Origin: Herbinix sp.
GTDB lineage: Bacteria > Bacillota > Clostridia > Lachnospirales > Lachnospiraceae
Direction: 5' to 3'
Assembly: GCA_029239235.1 (NCBI GenBank)
Contig: JAQZBD010000013.1
Span: forward strand, 1 to 59,715
DNA length: 59,715 bases
In this document: piece after piece, positions 1 to 59,715 of the stretch
Position numbering within the stretch: position 1 is the stretch's first letter
Layout of the letters: every line of letters starts with the position of its first letter
Translations under genes and position numbers: made by a program
The notes under the pieces: model-generated
Database searches by the model: none
Told to the model about the DNA's origin: nothing
Seen by the model: only the letters and a program-made list of their open reading frames with translations

Positions 1-636
1 AGAAAGGCTGTTTTCGGGCTCATCTAATAGATAGAGTCCATTTTCACCAATCTTTTCAGTAAAATACCGAAATGCACTTTCCCCATTGGAATATTCCCGT
101 ACATTATCAATTAACTCATTTCTCACAAAACGGGACTGGGTTTTACTTCTAGCACTGTTTACTTTTTTAAGCTGCTCGTAATCTGCTATAGATTTCATCT
201 GAAACCTAGAATATTTCGCTTCTAAGTATTCTTCGAAAAGCTTTTCCCGTTTTTGGTCAATTCCATCATTGAGGTTACGGATGTTCAACATATAATCAAA
301 AACATCATCACTGGTAATAATTCTGCTATTTTCAGGTACGTCAGCTTCCAAATGCATCTCACACATATCGACATAGTCCGGATAGAAATTAGATTTATTG
401 TAGATAGAATCACGGTTGATTCCAGTCTTTTCCGCTATCACATTTAATACAGTTGATTTTCCCGAACCATTTCCCCCATATAAAATGGTAATTGGCTCAA
501 AATCAATTCTTTCTAATCCATGTCTTGATAATATCTTAAATGGATAAAAAGAGTCATAGCACGTTCTTTTTACCTTCATAAAAAAGTTAAATTCCATATC
601 CTCATTTGGAAATGTAAAGACATTTAAGTAAACCAT
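1..636 (-). CDS. AAA-family ATPase, partial (3' end outside window)
   Basis: This reading frame is open from an ATG at 636 to the window edge (212 codons). The N-terminal part contains a P-loop, GGNGSGKST, around residue 50, and the last visible residues are LLDEPENSLS, a Walker B motif of the ABC/RecF/SMC type. The part between is helical and charged. A GGGGGAAG ribosome binding site lies just before the ATG. It follows the flavodoxin gene by 56 bp on the same strand, so they may be co-transcribed. ATPases of this kind often belong to DNA-repair, anti-phage or orphan modules, and nothing visible here decides between these. Confidence 0.85.
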   Translation of the reverse strand, partial: MVYLNVFTFPNEDMEFNFFMKVKRTCYDSFYPFKILSRHGLERIDFEPITILYGGNGSGKSTVLNVIAEKTGINRDSIYNKSNFYPDYVDMCEMHLEADVPENSRIITSDDVFDYMLNIRNLNDGIDQKREKLFEEYLEAKYSRFQMKSIADYEQLKKVNSARSKTQSRFVRNELIDNVREYSNGESAFRYFTEKIGENGLYLLDEPENSLS

Positions 637-692
637 TATCTTCCCCCTTATGGAAAAGCAGCCTTATCATTATCTTGATAAATCACAATATA

Positions 693-1166
693 TTATAATT
701 CGTTCCCAATTGTCTCAAGCCAATATGTGACCGCTTCCGATGCAGCAGTACCGTTTACTTCAATACCAGGTAGAATTATGGATTCTGAGCATTCTTTAGC
801 TATATCATTTTCAATTTCACCAAATCCACCACCCCCATGAGTACAAAAGGGGATTATTGTTTTGCCTGTAAAATCATGTTGTTTAAGAAAACTCATAACT
901 GGCGGGGCTAATGTTTTAAACCAGTTAGGTGTACCTATAAATATTGTTTGATAATCGTCTAGTGACTCATTTCCAGATATTAGCTTAGGGCAAAATCCTC
1001 TAGAAATTTCACTTCTTACTTCTTTAGCGGCGGTATTATAGTCAAAGGAATAGTTCTTATCAGGAATTAATTCTCTTATAGTACCACCAGTCTGTTTTGC
1101 TATTTCTAATGCTAAATTCTTTGTGTTTTGAAAAAGCGAATAATATACAATCAGGGTATTGTTCAT
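693..1166 (-). CDS. flavodoxin
   Basis: A 157-residue soluble protein with the flavodoxin fold: a first beta strand LIVYYS, then the FMN phosphate loop SLFQNTKNLA near residues 10-19, and IFIGTPNWFKTLAPPV followed by CTHGGGGFGE in the FMN-ring loops. Flavodoxins carry one or two electrons in place of ferredoxin, or act as quinone or azo reductase-like enzymes. The length is normal for a short-chain flavodoxin. The ATG is preceded by AAAGGA at good spacing. No redox partner gene lies beside it, so the specific role is unknown. Confidence 0.88.
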   Translation of the reverse strand: MNNTLIVYYSLFQNTKNLALEIAKQTGGTIRELIPDKNYSFDYNTAAKEVRSEISRGFCPKLISGNESLDDYQTIFIGTPNWFKTLAPPVMSFLKQHDFTGKTIIPFCTHGGGGFGEIENDIAKECSESIILPGIEVNGTAASEAVTYWLETIGNEL

Positions 1167-1364
1167 ATTTTGTTTCCTTTCGTAAAACTTCGTTTATCGA
1201 GCTGTTTCTTTGCTTCTATATTTATGATAATATTCCTTTAATGTTATTTTTTCAAGCCTTAAATGCAGACGCTGTCTATGTACATGCCTATAACCTTACC
1301 ACAGTGGCTCAACAAAAGTCGAACAATTGCGACATAAATTTATAATAATTATTATAAATTTATA

Positions 1365-1393
1365 TTGCAATTGTCTTATAAACGTGTTAATAT
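1365..1393 (+). promoter_or_regulatory. sigma-A promoter of the uracil permease gene
   Basis: TTGCAA (1365-1370) and TAATAT (1388-1393) are separated by 17 bp, a good match to a vegetative promoter. It lies about 30 bp upstream of the first PyrR-like loop, as expected for a leader-regulated pyr gene. Confidence 0.65.
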
Positions 1394-1426
1394 TACACAA
1401 AATGAATAATTAAATATCTTTAAAAC

Positions 1427-1529
1427 AGTCCTGAGAGGCTGGCAAGATAAACATTATAAATGTAAGCACCTTTAAATTAGCCCGGCGAGGCTGAAAAGGG
1501 GAAAAGAGCAAACTCTTCTCCTCAATTTT
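1427..1529 (+). promoter_or_regulatory. PyrR-binding leader with terminator upstream of uracil permease
   Basis: AGTCCTGAGAGGCT (1427-1440) matches the PyrR binding-loop consensus ARUCCNGNGAGGYU. A second, near-consensus loop AGCCCGGCGAGGCT lies at 1479-1492. They are followed by a hairpin GGGGAAAAGAG/CTCTTCTCCTC (1498-1523, one mismatch) and a short T tract. In known pyr operons, UMP-bound PyrR stabilises the anti-antiterminator so that transcription stops when pyrimidines are plentiful. Two loops in one leader would be a variant of that arrangement. Confidence 0.82.
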
Positions 1530-1552
1530 AAAAAAATTAAGGAGGCATTATT

Positions 1553-2833
1553 ATGTCAGAGAATGTATTAACGAAATCCGAAGTCAAAACTTCAGAAAAA
1601 ACTAATTGGCTAGCTTTATCAAAGAAAGTGATTCTTGCACTTCAGCATCTTATTGCAATGTTTGGTGCTACGGTATTAGTACCTATTCTTACAGGTTTAA
1701 ATCCATCTGTTGCATTGGTTTCAGCAGGATTAGGTACTCTTATATTTCACGGAGTAACAAAGAAAAAAGTTCCTGTTTTCTTGGGTTCTTCCTTTGCCTT
1801 TATTGGTGGAATAATAGCTGTTAAAGAGGCACACAATGGTGATCTTGCATATGCTCAAGGTGGTATAGTGGTTGCAGGTCTGATATATGTATTAATGTCT
1901 TTAGTAATCAGAAAAATCGGAATGGATTTTATAAGAAAATATCTTCCTTCCCATGTAATTGGGGCAATGATAATTGTAATAGGATTAAACCTTGTTCCGG
2001 TAGCATTTGGAATGGCAAGCGGAAACTTTGTACTTGCTATAATAACTCTTGGTACAGCACTTAGCATAAGCTTCTTTGGCAAAGGCTTTTTAAAACAGCT
2101 TTCAATACTAACTGCTGTAGTAGTAGGTTATGTGGTAGCATATATTATTGGGCAAGTAGACCCTTCTTCATTCGTAAATGCACCACTACTTGCAATTCCA
2201 GCATTCACATTGCCTAAGTTCAGCGCACCTGCTATAGCAGTTCTTGCTCCGGTAGTGCTGGCAGTTTTCATGGAGCACGTTGGTGATATTACAACAAACG
2301 GACAAGTTGTTGGTCAAGATTTTATAGAAAATCCAGGACTAAACAGAACTCTCCTTGGTGATGGACTTGCAACATTATTAGCAGGTTTTATAGGAGGACC
2401 TGCCAATACAACCTATGGTGAGAACACAGGAGTTCTAGCTATAACAAAGAACTATGATCCATCAATATTAAGATTAGCTGCAGTATTTGCCATAGTACTT
2501 GGGTTCGTAGCTAAGATTGGTGGTTTCCTTGGAACTATACCAACTCCTGTTATGGGTGGTATAAGCATGATGTTATTCTCAATGATTGCTCTTGTAGGAG
2601 TACAAACGATAAAGAATAACAAAGTTCAATTCAATGCGGTAAATGTTATTGTGATGATTGTAGTATTAGTCTTAGGATTATGGGGATCATACTTCCAAAA
2701 CATGACCGGTATTAATATCGGAATAAAGATAAACGAAACTGTTTCAATTACAGGCCTAAGCTTGGCTGCAATAACCGGAGTAGCATTAAACGCATTCCTT
2801 AACATTATAATACCAGCATCTAAGAAAGCTTAG
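1553..2833 (+). CDS. uraA: uracil permease (NCS2 / UraA family)
   Basis: A 426-residue, very hydrophobic protein of normal UraA/PyrP length with about 12-14 membrane segments. Typical NCS2 stretches are visible: ALQHLIAMFGATVLVPILTG near the start, VFMEHVGDITTNGQ in the middle (the conserved Glu of TM8), and GPANTTYGENTGVLAITK (TM10 substrate-site region). It imports uracil by proton symport across the cell membrane. The AAGGAGG ribosome binding site and the PyrR leader upstream place it in the pyrimidine regulon. It is monocistronic here, with an IS200-type insertion directly downstream. Confidence 0.95.
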   Translation: MSENVLTKSEVKTSEKTNWLALSKKVILALQHLIAMFGATVLVPILTGLNPSVALVSAGLGTLIFHGVTKKKVPVFLGSSFAFIGGIIAVKEAHNGDLAYAQGGIVVAGLIYVLMSLVIRKIGMDFIRKYLPSHVIGAMIIVIGLNLVPVAFGMASGNFVLAIITLGTALSISFFGKGFLKQLSILTAVVVGYVVAYIIGQVDPSSFVNAPLLAIPAFTLPKFSAPAIAVLAPVVLAVFMEHVGDITTNGQVVGQDFIENPGLNRTLLGDGLATLLAGFIGGPANTTYGENTGVLAITKNYDPSILRLAAVFAIVLGFVAKIGGFLGTIPTPVMGGISMMLFSMIALVGVQTIKNNKVQFNAVNVIVMIVVLVLGLWGSYFQNMTGINIGIKINETVSITGLSLAAITGVALNAFLNIIIPASKKA

Positions 2834-2978
2834 TAATTTTTATAAAATAATCATAACCACCCGTAAAACGGGTGGTTTGCTCTAGCCCTATAAGGGCATG
2901 TTACTGGCTGTGTCTTAAGACACGCTGAAAAATCCGCCAACTGCAAAGATTTCTCATGCAGCCCCTCAAGGGGCTCTT

Positions 2979-3452
2979 TTATTTTTTCTTCTTGTTATCT
3001 GGATCTTCACTAAACGGATCAAATAATTCCTTCATACTTATCTGATCACTCGCAATATCTTCTTGCAACTGGTTCTTTATATACTCTTCTATTATTTTTT
3101 TGTTTCTCCCCACAGTATCAACGTAATATCCTTTGCACCAAAACTGTCTATTTCCATACTTATATTTCAGGTTTGCGTGTCTATCGAATATCATGAGTGA
3201 GCTTTTTCCCTTCAAGTAACCCATGAAGTTTGAAACACTTAACTTCGGTGGTATGCTCACCACCATGTGTATGTGATCTGGGCATGCATTTGCTTCCAGG
3301 ATTTCTACTCCCTTATGCTCACATAACTTTCTTAAAATCTTTCCTATATCAACCTTGATTTTTCCGTAGATCACCTGCCTACGATATTTAGGTGCAAATA
3401 CGATATGGTATTTACAATTCCATTTGCTATGTGCTAAACTTTGACTATCCAT
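2979..3452 (-). CDS. tnpA: IS200/IS605 family transposase TnpA (Y1 HUH)
   Basis: A 157-residue Y1 transposase. The HUH motif is HIHMVV (around residue 61), and a tyrosine in EEYIKNQ (around residue 125) fits the catalytic Tyr. The N-terminal KWNCKYHIVFAPKYRRQVI is diagnostic of the family. It cuts and joins single-stranded ends at the two hairpins. The length is normal, with no internal stop, so the copy may be active. Its Shine-Dalgarno lies inside a 15-bp inverted repeat in its own 5' UTR. Confidence 0.95.
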   Translation of the reverse strand: MDSQSLAHSKWNCKYHIVFAPKYRRQVIYGKIKVDIGKILRKLCEHKGVEILEANACPDHIHMVVSIPPKLSVSNFMGYLKGKSSLMIFDRHANLKYKYGNRQFWCKGYYVDTVGRNKKIIEEYIKNQLQEDIASDQISMKELFDPFSEDPDNKKKK

Positions 3453-3455
3453 TGT

Positions 3456-3517
3456 GTAACCTCCTTTGTTGTTAATGCGGTTGGCGGACCAGTATTAATT
3501 CTAACAAAGGAGGTTAC
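3456..3517 (-). promoter_or_regulatory. 5' UTR hairpin sequestering the tnpA ribosome binding site
   Basis: GTAACCTCCTTTGTT at 3456-3470 is perfectly complementary to AACAAAGGAGGTTAC at 3503-3517. Read on the minus strand, the second arm of the mRNA hairpin contains the AAGGAGG of tnpA, just before its ATG. This would hide the start site and keep translation low, as described for IS200 in enterobacteria. Confidence 0.78.
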
Positions 3518-3594
3518 TCTTTTTCTACTCAAAGCTAAAAGCTTTTTTGAACCACGGGCATAGCCCGTGGTATTCGTAAAACAAAAAATAATAA

Positions 3595-3631
3595 AAATCC
3601 ATGGATTACTTTTAAGGTAATCCATGGATTT
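3595..3631. terminator. bidirectional intrinsic terminator
   Basis: A 15-bp perfect stem, AAATCCATGGATTAC (3595-3609) and its complement (3617-3631), with a 7-nt loop. T-rich tracts lie on both sides. It lies 32 bp after the stop of the GTPase gene and is the likely terminator of that minus-strand gene. Confidence 0.8.
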
Positions 3632-3662
3632 AATTTTTCTTCTGAATAAAATATTCAACGGC

Positions 3663-6314
3663 TTACTTATCACTTTCTTTTTTTATCATTTCTTCAACCT
3701 TTTGCTTTTCTTCGGGAGACAATGCATCTATAAGGTAATTAGGGTCTTTTCTCCATACTTCCTTATATTGCTGCTTTATTCTTTCCTTAGCACCGTCAAT
3801 CTCAGCCTTGAGTTCTCTGGCAGATAATAAGGAACAGCCTGCTCCTCTTATAATAATCTGCTGTAAACCATCTGAGGTTGCAACCGCTATATTATATTTT
3901 TTCTGATTGTCATATGCAAATTTTTCAATATACTGGTCCGCGGTTTGTGCCTCCCTGGTATATACGATATGGATATTATCATAGTCGATTACTTCCTCAA
4001 GATGCCCCTGAACACGGTAAGCATCAAACACAACGATTATCTGACATTTTCGAATCCCTTGATAATTACTTAGAGAATCAAGCAATTTCATTCTCGCACC
4101 GTCCATATTCCCATCAGCAAGCTCTTTCAGTTCAGTCCATGCATATATAATATTATAGCCATCCACAAGGAGATACTCTTCTTTGATTTCTTTCTGCCGG
4201 TTCATATATATAGCCGGTTCATAATAACTGTCACGGGCTGTTTTGTGACTTTTCCAGGCAGATTTCTCCCGTTGGTTCGCATAGAAGGTTTTATTGATAA
4301 TTTGATCAATCTCATCTAAACTAATCCATCTATCCGCTGTGAATAATGCCTGGCTTAGGGCTGCTTCTCCTGATAAATCGTCTTTTTTTTGAAGATAGCT
4401 TTCAACATGCATATAATCCTTTACTTCATCCCAATCCACCAAAAAACCTGCACCATGTGTACAAAATACAGAACCTGTTGGATTTGCCGCGTCTCTTTCC
4501 GAATCATATCCGATGCTTTCTATAACCGCTTCTGCATTATGGCATGGTTCATACCCTTTCAGGCTGTAAAACAGTCTGCCCAAGCCTTTTGTATAGGCAA
4601 TTACCTCTTTTTGATAGTTCCTCATAGTAATGACTGGGGCATTACCAACAAGTAGCGCCATCTCGCCGTTTGTCTGTGAGACTTCGCATGTGCCATGCAT
4701 TTTCTCAATGTCAGTCATCGCTCTTCCTACCATTTTCTCAGGCAGTTCCAGCTGAAAGGCATAATAAGGCTCCAACAATATGGATTCAGCTTCCCTTAAG
4801 CCCTGGCGCACCGCACGGTAGGTAGCCTCCCTGAAATCTCCGCCTTCGGTATGCTTATTGTGTGCTCGGCCTGAGACTAAAGTAATTTTCATATCTGTAA
4901 TCGCAGACCCTGTCAGAACTCCTTTATGCACTTTTTCTTCCATATGGGTTAAAATTAGTCTTTGCCAACTTTTACCCAAAACATCCTCGCTGCATTCCAC
5001 CCCAAACTGCAGACCGCTTCCCCGCTCTCCCGGCTCCAATAACAGGTGGACCTCCGCATAATGGCGCAATGGCTCAAAGTGCCCTACTCCTTCTACTACA
5101 TTGGCAATGGTCTCTTTATACACAATCCTTCCAGTATCAAAGGCCACCTCAACACCAAAACGGCTTTGTATAAGGCTTTGCAGAATTTCAATCTGCACCT
5201 CTCCCATGATCTGTACCTGGATTTCCTGTAACTGTTCATCCCATATAATATGAAGCTCCGGCTCTTCTTCTTCAATCTGACGCAGCTTGGGAATCATCGC
5301 TCTTGGGTCGCAGCCCTCAGGCAGTATAATCTGATAGGACAATACGGGTTCCAATACTGGCGTGTCTGAAGCTTGCTCTATCCCCAAGCCTTCTCCCGGC
5401 CTGGTTTGGCTGAGTCCTGTTACTGCGAATACAGTACCTGCCTCCACCTCACTTACTGCCTCGAACTTCTGTCCGGAATATATACGGATTTGATTAACTT
5501 TCTCTTCCCAGCTGCCAGATATTAAGACATCTTTCACCTTAAGCTTTCCACCTGTGAGCTTCATATGTGTAAGACGATTCCCTTGCTCGTCCCTTGTTAC
5601 TTTGAATATCTTAGCTCCGAACTCATCGGGGTAGGAAGGTATCATGGTATATTTCTCAATGCCCTGAATAAATTGATCTACACCCTCTAATTTTAATGCA
5701 GAACCAAAAAAACACGGAAAAACTCTGCGCTCAATAACAGCTTTTTTTATCTGCGAAGTTTCAATTTGTCCCTTTTCCAAAAAGGACTCCATCATGATTT
5801 CTTCACACATGGCCAGTTGGTCATAAAAACTAGAATTCTCAACTTGTCCAAATTCAATACATCCATCATCCAACTGCTTTTTTAATTCTATCATTAATTT
5901 TTCCTTGTCCGTCCCATGCTGATCCATCTTATTAATAAATAAAAAAACAGGTATCTGATACTTATCAAGCAGCCGCCATAATGTTTTGGTATGACCTTGC
6001 ACCCCATCTGCGCCGCTTATCACTAAAATGCCATAATCCAGCACTTGAAGTGCTCTCTCCATTTCAGCCGAAAAATCTACATGCCCTGGGGTATCTAATA
6101 AGGTAAACTGAGTCTCACCTATTTCAAAGATGGCCTGTTTGGAAAAAATAGTGATCCCTCTTGCCCTCTCCAGCTCATAGGTATCTAAATAAGCATCCTT
6201 ATTGTCTACCCTTCCCAATTTTCCGATTTTACCGCTTAGGTAAAGCAAACTCTCTGATAATGTCGTCTTGCCTGCATCCACATGTGCTAATATTCCAATG
6301 GCTAACTTTTTCAT
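3663..6314 (-). CDS. Tet(M)-like ribosomal-protection GTPase with C-terminal Rae1/YacP-like NYN ribonuclease domain
   Basis: An 883-residue protein. The first 650 or so residues are EF-G/Tet(M)-like: G1 AHVDAGKTT, switch I RGITIFSKQ, G3 DTPGHVDF, G4 NKMD, then domains II-V. Tet(M) itself is about 640 residues. The last 170 residues (from about 712) are a NYN/PIN-like domain of the YacP/Rae1 family. Its four candidate metal-binding Asp residues sit in LLVDGYNII, VVFDAYR, TADQYIE and ATSDGLQQ (about 718, 764, 793, 815). Rae1 of Bacillus cleaves mRNA in the ribosomal A site, the same place where Tet(M) acts, so the fusion makes mechanistic sense. Whether it confers tetracycline resistance cannot be told. 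The ATG at 6314 was chosen over a GTG two codons upstream. Confidence 0.88.
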   Translation of the reverse strand: MKKLAIGILAHVDAGKTTLSESLLYLSGKIGKLGRVDNKDAYLDTYELERARGITIFSKQAIFEIGETQFTLLDTPGHVDFSAEMERALQVLDYGILVISGADGVQGHTKTLWRLLDKYQIPVFLFINKMDQHGTDKEKLMIELKKQLDDGCIEFGQVENSSFYDQLAMCEEIMMESFLEKGQIETSQIKKAVIERRVFPCFFGSALKLEGVDQFIQGIEKYTMIPSYPDEFGAKIFKVTRDEQGNRLTHMKLTGGKLKVKDVLISGSWEEKVNQIRIYSGQKFEAVSEVEAGTVFAVTGLSQTRPGEGLGIEQASDTPVLEPVLSYQIILPEGCDPRAMIPKLRQIEEEEPELHIIWDEQLQEIQVQIMGEVQIEILQSLIQSRFGVEVAFDTGRIVYKETIANVVEGVGHFEPLRHYAEVHLLLEPGERGSGLQFGVECSEDVLGKSWQRLILTHMEEKVHKGVLTGSAITDMKITLVSGRAHNKHTEGGDFREATYRAVRQGLREAESILLEPYYAFQLELPEKMVGRAMTDIEKMHGTCEVSQTNGEMALLVGNAPVITMRNYQKEVIAYTKGLGRLFYSLKGYEPCHNAEAVIESIGYDSERDAANPTGSVFCTHGAGFLVDWDEVKDYMHVESYLQKKDDLSGEAALSQALFTADRWISLDEIDQIINKTFYANQREKSAWKSHKTARDSYYEPAIYMNRQKEIKEEYLLVDGYNIIYAWTELKELADGNMDGARMKLLDSLSNYQGIRKCQIIVVFDAYRVQGHLEEVIDYDNIHIVYTREAQTADQYIEKFAYDNQKKYNIAVATSDGLQQIIIRGAGCSLLSARELKAEIDGAKERIKQQYKEVWRKDPNYLIDALSPEEKQKVEEMIKKESDK

Positions 6315-6500
6315 AATCACTTCATATCTTTCATTTCTTTATTTAGGCTTGTATATCGATTCTTTCCTTATTATGATACCAATAAGTTTGGAATTTTACA
6401 ATTTTACTGTATTACTTTTACGTAAATTGATCTGATTATAGGGTAGGGGAAATCACTTAATATTCCAAAAAAAAATCAATTATATTAAATTTTTTCACAT

Positions 6501-6566
6501 ACTATCGCAATAGTCTTTACAAATCCAGACTATTGCGATAGTATATAAATATACTACTGTAATAGT
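6501..6566 (+). promoter_or_regulatory. promoter with three BlaI-type operators
   Basis: Three copies of a 14-bp dyad lie before the repressor gene: ACTATCGCAATAGT (6501-6514), ACTATTGCGATAGT (6529-6542) and ACTACTGTAATAGT (6553-6566). The first two form a perfect inverted repeat with 16-bp arms. A TTTACA-N17-TAGTAT promoter (6516-6521, 6539-6544) lies within them, so a bound BlaI-type dimer would block its own operon. Confidence 0.8.
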
Positions 6567-6580
6567 CTGGAGGTTTTATT

Positions 6581-6937
6581 TTGGATACAGTAAAATTATT
6601 TGACAGCGAACTTAAAATTATGGACATTGTTTGGGATAACGAGCCCGTCTCGGCAAAGGACATTACCCTTATGGCAGCCAAAACAATCGGATGGAATAAG
6701 AATACAACTTATACAATAATAAAAAAGCTCATCGATAAAAATGCAATCGTAAGGACTGAACCGAACTTTATCTGCACTTCCCTTGTCAAAAAAGAAGTTG
6801 TACAGAAGGCTGAAACCCAAAATCTTATCGACAAGCTTTATAATGGTTCTAAAAAAGCCTTTTTCGCCGCATTCATGGAAGATAATATATCCGATGATGA
6901 CCTTGAGGTGTTGAAAAAGCTGATAGAGAAGAGGTAG
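6581..6937 (+). CDS. BlaI/MecI/CopY-family transcriptional repressor
   Basis: A 118-residue winged-helix repressor. The recognition region is WNKNTTYTIIKKLIDKNAI, the BlaI hallmark. The N-terminal FDSELKIMDIVWDNEPVSAKDI and the acidic C-terminal dimerisation helix also fit. The start is TTG at 6581, six bases after GGAGG. It is followed after 3 bp by an M56 antirepressor gene, the standard BlaI-BlaR1 pairing, and preceded by three operator copies. In known systems the repressor is cleaved after the M56 protein is activated. Confidence 0.92.
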   Translation: MDTVKLFDSELKIMDIVWDNEPVSAKDITLMAAKTIGWNKNTTYTIIKKLIDKNAIVRTEPNFICTSLVKKEVVQKAETQNLIDKLYNGSKKAFFAAFMEDNISDDDLEVLKKLIEKR

Positions 6938-6940
6938 ACT

Positions 6941-7852
6941 ATGCTATCTGAAATATTCTACTGGGTACTTAATATTAACATTCTCGGCAGTGTTGCAGGA
7001 TTGATTGTCTTGTCACTGCGTAAAATCAGAACACTGCCGCGTTTTGCGGTATATTTCTTATGGCTTCTTCCCCTCATCAGATTGTGGCTGCCTTTTGGCA
7101 TTGCCAATAAATACAGTCTGCTAAGCCTAATTTCAAAATTTACCACAAAAACAGTGGTTATATGGGAAGAACTGCCGCAGTTCACAACCACTAACAGCAT
7201 AATGGGGGCAAACAGCTATTTTCCTATTGAATACAAAACTAATCTGCTTGAAAATGTGTTTAATGTGGCATCGATAGTTTGGATTATAGTTTGCTGCGCT
7301 GCCATTCTGACTACAGCGTTGTTATACTTCTTTACGAAATCAGAATTGAAATCGGCAGAGCTTATTAAAGGAAATATCTATAAATCTGACAGAATTACAT
7401 CGCCTGCTGTATATGGTATTATTCGCTCTAGAATCATTATTCCTACTGCAATAGCTGATGGAGATATAGATTATATCATCCTGCATGAGCAAGTGCATAT
7501 AGGGCGTAGAGACAATCTATTTCGGATAATTGCCGTGATAACTGCGTGCGTGCATTGGTTTAATCCACTTTCTTGGATTTTCTTAAAATGCTTTTTTGCC
7601 GATATGGAGTTAGCGTGTGATGCAAAGGTCTTGAAAAGCCTAAACCAAACCCAAACCAAGGAGTATGCTCGCACTATTCTTACCTGCGCCTCTAGTAAAA
7701 CTTTCTTGGCTTCAGCCTTTGGAGGAGCAAAAACAAAGGTGCGAATCGAAAATATATTATCATACAAAAAGCTTACTGTTTTATCTTCACTCTACTTTGC
7801 TGCGTTGGTAGTGGTAATTTCAATAATCATTATCACCAATGCGACTACTTAG
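6941..7852 (+). CDS. M56-family (BlaR1/MecR1-like) membrane metallopeptidase
   Basis: 303 residues with three or four N-terminal membrane segments, the zinc motif H182-E-Q-V-H186 in LHEQVHIGRRD, a downstream ELACDAKVL that supplies the third ligand in the family, and a last membrane segment at the C-terminus. BlaR1 is about 600 residues with a penicillin-binding sensor; that sensor is absent here, so the inducing signal must come from elsewhere. The following lipoprotein and membrane protein are candidates. Starts 3 bp after blaI. Confidence 0.9.
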   Translation: MLSEIFYWVLNINILGSVAGLIVLSLRKIRTLPRFAVYFLWLLPLIRLWLPFGIANKYSLLSLISKFTTKTVVIWEELPQFTTTNSIMGANSYFPIEYKTNLLENVFNVASIVWIIVCCAAILTTALLYFFTKSELKSAELIKGNIYKSDRITSPAVYGIIRSRIIIPTAIADGDIDYIILHEQVHIGRRDNLFRIIAVITACVHWFNPLSWIFLKCFFADMELACDAKVLKSLNQTQTKEYARTILTCASSKTFLASAFGGAKTKVRIENILSYKKLTVLSSLYFAALVVVISIIIITNATT

Positions 7853-7863
7853 GAGGTACTATT

Positions 7864-8247
7864 TTGAAAAGAATTTTTATTATAATACTGGTTGTTGCCC
7901 TGTTACTGTCAGGATGTGCAAAATCGGAAAGTAGCAACACGATAAAGGCAGATAATATTACGATTGGTTATGGTGTTTCAAGTTATGCTATGTTTGGCGC
8001 AGATCAATCGGTCATTGATGACCTGTTTAATGAGTTCAACTCTCTCAGCTTTAAAAAAACCTCAGAGGAATTGGATTTATTAAGCGCCTTCCATGTGAGC
8101 TTTTCCTCTAATGAGAAAGGTGTTAAAAGCTTCTGGGTTGATAAGAATGGCGTGTTTTGGCTTGGTGGTAAAACCCAATGCTATAAGATTTCTACCGGCA
8201 CATTTGATTATGAGCATTTAAAAGCAATATACCAAGAAAGTAGATAA
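7864..8247 (+). CDS. small lipoprotein of the BlaI/M56 operon
   Basis: 127 residues with a lipoprotein signal (KRIFIIILVVALLLSGCAKS, lipobox LLSGC), so it should be anchored outside the membrane. The mature part is about 105 residues of mixed alpha/beta composition; I do not recognise the family. It starts 11 bp after the M56 gene with GGAGG upstream and is clearly in the same operon, perhaps as the signal receptor or target of the M56 protease (inference). Confidence 0.75.
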   Translation: MKRIFIIILVVALLLSGCAKSESSNTIKADNITIGYGVSSYAMFGADQSVIDDLFNEFNSLSFKKTSEELDLLSAFHVSFSSNEKGVKSFWVDKNGVFWLGGKTQCYKISTGTFDYEHLKAIYQESR

Positions 8248-8290
8248 ATCTCATTGGTAATTGCATGATGAATTAAAGGGGTGTAAATTC

Positions 8291-9226
8291 ATGAAATATA
8301 GAAATTTTTATTTACTGTCGCTGCTTGCGGTTGTTTTAGCCTCTGTTTATCCCCTATACATGGGTGTTGTAACGATGGGCAGTTATTTGGAAAATGGTTA
8401 TATTGATGCGGCTAATTATCAAAAATACATCATACCCTACACACCCATATGTATTGCGTTAATTGCTTCCATCGCACTCATGCCTTTAATCTTCAAGCTA
8501 TTCAGGCGGCATACTCTACCTATCATTTCATTTATAGGAACTGTATTATTCTTTGTTTCCGAATTCGGATTTGAACAGATCAAGGTGATTGAGGGGTATG
8601 AAGTAATGCCCCTTGAGTCATGGCAATTAAGCTTGTGCATGGCAACTCCGGAGGTTCTCCGATCCATCGGCGAACCAATATATGCAGCGAACAATCCCGC
8701 TTTTAAAATTCATTTTTATATTATTGCTATTGTCATTATACTGGCAGTACTGAATGTGATATATGGTTTTTCAAAAATGCTTAGAGAACAGGATTTTGGC
8801 AAAAAGCGTCCGCTTATTGCTCAAGCTGTCTCCGTTGTGATCTTCATCGGTCTTTGTATACTCGCTTGTTTTACTGCTTTTTATAGAAATGGCACAATCA
8901 ATATTTCAACCTTATCAGCCATACTTATGTCTGTATTTTTCATAATATTCGGTATTACAGTCGGTATTTATTGCGGCTCAATATTTTATGGGAAAACCAA
9001 ATTATTGTCGAAGATTATACCTGCTATAACCGCCTCATTTACAACACTCATCATGTACATCGGCGAGCTGGTGCTGATGGGTGGGGTGCTTTTCAAATAT
9101 GGCAATGGGTTCTTCTTTGAACCCATTGAGGCAATTCAGTTTTCCGCAGCTGATATTATTATTATTCTGCTTTCCGGTGTGATTACATATATCATTATGC
9201 AACTTCTTAACAACCCACGGAAATAG
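8291..9226 (+). CDS. polytopic membrane protein, unknown function
   Basis: 311 residues with about eight hydrophobic segments. No transporter motif is recognised. The ATG at 8291 (MKYRNFYLL) follows AAAGGGGTG at proper spacing; an ATG at 8261 lacks a ribosome binding site. Last gene of the BlaI/M56 operon. The protein could be an immunity or bacteriocin-resistance-type membrane protein, but this is not shown by the sequence. Confidence 0.75.
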   Translation: MKYRNFYLLSLLAVVLASVYPLYMGVVTMGSYLENGYIDAANYQKYIIPYTPICIALIASIALMPLIFKLFRRHTLPIISFIGTVLFFVSEFGFEQIKVIEGYEVMPLESWQLSLCMATPEVLRSIGEPIYAANNPAFKIHFYIIAIVIILAVLNVIYGFSKMLREQDFGKKRPLIAQAVSVVIFIGLCILACFTAFYRNGTINISTLSAILMSVFFIIFGITVGIYCGSIFYGKTKLLSKIIPAITASFTTLIMYIGELVLMGGVLFKYGNGFFFEPIEAIQFSAADIIIILLSGVITYIIMQLLNNPRK

Positions 9227-9260
9227 AATAAATCAGATGCTTTTATGAAACATCATGCTT

Positions 9261-9989
9261 TTATAATACAAGATTGATTTTTAGTGCAGGACGCACACCA
9301 TCACGGGCGTTACTGTTATTGGCATAGCAGCGAATACTGCGATTTGTACCAATAAAATGCACACGTGAAGCCTTGTTTCCTTGTGTTCGCAGCCACCACC
9401 ATGAACAGCCAAATTTTTTGCCGTCTATGATTATATAATCAGCTTTCTTCGTTTTATCATATACATATAAGTTGCATCCATCAGGTTTTTTTATTTTGGC
9501 AAAGTCTGTTCCAATAGCACACCGCAAATCCTTGCCGTGTTTATCAGATGCATCTTTTATCTCATTAACGCTAAGCAAAAAAACCTTGTCATCCGTATCC
9601 GGGCTGCCTTCTCCATTGTCCGTGCAATGAGTCATCTTTATGAATTCCTTTTCTGTGGCATTGAATGCAGTGTTATAGAATTCACCGTTCAGCCACTTGC
9701 GCAAATCACAGTCACGCCATGTAATATCCACGCAATCACGCCACTTAATATCCACGGACTTGCCGTGATACCGCTTGCAGTCCAAAATGTATTCGCTCAA
9801 TACGAACAGCTCACTCCCTGAATTTTGCAGTACCCGCCACTTTATTGGTGTTATATCAGTTCCATCTGCTGTCTGTGGATAGGTACCAAAAGTAATGATT
9901 TCTCCGGGTTTTGCCATCTTGTTGTATTCAGATACTTGCATATTGTTATCCGCATGCATAGTATATAAACTATCTTTCTTTTCGTCCAT
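9261..9989 (-). CDS. DUF6273-domain protein
   Basis: 242 residues, soluble, no signal peptide. The first half has GEIITFGTYPQTADGTDITPIKWRVL-type sequence, and the end has WWWLRTQ and GVRPALKINL, both typical of DUF6273 proteins in Clostridia, whose function is unknown. A 24-bp in-frame tandem duplication (9712-9757) gives two successive DITWRDC-like units. The gene follows the MerR-type regulator by 12 bp and is probably its operon partner. Ribosome binding site AGAGGTG. Confidence 0.8.
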   Translation of the reverse strand: MDEKKDSLYTMHADNNMQVSEYNKMAKPGEIITFGTYPQTADGTDITPIKWRVLQNSGSELFVLSEYILDCKRYHGKSVDIKWRDCVDITWRDCDLRKWLNGEFYNTAFNATEKEFIKMTHCTDNGEGSPDTDDKVFLLSVNEIKDASDKHGKDLRCAIGTDFAKIKKPDGCNLYVYDKTKKADYIIIDGKKFGCSWWWLRTQGNKASRVHFIGTNRSIRCYANNSNARDGVRPALKINLVL

Positions 9990-10001
9990 AATTGCACCTC
10001 T

Positions 10002-10736
10002 TTATACATCCTGTTTTTTACTTATTAACTTACCTATATAATCAATCAATTCCTTTGCATCACGCTCAGCCTCAGACATGAAAGACAACAGCCAGTCACC
10101 CGAATCCTCTGTTTCTTCGGATAATAACATATCATTTCCATTATATTTACTTTTTAGCTTTTTAAGCATCCTGCATATGCACTGTGTTCTGTAATTTTCC
10201 TGCCTCAAGGCTTTAATGACTCTAAGCAGTTTTATTTCATTTTCCCCATAAACACGATAGCCATTTTTACTCCTTGGTACTTCAAGAAGCCCATATCTCT
10301 CCCAGTTTATAATGATATTTATTGACACCCCAAGCAGTTTTGCAGCTCCATTCCTATTTAACTGAATATTCTTTTCTTCCAGTGAATCACTTTTCAGAAT
10401 TTCCTGGATTACTTTCATAACCTTAAGTTCATTATTCTTTTCATTTTGTATATGCATCAAATACTCTCTGCTAAGCTCATAAGCCTTTATCAAATCCCCC
10501 TGAGCTGCACTTCTTATAATATTGCTGACTTCAAACTTCATATAGTATTTAATCCAATCGCTTCTTAATGCCATTCTTACCAGTTTGATCTGCTCCAGAT
10601 GTGTTTCGGTGTAAACCCTATAGCCATTTATCTTTCTCTCAACAGGAGCTATATAGCCCCATTTCTCATACAACATTACTGTGTTTGGATGTATCTCCAT
10701 TATTCCGGCAATTTCAGAAGTACTATAGGTTCTCAT
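10002..10736 (-). CDS. transcriptional regulator with two MerR-type HTH domains
   Basis: 244 residues with two MerR-like DNA-binding domains: YSTSEIAGIMEIHPNTVMLY...NGYRVY near the N-terminus and AAKLLGVSINIIINWERYGL...NGYRVY near residues 130-190. A coiled-coil-like helical stretch lies between them. The ATG at 10736 follows TGGAGG; an upstream ATG at 10790 has no ribosome binding site. The layout is the same as the regulator at 54191-54907, so the window holds two members of this unusual family. It probably controls its own operon with the DUF6273 gene. Confidence 0.85.
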   Translation of the reverse strand: MRTYSTSEIAGIMEIHPNTVMLYEKWGYIAPVERKINGYRVYTETHLEQIKLVRMALRSDWIKYYMKFEVSNIIRSAAQGDLIKAYELSREYLMHIQNEKNNELKVMKVIQEILKSDSLEEKNIQLNRNGAAKLLGVSINIIINWERYGLLEVPRSKNGYRVYGENEIKLLRVIKALRQENYRTQCICRMLKKLKSKYNGNDMLLSEETEDSGDWLLSFMSEAERDAKELIDYIGKLISKKQDV

Positions 10737-10789
10737 TGAATACCTCCATCTTTGGTTACCCAAATTGCATTTCTCATTATAGCATACCA

Positions 10790-10892
10790 CTAAAACCCTG
10801 GCAGGATAGTGGAGGGTTTTAGTTTTTTATTTGCATACTTCTCTATCAACACATCTGTCTCCATAATAGATGGTGTGTTCTAGTTAGCATAT
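10790..10892 (-). repeat. dispersed repeat copy A with hairpin
   Basis: The repeat (10837-10892) ends in GATGGTGTGTTCTAGTTAGCATAT on the plus strand, split here as the near-consensus half. The other half is diverged. A hairpin CTAAAACCCT/AGGGTTTTAG (10790-10822) lies at its left. Minus-strand reading: EHTIY, then a frameshifted METDVLIEK-like tail. Confidence 0.7.
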
Positions 10893-10899
10893 TTTCTCA

Positions 10900-11346
10900 T
10901 CATCTTAGCTCGTTTCTTATTTGTTTTTTCCATTTATTAATATTCTGAATTGCATTTTTTTCTCCTCCTACATATATATCTTCAATTGTCATGGGCCAAA
11001 ATCTTAGTTCACGCTGTCTTTCCTTACTTGGAATAGGATTTGTTATTTTTCCTACTGATTTTACAATCTCTCGATTATTCTTAAGAATATATGGTGCATC
11101 CCAATCATTATCATAAGCATCAATAAATAACTTTACTAAATGTCTATATCCTTCTGCTGTGTAATTCGAAGGATGTTGTATCATATAACATGAAACAAGC
11201 CAAAAATGCAGCGCATATAGTTTCGGGTCATTATGCTCCCAAACAAGAGGAAAACCAAATAGTTCATAGCATGAAAATCCGTCTGTCTCCTTGGCTCCAC
11301 ATTCTATACATCTCCCAGATTTCATAACTGTGTTATTATCAACCAT
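10900..11346 (-). CDS. DUF5946 family protein
   Basis: 148 residues with an N-terminal CIECGAKETDGFSCYELF segment (paired Cys, possibly zinc-binding), then LYALHFWLVSCYMIQHPSNY and EGYRHLVKLFIDAY, features I associate with DUF5946. Function unknown. AAAGGAG lies 13 bp before the ATG, a long spacing. It forms a single-gene unit between repeat copies A and B, and its stop lies 8 bp from copy A. Confidence 0.75.
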   Translation of the reverse strand: MVDNNTVMKSGRCIECGAKETDGFSCYELFGFPLVWEHNDPKLYALHFWLVSCYMIQHPSNYTAEGYRHLVKLFIDAYDNDWDAPYILKNNREIVKSVGKITNPIPSKERQRELRFWPMTIEDIYVGGEKNAIQNINKWKKQIRNELR

Positions 11347-11454
11347 TTATCACTATAACTCCTTTATAAAAAAACTAATCTACTTATCAGTTTACCCTAT
11401 GACGTAACGTAAAAGTCAACTTAATCCCAGCAAATTGTTTAATCTAACAAAAAA

Positions 11455-11586
11455 GCATTGCTATAAATCCAGCAATGCTCTAATCTACTTTAGCCATAAT
11501 GAATTATAATAGATATTGAGATAATCCTACTCCCTAATCACCAAAGCTAGTGTCTCGATATGGATGGTGTGTTCTATTTAGCATAT
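11455..11586 (-). repeat. dispersed repeat copy B with terminator
   Basis: The repeat at 11528-11586 is near-consensus. On the minus strand it reads EHTIHIETLALVIRE followed by a stop. The adjacent hairpin GCATTGCT/AGCAATGC (11455-11478) is followed on the minus strand by a T6 run, a good terminator in that direction. Confidence 0.85.
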
Positions 11587-11648
11587 CATAAAGTACCTTC
11601 GAGAGTTGCTTCTGATATCATATCCAAATAGAATCTCGGACAATAAAC

Positions 11649-12452
11649 TTACCTCTTTGATAATCTATATTTAGCTAACGTTTTTGAACCCCATAGAAAT
11701 GTTACTATCATAGTAACTATGCCTAATATGATGCTTGTTATTGCAGGGTCGTAATGTGAGCCATAATTCGGGAATAAGAAGACACTAACATTTATCATCA
11801 TATGATATATTATTCCTAAAAAAACATTTTTTCTGCTATTATTATAAATCCATATCATAAGTATTCGATTAAATATAGAAGTGATTACTTGCCAGACTAT
11901 CCATATTGGGTCGTTGCCAGCCTGAATCAGGGGTATGACATGCCATATCCCCCAAATTGCACCAATAAATACCCCTGTTTTTAATGCACTCCATCTTTTA
12001 AGCATAGGTTCATATAGATATCCCGTCCAGCCTACCTCCTCAGCAATTGCAGCTATGAAAAACACTAGAAGGAATATCGGTATAGCAATAATCTGGATAT
12101 GGGGTATGGGCAGGGGCAGATTCAATAATCTCATTGCTGTGTAGGACAAAAGCAATACCAGAGGCATCATGAATACACATGGCAAATACCAAATCTTGTT
12201 TGATACCCCTTTGTAGTAGAAGGTTCTTCCCATTAACTCTCTAATGCCCCTAGCTCCATTTTCTTTATGAACAAGTATTATAGCTGCTATAATAGGACAA
12301 ATAGCCATAAGCGCACTTATAGGAAGATTTATTGGAAGCTGGTCAGCCAAACGTCCTGCTACGACACCTAATATCCAAAAGGGCAATGAAAGCACAATTA
12401 ATAATATATGAAACTTTAAAGGCGACTTTTTTTGTGATACTTCAATATTCAT
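11649..12452 (-). CDS. CPBP-family intramembrane glutamic endopeptidase
   Basis: 267 residues with about eight membrane segments. CPBP/CAAX-protease motifs are present: EEVGWTGYL (motif 1, tandem Glu), GIWHVIPL (motif 2, His), and a late HMMINVSVF (motif with His and Asn). Members cleave membrane substrates or act in bacteriocin self-immunity. The start at 12452 (MNIEVSQKK) follows GGGAG with an 8-bp gap, better than the upstream in-frame start at 12467. Single-gene unit between repeat copies B and C. Confidence 0.88.
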   Translation of the reverse strand: MNIEVSQKKSPLKFHILLIVLSLPFWILGVVAGRLADQLPINLPISALMAICPIIAAIILVHKENGARGIRELMGRTFYYKGVSNKIWYLPCVFMMPLVLLLSYTAMRLLNLPLPIPHIQIIAIPIFLLVFFIAAIAEEVGWTGYLYEPMLKRWSALKTGVFIGAIWGIWHVIPLIQAGNDPIWIVWQVITSIFNRILMIWIYNNSRKNVFLGIIYHMMINVSVFLFPNYGSHYDPAITSIILGIVTMIVTFLWGSKTLAKYRLSKR

Positions 12453-12522
12453 TTCGCAAACTCCCATTTACTCACGTCTTAGAAAATATACTTTATAAAG
12501 AGAAACTATTCAATAACATTAT

Positions 12523-12639
12523 AACTCCCCCTGATATATAAAATACAGGGGGAGTTACTTAATATCTTTTTTATTGCCAAACTGCTCTAACCACCCAAGC
12601 TACGATCTCACAATGGATGATGTGTTATAGTTTGCATAT
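12523..12639 (-). repeat. dispersed repeat copy C with hairpin
   Basis: The repeat at 12581-12639 reads on the minus strand HIIHCEIVAWVVRAV, without the usual stop. The adjacent hairpin AACTCCCCCTG/CAGGGGGAGTT spans 12523-12556. Confidence 0.75.
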
Positions 12640-12694
12640 GTTTAAGTGATGTCTAATAACTTGATAACTTCGGTGCCTAGCAACTATTCTTTTT

Positions 12695-13492
12695 TCACTT
12701 TACAACCTCAGGTACTAGTTTAATAGACAAACCGTCCCGTAAAGTTAGCTTAGAGCCTTCGGATAGATAAACATTCTTAATTTCATTTACATCTCCATCT
12801 TCGAGCCCAACCACTTCATTAACATAAGCATCACTTGAATGAAGATTACCCGACCCCGAAACTGCGACAATGTTGTAAGTACCAACTTCAAAATCTGTAC
12901 CGACTATGTAATTTCCGGTTGATATGTCTATTTCACCAGACATATCATATGTGCGTCCCGAAAAACCGCTATCAACCGATTTATAAACAATTTTAATTGT
13001 TAACGCATCCCTTATAATCAGGGAAACATCTTTCCTTAGCTTCAGCCCTTTAAAAGATGATACATATCCACGTTCAATACCGAACACTTCATTAATTCCG
13101 TGATCCGAGCTGTGAAGATTGCCGCTTCCTGAAATAGCAGTAACATTGCACGTACCTACAGGGATATCAATACCTGCGGTATAAAAGCCAGTAGTTAATG
13201 TATATGCATTTGCTGGATTGGACGACTCCGAATTCTTTTTCATAGCATTTTCAGTTTTGGCAGTTGCTGCAGAAGGTACTGTTTTAGCATCTTCGATATA
13301 AATTAGAGGTGAACCGCAATACTCACACTTATCAACAGAATTGCTGATTATTAAATTTTTAGCTCCGCAACTGGAACATTCAATTACTCTTGGTTCAGTA
13401 ACCGAGCTTCTTTCAGTATGATTTTGATATCCATCTATTTTCCGTTCATTTTTTCCCCTACCGAAAAAAGATCCGATTATTCCCTTTCCCAT
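12695..13492 (-). CDS. zinc-ribbon protein with duplicated beta-rich domain
   Basis: 265 residues. A zinc ribbon CSSCGAKN...CEYCGSPL (about 41-63) is followed by a low-complexity linker and two homologous domains of about 70 residues: TTGFYTAGIDIPVGTCNVTA and STGNYIVGTDFEVGTYNIVA, each continuing with SGSGNLHSS and ending in a LIIRDALTIKIV / LTLRDGLSIKLV strand. No signal peptide, so presumably cytoplasmic. The ATG at 13492 is 7 bp after GGGGGAAG. A fragment of another coding sequence ends just upstream (13495). Confidence 0.8.
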   Translation of the reverse strand: MGKGIIGSFFGRGKNERKIDGYQNHTERSSVTEPRVIECSSCGAKNLIISNSVDKCEYCGSPLIYIEDAKTVPSAATAKTENAMKKNSESSNPANAYTLTTGFYTAGIDIPVGTCNVTAISGSGNLHSSDHGINEVFGIERGYVSSFKGLKLRKDVSLIIRDALTIKIVYKSVDSGFSGRTYDMSGEIDISTGNYIVGTDFEVGTYNIVAVSGSGNLHSSDAYVNEVVGLEDGDVNEIKNVYLSEGSKLTLRDGLSIKLVPEVVK

Positions 13493-13494
13493 CT

Positions 13495-13605
13495 TCAAAC
13501 TTCCCCCTTCTTAAGCTCTTCAACTTCAAGCGTTGCTGCATCACACAATCCTCTTGCATTATCAGCAAGATGGCTAGTCCTAGCATATTTATGAATAGTT
13601 TATTC
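13495..13605 (-). pseudogene. C-terminal fragment of an unidentified protein, then non-coding DNA
   Basis: A minus-strand frame reads ARGLCDAATLEVEELKKGEV and stops at 13495, immediately before the zinc-ribbon gene start. Upstream it is closed by a stop after about 34 codons without a start codon. It looks like the tail of a lost upstream cistron. Beyond it, to 13830, I see no gene; 13718-13760 has weak similarity to the dispersed repeat. Confidence 0.45.
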
Positions 13606-13830
13606 TAAACCCTGCTTGACTAATATCTTATATTCCTCACCCATATTTTAACATACTTTTAATGCATTTGCTAAGATTGGGTTTTGGGTAAATGATATAG
13701 ATTTCTACTAGCCTACTTAACGCTCGAGATTAGCAATGTGTTCTTCTTTCTCGACAAGAGTTCTTTCCCTATATATAATTCCCCAGAAGTAATAACTGAC
13801 GTGCGTGGCTCTTAAGCTTTTATACGTTAT

Positions 13831-13867
13831 AAAAGATGACTCCTGTTCATTACAGAAATCATCTTTT
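13831..13867 (-). terminator. intrinsic terminator of the 13929-14399 gene
   Basis: AAAAGATGA (13831-13839) pairs with TCATCTTTT (13859-13867), with further pairing of CTGT and ACAG inside. It lies 62 bp after the stop of the minus-strand gene at 13929. Confidence 0.6.
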
Positions 13868-13928
13868 ATGTTCATAGCACTTTTTAAATTGTCCTTTCCA
13901 TAGATAACAGATTAAACATGCCTGTCAG

Positions 13929-14399
13929 TTATTTAATCAGGTTCTTATAATACTCGATGATTCCTGCCATAGCTGTATTCGATGTAGGCAAAACCTCGGT
14001 AGTATAGGAAACGTTGCTAAATACTTCAGGCTTTTTGAGACTTATTCTATATTTTACCGCTGTTTCAGGCTTATCGGCGGGATAGAAACCTACATTATAA
14101 ACAATCATAGGCAAATATCCATCTGTGATCACCATTACTGTGTATCCCATAAATTTCTTAGGGGTATTTGGTCTGCTTTCAAGCTGTACCAAGGCACGTC
14201 CCTCAGAGTCTGCCTTAAATACTTTTTCTTCCTCCATAATAATGATGTTGGCATTTTCTATTGCTGCATCATTGATTGCATCATAGATTTCAAATATCGC
14301 GGTCCCTTTTTCTGTATGCGTAAAGTTATATACGCTGATTGAAAGAACCAGAACCACTAATATTAATGTGACTATATATAGAATAGTCTTTTTTTTCAT
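13929..14399 (-). CDS. membrane-anchored protein with carboxypeptidase-regulatory-like domain
   Basis: 156 residues. One N-terminal membrane segment (ILYIVTLILVVLVLSISVY) is followed by an extracytoplasmic beta-sandwich-like part: AIFEIYDAINDAAIENANI, then VFKADSEGRALVQL, the pattern of CarboxypepD_reg domains. It ends in TSNTAMAGIIEYYKNLIK. A SpoIID/LytB-domain fragment lies just upstream on the same strand, so the pair may descend from a sporulation or cell-wall module. Function not established. Confidence 0.7.
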   Translation of the reverse strand: MKKKTILYIVTLILVVLVLSISVYNFTHTEKGTAIFEIYDAINDAAIENANIIIMEEEKVFKADSEGRALVQLESRPNTPKKFMGYTVMVITDGYLPMIVYNVGFYPADKPETAVKYRISLKKPEVFSNVSYTTEVLPTSNTAMAGIIEYYKNLIK

Positions 14400-14424
14400 A
14401 TTTAGTATTGTCCTTCCCTAATAT

Positions 14425-14640
14425 CTACATTGGTATAATAATTATGATTATTTCACTGGATGCAGCATCAACCGCTGCGTTTCCAATCTCTGTAGAAGAA
14501 ATCTGATTATATACCTGGAAATCTTGAGTGCTTCATACATCATAGCTTGTACCGGAATGACAGTCTTTTTTATAGTAATGATATACTCCATAACTTCTTG
14601 CTGCCACAGCTTGTGCTTTCATCGACAACCAGCACTATAT
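14425..14640 (-). pseudogene. SpoIID/LytB-domain gene fragment
   Basis: The minus strand reads KAQAVAARSYGVYHYYKK, CHSGTSYDV, an in-frame TGA, then STQDFQVYNQ and NAAVDAASSEII. This matches the SpoIID/LytB core, where KAQAVAAR and a YDVC-type motif are typical; the TGA falls at the usual Cys position. No start codon and no remaining N- or C-terminal part are present, so it is a decayed fragment. It abuts the end of the nitroreductase gene. Confidence 0.72.
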
Positions 14641-15390
14641 TTTTCCCAATACTGTATAAATATTGTAAGTAGCTATTTCTATATTTTCTTCATTAGAATT
14701 TTGCTCTATACCTAGTGTTCTATCAAACGCATAATTGCTGTGTTTCAAAGCAATTTCAAGAAAGCAAAGAAATATTCCCATATCAATGGAATTGTAGTAA
14801 GGTAGTTTATTCGCCGGCATGAAAGACCTGATTAAAGTGCTGCGATACACCTTAATACAATTATTGTCACTTACAACCTTCCACGGCTGTGTATTGCAAG
14901 CGCTAGGAGCATATCGAACCACATCTACTACATTCTGATTAAATTCACCATTCCATAGTGTTTTACTATCCTTGCGGTTGCATTTTAACAGGTCTTTCCG
15001 GAAGTGTTCTGGACGGCTCTTCCCAAAAGCCATCATAATAACATAATCAAGACCCTCATACTTCAACTCCGTTGTTTTAGCCAAAGCATACCAACACGCA
15101 CCTATATCTTGTGAGGCGAAAAATAAATCCATCTGTTCAAGCATATACCCGGCATTCAGAAGATAACAAGGCTTTCGTTCACTATACATAAGCAAGCAGT
15201 ATTCTCCACGCTTAGATGTAGTTTCAGTCCTCTTTACTATTCTAAATTTAACTCTGATATCATTATCTAACGGAACGAGATTTTCAATCTTGTTCTTTAT
15301 TGCCTTCATTTCTTTCTCAGAAACTAGCAATTCTTCATCAAATTTTCTAACTGATTTTCTCTTAAAAATCATTTCATATAGGTCTTCCAC
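14635..15390 (-). CDS. nitroreductase-family protein (TM1586-like)
   Basis: 251 residues with the nitroreductase start LYEMIFKRKSVRKFDEELL, a central CWYALAKT/MAFGKSRP region, and VRYAPSACNTQPWKVV, the conserved flavin-contact segment. It resembles the TM1586-type branch, which has two half-domains in one chain. Such proteins bind FMN and reduce nitro or quinone compounds. The start follows GGAGG. The 3' end touches a SpoIID fragment, which suggests a junction there. Confidence 0.85.
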   Translation of the reverse strand: MEDLYEMIFKRKSVRKFDEELLVSEKEMKAIKNKIENLVPLDNDIRVKFRIVKRTETTSKRGEYCLLMYSERKPCYLLNAGYMLEQMDLFFASQDIGACWYALAKTTELKYEGLDYVIMMAFGKSRPEHFRKDLLKCNRKDSKTLWNGEFNQNVVDVVRYAPSACNTQPWKVVSDNNCIKVYRSTLIRSFMPANKLPYYNSIDMGIFLCFLEIALKHSNYAFDRTLGIEQNSNEENIEIATYNIYTVLGKI

Positions 15391-15540
15391 AATAAATCCT
15401 CCCTCATATTCATTTATGAGAGCTGCGCAACTTCATGCTTTTAGTGTAATCATTATATTTTAATATGTCAAAAACATTTATAAAATTGATTAATATTGCA
15501 GTATCAGGCATAGTACTTAAGCACTTATTATCAAAATAAA

Positions 15541-15640
15541 ACTCTGCTGACTTTATCTCAGCAGAGTTTTTTAGTTTAATTCTACTATCTAATCGCCAAG
15601 GCTAATGCCTCACAATGGGTGGTGTTTCTAGTTAAAATAT
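15541..15640 (-). repeat. dispersed repeat copy D with terminator
   Basis: The repeat at 15582-15640 reads on the minus strand RNTTHCEALALAIR followed by a stop. The hairpin ACTCTGCTGA/TCAGCAGAGT (15541-15567) has T-rich tracts on both sides and resembles the hairpins beside copies E, F, K and L. Confidence 0.83.
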
Positions 15641-15690
15641 GGGAAAATGAACCAGCCACTATGCCGTTCTAATGCCGCGTCTCATCAAAT

Positions 15691-16143
15691 TTAAAGATCT
15701 TTTTTGATTCCACTAGTGATAGTAATATCATTAATTTGTTTTAAATCCGGTTTATTTACTATTTTGTACGTGTATTTATCTATCGTTAAATAGTTTTTAT
15801 CCACAAATTTTATGCTCACTGCCTTTTCGCTATTACTCACCATTAAATAATAGGTATCATACAATAATGGTTCAAATGTGTTAGGAGGAAAAAAAGTACG
15901 TCTCACTTTTACATTACTAAAAATATCCGATAAATCATCAATCGATGTTTTTTCTTCAATATCATAAGTTTTTATTAAATGGGCTGATGTGTAGATATTT
16001 ACACTAGTATTGCTTATAGTGGTTATCTCGATTTGTTTTGAAACTATATCTTTTAGTGAAACAGGAGTATAATACCACTTCATACCTACTAATAGAAATA
16101 TAATACAAGCAAAAATAGAGAAATAAATAATGTTTTTTTTCAT
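15691..16143 (-). CDS. membrane-anchored or secreted hypothetical protein
   Basis: 150 residues. The N-terminal segment IIYFSIFACIIFLLVGMKWY is a signal anchor; the rest is hydrophilic and beta-rich (VRRTFFPPNTFEPLLYDTYY). I do not recognise the family. GAGGAG lies upstream of the ATG at 16143. Its stop lies about 50 bp from repeat copy D, as for other units of the array. Confidence 0.7.
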   Translation of the reverse strand: MKKNIIYFSIFACIIFLLVGMKWYYTPVSLKDIVSKQIEITTISNTSVNIYTSAHLIKTYDIEEKTSIDDLSDIFSNVKVRRTFFPPNTFEPLLYDTYYLMVSNSEKAVSIKFVDKNYLTIDKYTYKIVNKPDLKQINDITITSGIKKDL

Positions 16144-16471
16144 AAATACTCTCCTCTAATCAGAAAACGTATTATTTTTGCATAATTGGACCATGGTATA
16201 ATTTAACATAATCATTTCTATATTATACCATTAATTCAGCTTGTTCAACTAGTTAGAATTTCTCAAATGCACGAATTAAATACCCCAGCGCATTATGTAC
16301 CTATCATTACCGGATTAACAGATAATAAGGAATTATATATGCGCTGGAGTCTAAAAACTAACTCTTAAAGGCTATTGATTGCACTATGTCATAATAGATA
16401 AGTTCTACGAGAGCAATTCTAATATATGTTCATAATGCTACAATATAAAAGATTTGATCTTTAGCAAAGAA
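16144..16471. other. intergenic region with an imperfect hairpin
   Basis: No gene is visible. CCAGCGCAT (16285-16293) and ATGCGCTGG (16339-16347) can pair around a 45-nt loop, which may be a remnant of a small element. The rest is A+T-rich. Confidence 0.4.
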
Positions 16472-16966
16472 TTATTTCCATTGTATCTTACCCCTTGGAA
16501 CTAAGTCTTGATATACGCCACTTATAGAGTCAGAAGTTATATAATAGGTATATGCATTCTGCATTGTTCTAGTTCTATCATAGAAGTATCTACTAGGTAC
16601 TTCTTGCGGACCTTTTTGACCTTGATATGAAGGTGGGAAGTAAGGATTATTTGGATATAGCACTGCATAATCTTCTAAATATGCATCATCGTTGATAAGA
16701 GAATCCAATTCTATTAAAAATGCTTCTTCTAAACCGTAGTAGCCTAGCTTTTCAAGTTTGAGATTTTTTATTTCTGTTTTAGCTTTCTCAACATTCTGCT
16801 TTTCTTTGTTGTTAAGCAATTTGTTAATCTCATCTGTATTTGTCTTGTCTAAACTGCTTTCTTCAATTACTTTATCAGATTTAGAAAAAGTAAACTTGTG
16901 AATATTATATTTAGTTGGGTCTATTATTTTTTGAGAATCAGTGTTATACTTGATGATTTTGACCCG
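16472..16966 (-). pseudogene. 5'-truncated hypothetical gene
   Basis: The frame is open from 16966 to a stop at 16472 (about 164 codons), but the first part has no ATG, GTG or usable start; the only internal candidate is a TTG at 16819 with no ribosome binding site. The C-terminal half has an odd Pro/Tyr-rich stretch, NPYFPPSYQGQKGPQEVPSR. Family unknown. It probably lost its 5' end at a breakpoint near 16935-16966, where a plus-strand gene is also broken. Confidence 0.6.
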
Positions 16967-17213
16967 CTATCTGCAAACACACCGATTGTTGTGCATGAAG
17001 CTAATGTATTCAATCTTGAGAAATAAAAATAAAGCGAGGGATTGCTATTCTTTAGTTGAAAAGTGCAAGCAAACTATAATTGATTATAGGCTGGAAAACT
17101 CTTTTAATTATAGATACTGTGTCATTAAGACTGATTATCATATAAATCAAAATGATCTAAAAAGCGCAAAAGCTTTATTAGATAAAATTATTGGTAGAAA
17201 GGAGATAGAGTAA
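16935..17213 (+). pseudogene. C-terminal fragment of an RRNPP/Rap-like TPR regulator
   Basis: About 90 codons, helical: CYSLVEKCKQTIIDYRLENS, then VIKTDYHINQNDLKSAKALL, consistent with the last TPR-like repeats of a peptide-binding quorum-sensing regulator. The N-terminal HTH and most TPRs are missing. Its stop overlaps the start of a small exported peptide gene (TAATG), which is the usual arrangement of such regulators with their signal-peptide gene. The assignment rests on this arrangement more than on sequence identity. Confidence 0.5.
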
Positions 17214-17371
17214 TGAAGAAAACAGCATTATTAATAATTGCAGGTTTTATTGTATTTAATACTTTTGCTTTCAGTTTAGCCTTTGAAGGACCAAATCATA
17301 GTATAATGCAATTCGTTGCAGAGGATGAAATATATCCTCCAGCAATAGCACCTCGCAACGGTTATATTTAG
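17213..17371 (+). CDS. small exported peptide, candidate RRNPP signal precursor
   Basis: A 52-residue ORF, with start codon overlapping the preceding stop and GGAG upstream. It has a clear signal peptide (MKKTALLIIAGFIVFNTFAF), a short acidic middle and a Pro-rich tail ending PPAIAPRNGYI. This matches the build of Phr/PapR/Qss-type pro-peptides, which are exported, trimmed and re-imported to bind a cognate TPR regulator. The cognate regulator next to it is truncated, so the peptide may be orphaned or act on a regulator elsewhere. Confidence 0.65.
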   Translation: MKKTALLIIAGFIVFNTFAFSLAFEGPNHSIMQFVAEDEIYPPAIAPRNGYI

Positions 17372-17411
17372 ATTTAGATTCATTTTAATATAAGTATCAG
17401 TAAATTAGCAA

Positions 17412-17439
17412 AAGCCTACCCTAAGTGAGAGGTAGGCTT
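17412..17439 (+). terminator. intrinsic terminator after the peptide gene
   Basis: AAGCCTACC (17412-17420) pairs with GGTAGGCTT (17431-17439), 40 bp after the peptide gene stop. The tail is only weakly T-rich. Confidence 0.55.
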
Positions 17440-17572
17440 CTAAAGTAAATATCATTGATAAATAAAACAAATAAGCACATCAATAACTAATTTATGATTC
17501 TAAAATTTCACAAGAAGTGAGACTTATATAGTTTAGTGTAACTAATATAAGCTATTTACAGTCTCTTTCCCA

Positions 17573-20422
<2,850 letters not shown>

Positions 20423-20557
20423 TTATTGCATTATAGCACTGGCAATTGAGAACAAACAGTCTACATTTATTTTTTTTTATATGTTATAATTAAGTTGAGG
20501 AAAGTAAAATTTTCGAAGCACATAGCAAGGTACAGAACCTTATAACATATTAAAAAC

Positions 20558-20664
20558 AAATCCTCTGATGAAGAATTTTTCATCAGAGGATTTTAACTAT
20601 TATTATGCTTTTTAATTTTCAAGGCTACTGCCTCACAATGGATGTGGTGTTATTGTTAGCATGT
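20558..20664 (-). repeat. dispersed repeat copy E with terminator
   Basis: The repeat at 20611-20664 reads on the minus strand HHIHCEAVALKIKK with no immediate stop. The hairpin AAATCCTCTGATG/CATCAGAGGATTT is at 20558-20593, similar to those at copies F, K and L. Confidence 0.83.
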
Positions 20665-20680
20665 ACAAATGCACTTATTC

Positions 20681-20907
20681 CTACAGGTTTTCGCTTTTCA
20701 TTCTCTTCCGGAACACTAAAATTGCAATCCCCATTATAACTGTTGCATATACAATTACCAACCATAGATGAGGTAGAATAGATGCATAGTCGCCGCGTAT
20801 GGCAGCTCTGCCGGCATCTACAGCATTAGCAAATGGCAGTGCATATGCGATTTGTTTAAATCCCCCTCCAACCAGATCTAAGTCAAACCATGTACCGCTT
20901 AGCCACC
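20681..20907 (-). pseudogene. C-terminal fragment of an ABC-2 type permease
   Basis: About 75 residues remain, beginning at LSGTWFDLDLVGGGFKQIAY and including one C-terminal membrane segment (LWLVIVYATVIMGIAILVF), the usual last segment of ABC-2 permeases. The frame upstream merges into a truncated XRE regulator gene in another frame, so most of the permease and any ATPase gene have been deleted. Confidence 0.7.
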
Positions 20908-20996
20908 GCTTGTCTCGAGACTCCAATTTTATCTGCAATCTCTTCTTGTGTATATTTATTTATATTTCGAAGCTTTTTTAAATTCATATCTATCAT
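20883..20996 (-). pseudogene. N-terminal fragment of an XRE-family regulator
   Basis: The ATG at 20996 (AAGGTG upstream) starts MIDMNLKKLRNINKYTQEEI, then ADKIGVSRQAVAK, a typical Cro/CI HTH, and stops after 37 residues with RYMV. At RQAVAK the sequence departs from the family and overlaps the permease remnant in another frame, which marks a deletion junction at about 20890-20910. Confidence 0.75.
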
Positions 20997-21197
20997 GTTT
21001 ATCACACCTTTCATACTAATTATACAATATGCCTTTAAACAGTCTACCAATCTAAAACAACATAGTATGTTACTTTGAGTTTGCATTACATGTAAATACG
21101 GGATGAGATATTATTGCCATAACCTCAATTGATTAATTAAACACCAGTTATATTGGTAATACTAACTTTGTACATAACCTAATTTGGGGTGAAAACA

Positions 21198-22694
21198 ATG
21201 AAAAAGTCAGTATTAATTATTGGTTCAGGCATAGGCGGTTTATCTACAGCTGTGAGATTACTTAGTAAAGGATATGATGTGAAGGTTTATGAAAAGGAGA
21301 ATACTATAGGTGGTAAAACAAATCAATTGGTTCACAACCCATTTACTTTTGATTTAACCGCTTCCATTTTAATGAATCGAGAAATCTATGAAGAAGTTTT
21401 TTATGATGCTAGCCTAGATTATAAGAATTACATAGAATTTATCGAAGTTGATCCAATTTATCGCAGCTTTTATCCTGATGAAACCTTTTATGATTTTACT
21501 AGGGACTTGGTATCATTAATAAGAAACCTAGAATCTATTTCAACAGAGGCTGCGATTGGATACATGAAACTTTTAGCAGAGGTATATGAAAGGTATACGA
21601 TTGCAAATGATCACTTTTTGCAGCAATCCTTTGAAAACCCTTTTGATTTCTTTAACATTTCATCCATAATTAATGCGCTGAAAACAAAAGCATTTTCTAC
21701 TCCACATCAATTAATTTCAGAATATATTAAGGATGAAAAGCTACAACAGTTCTTATGCTATCAATCATTATATGTGGGGATATCTCCCTATGAAGGACCT
21801 AGTATCTATACATTAGTTCCTGTCGTATCTCAGTTATATGGTCTATGGCATTTAAAGGGTGGAATGTACTCCTATGTCAAAGCTTTAGAAAAGGCTATTT
21901 ATCAGCTAGGAGGAGTAATTAAAACGAATTATACCGTAGATGAAATTATAATTTCTGGCGACAAAGCTATTGGTATAAAATCTAAAGATAAGGATGCAGT
22001 TTTTGCTGATATAGTCATTAGCAATGCTGACTTTCCTTATACCATGGACACTCTATTAAAAAATGATGTACATAAAGGTAAATATACAACTAGTAAGCTG
22101 GATGATTTAAAATATACCTGCTCTACCTTTATTATTTATTTAGGCTTAAAGAAAAGATACCCTCAGCTTTCAGTACATAATCTTTACTTAAATGTGGACT
22201 TTAAAGAGAATATTGATTCAGCTTTTACAGGACATTTGCCCATTCATCCTTCTTTCTATATCTATTGTCCTACTAGAGTAGACGATAGTATGATAGCAAG
22301 TGATGGTGAATGTATAAGCATTGTAGTAAGAGTTCCAAACTTATTTTTTAAAAATATTACTTGGAATGAGGATACGGTGAAGTTTATGAGAAATAAGACC
22401 ATATCAGCCCTCAAAAACATTCCGGATTTAGGAGATATTGAGGAAAATATTGTTTATGAAAATTACCTTACTCCTCAGGACTTAAAAAATAGCTTTAACT
22501 CGTACGGCGGTACTGCCTTTGGTTTAAGTCCAACCCTGACACAAACCAATTATTTCCGCCCTCACTTGAAGTCAGATAGTGTGAAAAATCTCTACTTTGT
22601 TGGTAGTTCTGTCCATCCTGGTCCTGGTGTTTCTATTGTCTTGCTCTCAAGCAAGCTTGTAGTTCAGGAAATATTGAAGGATGATACTTTATAG
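21198..22694 (+). CDS. CrtI/CrtN-like FAD-dependent desaturase or oxidoreductase
   Basis: 498 residues. The N-terminal dinucleotide fold is VLIIGSGIGGLSTAVRLLSKG then VYEKENTIGGKTN, and the C-terminal FAD motif is NLYFVGSSVHPGPGVSIVLL, characteristic of phytoene/diapophytoene desaturases. The length is right for the family. No other carotenoid genes (crtM, crtB) lie nearby, so the substrate is unknown. The ATG at 21198 is 8 bp after GGGG; a GTG at 21189 is also in frame. Plus-strand gene lying against the general direction of this stretch. Confidence 0.88.
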   Translation: MKKSVLIIGSGIGGLSTAVRLLSKGYDVKVYEKENTIGGKTNQLVHNPFTFDLTASILMNREIYEEVFYDASLDYKNYIEFIEVDPIYRSFYPDETFYDFTRDLVSLIRNLESISTEAAIGYMKLLAEVYERYTIANDHFLQQSFENPFDFFNISSIINALKTKAFSTPHQLISEYIKDEKLQQFLCYQSLYVGISPYEGPSIYTLVPVVSQLYGLWHLKGGMYSYVKALEKAIYQLGGVIKTNYTVDEIIISGDKAIGIKSKDKDAVFADIVISNADFPYTMDTLLKNDVHKGKYTTSKLDDLKYTCSTFIIYLGLKKRYPQLSVHNLYLNVDFKENIDSAFTGHLPIHPSFYIYCPTRVDDSMIASDGECISIVVRVPNLFFKNITWNEDTVKFMRNKTISALKNIPDLGDIEENIVYENYLTPQDLKNSFNSYGGTAFGLSPTLTQTNYFRPHLKSDSVKNLYFVGSSVHPGPGVSIVLLSSKLVVQEILKDDTL

Positions 22695-22768
22695 TATTTA
22701 AAAATACCGTAGTCTTAGCTTTTTTATTATGGCCCTGTTTCAGATCTAAAAATTATTACTTAAATAAC

Positions 22769-22872
22769 AAACCTCTGTTGTTTAATTTACAACAGAGGTT
22801 TTAAAACTTTTTTACTTACTCCCTAATTACCAAGGCTACGACTCCGCTATGAATGGTGTGTTCAGGTATCTT
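22769..22872 (-). repeat. dispersed repeat copy F with terminator
   Basis: The repeat at 22815-22872 reads on the minus strand EHTIHSGVVALVIRE followed by a stop. The hairpin AAACCTCTGTTG/CAACAGAGGTTT is at 22769-22801, nearly identical to the one at copy K 29 kb away. Confidence 0.87.
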
Positions 22873-22884
22873 AAACAACACACT

Positions 22885-24009
22885 CTAATAATTGATCAAT
22901 ACTGGTTTATAGCCCTCAGGCAATTCTTCTTCACTTAAAAATTTAAAATTGTCATCATTTAGTATTGGTATAAATACTTCAAATGGGATCTTGGAAAATT
23001 CACAGCCATAATTACTGGCTCCGAACCACTTACCTTCTTTGTTGCTTAAATTCAAACTTCTAGCAAATTTTGTATAGTTTGAGCAATCATGAACTGCTAA
23101 ATCCCAGTTTTCTTCATCAGCTATTCTCATAAATTTCAGAGTCAACTCCCTGCTCCAAATCGGAGATATATAGCCATGTCTGGAGATATACATGTTTTCC
23201 CCATAATAATTGTCTATGTTATTCTCATTTAAATGTAATTCTGCACAATTGATAAAATCGAGTTTTGTCTCCAAGATGGCCTGCTTTTTCTTAAAAAAAG
23301 CTTCGAAAAACTCAGGAGTCATTGGAGTTTCAATACCTACATTTTTAATATATTTTTTCGCTATTTTAATATTTTCAATAACTTTGTCTGAACACTTAGC
23401 AGCACCCAAGTTGAAGCGTATCTCGTTAAGACCGGCTTCAGCTAATGCTTTCAATGTCTTTTCAGTAGCCAAAGTGCCATTTGTATATAAATGTTGATGA
23501 ATCCCAGCATCACTAAATTTCTTTATAACCGAATAGTATTTTTCAATCTCCATGAATGGCTCTAAATAAACGTAGGAAATGCCCGTAGGTTTCTGTTGGA
23601 TAGAAAGAAGTAAATCAATATCCTTCTCATAAAATTTTGTGCCTCCAATTTCCCACATACCTTCGCCAACTGGAGGAATATCTTCTAGTTGTCCATAATT
23701 ATAACAGAACTTGCACTCTATGTTACATTTGTTAGTTTTCCTAATTGCACTCAAACCAGTGCCCAACAGACAAGAACGACATCCATTTGGGAACTTGTTT
23801 TCATTTCCCACAAAAAAAGTTCTGTTTTCCAAAGTTTTTAAATTTTTAATTTCCGATGTTAACATATCATTTCTATAATCGACTGCTGCCTCAATTTGTG
23901 CAAAGGCAGCATAAATGATTTCTTCATGTTTTGTGCTAATTTCCTCTTCCTCAGACATTTGCGAAAAACAATCAAACCATATCAATGCATCATTCTTTGA
24001 AATTTTCAT
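22885..24009 (-). CDS. radical SAM protein
   Basis: 374 residues. The [4Fe-4S]-binding motif is CNIECKFCYNYGQ (about residues 94-106); GCRSCLLGTG before it adds two more Cys. The barrel region includes SYVYLEPFMEIEKYYSV, HLYTNGTLATEKTL and LNEIRFNLGAAKCS. It resembles the pyruvate-formate-lyase-activating-like group, without a known substrate. Good GGAGG before the ATG. It is a single-gene unit bounded by repeat copies F and G. Confidence 0.88.
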   Translation of the reverse strand: MKISKNDALIWFDCFSQMSEEEEISTKHEEIIYAAFAQIEAAVDYRNDMLTSEIKNLKTLENRTFFVGNENKFPNGCRSCLLGTGLSAIRKTNKCNIECKFCYNYGQLEDIPPVGEGMWEIGGTKFYEKDIDLLLSIQQKPTGISYVYLEPFMEIEKYYSVIKKFSDAGIHQHLYTNGTLATEKTLKALAEAGLNEIRFNLGAAKCSDKVIENIKIAKKYIKNVGIETPMTPEFFEAFFKKKQAILETKLDFINCAELHLNENNIDNYYGENMYISRHGYISPIWSRELTLKFMRIADEENWDLAVHDCSNYTKFARSLNLSNKEGKWFGASNYGCEFSKIPFEVFIPILNDDNFKFLSEEELPEGYKPVLINY

Positions 24010-24070
24010 AATGTATCCTCCTCAATTAATCCTCTATAAAGCTCAATTCAAATCTTCTTGTTGGCTTTTT

Positions 24071-24115
24071 AGTAAAAGTATCGTCTCTATATAGATAGTG
24101 TGTTCTAGTTCATTG
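24071..24115 (-). repeat. dispersed repeat copy G, at the break of a DUF4256 gene
   Basis: A diverged copy. The minus strand reads EHTIYIETILLLKS. The GATAGTGTGTTCTAGTT core is kept. No hairpin stands beside it. It begins exactly where the DUF4256 remnant stops matching its family. Confidence 0.7.
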
Positions 24116-24271
24116 AGAGAACATAGTTTTTCAGTATTCTCATTCGCCTTAGCTTCTACTTTAGCCCATTCAAGATTTTTATATGTTTCATATTTTTTCA
24201 AAACGAACTTTTAAAATTCTGAGTATTTCTCCACGCTGTTCAGATAACAATTCCTATTTTTCTATTTTCAT
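24100..24271 (-). pseudogene. truncated DUF4256-family gene
   Basis: From an ATG at 24271 (AGAAGG upstream) the minus strand gives an early stop, then ELLSEQRGEILRILKVRFEK, a frameshift, then NLEWAKVEAKANENTEKL and CSLNELE. This matches the start of DUF4256 proteins, as I remember them (LEWAKVQAKLEANTEKLWSLNEMERTGGEP). At NELE the family sequence ends and repeat copy G begins. Nonsense, frameshift and truncation make it a pseudogene. Confidence 0.72.
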
Positions 24272-24593
24272 AGTGAAACCTTCTAATAAAAGTTCGAAGC
24301 TTATATTATTATACTATTTTCAATTCTATTACTCAAATAGTGAAGTCCTTAAATAATCATATAATTCCTGGCGACTTAAATTATTTTTTTGCATTATTAA
24401 TTTGAGGTGCAAAAATGGCACAAAAAAGCGAGGTGTCTTCTTCGTCAGAAAATACTCCCGCTTTTTAGGAATTAAGTTTATAGAGCTTGGACAATTTACA
24501 TTAGCCAACTTTAAAAATGAGATACTAATATAAATCAATATATCACAACCTAAGCCAATTTCGCATTTTTCAATAAAATCGAAAATTATCCAA
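24272..24593. other. intergenic region without a supported gene
   Basis: A+T-rich. A 69-codon minus-strand frame at 24329-24538 has no ribosome binding site and no recognisable family; its end (NLSRQELYDYLRTSLFE) looks protein-like and might be another gene tail. Otherwise nothing is seen. Confidence 0.35.
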
Positions 24594-24628
24594 TTGACAG
24601 CCGCACTATTCAGTGTTACTATATAGTA
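24594..24628 (+). promoter_or_regulatory. promoter and operator of the PadR operon
   Basis: TTGACA (24594-24599), a 17-bp spacer, and TACTAT (24617-24622). A perfect 12-bp palindrome TACTATATAGTA (24617-24628) overlaps the -10 and is a likely site for PadR autoregulation. Confidence 0.7.
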
Positions 24629-24681
24629 GTAGTAAGTAATACTTAATACCAGTCATACAGAATAGTAAGGAGAGGATTAAA

Positions 24682-25005
24682 CTGGAAAATATAACAGAGA
24701 TGCTCAAAGGTGTACTTGAGGGCTGCGTACTTGAAATTATAAGCCGCAAAGAAACCTACGGCTACGAGATCACGCGGCGGCTGAATACTCTCGGCTTCAC
24801 AGATGTTGTGGACGGAACGGTCTACACCATTTTAGTTCGACTTGAGAAGAATAACCTTGTGGACATAGAAAAAAAACCGTCCGATATGGGGCCGCCGCGC
24901 AAGTTTTACGTGCTCAATGATGCAGGGCGCGAGGAGCTCCTCCAGTTTTGGAGAAAATGGGAATTTATATCATCAAAAATTAATGAGTTAAAGGAGAAGA
25001 AATAA
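24682..25005 (+). CDS. PadR-family transcriptional regulator
   Basis: 107 residues, winged helix: LKGVLEGCVLEIISRKETYG, YEITRRLNTLGFTDVVDGTV, YTILVRLEKNNLVDIEKKPS, and GPPRKFYVLNDAGREEL in the wing. Family proteins begin ENxTEMLKGVLEG; this fits a CTG start at 24682, six bases after GGAGAGG. The first ATG (24700) would cut six conserved residues and has no ribosome binding site. PadR proteins commonly repress adjacent DUF1048 and ABC-transporter genes, as found here. Confidence 0.9.
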   Translation: MENITEMLKGVLEGCVLEIISRKETYGYEITRRLNTLGFTDVVDGTVYTILVRLEKNNLVDIEKKPSDMGPPRKFYVLNDAGREELLQFWRKWEFISSKINELKEKK

Positions 25006-25352
25006 TGAATTTTTGGGAAAAAATCACAGGCAACGACATGACTAAAGAATTGAAAACCTTTGAATCGCGAGCCGAAAAGCTGCCGGCTGATTATCAAGCG
25101 GCATGGGAAAAAATCAAAGCTAATCTTTGGCAGCACTCAGATTTTACCGGTCGCAACCTCATGCCAATTCTTGACGGTGTGCTTGGCCTGCTCGAAGAAA
25201 CGGCTGAGGACAATCAAAGTGTCCAAGAGGTTTTAGGTGACGATATCAAAAGCTTCTGTTCAGCGTTGGCTGGCGAAGAAGGGGCAAAGACTTATCGCGA
25301 CAAGTGGCGCGAACAACTCAACAATAATATCGCTAAAAAATTAGGTAAATAG
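25005..25352 (+). CDS. DUF1048 protein, copy 1
   Basis: 115 residues, mostly helical: MTKELKTFESRAEKLPADYQ and AAWEKIKANLWQHSDFTGRN match DUF1048, followed by GVLGLLEETAEDNQSVQEVL and DDIKSFCSALAGEE. Its ATG overlaps the padR stop (TAATG). DUF1048 proteins are of unknown biochemical role and almost always accompany PadR regulators. Confidence 0.88.
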   Translation: MNFWEKITGNDMTKELKTFESRAEKLPADYQAAWEKIKANLWQHSDFTGRNLMPILDGVLGLLEETAEDNQSVQEVLGDDIKSFCSALAGEEGAKTYRDKWREQLNNNIAKKLGK

Positions 25353-25361
25353 GAGGATAAT

Positions 25362-25712
25362 ATGAGAATACAAGATATCATCGAAGGCAAAAAAGAGTGG
25401 CGATCGCACATGTCCCGTGTCAAAGCGCTTCCGCAAGATTATCAGATTGTTTATAAAGAGATTCAGAAATATCTCTTTAAGGTCGGCCCTGTTGAGCTAA
25501 CCGACGGGACGGCTTTGCTATCAGGGATTATCGATCTTTTTGAAGAGGGCGCGACCTTGGAAAAAGGCGTGCTTGAAGTAACTGGCAGTGACGTAGCGGC
25601 CTTCTGCGACGATTTAATCAAAGATTCAAAAACTTACGCTGACATCTATCAAGAATCTGTTAACCAAGAAGTTAACAAGGCTATGAAAAAGGCTACTGAT
25701 AAAACAACGTAA
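25362..25712 (+). CDS. DUF1048 protein, copy 2
   Basis: 116 residues, paralogous to its neighbours: RVKALPQDYQIVYKEIQKYL, then IDLFEEGATLEKGVLEVTGS, DVAAFCDDLIKDSKTY. AGGAGG lies 6 bp before the ATG, 9 bp after the first DUF1048 gene. It is closer to copy 3 than to copy 1 in the EVTGSDVAAFCD segment. Confidence 0.88.
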   Translation: MRIQDIIEGKKEWRSHMSRVKALPQDYQIVYKEIQKYLFKVGPVELTDGTALLSGIIDLFEEGATLEKGVLEVTGSDVAAFCDDLIKDSKTYADIYQESVNQEVNKAMKKATDKTT

Positions 25713-25728
25713 AAGGGGGAGCAATTAA

Positions 25729-26100
25729 ATGTCTGAGTTTTTCGATAATTACTTCAATATCAAAAAAATGATTGAGAGCAAGCGCGAGTACAAGCAACAG
25801 ATGGCAAGGGTGGAGGCTCTGCCGAAAGACTATCAATATGTATTTAATAAAATCCAGGGACACATGTGGATGTTCGCGGCGGGATCCGGCTATGATATGA
25901 TGAAAATCCATTATGACCTAATAGAACTGTTAGAGGCCGGCGCGGCGGACGGCAGGCATGTTTTGGAGATTACTGGCGAGGACGTGGCCGCGTTCTGCGA
26001 CGAGCTTCTGCGCAACGCCAGGACATACACGGAAGACTGGCGCGAGGCGCTCAACCGCGACATACTTAAAAAACTCGGAAAGGGGAAGGATTCAAAATGA
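25729..26100 (+). CDS. DUF1048 protein, copy 3
   Basis: 123 residues: RVEALPKDYQYVFNKIQGHM, LIELLEAGAADGRHVLEITG, EDVAAFCDELLRNARTYTED. The stop overlaps the ATG of the ABC ATPase gene (ATGA), so the two are translationally coupled. The third consecutive member of the family suggests tandem duplication inside the operon. Confidence 0.88.
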   Translation: MSEFFDNYFNIKKMIESKREYKQQMARVEALPKDYQYVFNKIQGHMWMFAAGSGYDMMKIHYDLIELLEAGAADGRHVLEITGEDVAAFCDELLRNARTYTEDWREALNRDILKKLGKGKDSK

Positions 26101-26858
26101 AAGATATCGCAATTGAAGTAAAAGGACTGCAAAAGTCCTTTAAACAGCTTCATGTTCTAAAAGGAGTAGATTTTGAGGTAGAAAAGGGTAGTATTTTCGC
26201 CTTGCTTGGCTCCAACGGTGCAGGCAAGACAACGGTTGTCAAAATACTCACCACGCTGCTCAAGCAAGATATCGGAACTGCCACCATCAACGGCTTCGAC
26301 GTTGTGTCAAAGCCCGAAAGCGTGCGGCAGTCGATCAGCCTGACCGGGCAATTCGCCGCTGTGGACGAGATTTTAACCGGGCGAGAGAATTTGATTATGA
26401 TCGCCAAGCTGCGACACCTTACCAATCCACGTCAGGTCGCGGATGATTTACTGAACCGCTTCGGCCTGAAAGATGCTGCTGAACGCAGAGTTTCCACCTA
26501 TTCAGGCGGTATGCGCCGCAGACTCGACATCGCTATGAGCCTGATTGGAAAACCTCAACTTATCTTCCTTGACGAGCCGACCACCGGGCTTGACCCAGAG
26601 GCGCGCATTGAGGTTTGGAAGGTTGTCAAAGAGCTTTCCGAGGGTGGCACGACGGTATTCCTAACCACGCAGTATTTGGATGAGGCTGAGCAGCTTGCCG
26701 ACCGAATTGCCATTCTGCATGAAGGCAGGATTATCGCCAATGGTACCCTGGAAGAACTGAAAAATCTCTTCCCGCCTGCAAAGGTGGAGTATGTTGAAAA
26801 ACAACCGACCTTGGAGGAGATATTCCTCGCAATCATCGGTAAAAAGGAGGAAAAGTAG
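26097..26858 (+). CDS. ABC transporter ATPase (DrrA-type)
   Basis: 253 residues: Walker A GSNGAGKTTV (about 39-48), signature YSGGMRRRLDIAMSL, Walker B LIFLDEPTTGLDPEAR, H-loop region TTVFLTTQYLDEAEQLADRI. The C-terminal extension resembles DrrA/CcmA-type drug-efflux ATPases. Partner of the permease that starts one base after its stop. GC content is clearly higher than in the flanking units. Confidence 0.93.
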   Translation: MKDIAIEVKGLQKSFKQLHVLKGVDFEVEKGSIFALLGSNGAGKTTVVKILTTLLKQDIGTATINGFDVVSKPESVRQSISLTGQFAAVDEILTGRENLIMIAKLRHLTNPRQVADDLLNRFGLKDAAERRVSTYSGGMRRRLDIAMSLIGKPQLIFLDEPTTGLDPEARIEVWKVVKELSEGGTTVFLTTQYLDEAEQLADRIAILHEGRIIANGTLEELKNLFPPAKVEYVEKQPTLEEIFLAIIGKKEEK

Positions 26859-27629
26859 ATGGATTCAATAAAAAAACACTTTTTCAGCGATATGAGTGTT
26901 ATGCTTGGACGTTCCATGCGCCATATTTTCCGCAGCATGGACACCATCATCACGGTCACTATCATGCCGATTGCATTTATGCTGCTGTTTGTCTATGTGT
27001 TTGGCGGTGCCATTCAAACTGGCACAGATAACTATGTAAATTATCTGTTGCCAGGTATTCTGCTGATTGCTATTGCAAGCGGCATTGCCTATACGGCTTA
27101 CCGTCTATTTATGGATATGCAAAGCGGCATCTTCGAACGGTTCCACTCCATGCCGATTGCGCGTTCTGCCGCACTATGGGGGCATGTGTTGACCTCACTG
27201 GTATCCAATGCAATTTCGGTTGTCGTAATCATTCTCGTAGCTCTCATAATGGGCTTCCGCTCATCAGCAGGAGTATTACCATGGCTTGCCGTGGCGGGTA
27301 TACTGGCGCTGTTTACGCTAGCCTTGACATGGATCGCGGCGATTGCCGGACTGTCCGCAAAATCGGTGGATGGTGCAGGTGCCTTTTCCTATCCGATAAT
27401 ATTCCTTCCCTTTATAAGCTCAGCCTTTGTACCGACTGAGACGATGCCGACAGTAGTTCGCGCCTTTGCAGAAAACCAGCCTGTGACCTCTATCGTAGAA
27501 GCCATCCGTGCACTACTTTCAGGGCAACCGGTGGGTAATGATATCTGGGTTGCTCTTGCGTGGTGCATTGGAATTATACTTGTGGCATATATCTTCGCGA
27601 TGAGGGTTTATAAACGCAAAGCAGCTTAA
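26859..27629 (+). CDS. ABC-2 type permease (DrrB-like)
   Basis: 256 residues with six membrane segments. It has the early RSMRHIFRSMDTIITVTIMP and the ABC-2 signature-like region YPIIFLPFISSAFVPTETMP near the end, typical of DrrB daunorubicin-type exporters. It starts directly after the ATPase stop. The operon padR-DUF1048x3-ATPase-permease is probably an inducible efflux system; the substrate is unknown. Confidence 0.92.
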   Translation: MDSIKKHFFSDMSVMLGRSMRHIFRSMDTIITVTIMPIAFMLLFVYVFGGAIQTGTDNYVNYLLPGILLIAIASGIAYTAYRLFMDMQSGIFERFHSMPIARSAALWGHVLTSLVSNAISVVVIILVALIMGFRSSAGVLPWLAVAGILALFTLALTWIAAIAGLSAKSVDGAGAFSYPIIFLPFISSAFVPTETMPTVVRAFAENQPVTSIVEAIRALLSGQPVGNDIWVALAWCIGIILVAYIFAMRVYKRKAA

Positions 27630-27688
27630 TATTTGCAGTCATTAAAATGATAGTGGTCAACAAAAACATCAAGTAAAGGAATGGTAAA

Positions 27689-27877
27689 ATGTATAAATAC
27701 GAGTGGATATTATGTCCCGTCTGCGGCAACAAAACACGGGTCAAGATACTTTATGATACGGTGCTTGAAAACTTCCCACTATTTTGTCCCAAGTGTAAAC
27801 AGGAAACGATAATCAGTGTAAAACAACTAAATTTATCAGTTATTAAAGAGCCAGACGCTAAGACGCAGAGCCGATAA
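27689..27877 (+). CDS. cysteine-rich KTR-domain protein
   Basis: 62 residues with WILCPVCGNKTRVKILYDTV and FPLFCPKCKQETIISVKQLN: two CPxC pairs forming a zinc ribbon and the KTR motif. Such small proteins are frequent passengers on Firmicute conjugative elements and beside ABC genes. Ribosome binding site AAAGGAATGG. A strong terminator follows. Confidence 0.85.
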   Translation: MYKYEWILCPVCGNKTRVKILYDTVLENFPLFCPKCKQETIISVKQLNLSVIKEPDAKTQSR

Positions 27878-27915
27878 CATGTGAGATTATGCACAGTTAC
27901 CGGCTCTTTTTTTTG
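27867..27915 (+). terminator. intrinsic terminator after KTR gene
   Basis: AGAGCCG (27867-27873) pairs with CGGCTCT (27901-27907), extended by TAAC/GTTA, and is followed by eight Ts. Confidence 0.9.
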
Positions 27916-27975
27916 GTGCGCTGAATAAATTTGAACAAATGCAATAGCTAATAAAAAAGGAATAGGGTGTTAAAT

Positions 27976-28671
27976 ATGTTTTTATCAGTATCAAAGCTTA
28001 CGAAAAGCTATAACACAGGGGTTGTTACCCATGTACTAAAAGGTGTTGGTCTAGAGATGGAAAGAGGACAAATAGGAGTAATATTAGGCCCCTCCGGTTC
28101 GGGTAAATCTACGCTGATGAACATTATAGGCGGCGTGGACAGAGCCGACAGCGGCACGGTAAAAGTAGACGGCCAACATATTACGGATTTAAATGACAAT
28201 CAACTGGTTGAATACCGTCGGGAGAGCGTGGGCTTCGTCTTCCAGTTCTACAACCTTGTGCCGAACCTCACGGTAGCCGAAAACATCGAGGTTGTGTCGA
28301 ACATCAGTAAACACCCGTTTAAAATAGACGAGGTACTTTCTGCTGTTGGACTTTCCGACAAAAAAAACCGATTCCCCCGGGAACTTTCCGGCGGAGAGCA
28401 GCAGCGTGTGTCGATCGCACGAGCCATTATCAAAAATCCAAAGCTCCTGCTCTGTGATGAACCCACCGGAGCCCTTGACCTAGAATCCTCGAGGGACGTG
28501 CTGTCATTGCTCCAAAAAGTAAACGTGCAGTTTGGCACGACCATACTGATGATTACCCACAACAGCGCCATCGCTGGCATGGCGCACAACCTACTCAGGC
28601 TGAGAAACGGCGAGGTGGCGGAAGTTACGCATAATTCCGAGCTAGTACCAGCGGAAAGGATTGAGTGGTAA
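27976..28671 (+). CDS. ABC transporter ATPase (MacB/LolD type)
   Basis: 231 residues: Walker A GPSGSGKSTLMNIIGG, Q-loop FVFQFYNLVPNLTVAENIEV, signature LSGGEQQRVSIARAI, Walker B LLLCDEPTGALD. The VGFVFQFYNL segment is typical of the FtsE/LolD/MacB group, which works with FtsX-like permeases. The ATG at 27976 was chosen over an in-frame GTG at 27967. It overlaps the permease gene start (TAATG). Confidence 0.93.
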   Translation: MFLSVSKLTKSYNTGVVTHVLKGVGLEMERGQIGVILGPSGSGKSTLMNIIGGVDRADSGTVKVDGQHITDLNDNQLVEYRRESVGFVFQFYNLVPNLTVAENIEVVSNISKHPFKIDEVLSAVGLSDKKNRFPRELSGGEQQRVSIARAIIKNPKLLLCDEPTGALDLESSRDVLSLLQKVNVQFGTTILMITHNSAIAGMAHNLLRLRNGEVAEVTHNSELVPAERIEW

Positions 28672-30935
28672 TGACACTGCAAAAACGCGTATGGCGTATC
28701 ATAAAAGAAAATAAAGGACGATATATCGGTATCCTTATTCTGATTCTTTTAGGCAGCTTTTATTTCACTGCGGCTACAGGCATAGCAAATAACCTAAAAA
28801 AAATGGTCGTCAAGTTTGCCGAAGAATACAAACAGGAAGACCTGACATTTTCGACAGACAAACCCATTAAGGATATTGCGGCGCTAGAGGATGCATCTGG
28901 CGCACTGATAGAGACTTACCAGCAGTACGACATCAAACTGCCCGACAGACAAAGCCAGCTTGGCGGAGAGTTGCGGCTGCTCAGCCTTTCTTCCAAAATC
29001 AATATCCCGGCGGTATTCTCAGGGCGGGGTCTTGAAAACCCGGGGGATATCTTGCTGGACCCATATTTTTACCAGACGCAAGGCTTGAGTATAGGTAGTC
29101 AAATTGAGCTAAACGGCAAAACCTTCAATATAGTAGGTACAATGGCCGTACCAAATTACGTTTTTATACTTAAGAACCTTTACGATGTGCTGCCAACCAG
29201 CGGTTTCGGCATTGGGATTATCTCCAGCGCGGATATCGAGGCGTTTCCGGAGTCAGCCACGGTCTATGGGGCGTACTTTGAGGATAGAGAAAATATAAAT
29301 GCGCAGACAACGAAGTTGCATGGGCTTTTAAGCGAAAAAGGGTATTCCCTTTCCGAATGGCTGGACGCCAAGAATAACAAGCGTATCAGTATGCCTTGGA
29401 CAAACATTTCCAGCATGAAGTCCATGAGTTTTCCCGTATCAATAGCTTTTTTCCTACTTAGCTGTCTTATTGTAGGCGTGATAATAATGCGAATAGTTAA
29501 GTCCGACGGTGTAGTCATCGGAACGCTGTACGCACAGGGCTACCGTCGCCGCGAACTTACCCGACACTATATAGCAATCCCTGTGTTGCTGTCCGGTTTG
29601 GGAGGTCTTGTCGGCACACTGCTTGCGCTAACCTGTGTAAAACCCGTTGTTGATTCTATGCTGATTTATTATATCCTGCCTGATAAAGGTATTAACTTCT
29701 CTGCATTAAATCTGGCGGTTGCCGTGCTGATGCCAGTGGCTTTTATCGGTCTGTCAAGTTTTCTTATTATACGCAAGATACTCAAAAAAACCGCTGTCCA
29801 GTTGATGAAAGGCGACGAGCAAAAATCAAAGGTTAATTTTATAGAACGCGCACTCCGACTGGATCAGTTTAAATTCAATACAAAATTTCGAATACGTGAG
29901 CAGGTACGAAGTATACCGCGTTTGTTGTTCTTAGTACTGGGCGTGAGCGCCGCCTCAATGATACTTATGTTTGGTTTTACCTTCAACTACTCAATGGATG
30001 TTGTTATGGACAGGGGGGCGCTGGCGAGATACCAGTATCCTCTGGAGTATAACTTCAAGGAAGTGCAGAATTTACAGGATGGAGCTATACCTGAAGGAGC
30101 AGAGCCATATAACGCGTTCCGCTGCTATCCCGAGGGCAGGGAATCGGTTGAGTTTTACCTGGTGGGTATGAAGCCAGATTCCATCGGCCTCAAAATGAAC
30201 GACATGCGAGGCAACGCGCTGTCCAAGGATCAAGTAAATATAACGTACCCGCTGGCCAGCAGGCTAAAGCTCAAGGAAGGTGACACTATCAATTTTGTAA
30301 ATAAGCTGGATGGAAAATCATATAGCCTGACAATCGATGGGATCGTCCAAGCCTACGGTGAGCAATTTGTTTATATGCCCCTTGACGAGTTCAACCACAT
30401 GACCGGTCAACCTTTTGGAAGCTACCGTACCGTCCTCAGCAGCCATGATATAGATTTCGACGAAAGCCTGCTTGCCGGCGTAATGGATGCGCGGAATCCC
30501 GAAGCCTTTGAAGATCTAGCCATGCCAACGACGCTGATAGTTGCGTCTGTGACTGCCTTGGCCGTGCTTATTGCGGTCATTATTATCTTCCTTGTGACGT
30601 CGCTGATGATTGACGAGAGCCGGAACACCATATCTCTGCTCAAGATATTGGGCTACCGCGAGAAAGAGCTGGCGAAGCTGATTCTGAACAGCTCTACGCC
30701 AGCGGTGTTTATCGGCTTCTGGCTGGGGCTGCCGTTAATGCTGGCTTTCGGGAACAACCTGTACGGCTACGTCGCAGAAATTACCAATCTGGTAATGCCC
30801 ATGATTGTAAACCCGCTATATGTCCTGATAAGTTTTGTAGTGATTTTCGCCGTGTACGAAGTTACCAAACGGCTATGCGGCAAAAAACTTGCGAAAATAT
30901 CCATGAGTGAGGCGCTGAAAGCTGGTTCGGAGTAA
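28671..30935 (+). CDS. FtsX-like ABC permease
   Basis: 754 residues with two FtsX-like halves: an N-terminal segment RYIGILILILLGSFYFTAAT, a large extracellular part, three membrane segments around 250-370, then a second extracellular part and three C-terminal segments (LIVASVTALAVLIAVIIIFL onward). It works with the preceding ATPase as a type VII ABC (MacB-like) system, perhaps for peptide or lipid export, or as antimicrobial sensing. The gene is GC-rich relative to the A+T-rich flanks, which suggests acquisition. Confidence 0.9.
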   Translation: MTLQKRVWRIIKENKGRYIGILILILLGSFYFTAATGIANNLKKMVVKFAEEYKQEDLTFSTDKPIKDIAALEDASGALIETYQQYDIKLPDRQSQLGGELRLLSLSSKINIPAVFSGRGLENPGDILLDPYFYQTQGLSIGSQIELNGKTFNIVGTMAVPNYVFILKNLYDVLPTSGFGIGIISSADIEAFPESATVYGAYFEDRENINAQTTKLHGLLSEKGYSLSEWLDAKNNKRISMPWTNISSMKSMSFPVSIAFFLLSCLIVGVIIMRIVKSDGVVIGTLYAQGYRRRELTRHYIAIPVLLSGLGGLVGTLLALTCVKPVVDSMLIYYILPDKGINFSALNLAVAVLMPVAFIGLSSFLIIRKILKKTAVQLMKGDEQKSKVNFIERALRLDQFKFNTKFRIREQVRSIPRLLFLVLGVSAASMILMFGFTFNYSMDVVMDRGALARYQYPLEYNFKEVQNLQDGAIPEGAEPYNAFRCYPEGRESVEFYLVGMKPDSIGLKMNDMRGNALSKDQVNITYPLASRLKLKEGDTINFVNKLDGKSYSLTIDGIVQAYGEQFVYMPLDEFNHMTGQPFGSYRTVLSSHDIDFDESLLAGVMDARNPEAFEDLAMPTTLIVASVTALAVLIAVIIIFLVTSLMIDESRNTISLLKILGYREKELAKLILNSSTPAVFIGFWLGLPLMLAFGNNLYGYVAEITNLVMPMIVNPLYVLISFVVIFAVYEVTKRLCGKKLAKISMSEALKAGSE

Positions 30936-30984
30936 GTTGTTTGGTCTCAACCCAACACATGCAGGCAAATCTATAAAACTGGCA

Positions 30985-31027
30985 AAAAATCGGGGTCAAA
31001 AAAATACACTTTTTGACTCCGATTTTT
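30985..31027 (+). terminator. intrinsic terminator after the FtsX-like operon
   Basis: AAAATCGGGGTCAAAAA pairs with TTTTTGACTCCGATTTTT with one mismatch, ending in a T run, 50 bp after the permease stop. Confidence 0.85.
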
Positions 31028-31091
31028 GCTTATTTTCTTCAAAAGAACCACTACATATAATAGTTGATCTATCTTATTTGCCCTTAGAACC

Positions 31092-31150
31092 ATTATTCGT
31101 TATCAAAATTATACTCTCACCATGGATGGTGTGTTCGTGTTGACATATTC
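31092..31150 (-). repeat. dispersed repeat copy H
   Basis: Plus-strand core CATGGATGGTGTGTTCGTGT. The minus strand reads EHTIHGESIILITN with no immediate stop. It lies about 65 bp beyond the terminator of the FtsX-like operon and 40 bp from the stop of the next minus-strand gene. Confidence 0.78.
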
Positions 31151-31191
31151 TTATACTCGCTTAATAATTGGATGATTCAGGCGCCTGCCAC

Positions 31192-32040
31192 TTATTTAAG
31201 GTTCCATTTAAAATGTCTAACAGCATCACCGATATCTCTCTCAAACTGGAGCCTTCCAAACTCATTAAACTCATTCTTATTATTCATGGTAAACCCCTTG
31301 ATCTTTTGAACCTTGATTTCATTATTTACCTCTTCAAATGCTACAGGGTACTCTACTATAACGCCATCTCGTCTGCAAAGCCAAGCATGAGCTCCAATTT
31401 CATACTCATAGAAGTCTGCTATATACACCTCTACATTAATCCATTCATCATGATATCTATCCGCGCTATTGTAAAAATCCTCCAAAGAAACTCTAATGTC
31501 AGCTTCCAGTGCAGTTATCATCTTGTCCATGCGTTGGGATGACCCATAATTAGGTTTATGTGGCTGCGGAATTACAATTGAATATTTTTCAAACACAGCA
31601 TAGTCTTCTATATTGTTAGGCCAGCCATATTCACCCTCACTCGTCTGCCCATCACAATATACAAATCCATTTTCACTTTTGAAAACTGCCAGCCAATTCC
31701 CGATATTTGTTTGAGCATATACAGACTCTCCTAAGTCCGTTTTGTATATGCGAATTTCTATATCTATAGACTTGCCGATATAATTATCAAAGCTTTTTTC
31801 TGAAACGGCATCCATTATCTTAGCCGGGTACAGCCACAAGCGATAATTAATGTACTCCAGTAAGGCATTTTCAATTTTATCTTTAGTAAAACCCGCAGGA
31901 AGCTTAACCTTTTGATTCTGCTGTAGATTAGTGGTACTTGCATCAGCTGTTTCTTTTGATATACCATTATTGTCTTTATTAGAGCAGGCACATAAAAATA
32001 GCAATAACAGTATAAGAATTACAGATAATTTCCTTTTCAT
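31192..32040 (-). CDS. lipoprotein of unknown function
   Basis: 282 residues. Signal peptide KLSVILILLLLFLCAC with the lipidated Cys at about 19, then a Ser/Thr/Asn linker. The mature domain contains DEWINVEVYIADFYEYEIGA and YNSADRYHDEW, unknown to me. It lies 61 bp downstream of the CHAP-domain lipoprotein gene on the same strand; the two are probably an operon acting at the cell surface. Confidence 0.75.
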   Translation of the reverse strand: MKRKLSVILILLLLFLCACSNKDNNGISKETADASTTNLQQNQKVKLPAGFTKDKIENALLEYINYRLWLYPAKIMDAVSEKSFDNYIGKSIDIEIRIYKTDLGESVYAQTNIGNWLAVFKSENGFVYCDGQTSEGEYGWPNNIEDYAVFEKYSIVIPQPHKPNYGSSQRMDKMITALEADIRVSLEDFYNSADRYHDEWINVEVYIADFYEYEIGAHAWLCRRDGVIVEYPVAFEEVNNEIKVQKIKGFTMNNKNEFNEFGRLQFERDIGDAVRHFKWNLK

Positions 32041-32101
32041 ATTGTCACCTCATGGCATAAATTCGGATAGCATGTATCATATGCACTGTACTGATGCTTA
32101 A

Positions 32102-33328
32102 CTAATCATAAACGATAACTTCATTAATTCTTATATCATCCTTAGCGCTTTTCTTTTCCATTTCAATAAGTATTGAGTCGAACTTTCTAATATTCAAAAA
32201 TATCTCTGTAACTGCTTCGTCTTTATTGATAGAATACCAATTGGTATACTCACAATAATCATTTCGTTTAGAAACATTTGAAAAACCTATCCTTATATTC
32301 TTGGGTTTATCTTTTTTATTCCAAATAATACTTATTCGTCTCATTCCATATTCCTTAGAAAATTTGATGTCTAAAACCTCAATTTTATTCTTTGAATTAC
32401 CCTCCAAAAAGCTATTTGTATCAGCATCAATAAGGTTAATCAAAGAGCCTTTTTTACTTTTCCCATTATAGACCACTTGGCATTTACCATCTACTCTATC
32501 TCCGTGAGAAATAGCTCTTTGAAATCCAAACCGTAAGCCAAATCCATTTATCTCTTCACTTTCTCTAAAGTTCTTTATCCAATAATCATTTACTCGATTA
32601 CCATTATTACCATCAATCACATGCAGATCGTTTCCTTTTACTTCCCAAACCATGACACTATGTAGTTCATTATCAACAGCGACATAATCCCCTGCATTTA
32701 ATTCCACGTCTTTGGGGAAATCTTCTCTTCGACACCATGTCTTATATTGAGAAAAGTAGTCAATTATATATCCTACACCTGGTATCCTCCAATTATCATT
32801 ATAGTATATAAAGCTCGTAATCATATCACATCCTGCCATGTGATAGCACCATGCAACAAATTCACTACACCAAGGTTGTGCTATCCCCTCCGTATACTTA
32901 AGTGGAATACCACTATCACTTTCATTCGGATTCTCCCTTATGGGTTCTCTTTCATTATCGTCATCAGCAGAAAATAAACTATAATAATCATCTCTGTAAT
33001 CATCCGGATAATAGTATAATTGACTTTTAGCTACTGTTAATATTCGAAACCCCTCTAAGTAGCTGATCTCTGAATTGAAGGGTATACTGCCTGATTTTAT
33101 TTTATTAAGCCTATCTAGTATTTCTTGGCTACATATTTGAGAAAATTTTACATCTTCATTATTAATAGATGACTGTATGAACTTTGGGTCAATCATAATA
33201 CCCTTATCATTATATTTATTTTCATACCCGAAGATTGGTTTTTGGTAAGACAATTCTTTGTCTTTAGTACATGATTGAAAAACAAACGACGAAAGTATGA
33301 TAAATAAACAAAATAATATCCTCTTCAT
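32102..33328 (-). CDS. lipoprotein with CHAP-like amidase domain and C-terminal beta domain
   Basis: 408 residues. Lipobox VFQSC (Cys 20). The middle part has PWCSEFVAWCYHMAG (catalytic Cys), LNAGDYVAVDNELHSVMVWE (catalytic His) and DGNNGNRV, the order seen in CHAP/NlpC-type peptidoglycan amidases. The last 120 residues resemble a discoidin-like binding domain (SFLEGNSKNKIEVLDIKFSK, MRRISIIWNKKDKPKNIRIG). Probably a surface-anchored wall hydrolase. Confidence 0.78.
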   Translation of the reverse strand: MKRILFCLFIILSSFVFQSCTKDKELSYQKPIFGYENKYNDKGIMIDPKFIQSSINNEDVKFSQICSQEILDRLNKIKSGSIPFNSEISYLEGFRILTVAKSQLYYYPDDYRDDYYSLFSADDDNEREPIRENPNESDSGIPLKYTEGIAQPWCSEFVAWCYHMAGCDMITSFIYYNDNWRIPGVGYIIDYFSQYKTWCRREDFPKDVELNAGDYVAVDNELHSVMVWEVKGNDLHVIDGNNGNRVNDYWIKNFRESEEINGFGLRFGFQRAISHGDRVDGKCQVVYNGKSKKGSLINLIDADTNSFLEGNSKNKIEVLDIKFSKEYGMRRISIIWNKKDKPKNIRIGFSNVSKRNDYCEYTNWYSINKDEAVTEIFLNIRKFDSILIEMEKKSAKDDIRINEVIVYD

Positions 33329-33339
33329 ATAACTCCCCC

Positions 33340-33589
33340 AATTAACTTATTGAGATTTAAGTCTCTAAAATATAAAAAGCTATGTCTTGGGTATAGATGG
33401 TAAATAAGCTTAGGGCGCTTATTTTACATTAATTAGTAATTATAATTTCTCGCTAAACAAACAAAATCCTCTTAACTCCCCTTAAATTCCCATAATTTCG
33501 TCCACAAACTTCGGCAATTTATGCATACCGTATATTTAATAAAAATCATTCCAAAAATCATCCTCCAGGGTAAAACTTAAGAACATAAT
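33340..33589. other. intergenic region with gene debris
   Basis: No intact gene. A minus-strand frame near 33440-33530 reads MHKLPKFVDEIMGI then a stop, possibly the start of a lost gene. At 33383-33412 a very diverged form of the dispersed repeat may exist. Confidence 0.35.
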
Positions 33590-33646
33590 AGTTTACCACC
33601 AAGGCTACGGCCTCGCAGCAGATGTTGTGTCCTTGTTAACATTATG
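33590..33646 (-). repeat. dispersed repeat copy I
   Basis: Plus strand CACCAAGGCTACGGCCTCGC; the minus strand reads QGHNICCEAVALVVNY without the terminal stop. No hairpin lies directly at the left. Beyond it, AACGTCGTGCCTGGCGCC (33673-33690) resembles a stretch after copy K. Confidence 0.8.
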
Positions 33647-33798
33647 CTGCACTAGTTACTTAATACCGCCTAAACGTCGTGCCTGGCGCCAATGATTTGG
33701 AAAGCTTTATTATAAAATGATTGAACTTAGTCGTAAAAAGTGTTATGCTACCAACGGTAAACTTAAAGGTCTGTCATTACAAAATAATAATCAATTGC

Positions 33799-33846
33799 AT
33801 GGGAATATTATATATTGAAGAGCTTATTCTTATAGGCTCTTTTTAG
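33799..33846 (+). promoter_or_regulatory. attenuator-like terminator and leader ORF of the ABC-F gene
   Basis: A 9-bp stem AGAGCTTAT/ATAGGCTCT (33819-33840, one G-U pair) with a TTTTT tail lies 20 bp before the ABC-F gene. A 15-codon ORF, MGILYIEELILIGSF, covers this hairpin, though its ribosome binding site is poor. ABC-F resistance genes are often controlled by ribosome-mediated attenuation of this kind. Confidence 0.6.
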
Positions 33847-33866
33847 TAATATAGAGAGGTAATAAT

Positions 33867-35523
33867 ATGATAAAAGTTGAAAATTTGTCCTACTCCTTTC
33901 CGCAGAAGGATCTATATAATAAGATTTCATTTACACTAGAAGATGGTCAGCATTGTGCTTTTATAGGATCAAGTGGCAGTGGAAAAAGTACGCTGATAGA
34001 TATAATTATGGATCCAGAAAGATATTTGTTCGATGGAAAATTAGAGATAGAACCAAATTGTAGAATTGGATATGTAAGTCAGTTTCCACAACTAGACAAA
34101 ACAAAAGAAACTACAGTTTTCGAATATATAGGAGAAGAATTTATTAAGCTGCAGCATGAGATAGCATCTATGTGTACTGAAATGGAAACTTCATCGGATC
34201 TTGATGCTTTACTGGAAAAGTACCAACAAGCTTTAGACGTATTTGATTCTATTGGTGGAGATAATTTCGAAAGCAATATCGATAAGAAACTATATCTAGC
34301 TGACCTAGCCAAGCAGAAAAACCTAATGGTAACTGAGCTTAGTGGTGGGGAGTTTAAACTTATTCAGGTCATTAAGGAAATGCTTAAAAGTCCAGATTTA
34401 ATAATTATGGATGAGCCCGATGTGTTTTTAGACTTTGAAAACCTTAATGCTCTTAGAAATCTAATTAATTCACACAAAGGCACATTGTTAGTTATTACGC
34501 ACAACAGATATCTATTAAATCATTGTTTTAATAAAATAATACACCTTGAAAACATGGAGCTCCAAGAGTTTGATGGAAGATATATTGATTATAACCTCTC
34601 ATTACTTCAATGTAAAATTGAGACACAAGAGCTAGCTATAGCCGATGATGATGAAATTGCAAGAAATGAGCTCTTAATCAAGAAACTAAGATTTATAGCA
34701 ACTAATAATTCTGAAGCTGCTAGAGGGAAAACGCTAAAAGCTAGAGTTAAAGCTCAAGAAAGATTGGAAGCGCGTAGAATTAAAGCGCCATTTGTAGATA
34801 TTAAACAACCAGATATCAGTTTCATTGTTGACCATGAAATTGAAGAAACCACTGCTTTAAAAGTTACTGATTATAGTGTTGCCTTTGATGATATACTCCT
34901 AGAAAATGTTAACTTCGAGATTAAATCTAGTGATAAAATAGCCCTTATTGGTCCAAATGGTACCGGGAAAACGACTTTGCTGCGAGAAATATTTAAAAAC
35001 AATCATCCTTCTATTGAAGTAAATAAAGACGTTGATATGGCTTATTTATCTCAAAATCAAGGTGAAATACTAAATGAGTCTCGAGGAAATCATCAATCAA
35101 AAGATAGGATCTTTATCTGGTGGAGAAAGAAATTTACTCCAATTGGCTAAAGTTGCTGCTAGTAAAGCAAACATGCTGCTTCTTGATGAACCGACAAGTC
35201 ATTTAGATACATATTCACAAATAGCACTGGAAAAAGCCATAAAGAACTATAAAGGTGCGGTTCTAATGATTTCTCATGATTTCTATTTTATAGTAAACTG
35301 TATGGACTATGTTTTAATCACTGAAGACAGGACGATTAGAAAAATGAGTATGCGGAAATTCAGAAAGATGATATATGCTAAGCATTTTGATAAAGATTAT
35401 TTAGAAATTGAACAAAAGAAAAAATCTGTTGAAACGCAAATAGAATTGGCTTTAAATGATACTAATTTTGAACTTGCAAAAGTTTTGTCTGCAAAGTTAG
35501 AAGAACTGATTAAGTTACTTTAA
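33867..35523 (+). pseudogene. ABC-F ribosome-protection-type ATPase, frameshifted
   Basis: Twin-ATPase ABC-F protein. First frame (33867-35150): Walker A GSSGSGKSTLID, signature LSGGEFKLIQVIKE, Walker B LIIMDEPDVFLD, linker with RGKTLKARVKAQERLEARR, second Walker A GPNGTGKTTLLRE. It then goes out of frame near 35070, and the rest (signature GSLSGGERNLLQLAK, LLLDEPTSHLD) continues in the +1 frame to 35523. About 30 residues between ILNES and NQKIGSLSGG also seem lost. So a frameshifting deletion separates the two halves of the second ATPase; function is doubtful unless the frame is restored. Confidence 0.85.
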
Positions 35524-35533
35524 ATTGTGTATC

Positions 35534-35620
35534 AATGATCCCCCATTGACTTATCTCAATAGGGGATCATTAATTTCATCCTACTGACTCACAGTGTGAG
35601 GTGTATTCTTGTTAGCATAT
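35534..35620 (-). repeat. dispersed repeat copy J with terminator
   Basis: The repeat at 35579-35620 has the GTTAGCATAT end intact but a shortened body; the minus strand reads EYTSHCESVG followed by a stop. The hairpin AATGATCCCC/GGGGATCATT (35534-35571) also serves as terminator of the plus-strand ABC-F gene. Confidence 0.8.
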
Positions 35621-35664
35621 TTAAAATATGTGCGAAAGCGCTTTCCCTGACACCATATTCCTAC

Positions 35665-36216
35665 TCAGAATCTCATTTGCACCATGAATAATAAATACAA
35701 TATAACAGGTAATCCTACAATAGCAGATAGTATTGTGATTGCAGCATGTACTTTTTTCTCATCTCGTAATATAAATAATAAAAACTTATACCCCAAAATA
35801 CCAATCCATCCACCCAAACAATTTAGAATTATATCATCAATGTCTGATACTCCGATGCTTAAAAGCCCCTGAATTATTTCAACAAATAAACTCACTATGA
35901 ATATAAATAAGAGATTGACTAATACTCTTTTATCTTTTTTAAATAATGGCAAAAATATACCAAGGGGAATGAACATAACTATATTTCCAACCACATTGCC
36001 GAAAGCCAATCTTCTTAAAGTATCAGAGCTGCCCGATATATATTGCATTATACTATGAAAAGGAATGAGATTGATTGACCTAAATAAAGTCCCTTGACTA
36101 TTAAACATCTCCAAGGGTGAAACTCTTGATAAGAGCAATATTTTTATTAACAAAAGTATATAGGAAATGAAAACACCATATAAAAATACTGTTTTAATTC
36201 GTTCTCGTTTTTTCAT
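35665..36216 (-). CDS. VanZ-family membrane protein
   Basis: 183 residues with about five membrane segments: FRSINLIPFHSIMQYI, FGNVVGNIVMFIPLGIFLPL, SLFVEIIQGLLSIGVSDIDD, the conserved VanZ pattern. In known clusters VanZ raises teicoplanin resistance by an unclear route. The start at 36216 follows TGGAGG. Downstream of murF on the same strand and preceded by a VanR-box region (36361-36500), so probably part of the van regulon. Confidence 0.85.
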   Translation of the reverse strand: MKKRERIKTVFLYGVFISYILLLIKILLLSRVSPLEMFNSQGTLFRSINLIPFHSIMQYISGSSDTLRRLAFGNVVGNIVMFIPLGIFLPLFKKDKRVLVNLLFIFIVSLFVEIIQGLLSIGVSDIDDIILNCLGGWIGILGYKFLLFILRDEKKVHAAITILSAIVGLPVILYLLFMVQMRF

Positions 36217-36360
36217 AATTCCTCCATTTTTCATTTCATATAATAGACCCCTTTTAGGAAAATAACAAGGCTAAAGATATCTCCCGGCTTCTGCAAATGG
36301 AAGATTCCCATTTTAGCGCTATGTTGTGAGCATATATTCCCCGCCTTGTTGAAACGTTCG

Positions 36361-36500
36361 GGTAGGCTATGAGGCAAGTGCAAAAACCTCTCAGTAAATC
36401 TTTTTGTAAAAGCCTGTTCGATTCGGCAATTTCATCTTACCGAAATCAGGCAGGCAATGTTGGAATTCCATCTTATGAACTTCTTAAGATTTTCTTATAA
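36361..36500 (-). promoter_or_regulatory. VanR-box promoter region before the VanZ-family gene
   Basis: On the minus strand, TTATAAGAAAATC, TTAAGAAGTTC and ATAAGATGGAA follow each other at 11-bp steps (36470-36500), then TTCCAACAT and an inverted repeat GCCTG...CAGGC (36412-36455). About 160 bp here are similar to the region upstream of vanH, including a second hairpin with AGAGGTTTTTGC. Confidence 0.7.
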
Positions 36501-36608
36501 CAGTCTTCTATAGTTAATGACATTTTGGATTAGCAAAGGAAATCCCTCCAAACTGGCGAGCTTGGAGGGATACGAATATGTGAAAGTCAGTTCCAAGGAA
36601 CCGGAAAA

Positions 36609-37970
36609 CTAAATCAGGGCACGGACGATCTCGTCCGTATGCATGCCGCGGGAGCCTTTGACCAGAACTGCGTCGCCAGGAGACAGAAAGGATTTCAACT
36701 CTGCTACGGCCTGATCGTTATTGTCAAAAACGCAGCAGTCAATCTCGGATCGGACGGAGTGGGCGCCTTCAGCCACGGCTTTCGACTCCGGACCGACGGT
36801 GAGTAAAATATCGACTCCGTTTTTCGCGGCGCAGACACCGACTTCAAAATGTGCCTGTCGGGAATACTCCCCCAGTTGGAGCATATCCGCCAGCACGGCT
36901 ACTCTGCGGCGAGCCTGGAACATCGAAAGAACGCTCAGGCTACTTTTGCACGCATCAGGACAGGAGTTATAGGAATCGTCGATGACGGTGACCTCGTTGA
37001 CATAGTAAATCTGCTGGCGCATGGCGAGGGGGCGGTAATCCCGGAGCGCGGCGGCGGCCCGGTCTAGGGGCACGCCCAGCCGCTCCGCCACGGCAAGACC
37101 GGCGAGGGCATCCAGAACATGGTGCATTCCAAGTACCGGCAGGGTCACATCGACGCTCTCTCTCCCGGTAGCAATGCAGCGGAAAGCGGTGGTTTCCTTT
37201 TGAACCGTAACTCCCTCCGCGCGGAAATCACACCAGGGCGCTGTACCGTAAAAGACAGTCTCATAGGTTGTCCTTCCACGGAGTTTGGCGAGCATCGGGT
37301 CGTCCCCGTTTAAAAATAGAACGGAACCCAGTGTGAACCAGTCGGTAATGTGCAGCTTCTCCCGCAGGATGTTCTCACGCGTTTTGAGCTGGCTGATGTG
37401 AGAAATGCCGATGTTGGTCATGACGGCGTACTTCGGCTGGGCGACCCTCGCAAGGCGCGCCATTTCGCCGAAATCGCTCATCCCCATCTCTACCACCGCC
37501 GCTTCGTGCTCCCTAGAAAACTCGAACATCATCAGCGGCAGCCCGATCTGGCTGTTATAGTTTCCCCTCGTCTTCATTACGTTGTATCTTGCGGAGAGTG
37601 CAAGGACGACCATTTCTTTCGTCGTCGTCTTCCCTGCGCTCCCCGTGATCCCAACGACAGGGATGGTAAATCTCTCTCGATAGGCGGCGGCAATGTGCTG
37701 GAGCGCCAGTTGAGTCGAATCCACCGCGATCCAGGCTTCTTCCCCCTCCATCCGCCTATGCTCCTGCGTCAACACGGCGGCCGCGCCTGAGGCGAATACG
37801 GCGTGCAGAAAGGTGTGGGCATCCGTCTTTTCTCCTTTGAGGGGGACAAACAGGGAGCCGTTAGTCACCTGCCGGCTGTCGGTCACCACCGAGGTCACCA
37901 CCGTATCCGGGTTCCCGCAGAGCAATTTTCCGCCGCACGCAGCGACGATTTTGCGTACCGTCATTTCCAT
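36609..37970 (-). CDS. murF: UDP-N-acetylmuramoyl-tripeptide--D-Ala-D-Xaa ligase
   Basis: 453 residues, Mur ligase fold: ATP loop GITGSAGKTTTKEM (about 105-118), RGNYNSQIGLPLMMFEFSRE, NIGISHISQLKTRENI, YNSCPDACKSSLSVL. It attaches the terminal dipeptide or depsipeptide to UDP-MurNAc-tripeptide in the cytoplasm. As a second MurF beside vanHAX-type genes, it may prefer D-Ala-D-Lac. It is conspicuously GC-rich compared with vanX, vanH and vanRS, so probably a separate acquisition. ATG at 37970, GAAAGGTG upstream. Confidence 0.92.
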   Translation of the reverse strand: MEMTVRKIVAACGGKLLCGNPDTVVTSVVTDSRQVTNGSLFVPLKGEKTDAHTFLHAVFASGAAAVLTQEHRRMEGEEAWIAVDSTQLALQHIAAAYRERFTIPVVGITGSAGKTTTKEMVVLALSARYNVMKTRGNYNSQIGLPLMMFEFSREHEAAVVEMGMSDFGEMARLARVAQPKYAVMTNIGISHISQLKTRENILREKLHITDWFTLGSVLFLNGDDPMLAKLRGRTTYETVFYGTAPWCDFRAEGVTVQKETTAFRCIATGRESVDVTLPVLGMHHVLDALAGLAVAERLGVPLDRAAAALRDYRPLAMRQQIYYVNEVTVIDDSYNSCPDACKSSLSVLSMFQARRRVAVLADMLQLGEYSRQAHFEVGVCAAKNGVDILLTVGPESKAVAEGAHSVRSEIDCCVFDNNDQAVAELKSFLSPGDAVLVKGSRGMHTDEIVRALI

Positions 37971-38063
37971 TGTAACAAGCACCTTTCTTATATAGATTAT
38001 GTTGCCTAAAAATTAGCTGTTATAAATATTTTCAATGTTTTTGGCATTTTTGAGCCGGCTCAA

Positions 38064-38672
38064 CTATGTGATGTAAAAATCAAAATATGTGTTTGGATAA
38101 GGTTCGTGTTTCAGTGTGTAATGCCACCACTCGCAATCGTATGAAACAAAACCGCTAGCCTCCATGATAGAACGAAGGTATTGACGGTTTCTCTCTTCTA
38201 CTTGCGTGATTCCTTTTGCTCCATGATGTGAGACTGAATCCATCAAATCAAAGTCGCCGCCCATTGGAACAAGTGTACCGGTAGCTAAATGATAAAGTGT
38301 TAAGTCAATTGCGCTGCCCCGACTGTGGCCTGACCTAGCAGCCACATATCCTTTTTCAATTATCTCGTTTTTGTCAATATTCGGATAGTGTTTTAGTTTA
38401 GTCCGCCCATCTTCAGGCTGTTTTGACCAGTGCAGAAAGCAATCTACGGCACATTGAGGGCGATAACCATCCCAAAGAAGCAAACCAAAGCCAAGAGATG
38501 CGGCGCTTTCACGTGCTTTTTCCAGGGCTGCGCACAAAACTCTCGTACCGACAATTCGATTTGCTACATATCCGTCCACCGGTTTGCCAATAAAATTATC
38601 CCATGTAGCGTATTTAGCATCCCAACGTATTCCGGATACAAACTCATCTACATAGACAAAATCATTTTTCAT
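38064..38672 (-). CDS. vanX: D-Ala-D-Ala dipeptidase VanX
   Basis: 202 residues, the length of VanX. Zinc ligands in SGHSRGSAIDLTL (His and Asp) and DCEWWHYTL (His, with catalytic Glu). FVYVDEFVSGIRWDAKYATW at the N-terminus is typical. It hydrolyses D-Ala-D-Ala so that only D-Ala-D-Lac enters the wall precursor. Start overlaps the ligase stop (TAATG), so translation is coupled. Confidence 0.96.
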   Translation of the reverse strand: MKNDFVYVDEFVSGIRWDAKYATWDNFIGKPVDGYVANRIVGTRVLCAALEKARESAASLGFGLLLWDGYRPQCAVDCFLHWSKQPEDGRTKLKHYPNIDKNEIIEKGYVAARSGHSRGSAIDLTLYHLATGTLVPMGGDFDLMDSVSHHGAKGITQVEERNRQYLRSIMEASGFVSYDCEWWHYTLKHEPYPNTYFDFYIT

Positions 38673-39709
38673 TATCTTTCTCCTTTCAATGTCAACGACA
38701 CAATCCGGTCAATCACTTCATTTAACGGCAACCCTGCGGCTGCCATCATTCTCGGATAACGGCTGTATGAGGTCATACCAGGCAAAGTATTAACCTCGTT
38801 AAGTATTACTTTTCCATCTTCCTTCAGGAACATATCCACCCGCGAAAGTCCCCTGCATCCTAAGGCTCGATATACAGCTTTTGCTGTCTCCTGAACAAGC
38901 AAGCGCGCCTCTGCTGATATGTCAGCGGGAACGGTTACCGTTGAGTTTTCGGAACCGTTTTCAGGCTTTTTTTCCTGATGGATTCTGAAAAAACCATGAG
39001 ATAGAGAAATTTGGTCTACCTCGCCTGCAATCAAATCCATATCGTTCCCTAATATCGCACATCCTACCTCGCTTCCAACGATAGCCTCTTCAATCAACAC
39101 CTTAGAGTCATACTGTCTTGCGGTTTCCACTGCACTCAGCAATTCTTCTTTTCGACATACTTTACTAACGCCGAATGATGAACCCGAACGGGCCGGCTTT
39201 ACAAAAACGGGATAAGTAAGCGCATCGGCATCAATATTCTCGTTTGCCGTGACAGTCCAGAAATTTGGCGTAGCAATTCCCGCGTTTCTAGCGACGATAT
39301 TAGCAAGGGATTTGTCCATACACAGAGCAGAACTTTGGACATCGCAGCCTGCATAGGGGATGCCGGAAAGTTCCAATAAACCTTGCATCGCACCATCCTC
39401 GCCAAGTTTGCCATGCAGAACAGGAAACACCATATCCAAACGAATAGTTTTGTATTGCCCCTGCTCCAGAACAAGCAATCCGTGTACGCTTCTGTCTGGT
39501 GACAGCATAGCCGGGTAGCAACTACCGTTTTCCCAATTTCCGTCAGGATACTGACAAAGCTTCCATACACCATCTTTCGTAATGCCGATATAGAAGGGTT
39601 CATACTTTTCGATATCAAGATTTTTTGCGACCTCTTGCGCAGATTTAACAGAGATGGGATGTTCTTCGGAACAGCCTCCAAATATAATTGCTATTTTCAA
39701 CCTATCCAT
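38672..39709 (-). CDS. D-Ala--D-Lac ligase (VanA/VanB/VanD family)
   Basis: 345 residues, D-Ala ligase fold. GGCSEEHPISVKSA at the N-terminus, then YPVFVKPARSGSSFGVSKV and EVDQISLSHGFFRIHQE followed by GSEN, the stretch that distinguishes D-lactate ligases from D-Ala-D-Ala ligases. It ends NEVNTLPGMTSYSRYPRMMA. The ATG at 39709 follows AAAGGAG and lies 4 bp after the vanH stop. Close to VanA/B/D/F by eye; the exact van type needs alignment. The gene order and PBP-type VanY point to VanD. Confidence 0.93.
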   Translation of the reverse strand: MDRLKIAIIFGGCSEEHPISVKSAQEVAKNLDIEKYEPFYIGITKDGVWKLCQYPDGNWENGSCYPAMLSPDRSVHGLLVLEQGQYKTIRLDMVFPVLHGKLGEDGAMQGLLELSGIPYAGCDVQSSALCMDKSLANIVARNAGIATPNFWTVTANENIDADALTYPVFVKPARSGSSFGVSKVCRKEELLSAVETARQYDSKVLIEEAIVGSEVGCAILGNDMDLIAGEVDQISLSHGFFRIHQEKKPENGSENSTVTVPADISAEARLLVQETAKAVYRALGCRGLSRVDMFLKEDGKVILNEVNTLPGMTSYSRYPRMMAAAGLPLNEVIDRIVSLTLKGER

Positions 39710-39713
39710 GCTG

Positions 39714-40670
39714 CTATCTCCTTTCAAATTTCAGGCAATTGTTAATAGTATTTTCAACAGTATCGCTCAGGGCGTGTTCTGTGTAATACGCGGTGTGCGG
39801 AGTAATAACTACATTCGGTAATTTTTGTAACCGCAGCAACTGTTTGCTTTCAATGGTTTTTTTACTGTAGTCAAAGTAGAAAACTCCTTCCTCTCCTTCG
39901 AGTACATCCAACGCCGCACCTCCTAGTTTACCGCTTTCCAACGCTGGAATAAGCGCATCGGTATCAAGAAGTGAACCCCGTGCAGTATTGATAATAAATG
40001 CGCCGTGCTTCATTTGCTCGATACTTTTATGATTAATAAGATGGTTTGTATCCGCGTTAAGTGGTGTATGGAGCGTTACAATATCGCTCTGCTGTAACAA
40101 TTCATCAAGAGGAACATAATCGGCAGAGGTTTTGGGACGATGGTCATAGGCTAATATGCGGCTGCCAAAGCCCCGCAGCCTGTCCATAACTGCTGCGCCA
40201 ATGCGTCCTGTGCCAATCACCCCAATGGTCATATCACGTAATTCTTTCCCCCGTACATCATTCAATCTGAAATCGTGTACATCTGTACGGCTGATAATGG
40301 ATTTTGTATTTCTCACCGCCATCAGCATCAGCATTAATGTGTAATCAGCTACACTATCGGGTGAATAAGCGACATTTTCAACGGATATGCCAAGACTCTC
40401 CGCGTATTTTACATTAATATGGTTATATCCAATACTTCTTGTGGAGATATACTTTACACCTGCTTGGCTGAGCGCAAGAAGAATGGAGTTTGTGATTTGA
40501 GTTTTATGATCGACGCTGATGCATCGATTTCCAAATGCCAGTTCAATATTAGCTTCAGATACCCCTGCATCTGTGATAGTTGGCATAACGCCAAAGCGAG
40601 GCGCCGTCTCTCGGAACAAAACAGACTCGTCCTGCCCGCATCCATAAATTGCAATTCCTATTTTTGCCAT
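39714..40670 (-). CDS. vanH: D-lactate dehydrogenase VanH
   Basis: 318 residues. NAD-binding GVIGTGRIGAAVMDRLRGFG, the VanH signature ISTRSIGYNHINVKYAESLG with NVAYSPDSVADYTLMLMLMA, and ITPHTAYYTEHALSDTVENT near the end (catalytic His). It reduces pyruvate to D-lactate for the adjacent ligase. First gene of the vanH-ligase-vanX unit, with VanR boxes about 170-200 bp upstream. Confidence 0.95.
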   Translation of the reverse strand: MAKIGIAIYGCGQDESVLFRETAPRFGVMPTITDAGVSEANIELAFGNRCISVDHKTQITNSILLALSQAGVKYISTRSIGYNHINVKYAESLGISVENVAYSPDSVADYTLMLMLMAVRNTKSIISRTDVHDFRLNDVRGKELRDMTIGVIGTGRIGAAVMDRLRGFGSRILAYDHRPKTSADYVPLDELLQQSDIVTLHTPLNADTNHLINHKSIEQMKHGAFIINTARGSLLDTDALIPALESGKLGGAALDVLEGEEGVFYFDYSKKTIESKQLLRLQKLPNVVITPHTAYYTEHALSDTVENTINNCLKFERR

Positions 40671-40732
40671 GTTTTAGATTTATCCTTTCATATAACATTC
40701 TTCTTTGCTTTTATCGCATACTATTTCTAATT

Positions 40733-40876
40733 CGGGTAGGTTTTGCGGCAAGCGCAAAAACCTCTCAGTAACTCTTATTATAAAAGCCTGTCCGATTCGA
40801 CAATTTCATCTTATCGAAATCAGGCAGGCGATGTTGGAATTTTTGCTTATCAAAATCTTAATAAATTCTTATGAAG
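40733..40876 (-). promoter_or_regulatory. VanR-box promoter region before vanH
   Basis: Minus strand: CATAAGAATTT, ATTAAGATTTT, GATAAGCAAAA at 11-bp steps (40841-40876), then TTCCAACAT, an inverted repeat GCCTG...CAGGC (40786-40829), a TATAAT just after it (about 40779), and a second hairpin AGGTTTTTGCG/CGCAAAACCT. The TATAAT, or a TAAGAT inside the inverted repeat, may be the -10. Confidence 0.7.
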
Positions 40877-40882
40877 AACTTA

Positions 40883-41857
40883 TTATTTTCCTATACTATT
40901 GTATACAGCTAATGCATCGATAATATTATACTGTTCCGAATGGTGATCCCCGTTAGCACCAGCTGAAATCATAATATATTCTCGTTTACCCACTTTGGCG
41001 AGACTCGCGAGACATAGACCGGCTTCATCGGTATATCCAGTTTTTCCTCCCAAAATTTCCCCATCAATAATGCTTTGATTACTAAGCCCTTTAAACATGG
41101 TACTATAAAAGGTTATCCCATCAGGATGCCTATTCGTAGGCCCTGTGGAATGACGAGACGACGTAAAAACCTCCCGGAAAGTATCATTTTGCAAAGCATA
41201 GCTTAGAAGAATAGCCAGATCTTTGACTGTAGTATAGTGGTTTTCATTGTGAAGTCCAGTGGAATTTTCAAAATGGGTGTTGTCCATGCCGAGATCTGCC
41301 GCCTTTTGATTCATCACCCCTACAAAGTCCTTCTCCGACCCTGCAATGTAATCAGCAAGCCCAATACAAGACTCTGCCCCACTAGGAAGCAGCACCCCGT
41401 ATATAAGGTCAATTGCCCTGACCTGCTCACCCGGTTGAAAACCTGCCATTGATGCATCCGCTTCATACAGCCCCTGAAACGTAGAATTGGTAAGTTTGAT
41501 TTTTCCGTTTATATTAGGTAAATTTTCTATCGCAACAATGGCTGTCATCATTTTAGTTAAAGAAGCAGGATAGATTTTTTCTTCAATATTTTTCTGCATC
41601 AGGATGGTATGATCTTTTAAACGGATCAGAATCGCATTAGGACTGTTGAGCTTATTAGGAGATATAGAGACAGAGGTATCAGCTTCTATCTTTGAGATCG
41701 GATCCAGTGTTCTTCTATCGTCATATTCTTTCTCAAATATATATTGGTTTTCTGAAGTATTGATGAATTTGTAAACAAAAGCGGCAATTACAACCATCAA
41801 CATAAATGTTACAAATCTGCGCATTCTTGCCTTTTTCTTTTTTACTTTTCGTACCAT
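40883..41857 (-). CDS. vanY: PBP-type D-Ala-D-Ala carboxypeptidase (VanY of VanD type)
   Basis: 324 residues. One N-terminal membrane anchor (FVTFMLMVVIAAFVYKFI), then a peptidase S11 domain: SxxK in IYPASLTKMMTAIV, the second motif in GVLLPSGAESCIGL, and KTG in GGKTGYTDEAG. Removes the terminal D-Ala from late precursors. VanY of vanA/B types is a zinc enzyme; a penicillin-binding-type enzyme in the order R-S-Y-H-ligase-X is the VanD arrangement. It has its own VanR boxes in the 93-bp gap after vanS. Confidence 0.88.
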   Translation of the reverse strand: MVRKVKKKKARMRRFVTFMLMVVIAAFVYKFINTSENQYIFEKEYDDRRTLDPISKIEADTSVSISPNKLNSPNAILIRLKDHTILMQKNIEEKIYPASLTKMMTAIVAIENLPNINGKIKLTNSTFQGLYEADASMAGFQPGEQVRAIDLIYGVLLPSGAESCIGLADYIAGSEKDFVGVMNQKAADLGMDNTHFENSTGLHNENHYTTVKDLAILLSYALQNDTFREVFTSSRHSTGPTNRHPDGITFYSTMFKGLSNQSIIDGEILGGKTGYTDEAGLCLASLAKVGKREYIMISAGANGDHHSEQYNIIDALAVYNSIGK

Positions 41858-41920
41858 AATAAAACAACTCCTTCTTCTGTGCTGATACTATTTAAACACA
41901 GAAGAAGGAGCTATGTTGGA

Positions 41921-41953
41921 ATTCCTTCTTATGAACTTCTTAAGATTCTATTA
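41921..41953 (-). promoter_or_regulatory. VanR boxes before vanY
   Basis: Minus strand: AATAGAATC, TTAAGAAGTTC, ATAAGAAGGAA, then TTCCAACAT: the same 11-bp-phased pattern and the same downstream TTCCAACAT as at vanH and the VanZ-family gene. The first box reaches into the vanS stop codon. Confidence 0.7.
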
Positions 41954-43084
41954 AAACGGAAGCTTTACTGTAAATGTAGTATTTTCTGTGTTGCTTTCCA
42001 CAGAGATTGTTCCATTGTGAGCCGTGACAATTTCTTGTGCGATTGCCAAACCTAATCCTGCTCCACCAGTGTTTGTGGAACGTGCAGAATCTAATCGGTA
42101 AAATTTTTCAAAAATAGTTTCAAGCTTTGTCTGCGGTATTGGATTTCCCTGATTAGTAAAAGTTATAACAATATTTTTGTCCTGCTGTTTAGCAGAAATG
42201 TCAATGGCGCTGTTTACATAGCTATAGACTATCGCATTTTTCAAAATGTTATTGAACACACGAGCCAGTTTGTCTGCGTCTCCCCACAGAGTGAGGTCGT
42301 CAGGCACATTGACAGACACCGACTTTTCCTGTGGAGTCAGCATTGGATAGAATTCATCTGCTATCTGCTGGAGCATGAACAGTAAATTGATTTTTTCTTT
42401 ATTCAAAATAATAGTTTGAAGGTTAAATCTTGTGATCTCAAAAAACTCATTAATAAGCTGCTCTAATCGATAAGCTTTTTCCAATGTAATACCAACATAT
42501 TTTGCCTTCTGTTCAGGAGGCATATCAGAAGCTTCATCCAGAAGACTTAAGTAGCCTATAACAGAGGTCAAAGGTGTCTTTATATCATGAGCCAAGTAAA
42601 CTACCAAATCATTTTTGCGCTGTTCAGCATCAAGTGTAGCTTTCTTTTGTTTTTCCAAGTTGCTTTTTATCTGATTAAGCTTATTTTCCATAAAGTCCAA
42701 TTCCGGTGACAAAGTAATTTCATCATCGGATTCCTCAGCAAGTTTATCTATTTCAGTAATGACTTCATCGAAATATTTAGTAAACCAGGAAATCGAAAAT
42801 TTAAGCAGAATAACTAAGAATATGAGAATCACAATAAGTGTAATAGCTTCTATATTATTAAGAAATAGGAGATGTGAAATCGTTATTGCCTCTCTGTCAC
42901 GCATATGAAACGTGTTTATTAGAAATTGTACAATACTATCTCCAACACTGAAGTTTTTTTGAATTACAAAACGTAGGAGGATAACAGTTGCAGCTGTGAC
43001 AAAAACAATAAGGAGCATTCGAGAAAATACTTTCCTTTTTAATTTTGTATAATCACTACTTCTTTTATCACTTTTATTTATCAA
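41951..43084 (-). CDS. vanS: sensor histidine kinase VanS
   Basis: 377 residues with two membrane segments (about 22-42 and 75-97), an extracellular loop of about 30 residues, a HAMP-like coiled coil, H-box LAHDIKTPLTSVIGYLSLL, then N-box NILKNAIVYS and G-box GGAGLGLAIAQEIV. The small external loop matches VanS types that sense wall stress or drug indirectly. The best start is a TTG at 43084 that overlaps the last codons of vanR, downstream of GGGGGG; the longer frame to 43141 runs into vanR. Confidence 0.92.
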   Translation of the reverse strand: MINKSDKRSSDYTKLKRKVFSRMLLIVFVTAATVILLRFVIQKNFSVGDSIVQFLINTFHMRDREAITISHLLFLNNIEAITLIVILIFLVILLKFSISWFTKYFDEVITEIDKLAEESDDEITLSPELDFMENKLNQIKSNLEKQKKATLDAEQRKNDLVVYLAHDIKTPLTSVIGYLSLLDEASDMPPEQKAKYVGITLEKAYRLEQLINEFFEITRFNLQTIILNKEKINLLFMLQQIADEFYPMLTPQEKSVSVNVPDDLTLWGDADKLARVFNNILKNAIVYSYVNSAIDISAKQQDKNIVITFTNQGNPIPQTKLETIFEKFYRLDSARSTNTGGAGLGLAIAQEIVTAHNGTISVESNTENTTFTVKLPF

Positions 43085-43772
43085 TTTTATAGCCAACCCC
43101 CCATACGGTCTTGATATATTTAGGACGCTCTGCATTGTCATGCATTTTTTCCCTTAAATGCCGGATATGAACCATTACCGTATTATTGCTATTAGTGAAA
43201 TACTTATCTCCCCATACCTCCTGGAACAATTCTTCCGAACTTACCACCCGTCCACGATTGGAACAAAGAACCCAAAGAATTGAAAACTCTGTAGGAGTGA
43301 GAGATAACTTTTTTTCATTCAGCGTACATTCATGGGTATCCATGTCCAATACCAGACCTGAAAAGGCAATCAGGTGTTCTTCCTGGTTTGGCTCAGCAGA
43401 GTTATATTTGGTAAATCTCCGGAGCTGCGCCTTGACGCGGGCAGCAAGCTCCAAAGGCCGAAACGGTTTTGTTACGTAATCATCCGCACCTAGTGTCAAT
43501 CCGGTAATTTTATCAATTTCTTCTTCTTTAGCAGTCAGCATGATAACAGGGAAATTATGATTTTCCCTGATTTTCTGACAGAGAGTAAAGCCATCAATAT
43601 CCGGCAGCATGACATCAAGTATCGCAAGATCTAACTGTTCCGACTCAACACACCGTAACGCATCTTGACCGTTATAAAATTTGTATATTGTAAAACCTTC
43701 ATTTTTTAAATAAACTTCAATCAGGTCCGCTATGGACTGCTCATCGTCTACAACCAAAATATTGATACTCAT
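43074..43772 (-). CDS. vanR: OmpR-family response regulator VanR
   Basis: 232 residues. Receiver domain with D9-D10, phospho-acceptor D53 in LAILDVMLPDIDGF and MLTAKEEEIDKITG, then an OmpR-type winged helix ending GRVVSSEELFQEVW...IRHLREKMHD...VWGVGYKIDK. Activates van promoters when phosphorylated by VanS. Overlaps vanS by 11 bp. A MITE-like element lies in its 5' leader, between the ATG and the -10. Confidence 0.94.
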   Translation of the reverse strand: MSINILVVDDEQSIADLIEVYLKNEGFTIYKFYNGQDALRCVESEQLDLAILDVMLPDIDGFTLCQKIRENHNFPVIMLTAKEEEIDKITGLTLGADDYVTKPFRPLELAARVKAQLRRFTKYNSAEPNQEEHLIAFSGLVLDMDTHECTLNEKKLSLTPTEFSILWVLCSNRGRVVSSEELFQEVWGDKYFTNSNNTVMVHIRHLREKMHDNAERPKYIKTVWGVGYKIDK

Positions 43773-43793
43773 AAGTTCTATTCCTTCTTCCTA

Positions 43794-43960
43794 ATTAAGG
43801 AACAACAAAATAATAACTTCCCAGTTTTGAAGCGGCTATTTTCCGCCAATACTGCGTTATCCTCAGTTGCAATAGCCCCACTATTGCGCCCTCCGCTGCC
43901 TTGTCTTGACAAAAACTATCTCGCTTAAAAATCGGGTTTTATTATTTAGTTGTTCCTAAT
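43794..43960. mobile_element. MITE-like element in the vanR leader
   Basis: 167 bp, non-coding, with terminal inverted repeats: left ATTAAGGAACAACAAAATAA, right (complement) ATTAGGAACAACTAAATAA. The inside is more GC-rich, with GCAATAGTGGGGCTATTGC able to form a hairpin, unlike the flanking A+T-rich DNA. No transposase. It separates the vanR -10 (43968-43973) from vanR and lengthens the leader. Confidence 0.7.
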
Positions 43961-43967
43961 ACTCATT

Positions 43968-44038
43968 ATTATAGTACTTCAAAACAAAAATTTATATCAT
44001 AATAATTTTCTTAATAAAACCTTAAGGTTTTATTAAGA
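43968..44038 (-). promoter_or_regulatory. vanR promoter with VanR-like boxes / perfect palindrome
   Basis: On the minus strand a TATAAT (43973-43968) is preceded by TTAATAAAACC, TTAAGGTTTT, ATTAAGAAAATT at about 11-bp steps. The same segment forms a 28-bp perfect palindrome with arm CTTAATAAAACCTT (44011-44038). No good -35 is present, as expected for an activator-dependent promoter; this suggests autoregulation of vanRS. Confidence 0.62.
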
Positions 44039-44124
44039 TGGCTTTAATATACTTCCCATACTAATATAAAGGACTACATATGAAATGCAATCCTTTCATA
44101 AGGTAGTCGTTTATCCAGCTTTTT

Positions 44125-44907
44125 TCAGCTCATATCAGACAGCTTGTCCAGCATGTGCTTTTTCAGCACTGGATATACATAGAAGTTGGTAATCAAGCCT
44201 ATTAAGCTCATTGTTATGAATAGGAACATCAAAATTCCCACCGCAGGGAGCAGTAACAGCGGCAATAGAGTCAATACAGAGCAAAGGGTGAGTATCCCCA
44301 GATTTGGAAAGAACCTGATTATAGAAAATATAAAAGCGTTCTTATATATCTGTTTTACTGAAAGCCTGAATGTAATCAGCATCGGATAAATATACATATG
44401 CATCATCACATAGATGATGAAAAATATTATTACAAAAAAAGCTGCTGCAGTCTGAAGCATGTTTTTTTCGCTTATTCTCATATAAAAGCTGATATCAATT
44501 CCAATAATAAGTACCACAGCCAGATCAATAAGACATATGAGGCTGCTTTGTCCTGCATTTTTAATGGCATGTTCCTTAAAATCCCCCCACAAAAACGCAT
44601 GCTCTTCACGGGAGAAATTCCTTAGTATGTAAGTAAAGCCTGCCTGTACGGGGCCAGTTGTCACAACCGGTATACATACCAGGGTAGCACCAGCTGCAAA
44701 GTAAAACATCAATTCATAAATGCTATTGCCTGTCATAACTGTGCTTTTATTCAGCATCGGCAGAAAAAACTGTGCAACCAGAGGCATCACTATCACTGCA
44801 GGCAGATTGAATAAAAGGAACAGCATATTCAGCTTGACAAGGTGCCAGAACTTGCGCAGGAGTATATTGAAGAAAATGACTATCCGGGGCTTGGGTGGGG
44901 CATACAT
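44125..44907 (-). CDS. DUF624 (YesL-like) membrane protein
   Basis: 260 residues with six membrane segments; LVKLNMLFLLFNLPAVIVMP near the N-terminus and FKEHAIKNAGQSSLICLIDL fit DUF624. YesL-type proteins are regularly encoded with sugar ABC importers of the CUT1 class. Last gene of the operon that begins at 51013, after an intercistronic hairpin. Confidence 0.85.
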   Translation of the reverse strand: MYAPPKPRIVIFFNILLRKFWHLVKLNMLFLLFNLPAVIVMPLVAQFFLPMLNKSTVMTGNSIYELMFYFAAGATLVCIPVVTTGPVQAGFTYILRNFSREEHAFLWGDFKEHAIKNAGQSSLICLIDLAVVLIIGIDISFYMRISEKNMLQTAAAFFVIIFFIIYVMMHMYIYPMLITFRLSVKQIYKNAFIFSIIRFFPNLGILTLCSVLTLLPLLLLPAVGILMFLFITMSLIGLITNFYVYPVLKKHMLDKLSDMS

Positions 44908-44990
44908 GAGAGATCAATCCTTTCTTGCTGGATTCAACGGTATATTGCCTGTCTACAGCAAACTGCATAAGTAGATATCATATCCAGGTA

Positions 44991-45024
44991 GGAGTGTCGC
45001 ATCATTCTACTTTTGCGACACTCC
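44991..45024. terminator. intercistronic hairpin after the solute-binding protein gene
   Basis: GGAGTGTCGCA (44991-45001) pairs with TGCGACACTCC (45014-45024). On the minus strand it is not followed by a T run, so it may act as an mRNA-stabilising or partial terminator structure that raises the solute-binding protein over DUF624. Confidence 0.6.
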
Positions 45025-45061
45025 CTTTTGTTTTTGTTATTTTATTATACCGCAGGCTTAC

Positions 45062-46501
45062 CTATTCTCCAAGATAGGTATTTGCCCTTCCCTGTATCAG
45101 CTCTGTAGTTGCTCCCGCTGATTTATCCCCGTTGAAGAATGCTTTAGCTTCATCCCGAATGATTTTGTCGATATTCGGATCTGCATTGGCATAAGTATTT
45201 AACTTTGAGATAAACTTGTCTATATAGTCGATATCCGCTTGAGTCATGGCTGCCGGGCTTAATGAAATTTCTCCGGGGCCATCCAACTTCAACTTTATTT
45301 TATTTTTCATGCCTTTTGATGTATCTATAGCCAGCTTTGCTTTCTGCTGCTGTGCAGTTCTGTTTATTGGGAAACCGCCAATAGCTATACCACCTGATGC
45401 TCCAGGTTTCCCTTGCGACCCCTCTTCCAGCAATGCCTGTGATTGGATTTCATCTGACAAAAGCACCTTCAAAAATTCCCATGCTATTTCTGTATTTTTT
45501 GAATTCTTGTTTATGGCATAAAGGGAATTTGTAGTAAAGGTCCTCGAACCGTAATTGTCTGCAGAAGGAATATTGTAAAGGCTTAAATGGTCATTAAGTG
45601 CAGATTTCATAAACCAGTACATAAAATAATCATCGATGTTGCATGGATAGAATACTATCGATCCTCTGCCTGCAGCATCCAATACCGAAACCATATCTGT
45701 TTGTACATTGCTGTTGACTAGCTTTTCATCAGTAAATGCCTTCACTGTATTTAGCAGGTCTATGAAGCCCTCGGAAGTAAAGCTGGCTTTCTTGTTATCA
45801 GCGTCAATGTAGTTGATGTAGCTGCCGCCGGTAAATAGGTTCAGCATATCCATAGAGCTTACGCCGGGTAATGCTGCCCGGTTCCCCGCACCTGCGACCT
45901 CCTGCTGAGTCACTTTCTCCGAGGCTGATTTGAAATCATTCCATGTCCACTTACTGTCATCAATTTCTATTTCTTCCTGGTCAAGTATCTCCTGATTTGC
46001 CATCATAACATTGAAGGTAAAGCTCGTGGGCAGAACATACATGCTGCCGTTGGTTTTCAATGCATCGAAGATATTGGTGTAATATTTACTCATATCAAAG
46101 CTGCTGTCTTTAGCCATCAACTCACTTATATCAGCCAGTATATTCCTATCTATATAGTTCTCAAAGGGCAGCCCGGCAACTGACATAATGTCGGGCCCCT
46201 TGCCTGACATTATCTGCGTATTCAGGTTTTTCACATATGTTTCATTATCGCTGCTTGAAGAAGTCTGTATATCTATCCTGTACTCAGGGTGCTCCTCCTG
46301 GAACCTGCTTATTGCCATTTCAAGCTGTCTATTGGACGCAGGAACCGAAATGGTGATTAACTCCTGGCTCTTCACTGTACCGTCACCGCTCTGACTTACC
46401 TGCTCTGAGGTACTTTCGCTTTTCGGCCCGCAGGCAGCAAGACTTACTGTAAGAATCACCGCGAGTAACAGGCTAATAATCTTTTTATACATTTTTAACA
46501 T
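45062..46501 (-). CDS. extracellular solute-binding lipoprotein (family 1)
   Basis: 479 residues. Lipoprotein signal ISLLLAVILTVSLAACGPKS, then the SBP_bac_1 fold: QLEMAISRFQEEHPEYRIDI, IMSGKGPDIMSVAGLPFENY, YINYIDADNKKASFTSEGFI, WEFLKVLLSDEIQSQALLEE. Binds a sugar outside the cell for the two permeases of the same operon. The ATG at 46501 overlaps the preceding permease gene by 17 bp and follows GGAAAG; the longer frame has no ribosome binding site. Confidence 0.92.
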   Translation of the reverse strand: MLKMYKKIISLLLAVILTVSLAACGPKSESTSEQVSQSGDGTVKSQELITISVPASNRQLEMAISRFQEEHPEYRIDIQTSSSSDNETYVKNLNTQIMSGKGPDIMSVAGLPFENYIDRNILADISELMAKDSSFDMSKYYTNIFDALKTNGSMYVLPTSFTFNVMMANQEILDQEEIEIDDSKWTWNDFKSASEKVTQQEVAGAGNRAALPGVSSMDMLNLFTGGSYINYIDADNKKASFTSEGFIDLLNTVKAFTDEKLVNSNVQTDMVSVLDAAGRGSIVFYPCNIDDYFMYWFMKSALNDHLSLYNIPSADNYGSRTFTTNSLYAINKNSKNTEIAWEFLKVLLSDEIQSQALLEEGSQGKPGASGGIAIGGFPINRTAQQQKAKLAIDTSKGMKNKIKLKLDGPGEISLSPAAMTQADIDYIDKFISKLNTYANADPNIDKIIRDEAKAFFNGDKSAGATTELIQGRANTYLGE

Positions 46502-47891
46502 CACTTTCCTTTTCTTTGATATTACGAACAACATTTAAGAATATAAAAACCCATGCTACCAAAATGCCTTTTACATTTACCACATATGGCAGTCCCATCA
46601 AATAAGCTTCAACAGTCAAAATGCCCAATGAAATCAGAAAAAACAAACCTAATGCTGTTGTAAGCTTAAAGGTATCCATATTCCATTCCTTAAGCTCACG
46701 GAACCCTGCGTACAACAGCAGGAAGCCTAGTACGAACGAAACGCAGAGTAAAAGGTTCAGGAGCATATCGGCGGCATTAACAATCAGCTCCGCCTGGGGT
46801 GCAACATACCCCCTGTTTTGTACGCCTCCCTGGATGGCTGCCTTGATAAGGTCAGAATAATAAGAGATATTGATTAGCTCATCAGGAATGTTTTCAGGAG
46901 GAATATACAGTGTAAATCTTATCCCTATCCAAATTAACGCCATTCCTGCCAGTGAGAGCACCATTTCAAGTATACTGCCTCCAATTTCCCCCAGCTTGCT
47001 CTTTAGCACATTTGAAAAATAATCTGTCTTGCAGCTGTTCTTTATCAGTATATACAATTCCTTAGTAAGATTTTTTATATATGCCGCCAAGGAGAGCATT
47101 GCAGCGAGACCCAGTACGAATACCAGAAGTAGCGGCTTCTGCTCCATTAATGCAAGCTTAAGATTATAGTCACTGATATTATAGCTTGATGGGTCCTTGC
47201 CTATTTGCCTGATTGCAGCCGAAACTTCAGTGGTATTCTGATCCAGGGTATTGGCATTGACTGTTTTGATTTGAAGATCGGTAATACGTGCCGTAGTATC
47301 CAGCTCCAGCATAACTGAAGCAGATATGTATACGTCCGGCAAGCCGTCATCCGTCAATTTCCCTATGATTGAAGCTTCCTTTTCCACAACTCCGACTATA
47401 GTAAAGGCAGTATTGAAAATATCTATGGTTTTGCCTATAACCTTATCTGTTTTGAATATCTCCCAAGCCAGCTCTTCATCTATAAGGACAACCAGTGCTC
47501 CCTCCTCCTGCTGCTTTTGTGTTATATAGTTCCCCTCTTCCAGAACCCGACCTCTAAACTGCGTATATAGATAATCAATACCTGTCAGCGAGACCGGATA
47601 AACATTATCTCCATATACTGCTGAAGTACTGGCCATGCCCGATTGTGCAGTATAGCTTATATTCTTTGTTGACAACTCCTTCTCAAGCCTGTTTATATCA
47701 TCAATAGAAAAGGAGTTCTCTCCCTTCTGACCTACCTGTTTTTTTTCAGACACCAGCACCTTCTTCATGGAGTAAAATCCATTCAGCCGTACACATTCAT
47801 CAACTATTGCTTTACCCAATATTATCAGTGAAAGTATCAGTAGAATTCCTAAGAAGACCATGACCCATCCAGCTTTTATTCCCTTCATCAT
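46485..47891 (-). CDS. FtsX/MacB-like membrane protein
   Basis: 468 residues: one N-terminal membrane segment (AGWVMVFLGILLILSLIILG), a MacB-PCD-like extracellular domain (AVYGDNVYPVSLTGIDYLYT, ALVVLIDEELAWEIFKTDKV, VIGKTIDIFNTAFTIVGVVE), then four or more C-terminal membrane segments. The external domain and order are those of half an FtsX/MacB permease, but no ATPase gene is nearby. Between an HlyD-like gene and the solute-binding gene, AAGGAG before the ATG. Confidence 0.75.
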   Translation of the reverse strand: MMKGIKAGWVMVFLGILLILSLIILGKAIVDECVRLNGFYSMKKVLVSEKKQVGQKGENSFSIDDINRLEKELSTKNISYTAQSGMASTSAVYGDNVYPVSLTGIDYLYTQFRGRVLEEGNYITQKQQEEGALVVLIDEELAWEIFKTDKVIGKTIDIFNTAFTIVGVVEKEASIIGKLTDDGLPDVYISASVMLELDTTARITDLQIKTVNANTLDQNTTEVSAAIRQIGKDPSSYNISDYNLKLALMEQKPLLLVFVLGLAAMLSLAAYIKNLTKELYILIKNSCKTDYFSNVLKSKLGEIGGSILEMVLSLAGMALIWIGIRFTLYIPPENIPDELINISYYSDLIKAAIQGGVQNRGYVAPQAELIVNAADMLLNLLLCVSFVLGFLLLYAGFRELKEWNMDTFKLTTALGLFFLISLGILTVEAYLMGLPYVVNVKGILVAWVFIFLNVVRNIKEKESDVKNV

Positions 47892-47900
47892 ACCAGCTCC

Positions 47901-49172
47901 TTAATCGACAACTATGACGGGAGAGCCGTCAGATAATTGCTTGTCACTGTCCGATATTACCTTATCCGATTTGTTTACCCCGCTCAGAACCGCAGTTTTT
48001 GTATTATCTGAATCACCTATGCTAACAGGTACTCTTTCTACATAAAATTCGTTTCCCAGAGGGCCTTCCCTCTCCTTAAGCACATATACGAAGAATCCTT
48101 TAGTGTCCTGGCCAACTGCAGAATTAGATACAAGGACATTATAGGAGCCTATGCTCTTTTTGATATCAGCAGTACCAATCTCTCCTCCGACTAATCCCTC
48201 TGAAGGAATGTCAATCAACACATTCTTTTTTACTCCGATCTGTTGCTGGTTATCGCTGATCTGATTCACTTTTCCTTGTATGGTTATATCATTTAAAGAA
48301 TTTATCGATATCTTGGCTTCATCACCCGGTTCCAAATATTCTGCAGCACTTATATTAACAGTGGCAACAAATTGGAAGCCTTTGCCTGTATCCGCAATTC
48401 TGTACAATGGTTGGGAAGCAGTCAATCTCATACCTTCTGAGTAATATAGCTGGGTAACTACTCCGTCACAGGGGGATGTTACTATGCTCATGTTCATTTC
48501 TTTAGTAAGCTCGGCTATCTCTCTCTCCGCCATACTAATATCGAGCTTTGTGCTTTCAATGTCCCTTTTGTTCGCATTTACTGCCTTATCCTTGTTGTTT
48601 TTTGCAATCTCATAGTCCAGTTTGGCATTTTCCAGGTCTGCTTCCGCGTCAGCCAAACTTATTGAAGTTATTGCACCGACTTCAAACAAAGCCTTGCTAC
48701 TGTCGCAATTTTTCTGGGTTTTATCCACATTCTGCCGTGCAACCTGGACAGCTTTATCCATGATCATCAGACTTTCCGGTGAGCCAGCCTCCATCATCTC
48801 TTCAAGCAGCAGCTTTTTCTGAGCATATTTATCCTGCTCATCCTCCAGTTGGCTTTCTATATCGCTTGTATCAAGAGTCATAAGGGTCTGCCCCTGCTTC
48901 ACGCTGTCGCCTACTTCAACTTCGACCCCAGTTACCTTCATAATGCTGCTTACATACAGCTCCTGGGTAATATTAGCTTCTACACTCCCTGTACCCGTAA
49001 CTTCCTTGATCAATGCCCCGTTTGACGGAGTTTCATAACTTACCTTAGGCAGTGTAAAGTTATTAATAGTTCTTGAAAAAAAAGTCAAAATAAACATTAT
49101 TACAAAAAATATATTTGTTGCTCTTCCTGTCAGCTTTTTCCTCTTGATATTTACATCATCTAATACGCTCAT
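47901..49172 (-). CDS. HlyD/MacA-type membrane fusion protein
   Basis: 423 residues. One N-terminal membrane segment (IFFVIMFILTFFSRTI), a split lipoyl domain (VEVGDSVKQGQTLMTLDTSD ... IVTSPCDGVVTQLYYSEGMR), a long coiled coil between them (about 100-200), then the beta-barrel and membrane-proximal domains. Such adaptors assemble with MacB-type permeases, which supports reading the next gene as its partner. It ends 10 bp before it. Confidence 0.9.
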   Translation of the reverse strand: MSVLDDVNIKRKKLTGRATNIFFVIMFILTFFSRTINNFTLPKVSYETPSNGALIKEVTGTGSVEANITQELYVSSIMKVTGVEVEVGDSVKQGQTLMTLDTSDIESQLEDEQDKYAQKKLLLEEMMEAGSPESLMIMDKAVQVARQNVDKTQKNCDSSKALFEVGAITSISLADAEADLENAKLDYEIAKNNKDKAVNANKRDIESTKLDISMAEREIAELTKEMNMSIVTSPCDGVVTQLYYSEGMRLTASQPLYRIADTGKGFQFVATVNISAAEYLEPGDEAKISINSLNDITIQGKVNQISDNQQQIGVKKNVLIDIPSEGLVGGEIGTADIKKSIGSYNVLVSNSAVGQDTKGFFVYVLKEREGPLGNEFYVERVPVSIGDSDNTKTAVLSGVNKSDKVISDSDKQLSDGSPVIVVD

Positions 49173-49230
49173 ACTATGTGCCTACCTCCAATCCAATCTT
49201 CCATAATCTATGTTTCCAGTGATTATTAAC

Positions 49231-50124
49231 TCAACCTTTAAGCCCTGAAAGCTGAATTCCTTGAACCAGGTAGTTCTCGCCATATAGGAAGATCAGTAGC
49301 ATCGGCAGCATATATATGGTTGATGCGGCAAAAGCTATCCCCATTTCACCACTATTTATGCTGGACAAGTATGTCGACAGCGGATGCATATTTATATCCT
49401 GAAGGAATATCAGTGGCTGCTCCACCATATTCCAATTGTCTATGAATACCAGGATTGCAAGTGCTGCCAGCCCTGTTTTCGACATAGGCAGAATAATGCT
49501 GAAAAATATTCTGAGCTGGCTGGCTCCATCAACCTTTGCAGACTCTACGTATGCATCCGGTATATACATCATGAACTGTCTCATAAGAAATACACCAAAT
49601 GTACCAAAAATTCCAGGCAGTATGATGGACCAATAGCTCCCTACAATCCCCAGCCCACTGGCCATGATATAGTTTGGAACCAGCGTGACCTGGAAGGGCA
49701 TCATCATGATGATGACATATGTAAAAAACAACTTATCACGGAAAATAAACTCCAGCTTCGCAAATGCATATGCAGCCATGGATGAGACCAGTATCTGCCC
49801 CAGTATTATCGGAACAACAATTATCAGCGAGTTCCAAAACTTAATCAGAAATTGTGTTCTTTTTATCAGAGCCGTGTAGTATTGTGTCAAAGTCACCATA
49901 TCCGGAATCAACTTGACATTAGCATATTTCCCGGATAAGACACTTTCCTGCTCACCGCTGCTTGAGGTTACCATACTGTAACTGTTTTCTATCTCCTGCT
50001 CACGCATGAAAGAATTGATAACAGTCAGTATAAGAGGGAATAGAAACACGACAGCCATGGCAAGCAGAACAACTGACAGTGCTGCCTTTGTAAGTTTTTT
50101 CTTTATATGCTTAGTAGCCTGCAT
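49231..50124 (-). CDS. carbohydrate ABC permease (MalG type)
   Basis: 297 residues, six membrane segments, with the EAA loop AYVESAKVDGASQLRIFFSI facing the ATPase. The N-terminal FLFPLILTVINSFMREQEIE and the C-terminal YLVQGIQLSGLKG are typical CUT1 features. Works with the next gene and the solute-binding protein. AGGAGG upstream. No cognate ATPase in the window; CUT1 systems often share an MsmX-like ATPase. Confidence 0.93.
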   Translation of the reverse strand: MQATKHIKKKLTKAALSVVLLAMAVVFLFPLILTVINSFMREQEIENSYSMVTSSSGEQESVLSGKYANVKLIPDMVTLTQYYTALIKRTQFLIKFWNSLIIVVPIILGQILVSSMAAYAFAKLEFIFRDKLFFTYVIIMMMPFQVTLVPNYIMASGLGIVGSYWSIILPGIFGTFGVFLMRQFMMYIPDAYVESAKVDGASQLRIFFSIILPMSKTGLAALAILVFIDNWNMVEQPLIFLQDINMHPLSTYLSSINSGEMGIAFAASTIYMLPMLLIFLYGENYLVQGIQLSGLKG

Positions 50125-50131
50125 AACTTTA

Positions 50132-51013
50132 TCAACCTCCTATTGTACTGTTGATTCTTCTTTGAATCCTGAATAAAAACAGTACAAGTATGTAAATGAC
50201 AACAGCCATGATAAATGCAGCTGATGTTAACATCTGGTAATCCAAGGATGCAAATTTGTTGTTCATATAATGTTGCAGCATATAAATGCTGTCATGAGGA
50301 TATGCCCCGGAAATCAGATATACCTCCCTGAACACCTTGAAGGAATTGATTATAGACATTACGAATACGAAAAATGTAGTAGGTGTCAGATAAACCAGTG
50401 TGATATTTGTAAACTTGTGCCAATTGCTCGCTCCATCGATGTCGGCAGCTTCGTAATATTCCGGCGGTATATTTTGAAGGCCTGCGAGAAACAGTACCAT
50501 ATTATACCCGGTGTTCTTCCACATATAGACTATTACGACCACAATCCTGGCAAGATCAGTCTTCATCCAGTCTACCGGTAATAATCCAAGGGATGAAATA
50601 ACAGCATTGAGAGAGCCGTTAATATCAAACAATATCTGCCATACCAGAACAACAGATGCGACCGGAACCACCAGGGGTATGATAAAACCCATACGTATAA
50701 TATTCCTGCCGTAAATCCTCCTGTTAAGCAGCAGAGCAAACTCAAGAGAGAACAGAATATTGAGAGGAACTGCAATTGCTGTAAAAACCATGGTATTATA
50801 TCCGGCCTTTAAAAAAACAGTATTCCTCAAGAGATCGATATAGTTTGCCAGCCCAACGAAATTGCCACCCACCGGACTGTCTACCAATGAATAATATAAC
50901 CCGCCTACAAAGGGTACAAAGAAAAAGATCAAAAACCCGATAAGACTTGGTGCAAGAAAGAATAGCGCTGTTTTGTTATTATATTTTTTTCCTGTCTTTA
51001 ATAATGCTGACAT
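50132..51013 (-). CDS. carbohydrate ABC permease (MalF type)
   Basis: 293 residues, six membrane segments, with the EAA loop EYYEAADIDGASNWHKFTNI. First gene of the operon; the start at 51013 (MSALLKTG) lies 7 bp after GGAGG; the longer frame to 51040 has no advantage. VanR-like boxes lie about 190-220 bp upstream, with a hairpin between. Confidence 0.93.
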   Translation of the reverse strand: MSALLKTGKKYNNKTALFFLAPSLIGFLIFFFVPFVGGLYYSLVDSPVGGNFVGLANYIDLLRNTVFLKAGYNTMVFTAIAVPLNILFSLEFALLLNRRIYGRNIIRMGFIIPLVVPVASVVLVWQILFDINGSLNAVISSLGLLPVDWMKTDLARIVVVIVYMWKNTGYNMVLFLAGLQNIPPEYYEAADIDGASNWHKFTNITLVYLTPTTFFVFVMSIINSFKVFREVYLISGAYPHDSIYMLQHYMNNKFASLDYQMLTSAAFIMAVVIYILVLFLFRIQRRINSTIGG

Positions 51014-51109
51014 CCTCCATCCTCCTGCGGTATAATTCACTTCTAAGTCATATGTCTTACTTTAATCAAACATATGAAGCTTTCTAAGCATTTACATGAT
51101 CTATTTTCT

Positions 51110-51240
51110 TTTCATCTCCGGTGCCCTCTTTCTGAAATTATGAAAGCTATCCGATTCGATAACTTCATTCTACCGAAGAGGGATAGCCTTTGTTTAAATA
51201 ATTTCTTATTAATATCTTAAATTTTCCTTATGAACGCCTT
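51110..51240 (-). promoter_or_regulatory. VanR-like boxes and hairpin before the sugar-ABC operon
   Basis: Minus strand: TTCATAAGGAAAA, TTTAAGATATT, AATAAGAAATT at about 11-bp steps (51203-51236), then an inverted repeat GGCTATCC...GGATAGC (51145-51188) whose inside TCGGTAGAATGAAGTTATCG matches the hairpins upstream of vanH and the VanZ-family gene. Confidence 0.62.
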
Positions 51241-51249
51241 ATTTTTTAA

Positions 51250-51534
51250 GTACTTCCCGTAAACCGTGAAAGCATCAATGAAATAATACTTCTCAGTCTA
51301 GCAATTACCTGTAACTCCTGCGGCAACCAAAATATATCAGTTCTATTTGTCAGTCGAGGATTCTTGGAATTAATATTAATTCATGACCTATAAGCAATTT
51401 AACTTTACGTCCTTGCCGCAATGTAATTCCCGTACAAAAAGCGCCATACTTTCTGACACGCTTCCAGAGCGTAAACAGGAAGTTTGCGCTGTAATTGTAC
51501 CAGTTACAGAACTTAAGAACTTGTTTAAAATAGC
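51250..51534. other. intergenic region without a supported gene
   Basis: No ribosome binding site with an ORF, no repeat and no strong hairpin is visible between the sugar-ABC promoter and the hairpin of repeat copy K. Confidence 0.35.
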
Positions 51535-51641
51535 AAACCTCTGTTGCTTAATAACAACAGAGGTTTCATTGTTTTTCTCTCTTACTCCCTAACCACCAAA
51601 GCTACGGCCTCACAGTGGATGGCGTGTTCTTGTTAGCTTAT
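51535..51641 (-). repeat. dispersed repeat copy K with terminator
   Basis: The repeat at 51582-51641 is near-consensus; the minus strand reads EHAIHCEAVALVVRE followed by a stop. The hairpin AAACCTCTGTTG/CAACAGAGGTTT (51535-51566) is nearly the same as at copy F. Confidence 0.88.
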
Positions 51642-51701
51642 AGTTACACCCTTTACACAATAACCGCTAACGTCGTATCTGGCACTTATTTTCCAACCTA
51701 T

Positions 51702-53939
51702 TTACAAGTATTTCGCAGTAATAGACTCCTTGCAGTTTCTCAAGTTACCAGGTGTTCCTTCAAATAAAATCTGTCCGCCTCTGCTGCCGCCTTCAACACC
51801 TACATCGATAACCCAGTCAGCATTACGAATTACATCAAGGTTGTGTTCTATGACAACAACTGTATTTCCCTTATCAACAAGACGGTCTATAATGGTCAAA
51901 ATACTGGTGATATCAGACATATGCAAACCAGTTGTAGGCTCATCCATGATATAAATATTACCCTTTTTACTTAATTCCTTGGCAAGTTTTAAGCGTTGAC
52001 ATTCTCCACCGGAAAGGGTGTCTAAAGGCTGTCCTAGCGTCATATAATGCAGACCCACATCCGCGATATGCTTAAGCTTATTGATGATTTCTTTTTGCGT
52101 AAAGAATTCAACAGCTTCTGCGATTGTCATTTCTAGTACTTCAACAATGGATTTGCCATTATATTTATACTGCAAAACCTTATGCTTAAACCGTTTGCCA
52201 CCACATTCCTCACAGATGGTTTCAACTGAGTCCATAAAGGAAAGATCTGTTTCTATATAACCTCGCCCTTTACAAGCCTCACATGCACCTTCTGAATTAT
52301 AACTGAACAATCCGGCGCTTACCTTGTTTTCATCAGCAAATAACTTGCGTATTTCATCCATTATTCCAGTAAAGGTCGCTGGATTCGAACGTAGATTTGC
52401 GCTGACTGCTGACTGGTCGATAATGATGGCATCTTTATATTCCTTCGCAAAGACACAGTTAACAAGTGTAGACTTGCCGGAACCTGCCACTCCTGTAACA
52501 ACAGTGAATATCCCTTTGGGTATTCTCAAACTGACATCTTTCAAATTGTGCAAGCTACTCTTTTTTGTTTCATAGAAGTCATTGCTTGTCCTTGGCTTAC
52601 TCTTAATCGGCAGACTCCTGACCATATATTCACCTGTAAGAGTCTTGGCTTTCAGAAGGTCGCTATAGCTGCCTTCAAACATAATCCTTCCACCCTTGGC
52701 ACCTGCCTTTGGACCAACATCAACAATATGATCTGCTGTCTTTATAACGTCTGGGTCATGCTCAACTACAATCACTGTATTTCCTTTATCTCTTAATTTG
52801 ACTAATAATTCATTCAATCTATGGACATCTCTTGGATGCAAGCCAATACTTGGTTCATCAAAAATATATATCACATTCATCAGGCTGCTTGTAAGATGCT
52901 TAACCATTTTAACACGTTGTGACTCACCACCAGATAAAGTGGATGTTTCTCTGTCCAAGCTTACATAATCTAGCCCTATATGAATCAAATCATTTAACCG
53001 TTCGGACAAATTATCAATTATAGGTTTTACTTTTTTATCCTCAATCTTTTGAACCAGTTCTAGAAGTGAATCTACCTGCATTGCAGTTAAATCAGCGATT
53101 GTATACCCCATTATCCTTGATGATAATACCAATTCATTATATCGTTTTCCACAGCAATCAGAGCATTGTGCTTCCGTTACAAAAGGCATAATCTTCTTTT
53201 TGGATGCTTCTGATTTCTCACCTTCTGTTTTTATGTTTTGCCTAATAAATCTCTCGACTAATCCCTCATAGGTAGTATTCATGCCCTCAACAATTGCGGA
53301 TTTTATTTTTTCTGGTTTGCAAAAAACCAGCTTATCATATTCCTCTTTTGTATAATCCTTAACCTTTTTATCACAATCAAAAAAGCCTGTTGATGCATAC
53401 ATTTTCCATTGCCAAGTTCCTACAGCAAAACCCGGAAGTAAAATTGCACCTTCGTTTAATGATTTTTCTTTATTCAAAGCCTTGTCAATATCCAATGTAA
53501 CGATCCTGCCAATGCCTTCACACGTCTTGCACATACCATTTGGATCATTAAATGAAAAATAGTTGGATGGCCCGATATGTGGCTGCCCCATACGTGAAAA
53601 TAATAATCGTATTAATGGATTAATATCTGTAATTGTACCCAATGTTGAACGGGAGTTTCCACCAATTCTTTTTTGATCAACAATAATCGCCAGTGATAAG
53701 TTTTTGATCTCATCAACATCAGGATGACTATACTTCGGCATAAACCCTTGAATAAATTTGCTGAAGGTTTCATTTAACTGCCTTCCAGCTTCCTGAGCAA
53801 TTGTTTCAAAAACAATGGATGATTTGCCGGAACCCGATACCCCTGTAAAAATTGTGATCTGTCCCTTTGGTATTTTTAAATTAAAATTTTTTAGGTTGTT
53901 AGCCCTTGCGCCTAAAATTTCAATAAATTCGTATCCCAT
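51702..53939 (-). CDS. UvrA-like ABC ATPase (class II, resistance type)
   Basis: 745 residues. Two UvrA-type ATPase halves: Walker A GVSGSGKSSIVFETIAQEAG and GVAGSGKSTLVNCVFAKEY, signature LSGGESQRVKMVKHL and LSGGECQRLKLAKEL, Walker B YIFDEPSIGLHPRD and YIMDEPTTGLHMSD; zinc-binding pairs CKTCEGIG, CSDCCGKR, CEACKGRG, CEECGGKR. It is about 200 residues shorter than repair UvrA and lacks most of the UvrB-interaction region, like the UvrA2/DrrC proteins linked to resistance to DNA-binding drugs. Divergent from a double-MerR regulator. Confidence 0.9.
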   Translation of the reverse strand: MGYEFIEILGARANNLKNFNLKIPKGQITIFTGVSGSGKSSIVFETIAQEAGRQLNETFSKFIQGFMPKYSHPDVDEIKNLSLAIIVDQKRIGGNSRSTLGTITDINPLIRLLFSRMGQPHIGPSNYFSFNDPNGMCKTCEGIGRIVTLDIDKALNKEKSLNEGAILLPGFAVGTWQWKMYASTGFFDCDKKVKDYTKEEYDKLVFCKPEKIKSAIVEGMNTTYEGLVERFIRQNIKTEGEKSEASKKKIMPFVTEAQCSDCCGKRYNELVLSSRIMGYTIADLTAMQVDSLLELVQKIEDKKVKPIIDNLSERLNDLIHIGLDYVSLDRETSTLSGGESQRVKMVKHLTSSLMNVIYIFDEPSIGLHPRDVHRLNELLVKLRDKGNTVIVVEHDPDVIKTADHIVDVGPKAGAKGGRIMFEGSYSDLLKAKTLTGEYMVRSLPIKSKPRTSNDFYETKKSSLHNLKDVSLRIPKGIFTVVTGVAGSGKSTLVNCVFAKEYKDAIIIDQSAVSANLRSNPATFTGIMDEIRKLFADENKVSAGLFSYNSEGACEACKGRGYIETDLSFMDSVETICEECGGKRFKHKVLQYKYNGKSIVEVLEMTIAEAVEFFTQKEIINKLKHIADVGLHYMTLGQPLDTLSGGECQRLKLAKELSKKGNIYIMDEPTTGLHMSDITSILTIIDRLVDKGNTVVVIEHNLDVIRNADWVIDVGVEGGSRGGQILFEGTPGNLRNCKESITAKYL

Positions 53940-54037
53940 ATTTTCCTCCTGTTAAATACACTTAAATATAATATTACCATACTGCCATAGGATTTTTTTA
54001 GATTTCTGACCTCAATGGCAATCTCTGACTTTACCAT
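53912..54037 (-). pseudogene. ABC-ATPase N-terminal remnant or upstream ORF of the UvrA-like gene
   Basis: A 41-codon ORF with an excellent ribosome binding site (GGAGGTG, 7 bp before ATG at 54037). It starts MVKSEIAIEVRNLKKSYGS, a classic ABC ATPase N-terminus, and then departs. It runs into the UvrA-like gene start in another frame. Probably a deletion remnant of a transporter gene, though its translation would pass over the uvrA-like start and could affect it. Confidence 0.6.
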
Positions 54038-54133
54038 ATTTTGCACCTCCATTTTCGATTATAATTAAATTTTATAACATTAATGCAAGAGCTAAAGTTT
54101 ATGTATTTATACATCAGTAAATCAAAGATTGTA

Positions 54134-54169
54134 TTGACCAAACATTATAGTATAAGTATAATGTTTGGT
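54134..54169 (+). promoter_or_regulatory. promoter and operator of the double-MerR gene
   Basis: TTGACC (54134-54139), 17-bp spacer, TATAAT (54157-54162). A perfect inverted repeat with 13-bp arms, ACCAAACATTATA (54137-54149) and its complement (54157-54169), covers both elements, so binding there should control this promoter and possibly the divergent uvrA-like gene. Confidence 0.78.
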
Positions 54170-54190
54170 ATTAGCTATGGAGGTGTTATT

Positions 54191-54907
54191 TTGGCCATAA
54201 GACCTATTGATATAGCCCGAAAGCTTAATATTAGTACAAGCTCATTGAGACATTACGAAGAGTGGGGCATGATTCCCAAAGTCGAACGTTCTGCAAGCGG
54301 GTATAGAATTTACACGAATGAACATGTTGCTTATTTTGAATGTATCAGAGCTATGGCAGATGGTTTTGGAATTTGGATTGTTGGCGAAGTGTTGAAAAAA
54401 GTTATGGCAAAAGATGTCGATTCCGCATTTTGGCTCACCAATCAGGCTCAATCAAGCTTGCACAACGAAAAGATCATATCTGAAAAAACGATGCAGAATA
54501 TAAAGGAAGCAAGTGCTCCCCTCCTTAGTCAAAATGACGAGAGAGAATATTTAACCATAAATGAAATTAGCAAAGAAACAGGGATTCCAATTACAACAAT
54601 CAGACATTGGGAAAAAGTCGGACTTATTACAACCCCAAGAAATAAAGAAAACAAATACCGCCTATTTTATAAAAATCACATTCGTCAAATTCTTGTAATT
54701 CATGCTCTTAAAACATCAATGTATTCTTATACCTACTCTCTTGATGGTATTAAAAAAATAATACAAGAACTTGATTTCAATGATACTGAGAAACTTAGCA
54801 AAATTGCAAACGATTTTCAGAAACATTTAAATCAGATAAATCATCATCAAGTTCGGGGTGTACATCAGTTATATACTTTATGCAAGAAATTAAAGCTAGT
54901 AGATTAA
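54191..54907 (+). CDS. transcriptional regulator with two MerR-type HTH domains
   Basis: 238 residues from a TTG at 54191, which follows GGAGG; the ATG at 54083 would add 36 poorly conserved residues and cover the promoter. First HTH: IDIARKLNISTSSLRHYEEW...GYRIY; second at about 120-185: LTINEISKETGIPITTIRHWEKVGL...YRLFY. Same two-HTH layout as the protein at 10002-10736. Likely controls the divergent UvrA-like gene and itself; the middle helical part may bind a drug. Confidence 0.85.
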   Translation: MAIRPIDIARKLNISTSSLRHYEEWGMIPKVERSASGYRIYTNEHVAYFECIRAMADGFGIWIVGEVLKKVMAKDVDSAFWLTNQAQSSLHNEKIISEKTMQNIKEASAPLLSQNDEREYLTINEISKETGIPITTIRHWEKVGLITTPRNKENKYRLFYKNHIRQILVIHALKTSMYSYTYSLDGIKKIIQELDFNDTEKLSKIANDFQKHLNQINHHQVRGVHQLYTLCKKLKLVD

Positions 54908-54937
54908 TGGTGTTAGGTAAAAGCTAAATTAAACTAT

Positions 54938-55032
54938 AAAATCCTCTGCTGAATATTTTCAACAGAGGATTTATTGATCTCTCCTACTCCCTAATCACCA
55001 ACACTACGGCCTCACAATGTGGTGTGTGTCGA
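54938..55032 (-). repeat. dispersed repeat copy L with terminator
   Basis: The repeat at 54983-55032 reads on the minus strand FRHTPHCEAVVLVIRE followed by a stop, the copy that looks most like a protein C-terminus. The hairpin AAATCCTCTGCTG/CAACAGAGGATTT (one mismatch) is at 54938-54973. It lies 45 bp after the NRPS stop. Confidence 0.87.
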
Positions 55033-55077
55033 AAGAATACAAACTTATGCATTAATCCCCAATAATCAAAGGCGGCT

Positions 55078-58000
55078 CTATGGACAGTTAATGTGGCTCT
55101 GCTTTGCCGTGACGGTGGCTGTCATCTTGCCTTCATTGCTTGCCACTATCTGAGAGATGGATTCTGCTAGCTCTTTTGCATGACTTTTAATAAAGTAATG
55201 CCCTGCCTTTTCGAGCACTATTGGTGCGTTAACTGTTTCTGCATAATTCATCCATTTCTTATAGCTCTTATTATAACCACGTGTAAGACGATCTTCAGTC
55301 CCGATAATATTGTACACTGGAGCCTGTAATTTCTTCGGATTTAAACCTGCATAATCAGTATAAAAGTATTTACGCATTTGAACAACATCATGTCGAAAAC
55401 TAGCCATCAATGAAGCCAATTCTTCGACTTCCATTGGATAATCAAATCCACCCAATGACTTTAAGAATTTATGCACCTCTTCATCACTTTTGCTTTCATA
55501 AACATCAATTTTAGGCGTCACAAACACATTGCTCTTCACAGGCAACACTGCACCTATGCCAATACCAATAACAGGGTACTCATCTTCCTCAAGCAATCTT
55601 GCAATTTCAATCGTCAAGCCAACACCAACACAGTGTCCATAAAGAAGTACTGGTTTTCTTATCAACTTTTTAATTTCTTCAACACATTTCTTTGCAATAT
55701 TAAGGATTGTATCCAGCTCGCCTGGATCACTCGTATCGTGTCCTGGAAGATTTATCGCATAAAGGTCAGTCTTAATACCTCCTTTATCGATTTCCTCTGC
55801 CAAGGGTTTGTAGATAATCGAGCTACCACCACCGTATGGTACACATACAATAGCGGTGCCATTTTCATCCGCATTTGAGGTTGTCAGTTTATTCAATAGT
55901 GAGATTTCTCTTTCTGCTTCAAACACATGCTTCCAAAGTAATTCTATGGTTGGATATTGGAAAATATCTGCTAAAGAGATGATTCCGTTTAACTTTGATA
56001 CCGCATTCAGTGCCTTAAAAGAGTCGCCTCCTAAAGTGAAGAAATCATCCGCAATCCCAATCTTATCGTTTTTTAAAATTTCTTGCCACACAGCAAGAAT
56101 TTGTTCTTGTATTTCATTTTTGGGTGCTACATAAACTGTCCCTGTTTCTAAATTATGTGTAGGCTCTGGCAATGCTTTTCTATTAATTTTACCGTTAGCT
56201 GATAAAGGCAGGTTTTCTAAGTGAACAAAATAGGAAGGAATCATGTACTGCGGTAAATCCTGATATAAGTGTTCCTTCAACGATTGAATTGTCACCTCAT
56301 CTTCGCTAACGATGTACGCACATAGGTACTTATTGCCACCTTCATCGGCCAGGTCTACAACAACTGAGTCCTTGATTGACTTATGTTCTTTTAGTCTTCC
56401 CTCGATCTCTCCAAGCTCAATGCGATAACCTCTGATTTTTACTTGGAAATCAAGTCTTCCCAAATATTCAATATTGCCATCTTCATACCATCTAACGAGG
56501 TCACCCGTTCGGTACATTTTGCCATTTGGTTCATATGGATTATTAACAAATCTTTCTGCAGTCAATTCTGGTCTATTGATATACCCTCTTGCCAGTCCAT
56601 CTCCGCTGATACACAATTCTCCCGGGACGCCAATGGGCATTAAGTTTAAACTGTCGTCCGTGATATAAATTCTTGTATTGTCTATCGGTCTTCCAATCGG
56701 TACACTCTGTTTGTCATTCAACTGCCGACACTCATAGTAAGATACATCGACTGTCGCTTCCGTTGGACCGTACAAATTGATTAAAGCTGTTCCAAATTTG
56801 GATTCTATTAATGTGCTAAATAGATCTACCTGATTTTTTAATAAGGCTTCTCCGCTGGCAAAAACCTGATTTAGCGTTGATAAATCACACGACTTTTGGT
56901 TGTTTTTTACATACTCTAAAAATATACTCAACATCGATGGAACAAAGTGCATTGTCGTTATGCTGCGTTTTTCGATTGTTTTAACCAGTAACTCTGGATC
57001 CTTTTCGCCACCAGGCTCTAACATATGAACCGAAGCACCAACCATCGACCACCAGAATACTTCCCATAAAGATACATCAAATGTAAATGGCGTTTTTTGC
57101 AATATAACGTCGCCTTCTCCAATTGGGAATTTGCGTTGCATCCAATTCAATCGATTAACCAACGAACGGTGTTGAATCATTACTCCTTTAGGATTCCCAG
57201 TCGATCCAGAAGTATAAATAACGTATGCTAATGATGCAGCGTCTTGTTCTAAATCTAAATTGTGCTCATCACCCACGTAGAGGGATGACTGATCAATCAT
57301 CAGTGTATCGCCATCGAATTTTATACTGTCTGATAACCACGATTGTGTTAATAATATCGTGGCATTGCTATCTTCGAGCATAAACATAATTCTATCGATT
57401 GGATAGACTGGTTCAATCGGTAAATAAGCCCCCCCTGCTTTAACAATTGCCATGATTCCAACAATCATTTCTATAGATCTTTCGACCATTATTCCGACGA
57501 TTGTATCTGTTTTAACACCTTTAGACACCAATACGCGCGCCAATTGATTTGCTTTACGATTCAATTCAACGTAATTATATGACTGGTCTTCATATGTTAC
57601 CGCTATATGATGAGGCGTTTTCTCTACCTGCTCTTGAAACAGTTGGTGAATCGTCTTCCCCTTAGGATAATCTGCCTCAGTGTCATTAAAGACTTCAATA
57701 ATCTGTTTCTTTTCCGCAGCTGTTGCCAATTGAATATCAGACAACTTAACTTCGGTATTCTCTGTTATTTGATTTAAAATATGCTCATAATGAGCTGCAA
57801 ACCGCTGGATTGTTTTTTTATTAAAAATTTTAGTCGCATAAACAATTTCAATTTCAATGCATGCTTCTTTTTCTGTTACGAGCAATTCCATATCCACTTT
57901 CGACATATTGTATTCATACACATAAGGCTTAATAATAAGGCCCTCAATAGCTTGAGTGCTCATCGTCATGCTTAACATTGTAAACATAACATCGAAGAGT

Positions 58001-59715
58001 GGATTTCGACTCATATCTCGTTTTACATTGAGGTTCTTAACCAATTCTTCAAATGGATAATCTTGATTTTCATAAGCACCTAATGCATTCTTCTTCACTT
58101 GTGCAAGAAATTCTTTGAAAGTTTTTTCTTTGACAGGATGATTTCTCATGGCTAATGTATTCACAAAAATACCCATCACATCATTCAAGTCACCACTGTG
58201 TCTTCCTACAATTGGGCTGCCAATAATAATATCTTCTTGTCCGCTATATTTAGCTAACAGAACATTGTAAGCCGACAAAAGCATCATATACAAAGTTGCA
58301 TCCGTACTTTTACAAGTTGTTTTTAACCGTTGGGTCAATTTTTCATCGATTTTAAGGCTAAAACGACCCCCTTCATAACTCTTGGTAGCCGGCCTTGGCG
58401 AATCACCAATTAAGTTTAGAATGGGTATATCTCCTTTGAATTGATTGATCCAAAAGTTCTTTTGCTCATCTTTTGTTAATGTGTTATACAGCCACTCACT
58501 GTAATCCTTGTACTGAATCTTCACTGGCTCTAATTCTTTACCTTTGTATAACTGAGTAAACTCTTTAATAAGAATGCTGAGAGATATGCCATCTGAAACG
58601 ATGTGGTGCATATCAATAATCAGAATATGCTTATCGTTTGCAAGTTTGATAAGTCCAGCTCTAAATAATGTCTTCTCACTTAAGTCAAAGGGTTTAATAA
58701 AATCACGAATAAGACTATCTAAACTCTCCTCTGTAGAATTATAAAGCTGAAGTTCAAATACGCCATCCTTGTGAATATACTGGACCGGCTCACCATCCAC
58801 ACTCCCAAAAGACGTTCTAAGCGCTTCATGCCTTTTAATGAGTTGAACAAAAATTCCGTTGATTTTATCCGTGTCAATGACACCTTCTAAAACAAAGGTT
58901 CCAGGTAAGTTATAAGCAATGTTGTCTTTGTCTAATTCCTGCAATGTATATAATCTTCTCTGTGCTGGTGATGCAGCATAGTATTCTTTTTCAGTTGCAG
59001 GTTCAATTGCTAAATATTTCGTAGATTGAGTCTCTCGAATGAAATCTGCAATTTCAGCAACCGTAGGATTTTGGAAAATATCTACAACTGTTATATCTAC
59101 TTTTAATTTACTTTGAATTTTTCCACAAAGTGTTATTGCCCCCAGTGAATCGCCACCAAGCTCGAAGAAGTCATCATGAATTCCAATCTTGTCAATTTCC
59201 ATTATTTCAGAACAAATATCAGCGAGTACACCTTCTATCTCGTCTCTAGGTCCTTCATATGCGGTGCTTACCTCTGGCCTTTTATATCTCTGTTCTTGAA
59301 CTACTTCAATTTTATCAACATCATTTTCTAAAATTGTCTCTATGTCATTCCTGTCTTCAATCACTCTAACATCAACAAAATTATTTGATCTATTTCCAAT
59401 CTTTTTCATCAAATCATTTAGATGATAATCCTTTGTCCAATAATAATCTCTTTCAAAAGGATAAGTCGGCAAAGAGATGCGTTTTCTTGTATCACCACTA
59501 TATAATTCTGCCCATATAACCTCTACACCGATCACCCAAAGACGCCCTATTTTATCCAATAAATAAACATCATCAGCTATTTCTTCGTGAATATGTCTTG
59601 ACAGATTCACAACATGATGACCGTTACCTTTCATAGCATTACTTCTTGCGAAGGTACTTAAGGTTCTTCCAGGTCCAACTTCAACAAACACAGCTTGCTC
59701 ACTCTTCATCAATTC
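55078..59715 (-). CDS. hybrid PKS-NRPS, C-terminal part (AT end-ACP-C-A-PCP-TE), partial
   Basis: 1545 codons, open at the right edge. Begins in the end of a polyketide acyltransferase (VFVEVGPGRTLSTFAR, LPTYPFERDYYW). Then a carrier domain (FFELGGDSLGAITL, about residue 189), a condensation domain with MHHIVSDG (about 368), an adenylation domain (YTSGSTGNPKGVMI, NLYGPTEATVD, YRTGDLVRW), a PCP (FFTLGGDSFKALNAV) and a thioesterase. The ten specificity residues read D-V-W-H-F-S-L-V-D with the conserved Lys, the serine code known from EntF. The thioesterase nucleophile motif is YGHCVGVG, with Cys (about 1361) in place of Ser. It is therefore the terminal module that adds serine and releases the product. 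Confidence 0.92.
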   Translation of the reverse strand, partial: ELMKSEQAVFVEVGPGRTLSTFARSNAMKGNGHHVVNLSRHIHEEIADDVYLLDKIGRLWVIGVEVIWAELYSGDTRKRISLPTYPFERDYYWTKDYHLNDLMKKIGNRSNNFVDVRVIEDRNDIETILENDVDKIEVVQEQRYKRPEVSTAYEGPRDEIEGVLADICSEIMEIDKIGIHDDFFELGGDSLGAITLCGKIQSKLKVDITVVDIFQNPTVAEIADFIRETQSTKYLAIEPATEKEYYAASPAQRRLYTLQELDKDNIAYNLPGTFVLEGVIDTDKINGIFVQLIKRHEALRTSFGSVDGEPVQYIHKDGVFELQLYNSTEESLDSLIRDFIKPFDLSEKTLFRAGLIKLANDKHILIIDMHHIVSDGISLSILIKEFTQLYKGKELEPVKIQYKDYSEWLYNTLTKDEQKNFWINQFKGDIPILNLIGDSPRPATKSYEGGRFSLKIDEKLTQRLKTTCKSTDATLYMMLLSAYNVLLAKYSGQEDIIIGSPIVGRHSGDLNDVMGIFVNTLAMRNHPVKEKTFKEFLAQVKKNALGAYENQDYPFEELVKNLNVKRDMSRNPLFDVMFTMLSMTMSTQAIEGLIIKPYVYEYNMSKVDMELLVTEKEACIEIEIVYATKIFNKKTIQRFAAHYEHILNQITENTEVKLSDIQLATAAEKKQIIEVFNDTEADYPKGKTIHQLFQEQVEKTPHHIAVTYEDQSYNYVELNRKANQLARVLVSKGVKTDTIVGIMVERSIEMIVGIMAIVKAGGAYLPIEPVYPIDRIMFMLEDSNATILLTQSWLSDSIKFDGDTLMIDQSSLYVGDEHNLDLEQDAASLAYVIYTSGSTGNPKGVMIQHRSLVNRLNWMQRKFPIGEGDVILQKTPFTFDVSLWEVFWWSMVGASVHMLEPGGEKDPELLVKTIEKRSITTMHFVPSMLSIFLEYVKNNQKSCDLSTLNQVFASGEALLKNQVDLFSTLIESKFGTALINLYGPTEATVDVSYYECRQLNDKQSVPIGRPIDNTRIYITDDSLNLMPIGVPGELCISGDGLARGYINRPELTAERFVNNPYEPNGKMYRTGDLVRWYEDGNIEYLGRLDFQVKIRGYRIELGEIEGRLKEHKSIKDSVVVDLADEGGNKYLCAYIVSEDEVTIQSLKEHLYQDLPQYMIPSYFVHLENLPLSANGKINRKALPEPTHNLETGTVYVAPKNEIQEQILAVWQEILKNDKIGIADDFFTLGGDSFKALNAVSKLNGIISLADIFQYPTIELLWKHVFEAEREISLLNKLTTSNADENGTAIVCVPYGGGSSIIYKPLAEEIDKGGIKTDLYAINLPGHDTSDPGELDTILNIAKKCVEEIKKLIRKPVLLYGHCVGVGLTIEIARLLEEDEYPVIGIGIGAVLPVKSNVFVTPKIDVYESKSDEEVHKFLKSLGGFDYPMEVEELASLMASFRHDVVQMRKYFYTDYAGLNPKKLQAPVYNIIGTEDRLTRGYNKSYKKWMNYAETVNAPIVLEKAGHYFIKSHAKELAESISQIVASNEGKMTATVTAKQSHINCP

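What the first reader, a model, noticed from the sequence alone, without database searches (positions are those of the whole stretch)
10837..55032. Array of at least 12 diverged att-like repeats punctuating an accessory-gene hotspot
Copies at about 10837, 11528, 12581, 15582, 20611, 22815, 24071, 31092, 33590, 35579, 51582 and 54983 share the plus-strand pattern CCTAATCACCAAGGCTACGG ... CAATGGATGGTGTGTTCT, then GTTAGCATAT. All lie in the same orientation. Eleven of the twelve lie 8-62 bp from the stop of a minus-strand gene (copy G does not). On the minus strand most encode a variant of EHTIHCEAVALVIRE plus stop (EHTIHIETLALVIRE, FRHTPHCEAVVLVIRE and others), and an intrinsic-terminator hairpin follows in most, several of them CCTCTGnTG/CAnCAGAGG. 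Conservation of a peptide tail, a stop and a terminator is what repeated integration into a gene 3' end would leave, since each incoming element restores the end of the target gene. The H-x-E-x-V-x-L pattern resembles RlmD/TrmA-type methyltransferase C-termini, a known integration target. Units between copies hold one to a few accessory genes (van cluster, ABC-F, UvrA-like, Rph-like, PadR/ABC). No integrase is visible, so units would have to be mobilised in trans.
Basis: partly seen in the sequence, partly recalled or inferred. Interest (0 to 1): 0.92.

Follow-up and report, generated by a model that had tools for sequence, protein, structure and literature searches.

The report
Gene-cassette array behind rlmD
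The repeats look like scars left when small gene packages, several of them resembling antibiotic-resistance genes, were inserted one after another at the end of one ribosome-modifying gene (rlmD), an arrangement in Clostridia that resembles the integron gene-capture system of Gram-negative bacteria but uses a different kind of site.

Summary
The 12 repeats are real, lie on one strand, and no other copy was found in the window's own genome. Each is a conserved ~26-base arm plus core, followed by a variable rlmD 3' end (last codons, stop, often a terminator). Similar arrays occur in other Clostridia. In the five genomes where an array and the nearest full-length rlmD share a contig, repeats lie downstream of rlmD on the same strand, and rlmD itself ends in such a tail, different in each. 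Of 61 copies, 49 stop after 13-18 codons in the rlmD frame, against 3 in each other frame. Window units recur in other arrays at mostly 80-94% DNA identity, while rlmD four-fold sites are saturated between genera (18-34%, against 65-90% for two shared units). No recombinase was found in the window; damaged serine-recombinase genes lie behind a repeat in two genomes. Best reading: serial site-specific integration of recombinase-free cassettes at the rlmD 3' end, probably in trans by a large serine recombinase, which is not shown. The contig may be mis-binned.

The parts
10831..10895 (-). repeat copy A (left arm + core + decayed rlmD tail)
   Evidence: R1 44.7 bits, E 3.8e-11; 1 mismatch in the 26-base arm+core
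11524..11587 (-). repeat copy B, tail EHTIHIETLALVIRE + stop; hairpin 11481-11452 follows
   Evidence: R1 60.7 bits
12584..12641 (-). repeat copy C, tail HIIHCEIVAWVVRAVWQ (prolonged)
   Evidence: R1 52.4 bits
15580..15641 (-). repeat copy D (one-base deletion in arm), followed by hairpin 15570-15538
   Evidence: R1 53.5 bits
20602..20665 (-). repeat copy E, followed by hairpin 20593-20558
   Evidence: R1 53.8 bits
22813..22878 (-). repeat copy F, tail EHTIHSGVVALVIRE + stop, arm altered by an insertion; hairpin 22801-22769
   Evidence: R1 45.9 bits
24057..24125 (-). repeat copy G, weakest; its tail side matches the start of the radical-SAM unit in G443 and, less closely, G321
   Evidence: R1 34.1 bits; alignments
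31089..31151 (-). repeat copy H, tail HTIHGESIILITNNGSKGK
   Evidence: R1 44.9 bits
33584..33643 (-). repeat copy I
   Evidence: R1 49.5 bits; 6 mismatches in arm+core
35567..35623 (-). repeat copy J
   Evidence: R1 38.8 bits
51579..51643 (-). repeat copy K, tail EHAIHCEAVALVVRE + stop + hairpin (by eye)
   Evidence: R1 63.0 bits; 94% identical over 67 bp to a repeat 2 kb downstream of rlmD in G443
54981..55030 (-). repeat copy L, tail FRHTPHCEAVVLVIRE + stop; lacks the conserved left arm (model 18-67 only)
   Evidence: R1 40.4 bits
10900..11346 (-). cargo between A and B: DUF5946 protein
11649..12467 (-). cargo between B and C: Rce1-like CAAX protease
12695..15390 (-). cargo between C and D: two proteins without a Pfam match, one TM1586-type nitroreductase (14635-15390)
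15691..20392 (-). cargo between D and E: two small proteins without a Pfam match and a rifamycin-phosphotransferase-like gene (rph, 17573-20392); rph shared with G319, G320, G321, G323 and G443
   Evidence: RIF_Ptrans_rph 1456 bits, cut-off 999
21189..22694 (+). cargo between E and F: phytoene-desaturase-like gene, no counterpart at 55% aa identity in the other arrays compared
   Evidence: TIGR02734 361 bits, cut-off 238
22885..24009 (-). cargo between F and G: radical-SAM protein, same gene in arrays of G319, G320, G321, G333, G443 (and on a repeat-bearing contig of G416)
   Evidence: 88-90% aa, 71-82% four-fold-site identity to the window copy
24700..30935 (+). cargo between G and H: PadR regulator + ABC transporter genes, same unit between repeats in G321; inverted relative in G332
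   Evidence: 86-89% DNA identity
31192..33328 (-). cargo between H and I: two proteins without a Pfam match
33867..35523 (+). cargo between I and J: ABC-F-type gene in two frames (appears broken here), shared with G320, G321, G322
   Evidence: below the ABC-F curated cut-off
35665..51040 (-). cargo between J and K: VanZ, Mur ligase, D-Ala-D-Ala dipeptidase, D-Ala-D-Lac ligase (VanI type), 2-hydroxyacid dehydrogenase, D-Ala-D-Ala carboxypeptidase, VanS/VanR-like pair, DUF624 protein, a transporter component; ORFs 45062-50124 not scanned
   Evidence: VanI model 716.9 bits, cut-off 700; parts shared with G322 C6 at 87-93%
51702..54907 (.). cargo between K and L: UvrA-like protein (51702-53939, -) and MerR regulator (54083-54907, +)
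   Evidence: TIGR00630 737 bits, cut-off 729.8; UvrA-like shared with G319 at 82%
1..10790 (.). possibly more of the array: segments 1-651, 694-1191, 3759-6318 and 9963-10832 recur near other arrays; no repeat above threshold here

Best explanation
The repeats are junction (att) sites left by serial site-specific integration at the 3' end of rlmD. A circular unit carries a site made of a conserved left arm (ATATGCTAACWRSAACACACCA), a short core around the second histidine codon of the rlmD motif H-T-x-H-x-E, and its own copy of the last codons of rlmD with stop and often a terminator. Recombination with the same core in rlmD puts the unit's tail onto rlmD, so rlmD stays whole, and the former rlmD tail is left behind the unit's left arm. 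A second unit enters at the same place and pushes the first outward, so the array grows from rlmD and internal junctions read arm-core-tail in the orientation of rlmD. The window's units carry accessory genes and no recombinase, so they must be moved in trans; a large serine recombinase of the kind that targets rumA (= rlmD) elsewhere is the most likely enzyme. Blocks of several units can also move together. Shown: site anatomy, rlmD as the gene whose end is copied, orientation, tail coding, sharing of units between distant hosts, unit-wise differences. Inferred: circles, growth from the rlmD end, the recombinase, action in trans. The stated confidence is for serial integration at rlmD; for movement in trans alone it is about 0.5, and the first rival disputes only that step.
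For: Intact rlmD ends in the repeat's tail plus terminator. An array and the nearest full-length rlmD share a contig in G319, G320, G321, G332 and G443, and in 5 of 5 the repeats lie downstream on the same strand. Arm+core scan of 22 loci: 61 hits at <=5 mismatches against 0 in reversed sequence. 49 of 61 tails stop after 13-18 codons in the rlmD frame against 3 and 3 in the other frames; shuffled tails mean 11.4, max 18. The arm is absent from rlmD itself. rlmD tails differ between genomes, and DNA homology between the rlmD genes of G320 and G321 ends about 20 bases past the start of the core. Four-fold-site identity: radical SAM and rph 65-90%, rlmD 18-34% between genera and 47% for G320/G321. 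52 gene clusters (rlmD and neighbours included) are shared between genomes, and within each of 17 contig blocks the repeats keep one strand. Damaged serine-recombinase genes follow a repeat in G332 (about 0.15 kb behind) and G320 (about 1.3 kb, an IS-like ORF between), and lie in pieces 4.5 kb from a repeat in G323. An intact one (465 aa) lies 9 kb downstream of an rlmD with another tail in G323. Streptococcal rumA elements exchange the rumA 3' part by a serine integrase (PMC4701971, passages).
Against: No recombinase lies inside the arrays except the damaged copies named, and G000 has no Resolvase-family match at all. Intact serine recombinases on array contigs are far away (G319 C8 at 92 and 283 kb, G320 C10 at 170 kb). 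The own-genome rlmD has another tail and no array; in G322 and G323 rlmD is not on a repeat-bearing contig, and the G323 gene matches in two frames. G320 and G321 have a second RlmD-family gene; the one of G320 is on C10, which also bears repeats, 250 kb away. One R1 match of G319 is on another contig (C9, 30.1 bits). Some unit ends are ragged: homology of the radical-SAM unit stops at the stop codon, before the arm. Decay of the arm with distance from rlmD is only a trend (S = 35 of 143 untied pairs, p = 0.04 per contig; p = 0.006 with G320 joined, 0.001 also without the window) and runs the other way in the window (S = -8 of 24, or -14 of 56 with all 12 copies). Dyad symmetry of the site is not above column shuffles. 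Order is partly conserved between arrays, so block transfer explains part of the sharing, and one operon is inverted in G332.
Confidence: 0.82

Rival explanations
1. Accretion of decayed conventional elements (CIMEs): each unit was once an integrative element with its own serine recombinase at rlmD and later lost it; nothing is mobilised in trans now. It shares the serial-integration part of the best reading.
For: Recombinase remnants behind a repeat in G320 and G332 and in pieces in G323; an intact recombinase gene downstream of rlmD in G323; decay and accretion is a described route for CIMEs (PMC5704250, passages); window repeats are decayed.
Against: 7 of the 11 window intervals between repeats are 3.0 kb or less (positions), with no sign of a lost integrase. 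The radical-SAM gene recurs in six genomes at 88-95% aa identity while rlmD is saturated at four-fold sites, so it moved as a small unit or within blocks.
Confidence: 0.3
2. A true integron with attC sites and an IntI tyrosine recombinase.
For: Array of small units, sites in one orientation, mostly behind gene ends.
Against: No conserved foldback structure in the 12 window repeats; no tyrosine recombinase inside the arrays of six genomes; the variable half of the site codes for an rlmD end.
Confidence: 0.02
3. Homologous recombination or segmental duplication spread an rlmD-end fragment with its terminator; the repeats are only recombination hot spots.
For: Partly conserved order and shared multi-unit blocks.
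Against: Tails are of many different rlmD kinds while the non-rlmD left arm is constant; cargo differs between repeats; one-strand orientation downstream of rlmD.
Confidence: 0.08
4. The repeat is a mobile 3'-UTR or terminator module inserted behind genes, unrelated to integration.
For: 10 of 12 window copies lie 5-62 bp behind a stop codon; hairpins follow many copies.
Against: The rlmD frame of the tail is kept in 49 of 61 copies although no gene uses it there; in G332 no copy was found outside the rlmD-downstream region.
Confidence: 0.03

Closest known systems
Streptococcal ICEs/IMEs inserted in rumA (= rlmD) by a single serine integrase (PMC4701971 and PMC5704250, passages)
   Same: Same target gene; insertion exchanges the 3' part of the gene; very short direct repeats (2-21 bp).
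   Different: Those are elements with their own integrase, and their other att site lies inside the integrase gene. Here many units without an integrase are stacked, each with a constant left arm and its own rlmD tail.
SCC / SCCmec and Enterococcus cassette chromosome at rlmH (PMC6222049, passages)
   Same: 3' end of a methyltransferase gene as site, directly repeated att sites, variable cargo, multiple attR sites in 16 of 32 ECCs.
   Different: Target is rlmH, elements carry ccrAB and ECCs are 21-78 kb; here rlmD, mostly small units, no ccr-like pair found in the arrays.
Integrons (general knowledge; only titles and abstract starts seen)
   Same: Ordered array of small accessory-gene units, same-orientation sites, units without their own recombinase.
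   Different: No attC-like fold, no IntI gene found; the site is a protein-coding gene end that each unit must complete; several units hold more than one gene and some genes face the other way.
Tandem accretion of CIMEs (PMC5704250, passages)
   Same: Integrase-less elements with att sites stacked at one target gene.
   Different: The passages describe tandems with ICEs or IMEs; here 12 copies lie in the window and 11 on one contig of G320, and units are shared between families.

Membership tests
Elements integrating at the rlmD/rumA 3' end | att site inside the 3' coding end of rlmD, gene end exchanged | tested here: met
   rlmD ends in the repeat tail in G320; tails differ in G319, G320, G321, G323, G332, G443; not shown for the window's own host
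Elements integrating at the rlmD/rumA 3' end | large serine recombinase encoded in the element | tested here: not met
   none in the window; inside other arrays only damaged copies in G320, G332, G323 (PF00239 was not run on G332 and G443)
Elements integrating at the rlmD/rumA 3' end | excision as a circle | not testable with these tools
   needs reads or PCR
SCC / cassette chromosome | site in rlmH | tested here: not met
   site is rlmD
SCC / cassette chromosome | ccr-type serine recombinase genes in the element | tested here: not met
   no Resolvase-family match on the window contig, nor inside the arrays of G319 and G321
Integron | IntI-type tyrosine recombinase at the array | tested here: not met
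   PF00589 matches of six genomes: none inside an array
Integron | attC sites that fold into a conserved imperfect hairpin | tested here: not met
   RNAalifold on the 12 window copies: 6 pairs, -0.32 kcal/mol
Integron | array of small units separated by same-orientation sites | tested here: met
CIME accretion | integrase-less units between att sites, in tandem at one target | tested here: met
CIME accretion | remnants show origin from a full ICE/IME | tested here: inconclusive
   recombinase remnants in three genomes; conjugation or mobilisation genes not searched

The most novel reading that the evidence does not exclude
A Gram-positive counterpart of the integron: rlmD is the capture site, units are true cassettes that travel without a recombinase, each pays for entry by carrying a working end of rlmD, and a trans-acting large serine recombinase inserts them at the rlmD end. 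The array would then be a time-ordered record of acquired genes, drawn from a pool shared by several Clostridia families and rich in resistance-like genes.
Probability: 0.45. Interest if true: 0.92.

Novelty: new variant of a known kind. Interest (0 to 1): 0.82.

Why it matters
Integron-like capture of single genes is textbook for Gram-negative bacteria; I recall no described equivalent in Clostridia, and 9 searches of an open-licence library listed none (judged by titles and abstract starts). If right, one housekeeping gene end is the gate through which rifamycin-phosphotransferase-like, vancomycin-type, ABC-F-like, UvrA-like and radical-SAM genes are collected and exchanged between families of Clostridia. 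The site can be searched for directly (26-base arm+core followed by an rlmD end), which makes array content and order comparable between strains and the missing recombinase findable. Requiring each cassette to carry a functional end of the target gene is an unusual solution to repeated insertion into one gene.

Tried and rejected
attC/integron reading: no common fold, no tyrosine recombinase inside arrays. A dyad-symmetric serine-recombinase site: best centre 0.474 against column-shuffle mean 0.433, sd 0.043, max 0.614, so not claimed. Search for the repeat in viral contigs: first pattern 0 hits; second gave 6 stretches, taken as chance coding matches because none matches R1 or the recombinase and rlmD queries. 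64-base consensus against plasmids and phages: no match. The single hit in G008 lies inside a gyrB-like ORF (named from the translation by recall) and is taken as chance. I first took the Calditrichales record as cross-phylum spread; the class search shows the same contig coordinates in the window's class (G487; identity with G319 inferred from those coordinates), so no cross-phylum claim is made. Whether contig C34 belongs to its bin: the tetranucleotide signature of the left 10.5 kb correlates 0.47 with nine own-genome pieces, which correlate 0.63-0.71 among themselves, but the repeat-bearing part gives 0.62 and the whole window 0.64 (the left part is also shorter than the pieces); undecided. 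The scan lost hits through its matching mode and was replaced. Two of 64 hits (6 mismatches, no tail) were dropped before building R2. The loci were chosen through patterns and R1, which include the HCEAVA-type tail, so the mix of tail kinds is not an unbiased sample. The decay test used numbers typed and left out two-copy contigs G322.C41 and G322.C157, single-copy contigs, and the four worst window copies (added in a separate line). Literature: 9 searches answered, passages of three papers seen.


Full report
What was checked. A sequence-only model (R1, 69 positions) built from the 12 copies finds exactly these 12 in the window's own genome at E <= 1, all on contig C34 (= the window), all on the minus strand, E 7.4e-17 to 8.2e-8. 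Forty relatives gave one further hit at E <= 0.01, inside a gyrB-like ORF and taken as chance. Of 295 genomes of the order only the own genome matched at E <= 1e-4 (stricter filters). So the repeat is real, local, and rare among the window's relatives.

Where else it occurs. One pattern scan of genome contigs gave 9 stretches. R1 over these gave 24 matches at E <= 0.05 in 71 kb, and over the five genomes behind them 44 matches at E <= 1e-4, 5 of 5 genomes positive: a record labelled Calditrichales (G319), an Anaerosolibacter MAG (G320), A. carboniphilus (G321), a Clostridia MAG (G322) and GWB2_37_7 (G323). With a second model (R2, 62 copies, 48 positions), 5 of 16 genomes of the family of G321 matched at E <= 1e-4 (G324 only weakly), 5 of 391 of the window's class at 1e-6, the own genome included, and 6 of 393 of the order of G332. 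In one search three positives have the same contig coordinates as G319, G322 and G323, so the new one is G443.

Anatomy. The scan TATGCTAACWRSAACACACCAYSCAY over 22 loci gives 61 hits at up to 5 mismatches and 0 in reversed sequence. What follows varies, but read in the frame CAC-ACC it is an RlmD C-terminus: HTIHCEAVALVVRE, HTMHVETVVRIERK, HSIHIECVVLMSRK, HTIHVEAVCLLVRK and others. Of 61 copies 35 stop after exactly 14 residues and 49 after 13-18, against 3 and 3 in the other two frames and a mean of 11.4 (max 18) of 61 with shuffled tails. The left arm is not part of rlmD: in place of it the genes read GATATGTT(T/C)CCxCA in G319, G320, G321, G323, G332 and G443.

The target. TIGR00479 finds rlmD in the five genomes G319-G323, cut by a contig end in G322 and in two frames in G323; G320 and G321 have a second RlmD-family gene. 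In G320 rlmD ends DMFPHTTHCEAVALVVRE, stop, and a CTCTGTTGAA/TTCAGCAGAG hairpin. G319 ends DMFPHTVHCEAVALLVRE, G321 DMFPHTTHCEAVVKIERV and G323 DMFPHTVHVETTTLIKRAESRMG, G332 DMFPHTSHVECVIMMTYCGSKGK, G443 DMFPQTVHVECVCCLQRV. Between G320 and G321 DNA homology runs through rlmD and stops about 20 bases past the start of the core. In G319, G320, G321, G332 and G443 repeats and this rlmD are on one contig, and in all five the repeats lie downstream on the same strand. G332 is the strongest case: one 5.79 Mb contig, four copies found, 11-72 kb downstream of rlmD. G322, G323 (rlmD contig stretch without repeat) and G000 (rlmD on C2, other tail, no repeat within the contig) cannot show it. The second RlmD-family gene of G320 lies on C10, 250 kb from the repeats of that contig; I read C10 as the continuation of C11 because one ABC-F gene is split between their ends. 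In G333 rlmD was not found in the 40 kb fetched, and G324 has an rlmD fragment between two weak repeats. Of G786 and G800, 17-20 kb of the repeat-bearing contig was fetched and the rlmD query gave no hit there. One R1 match of G319 on another contig (C9) was not followed up.

Units move. Window segments recur in other arrays, most at 80-94% DNA identity and weaker ones down to 66%: rph, radical SAM, PadR/ABC, ABC-F, VanZ and the VanS/VanR-like part of the van cluster, the UvrA-like gene, a Tet-like ribosomal protection gene. Four-fold sites: rlmD 18-34% identical between genera and 47% for G320/G321; radical SAM 69-90%, rph 65-79%. I read this as horizontal transfer. 52 gene clusters (rlmD and its neighbours included) are shared by two or more genomes, and within each of 17 contig blocks the repeats at <=5 mismatches keep one strand; blocks without rlmD were oriented by their repeats. 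The order radical SAM then rph recurs in the window, G319, G320 and G321, so multi-unit blocks also travel; G443 would fit if its two contigs join. Single units differ against that backbone, for example the phytoene-desaturase-like unit between repeats E and F of the window. One operon (PadR/ABC) is inverted in G332.

Recombinase. In six genomes no PF00589 match lies inside an array. PF00239 matches inside or near arrays are G320 C11 and G323 C78. Others on repeat-bearing contigs are far off: G319 C8 at 92 and 283 kb, G320 C10 at 170 kb, two small ones on G321 C7 at 70 kb; G000 has none. The G320 gene (308-aa ORF, lacking much of the Recombinase domain) lies about 1.3 kb behind the repeat with tail HVESIVLLQNEKC, with an IS-like ORF between. 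In G332 the matching repeat (HVESIALLQKGKS) is followed within 0.2 kb by the C-terminal piece of the same gene, 93% identical. G332 has a second fragment, and G323 C78 has pieces 4.5 kb from a repeat (read on the same contig of G416). An intact 465-aa enzyme with Resolvase, Recombinase and zinc-ribbon domains lies 9 kb downstream of rlmD in G323, with no R1 match beside it. The window has none. Streptococcal elements insert in rumA by such enzymes and swap the gene's 3' part (PMC4701971, passages). The serine-recombinase step is therefore inferred, not shown.

Tests that came out weakly or against. The arm decays with distance from rlmD only as a trend (p = 0.04 per contig, 0.006 with G320 joined, 0.001 also without the window), and in the window in the opposite sense. 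Dyad symmetry is not significant. The arm-side ends of the radical-SAM unit diverge right at its stop codon. Window repeats are more decayed than most, so this array looks old.

Compared with known systems. It works like an integron in layout and like SCC elements or rumA-ICEs in site use, but a defining feature of each was tested and not met (no IntI, no attC fold; rlmD not rlmH and no ccr; no intact recombinase in the units). It meets the description of tandem accretion of integrase-less elements (CIMEs; PMC5704250, passages) at an unusual scale. I file it as a new variant of a known kind. None of the papers listed in 9 searches appears to describe it; the searches cover only open-licence papers, seen mostly as titles and abstract starts.

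Noticed in passing
window 36357-36498 and 40731-40872: 142-bp direct repeats (85% identical) flank the Mur-ligase/van ligase block; the G322 relative has only about 160 bp between its VanZ and VanS/VanR-like parts, so this block may be a separate insertion.
   Followed up: partly
window 33867-35523: ABC-F-type gene reads in two overlapping frames; alignments to G321 and G322 jump about 83 bases at window 35082, so the gene looks broken here.
   Followed up: no
window 3663-6320: One ORF joins a Tet-like ribosomal-protection GTPase to a YacP-like NYN domain.
   Followed up: no
window 3458-3572 (-): Rfam STnc490 (59.8 bits) directly beside an IS200-type transposase gene at 2979-3452; similar DNA recurs in G321.
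   Followed up: no
window about 18398-18868: Part of the rph gene is 82% identical to a stretch annotated 'transposase family protein' on two Trichormus plasmids; possibly a mis-annotation.
   Followed up: no
window (contig C34 of G000): The contig may be mis-binned: no other contig has the repeat, no Resolvase-family match in the genome, own rlmD has another tail, and the left 10.5 kb has an atypical tetranucleotide signature.
   Followed up: partly
L102 7600-18106 (G323): Stretch behind rlmD with Fic, kinase, TraB and cation-efflux genes and an intact 465-aa large serine recombinase; perhaps a different element type using the same target.
   Followed up: partly
upstream of many repeats, e.g. 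in L063, L071, L072 and the window: Further recurring motifs 20-60 bp before the arm (GGTGCCAGGCACC-like, ACGTTTAGACGGTTATT, GCACTTTCGCACATATT), seen by eye; perhaps accessory sites or unit subtypes.
   Followed up: no
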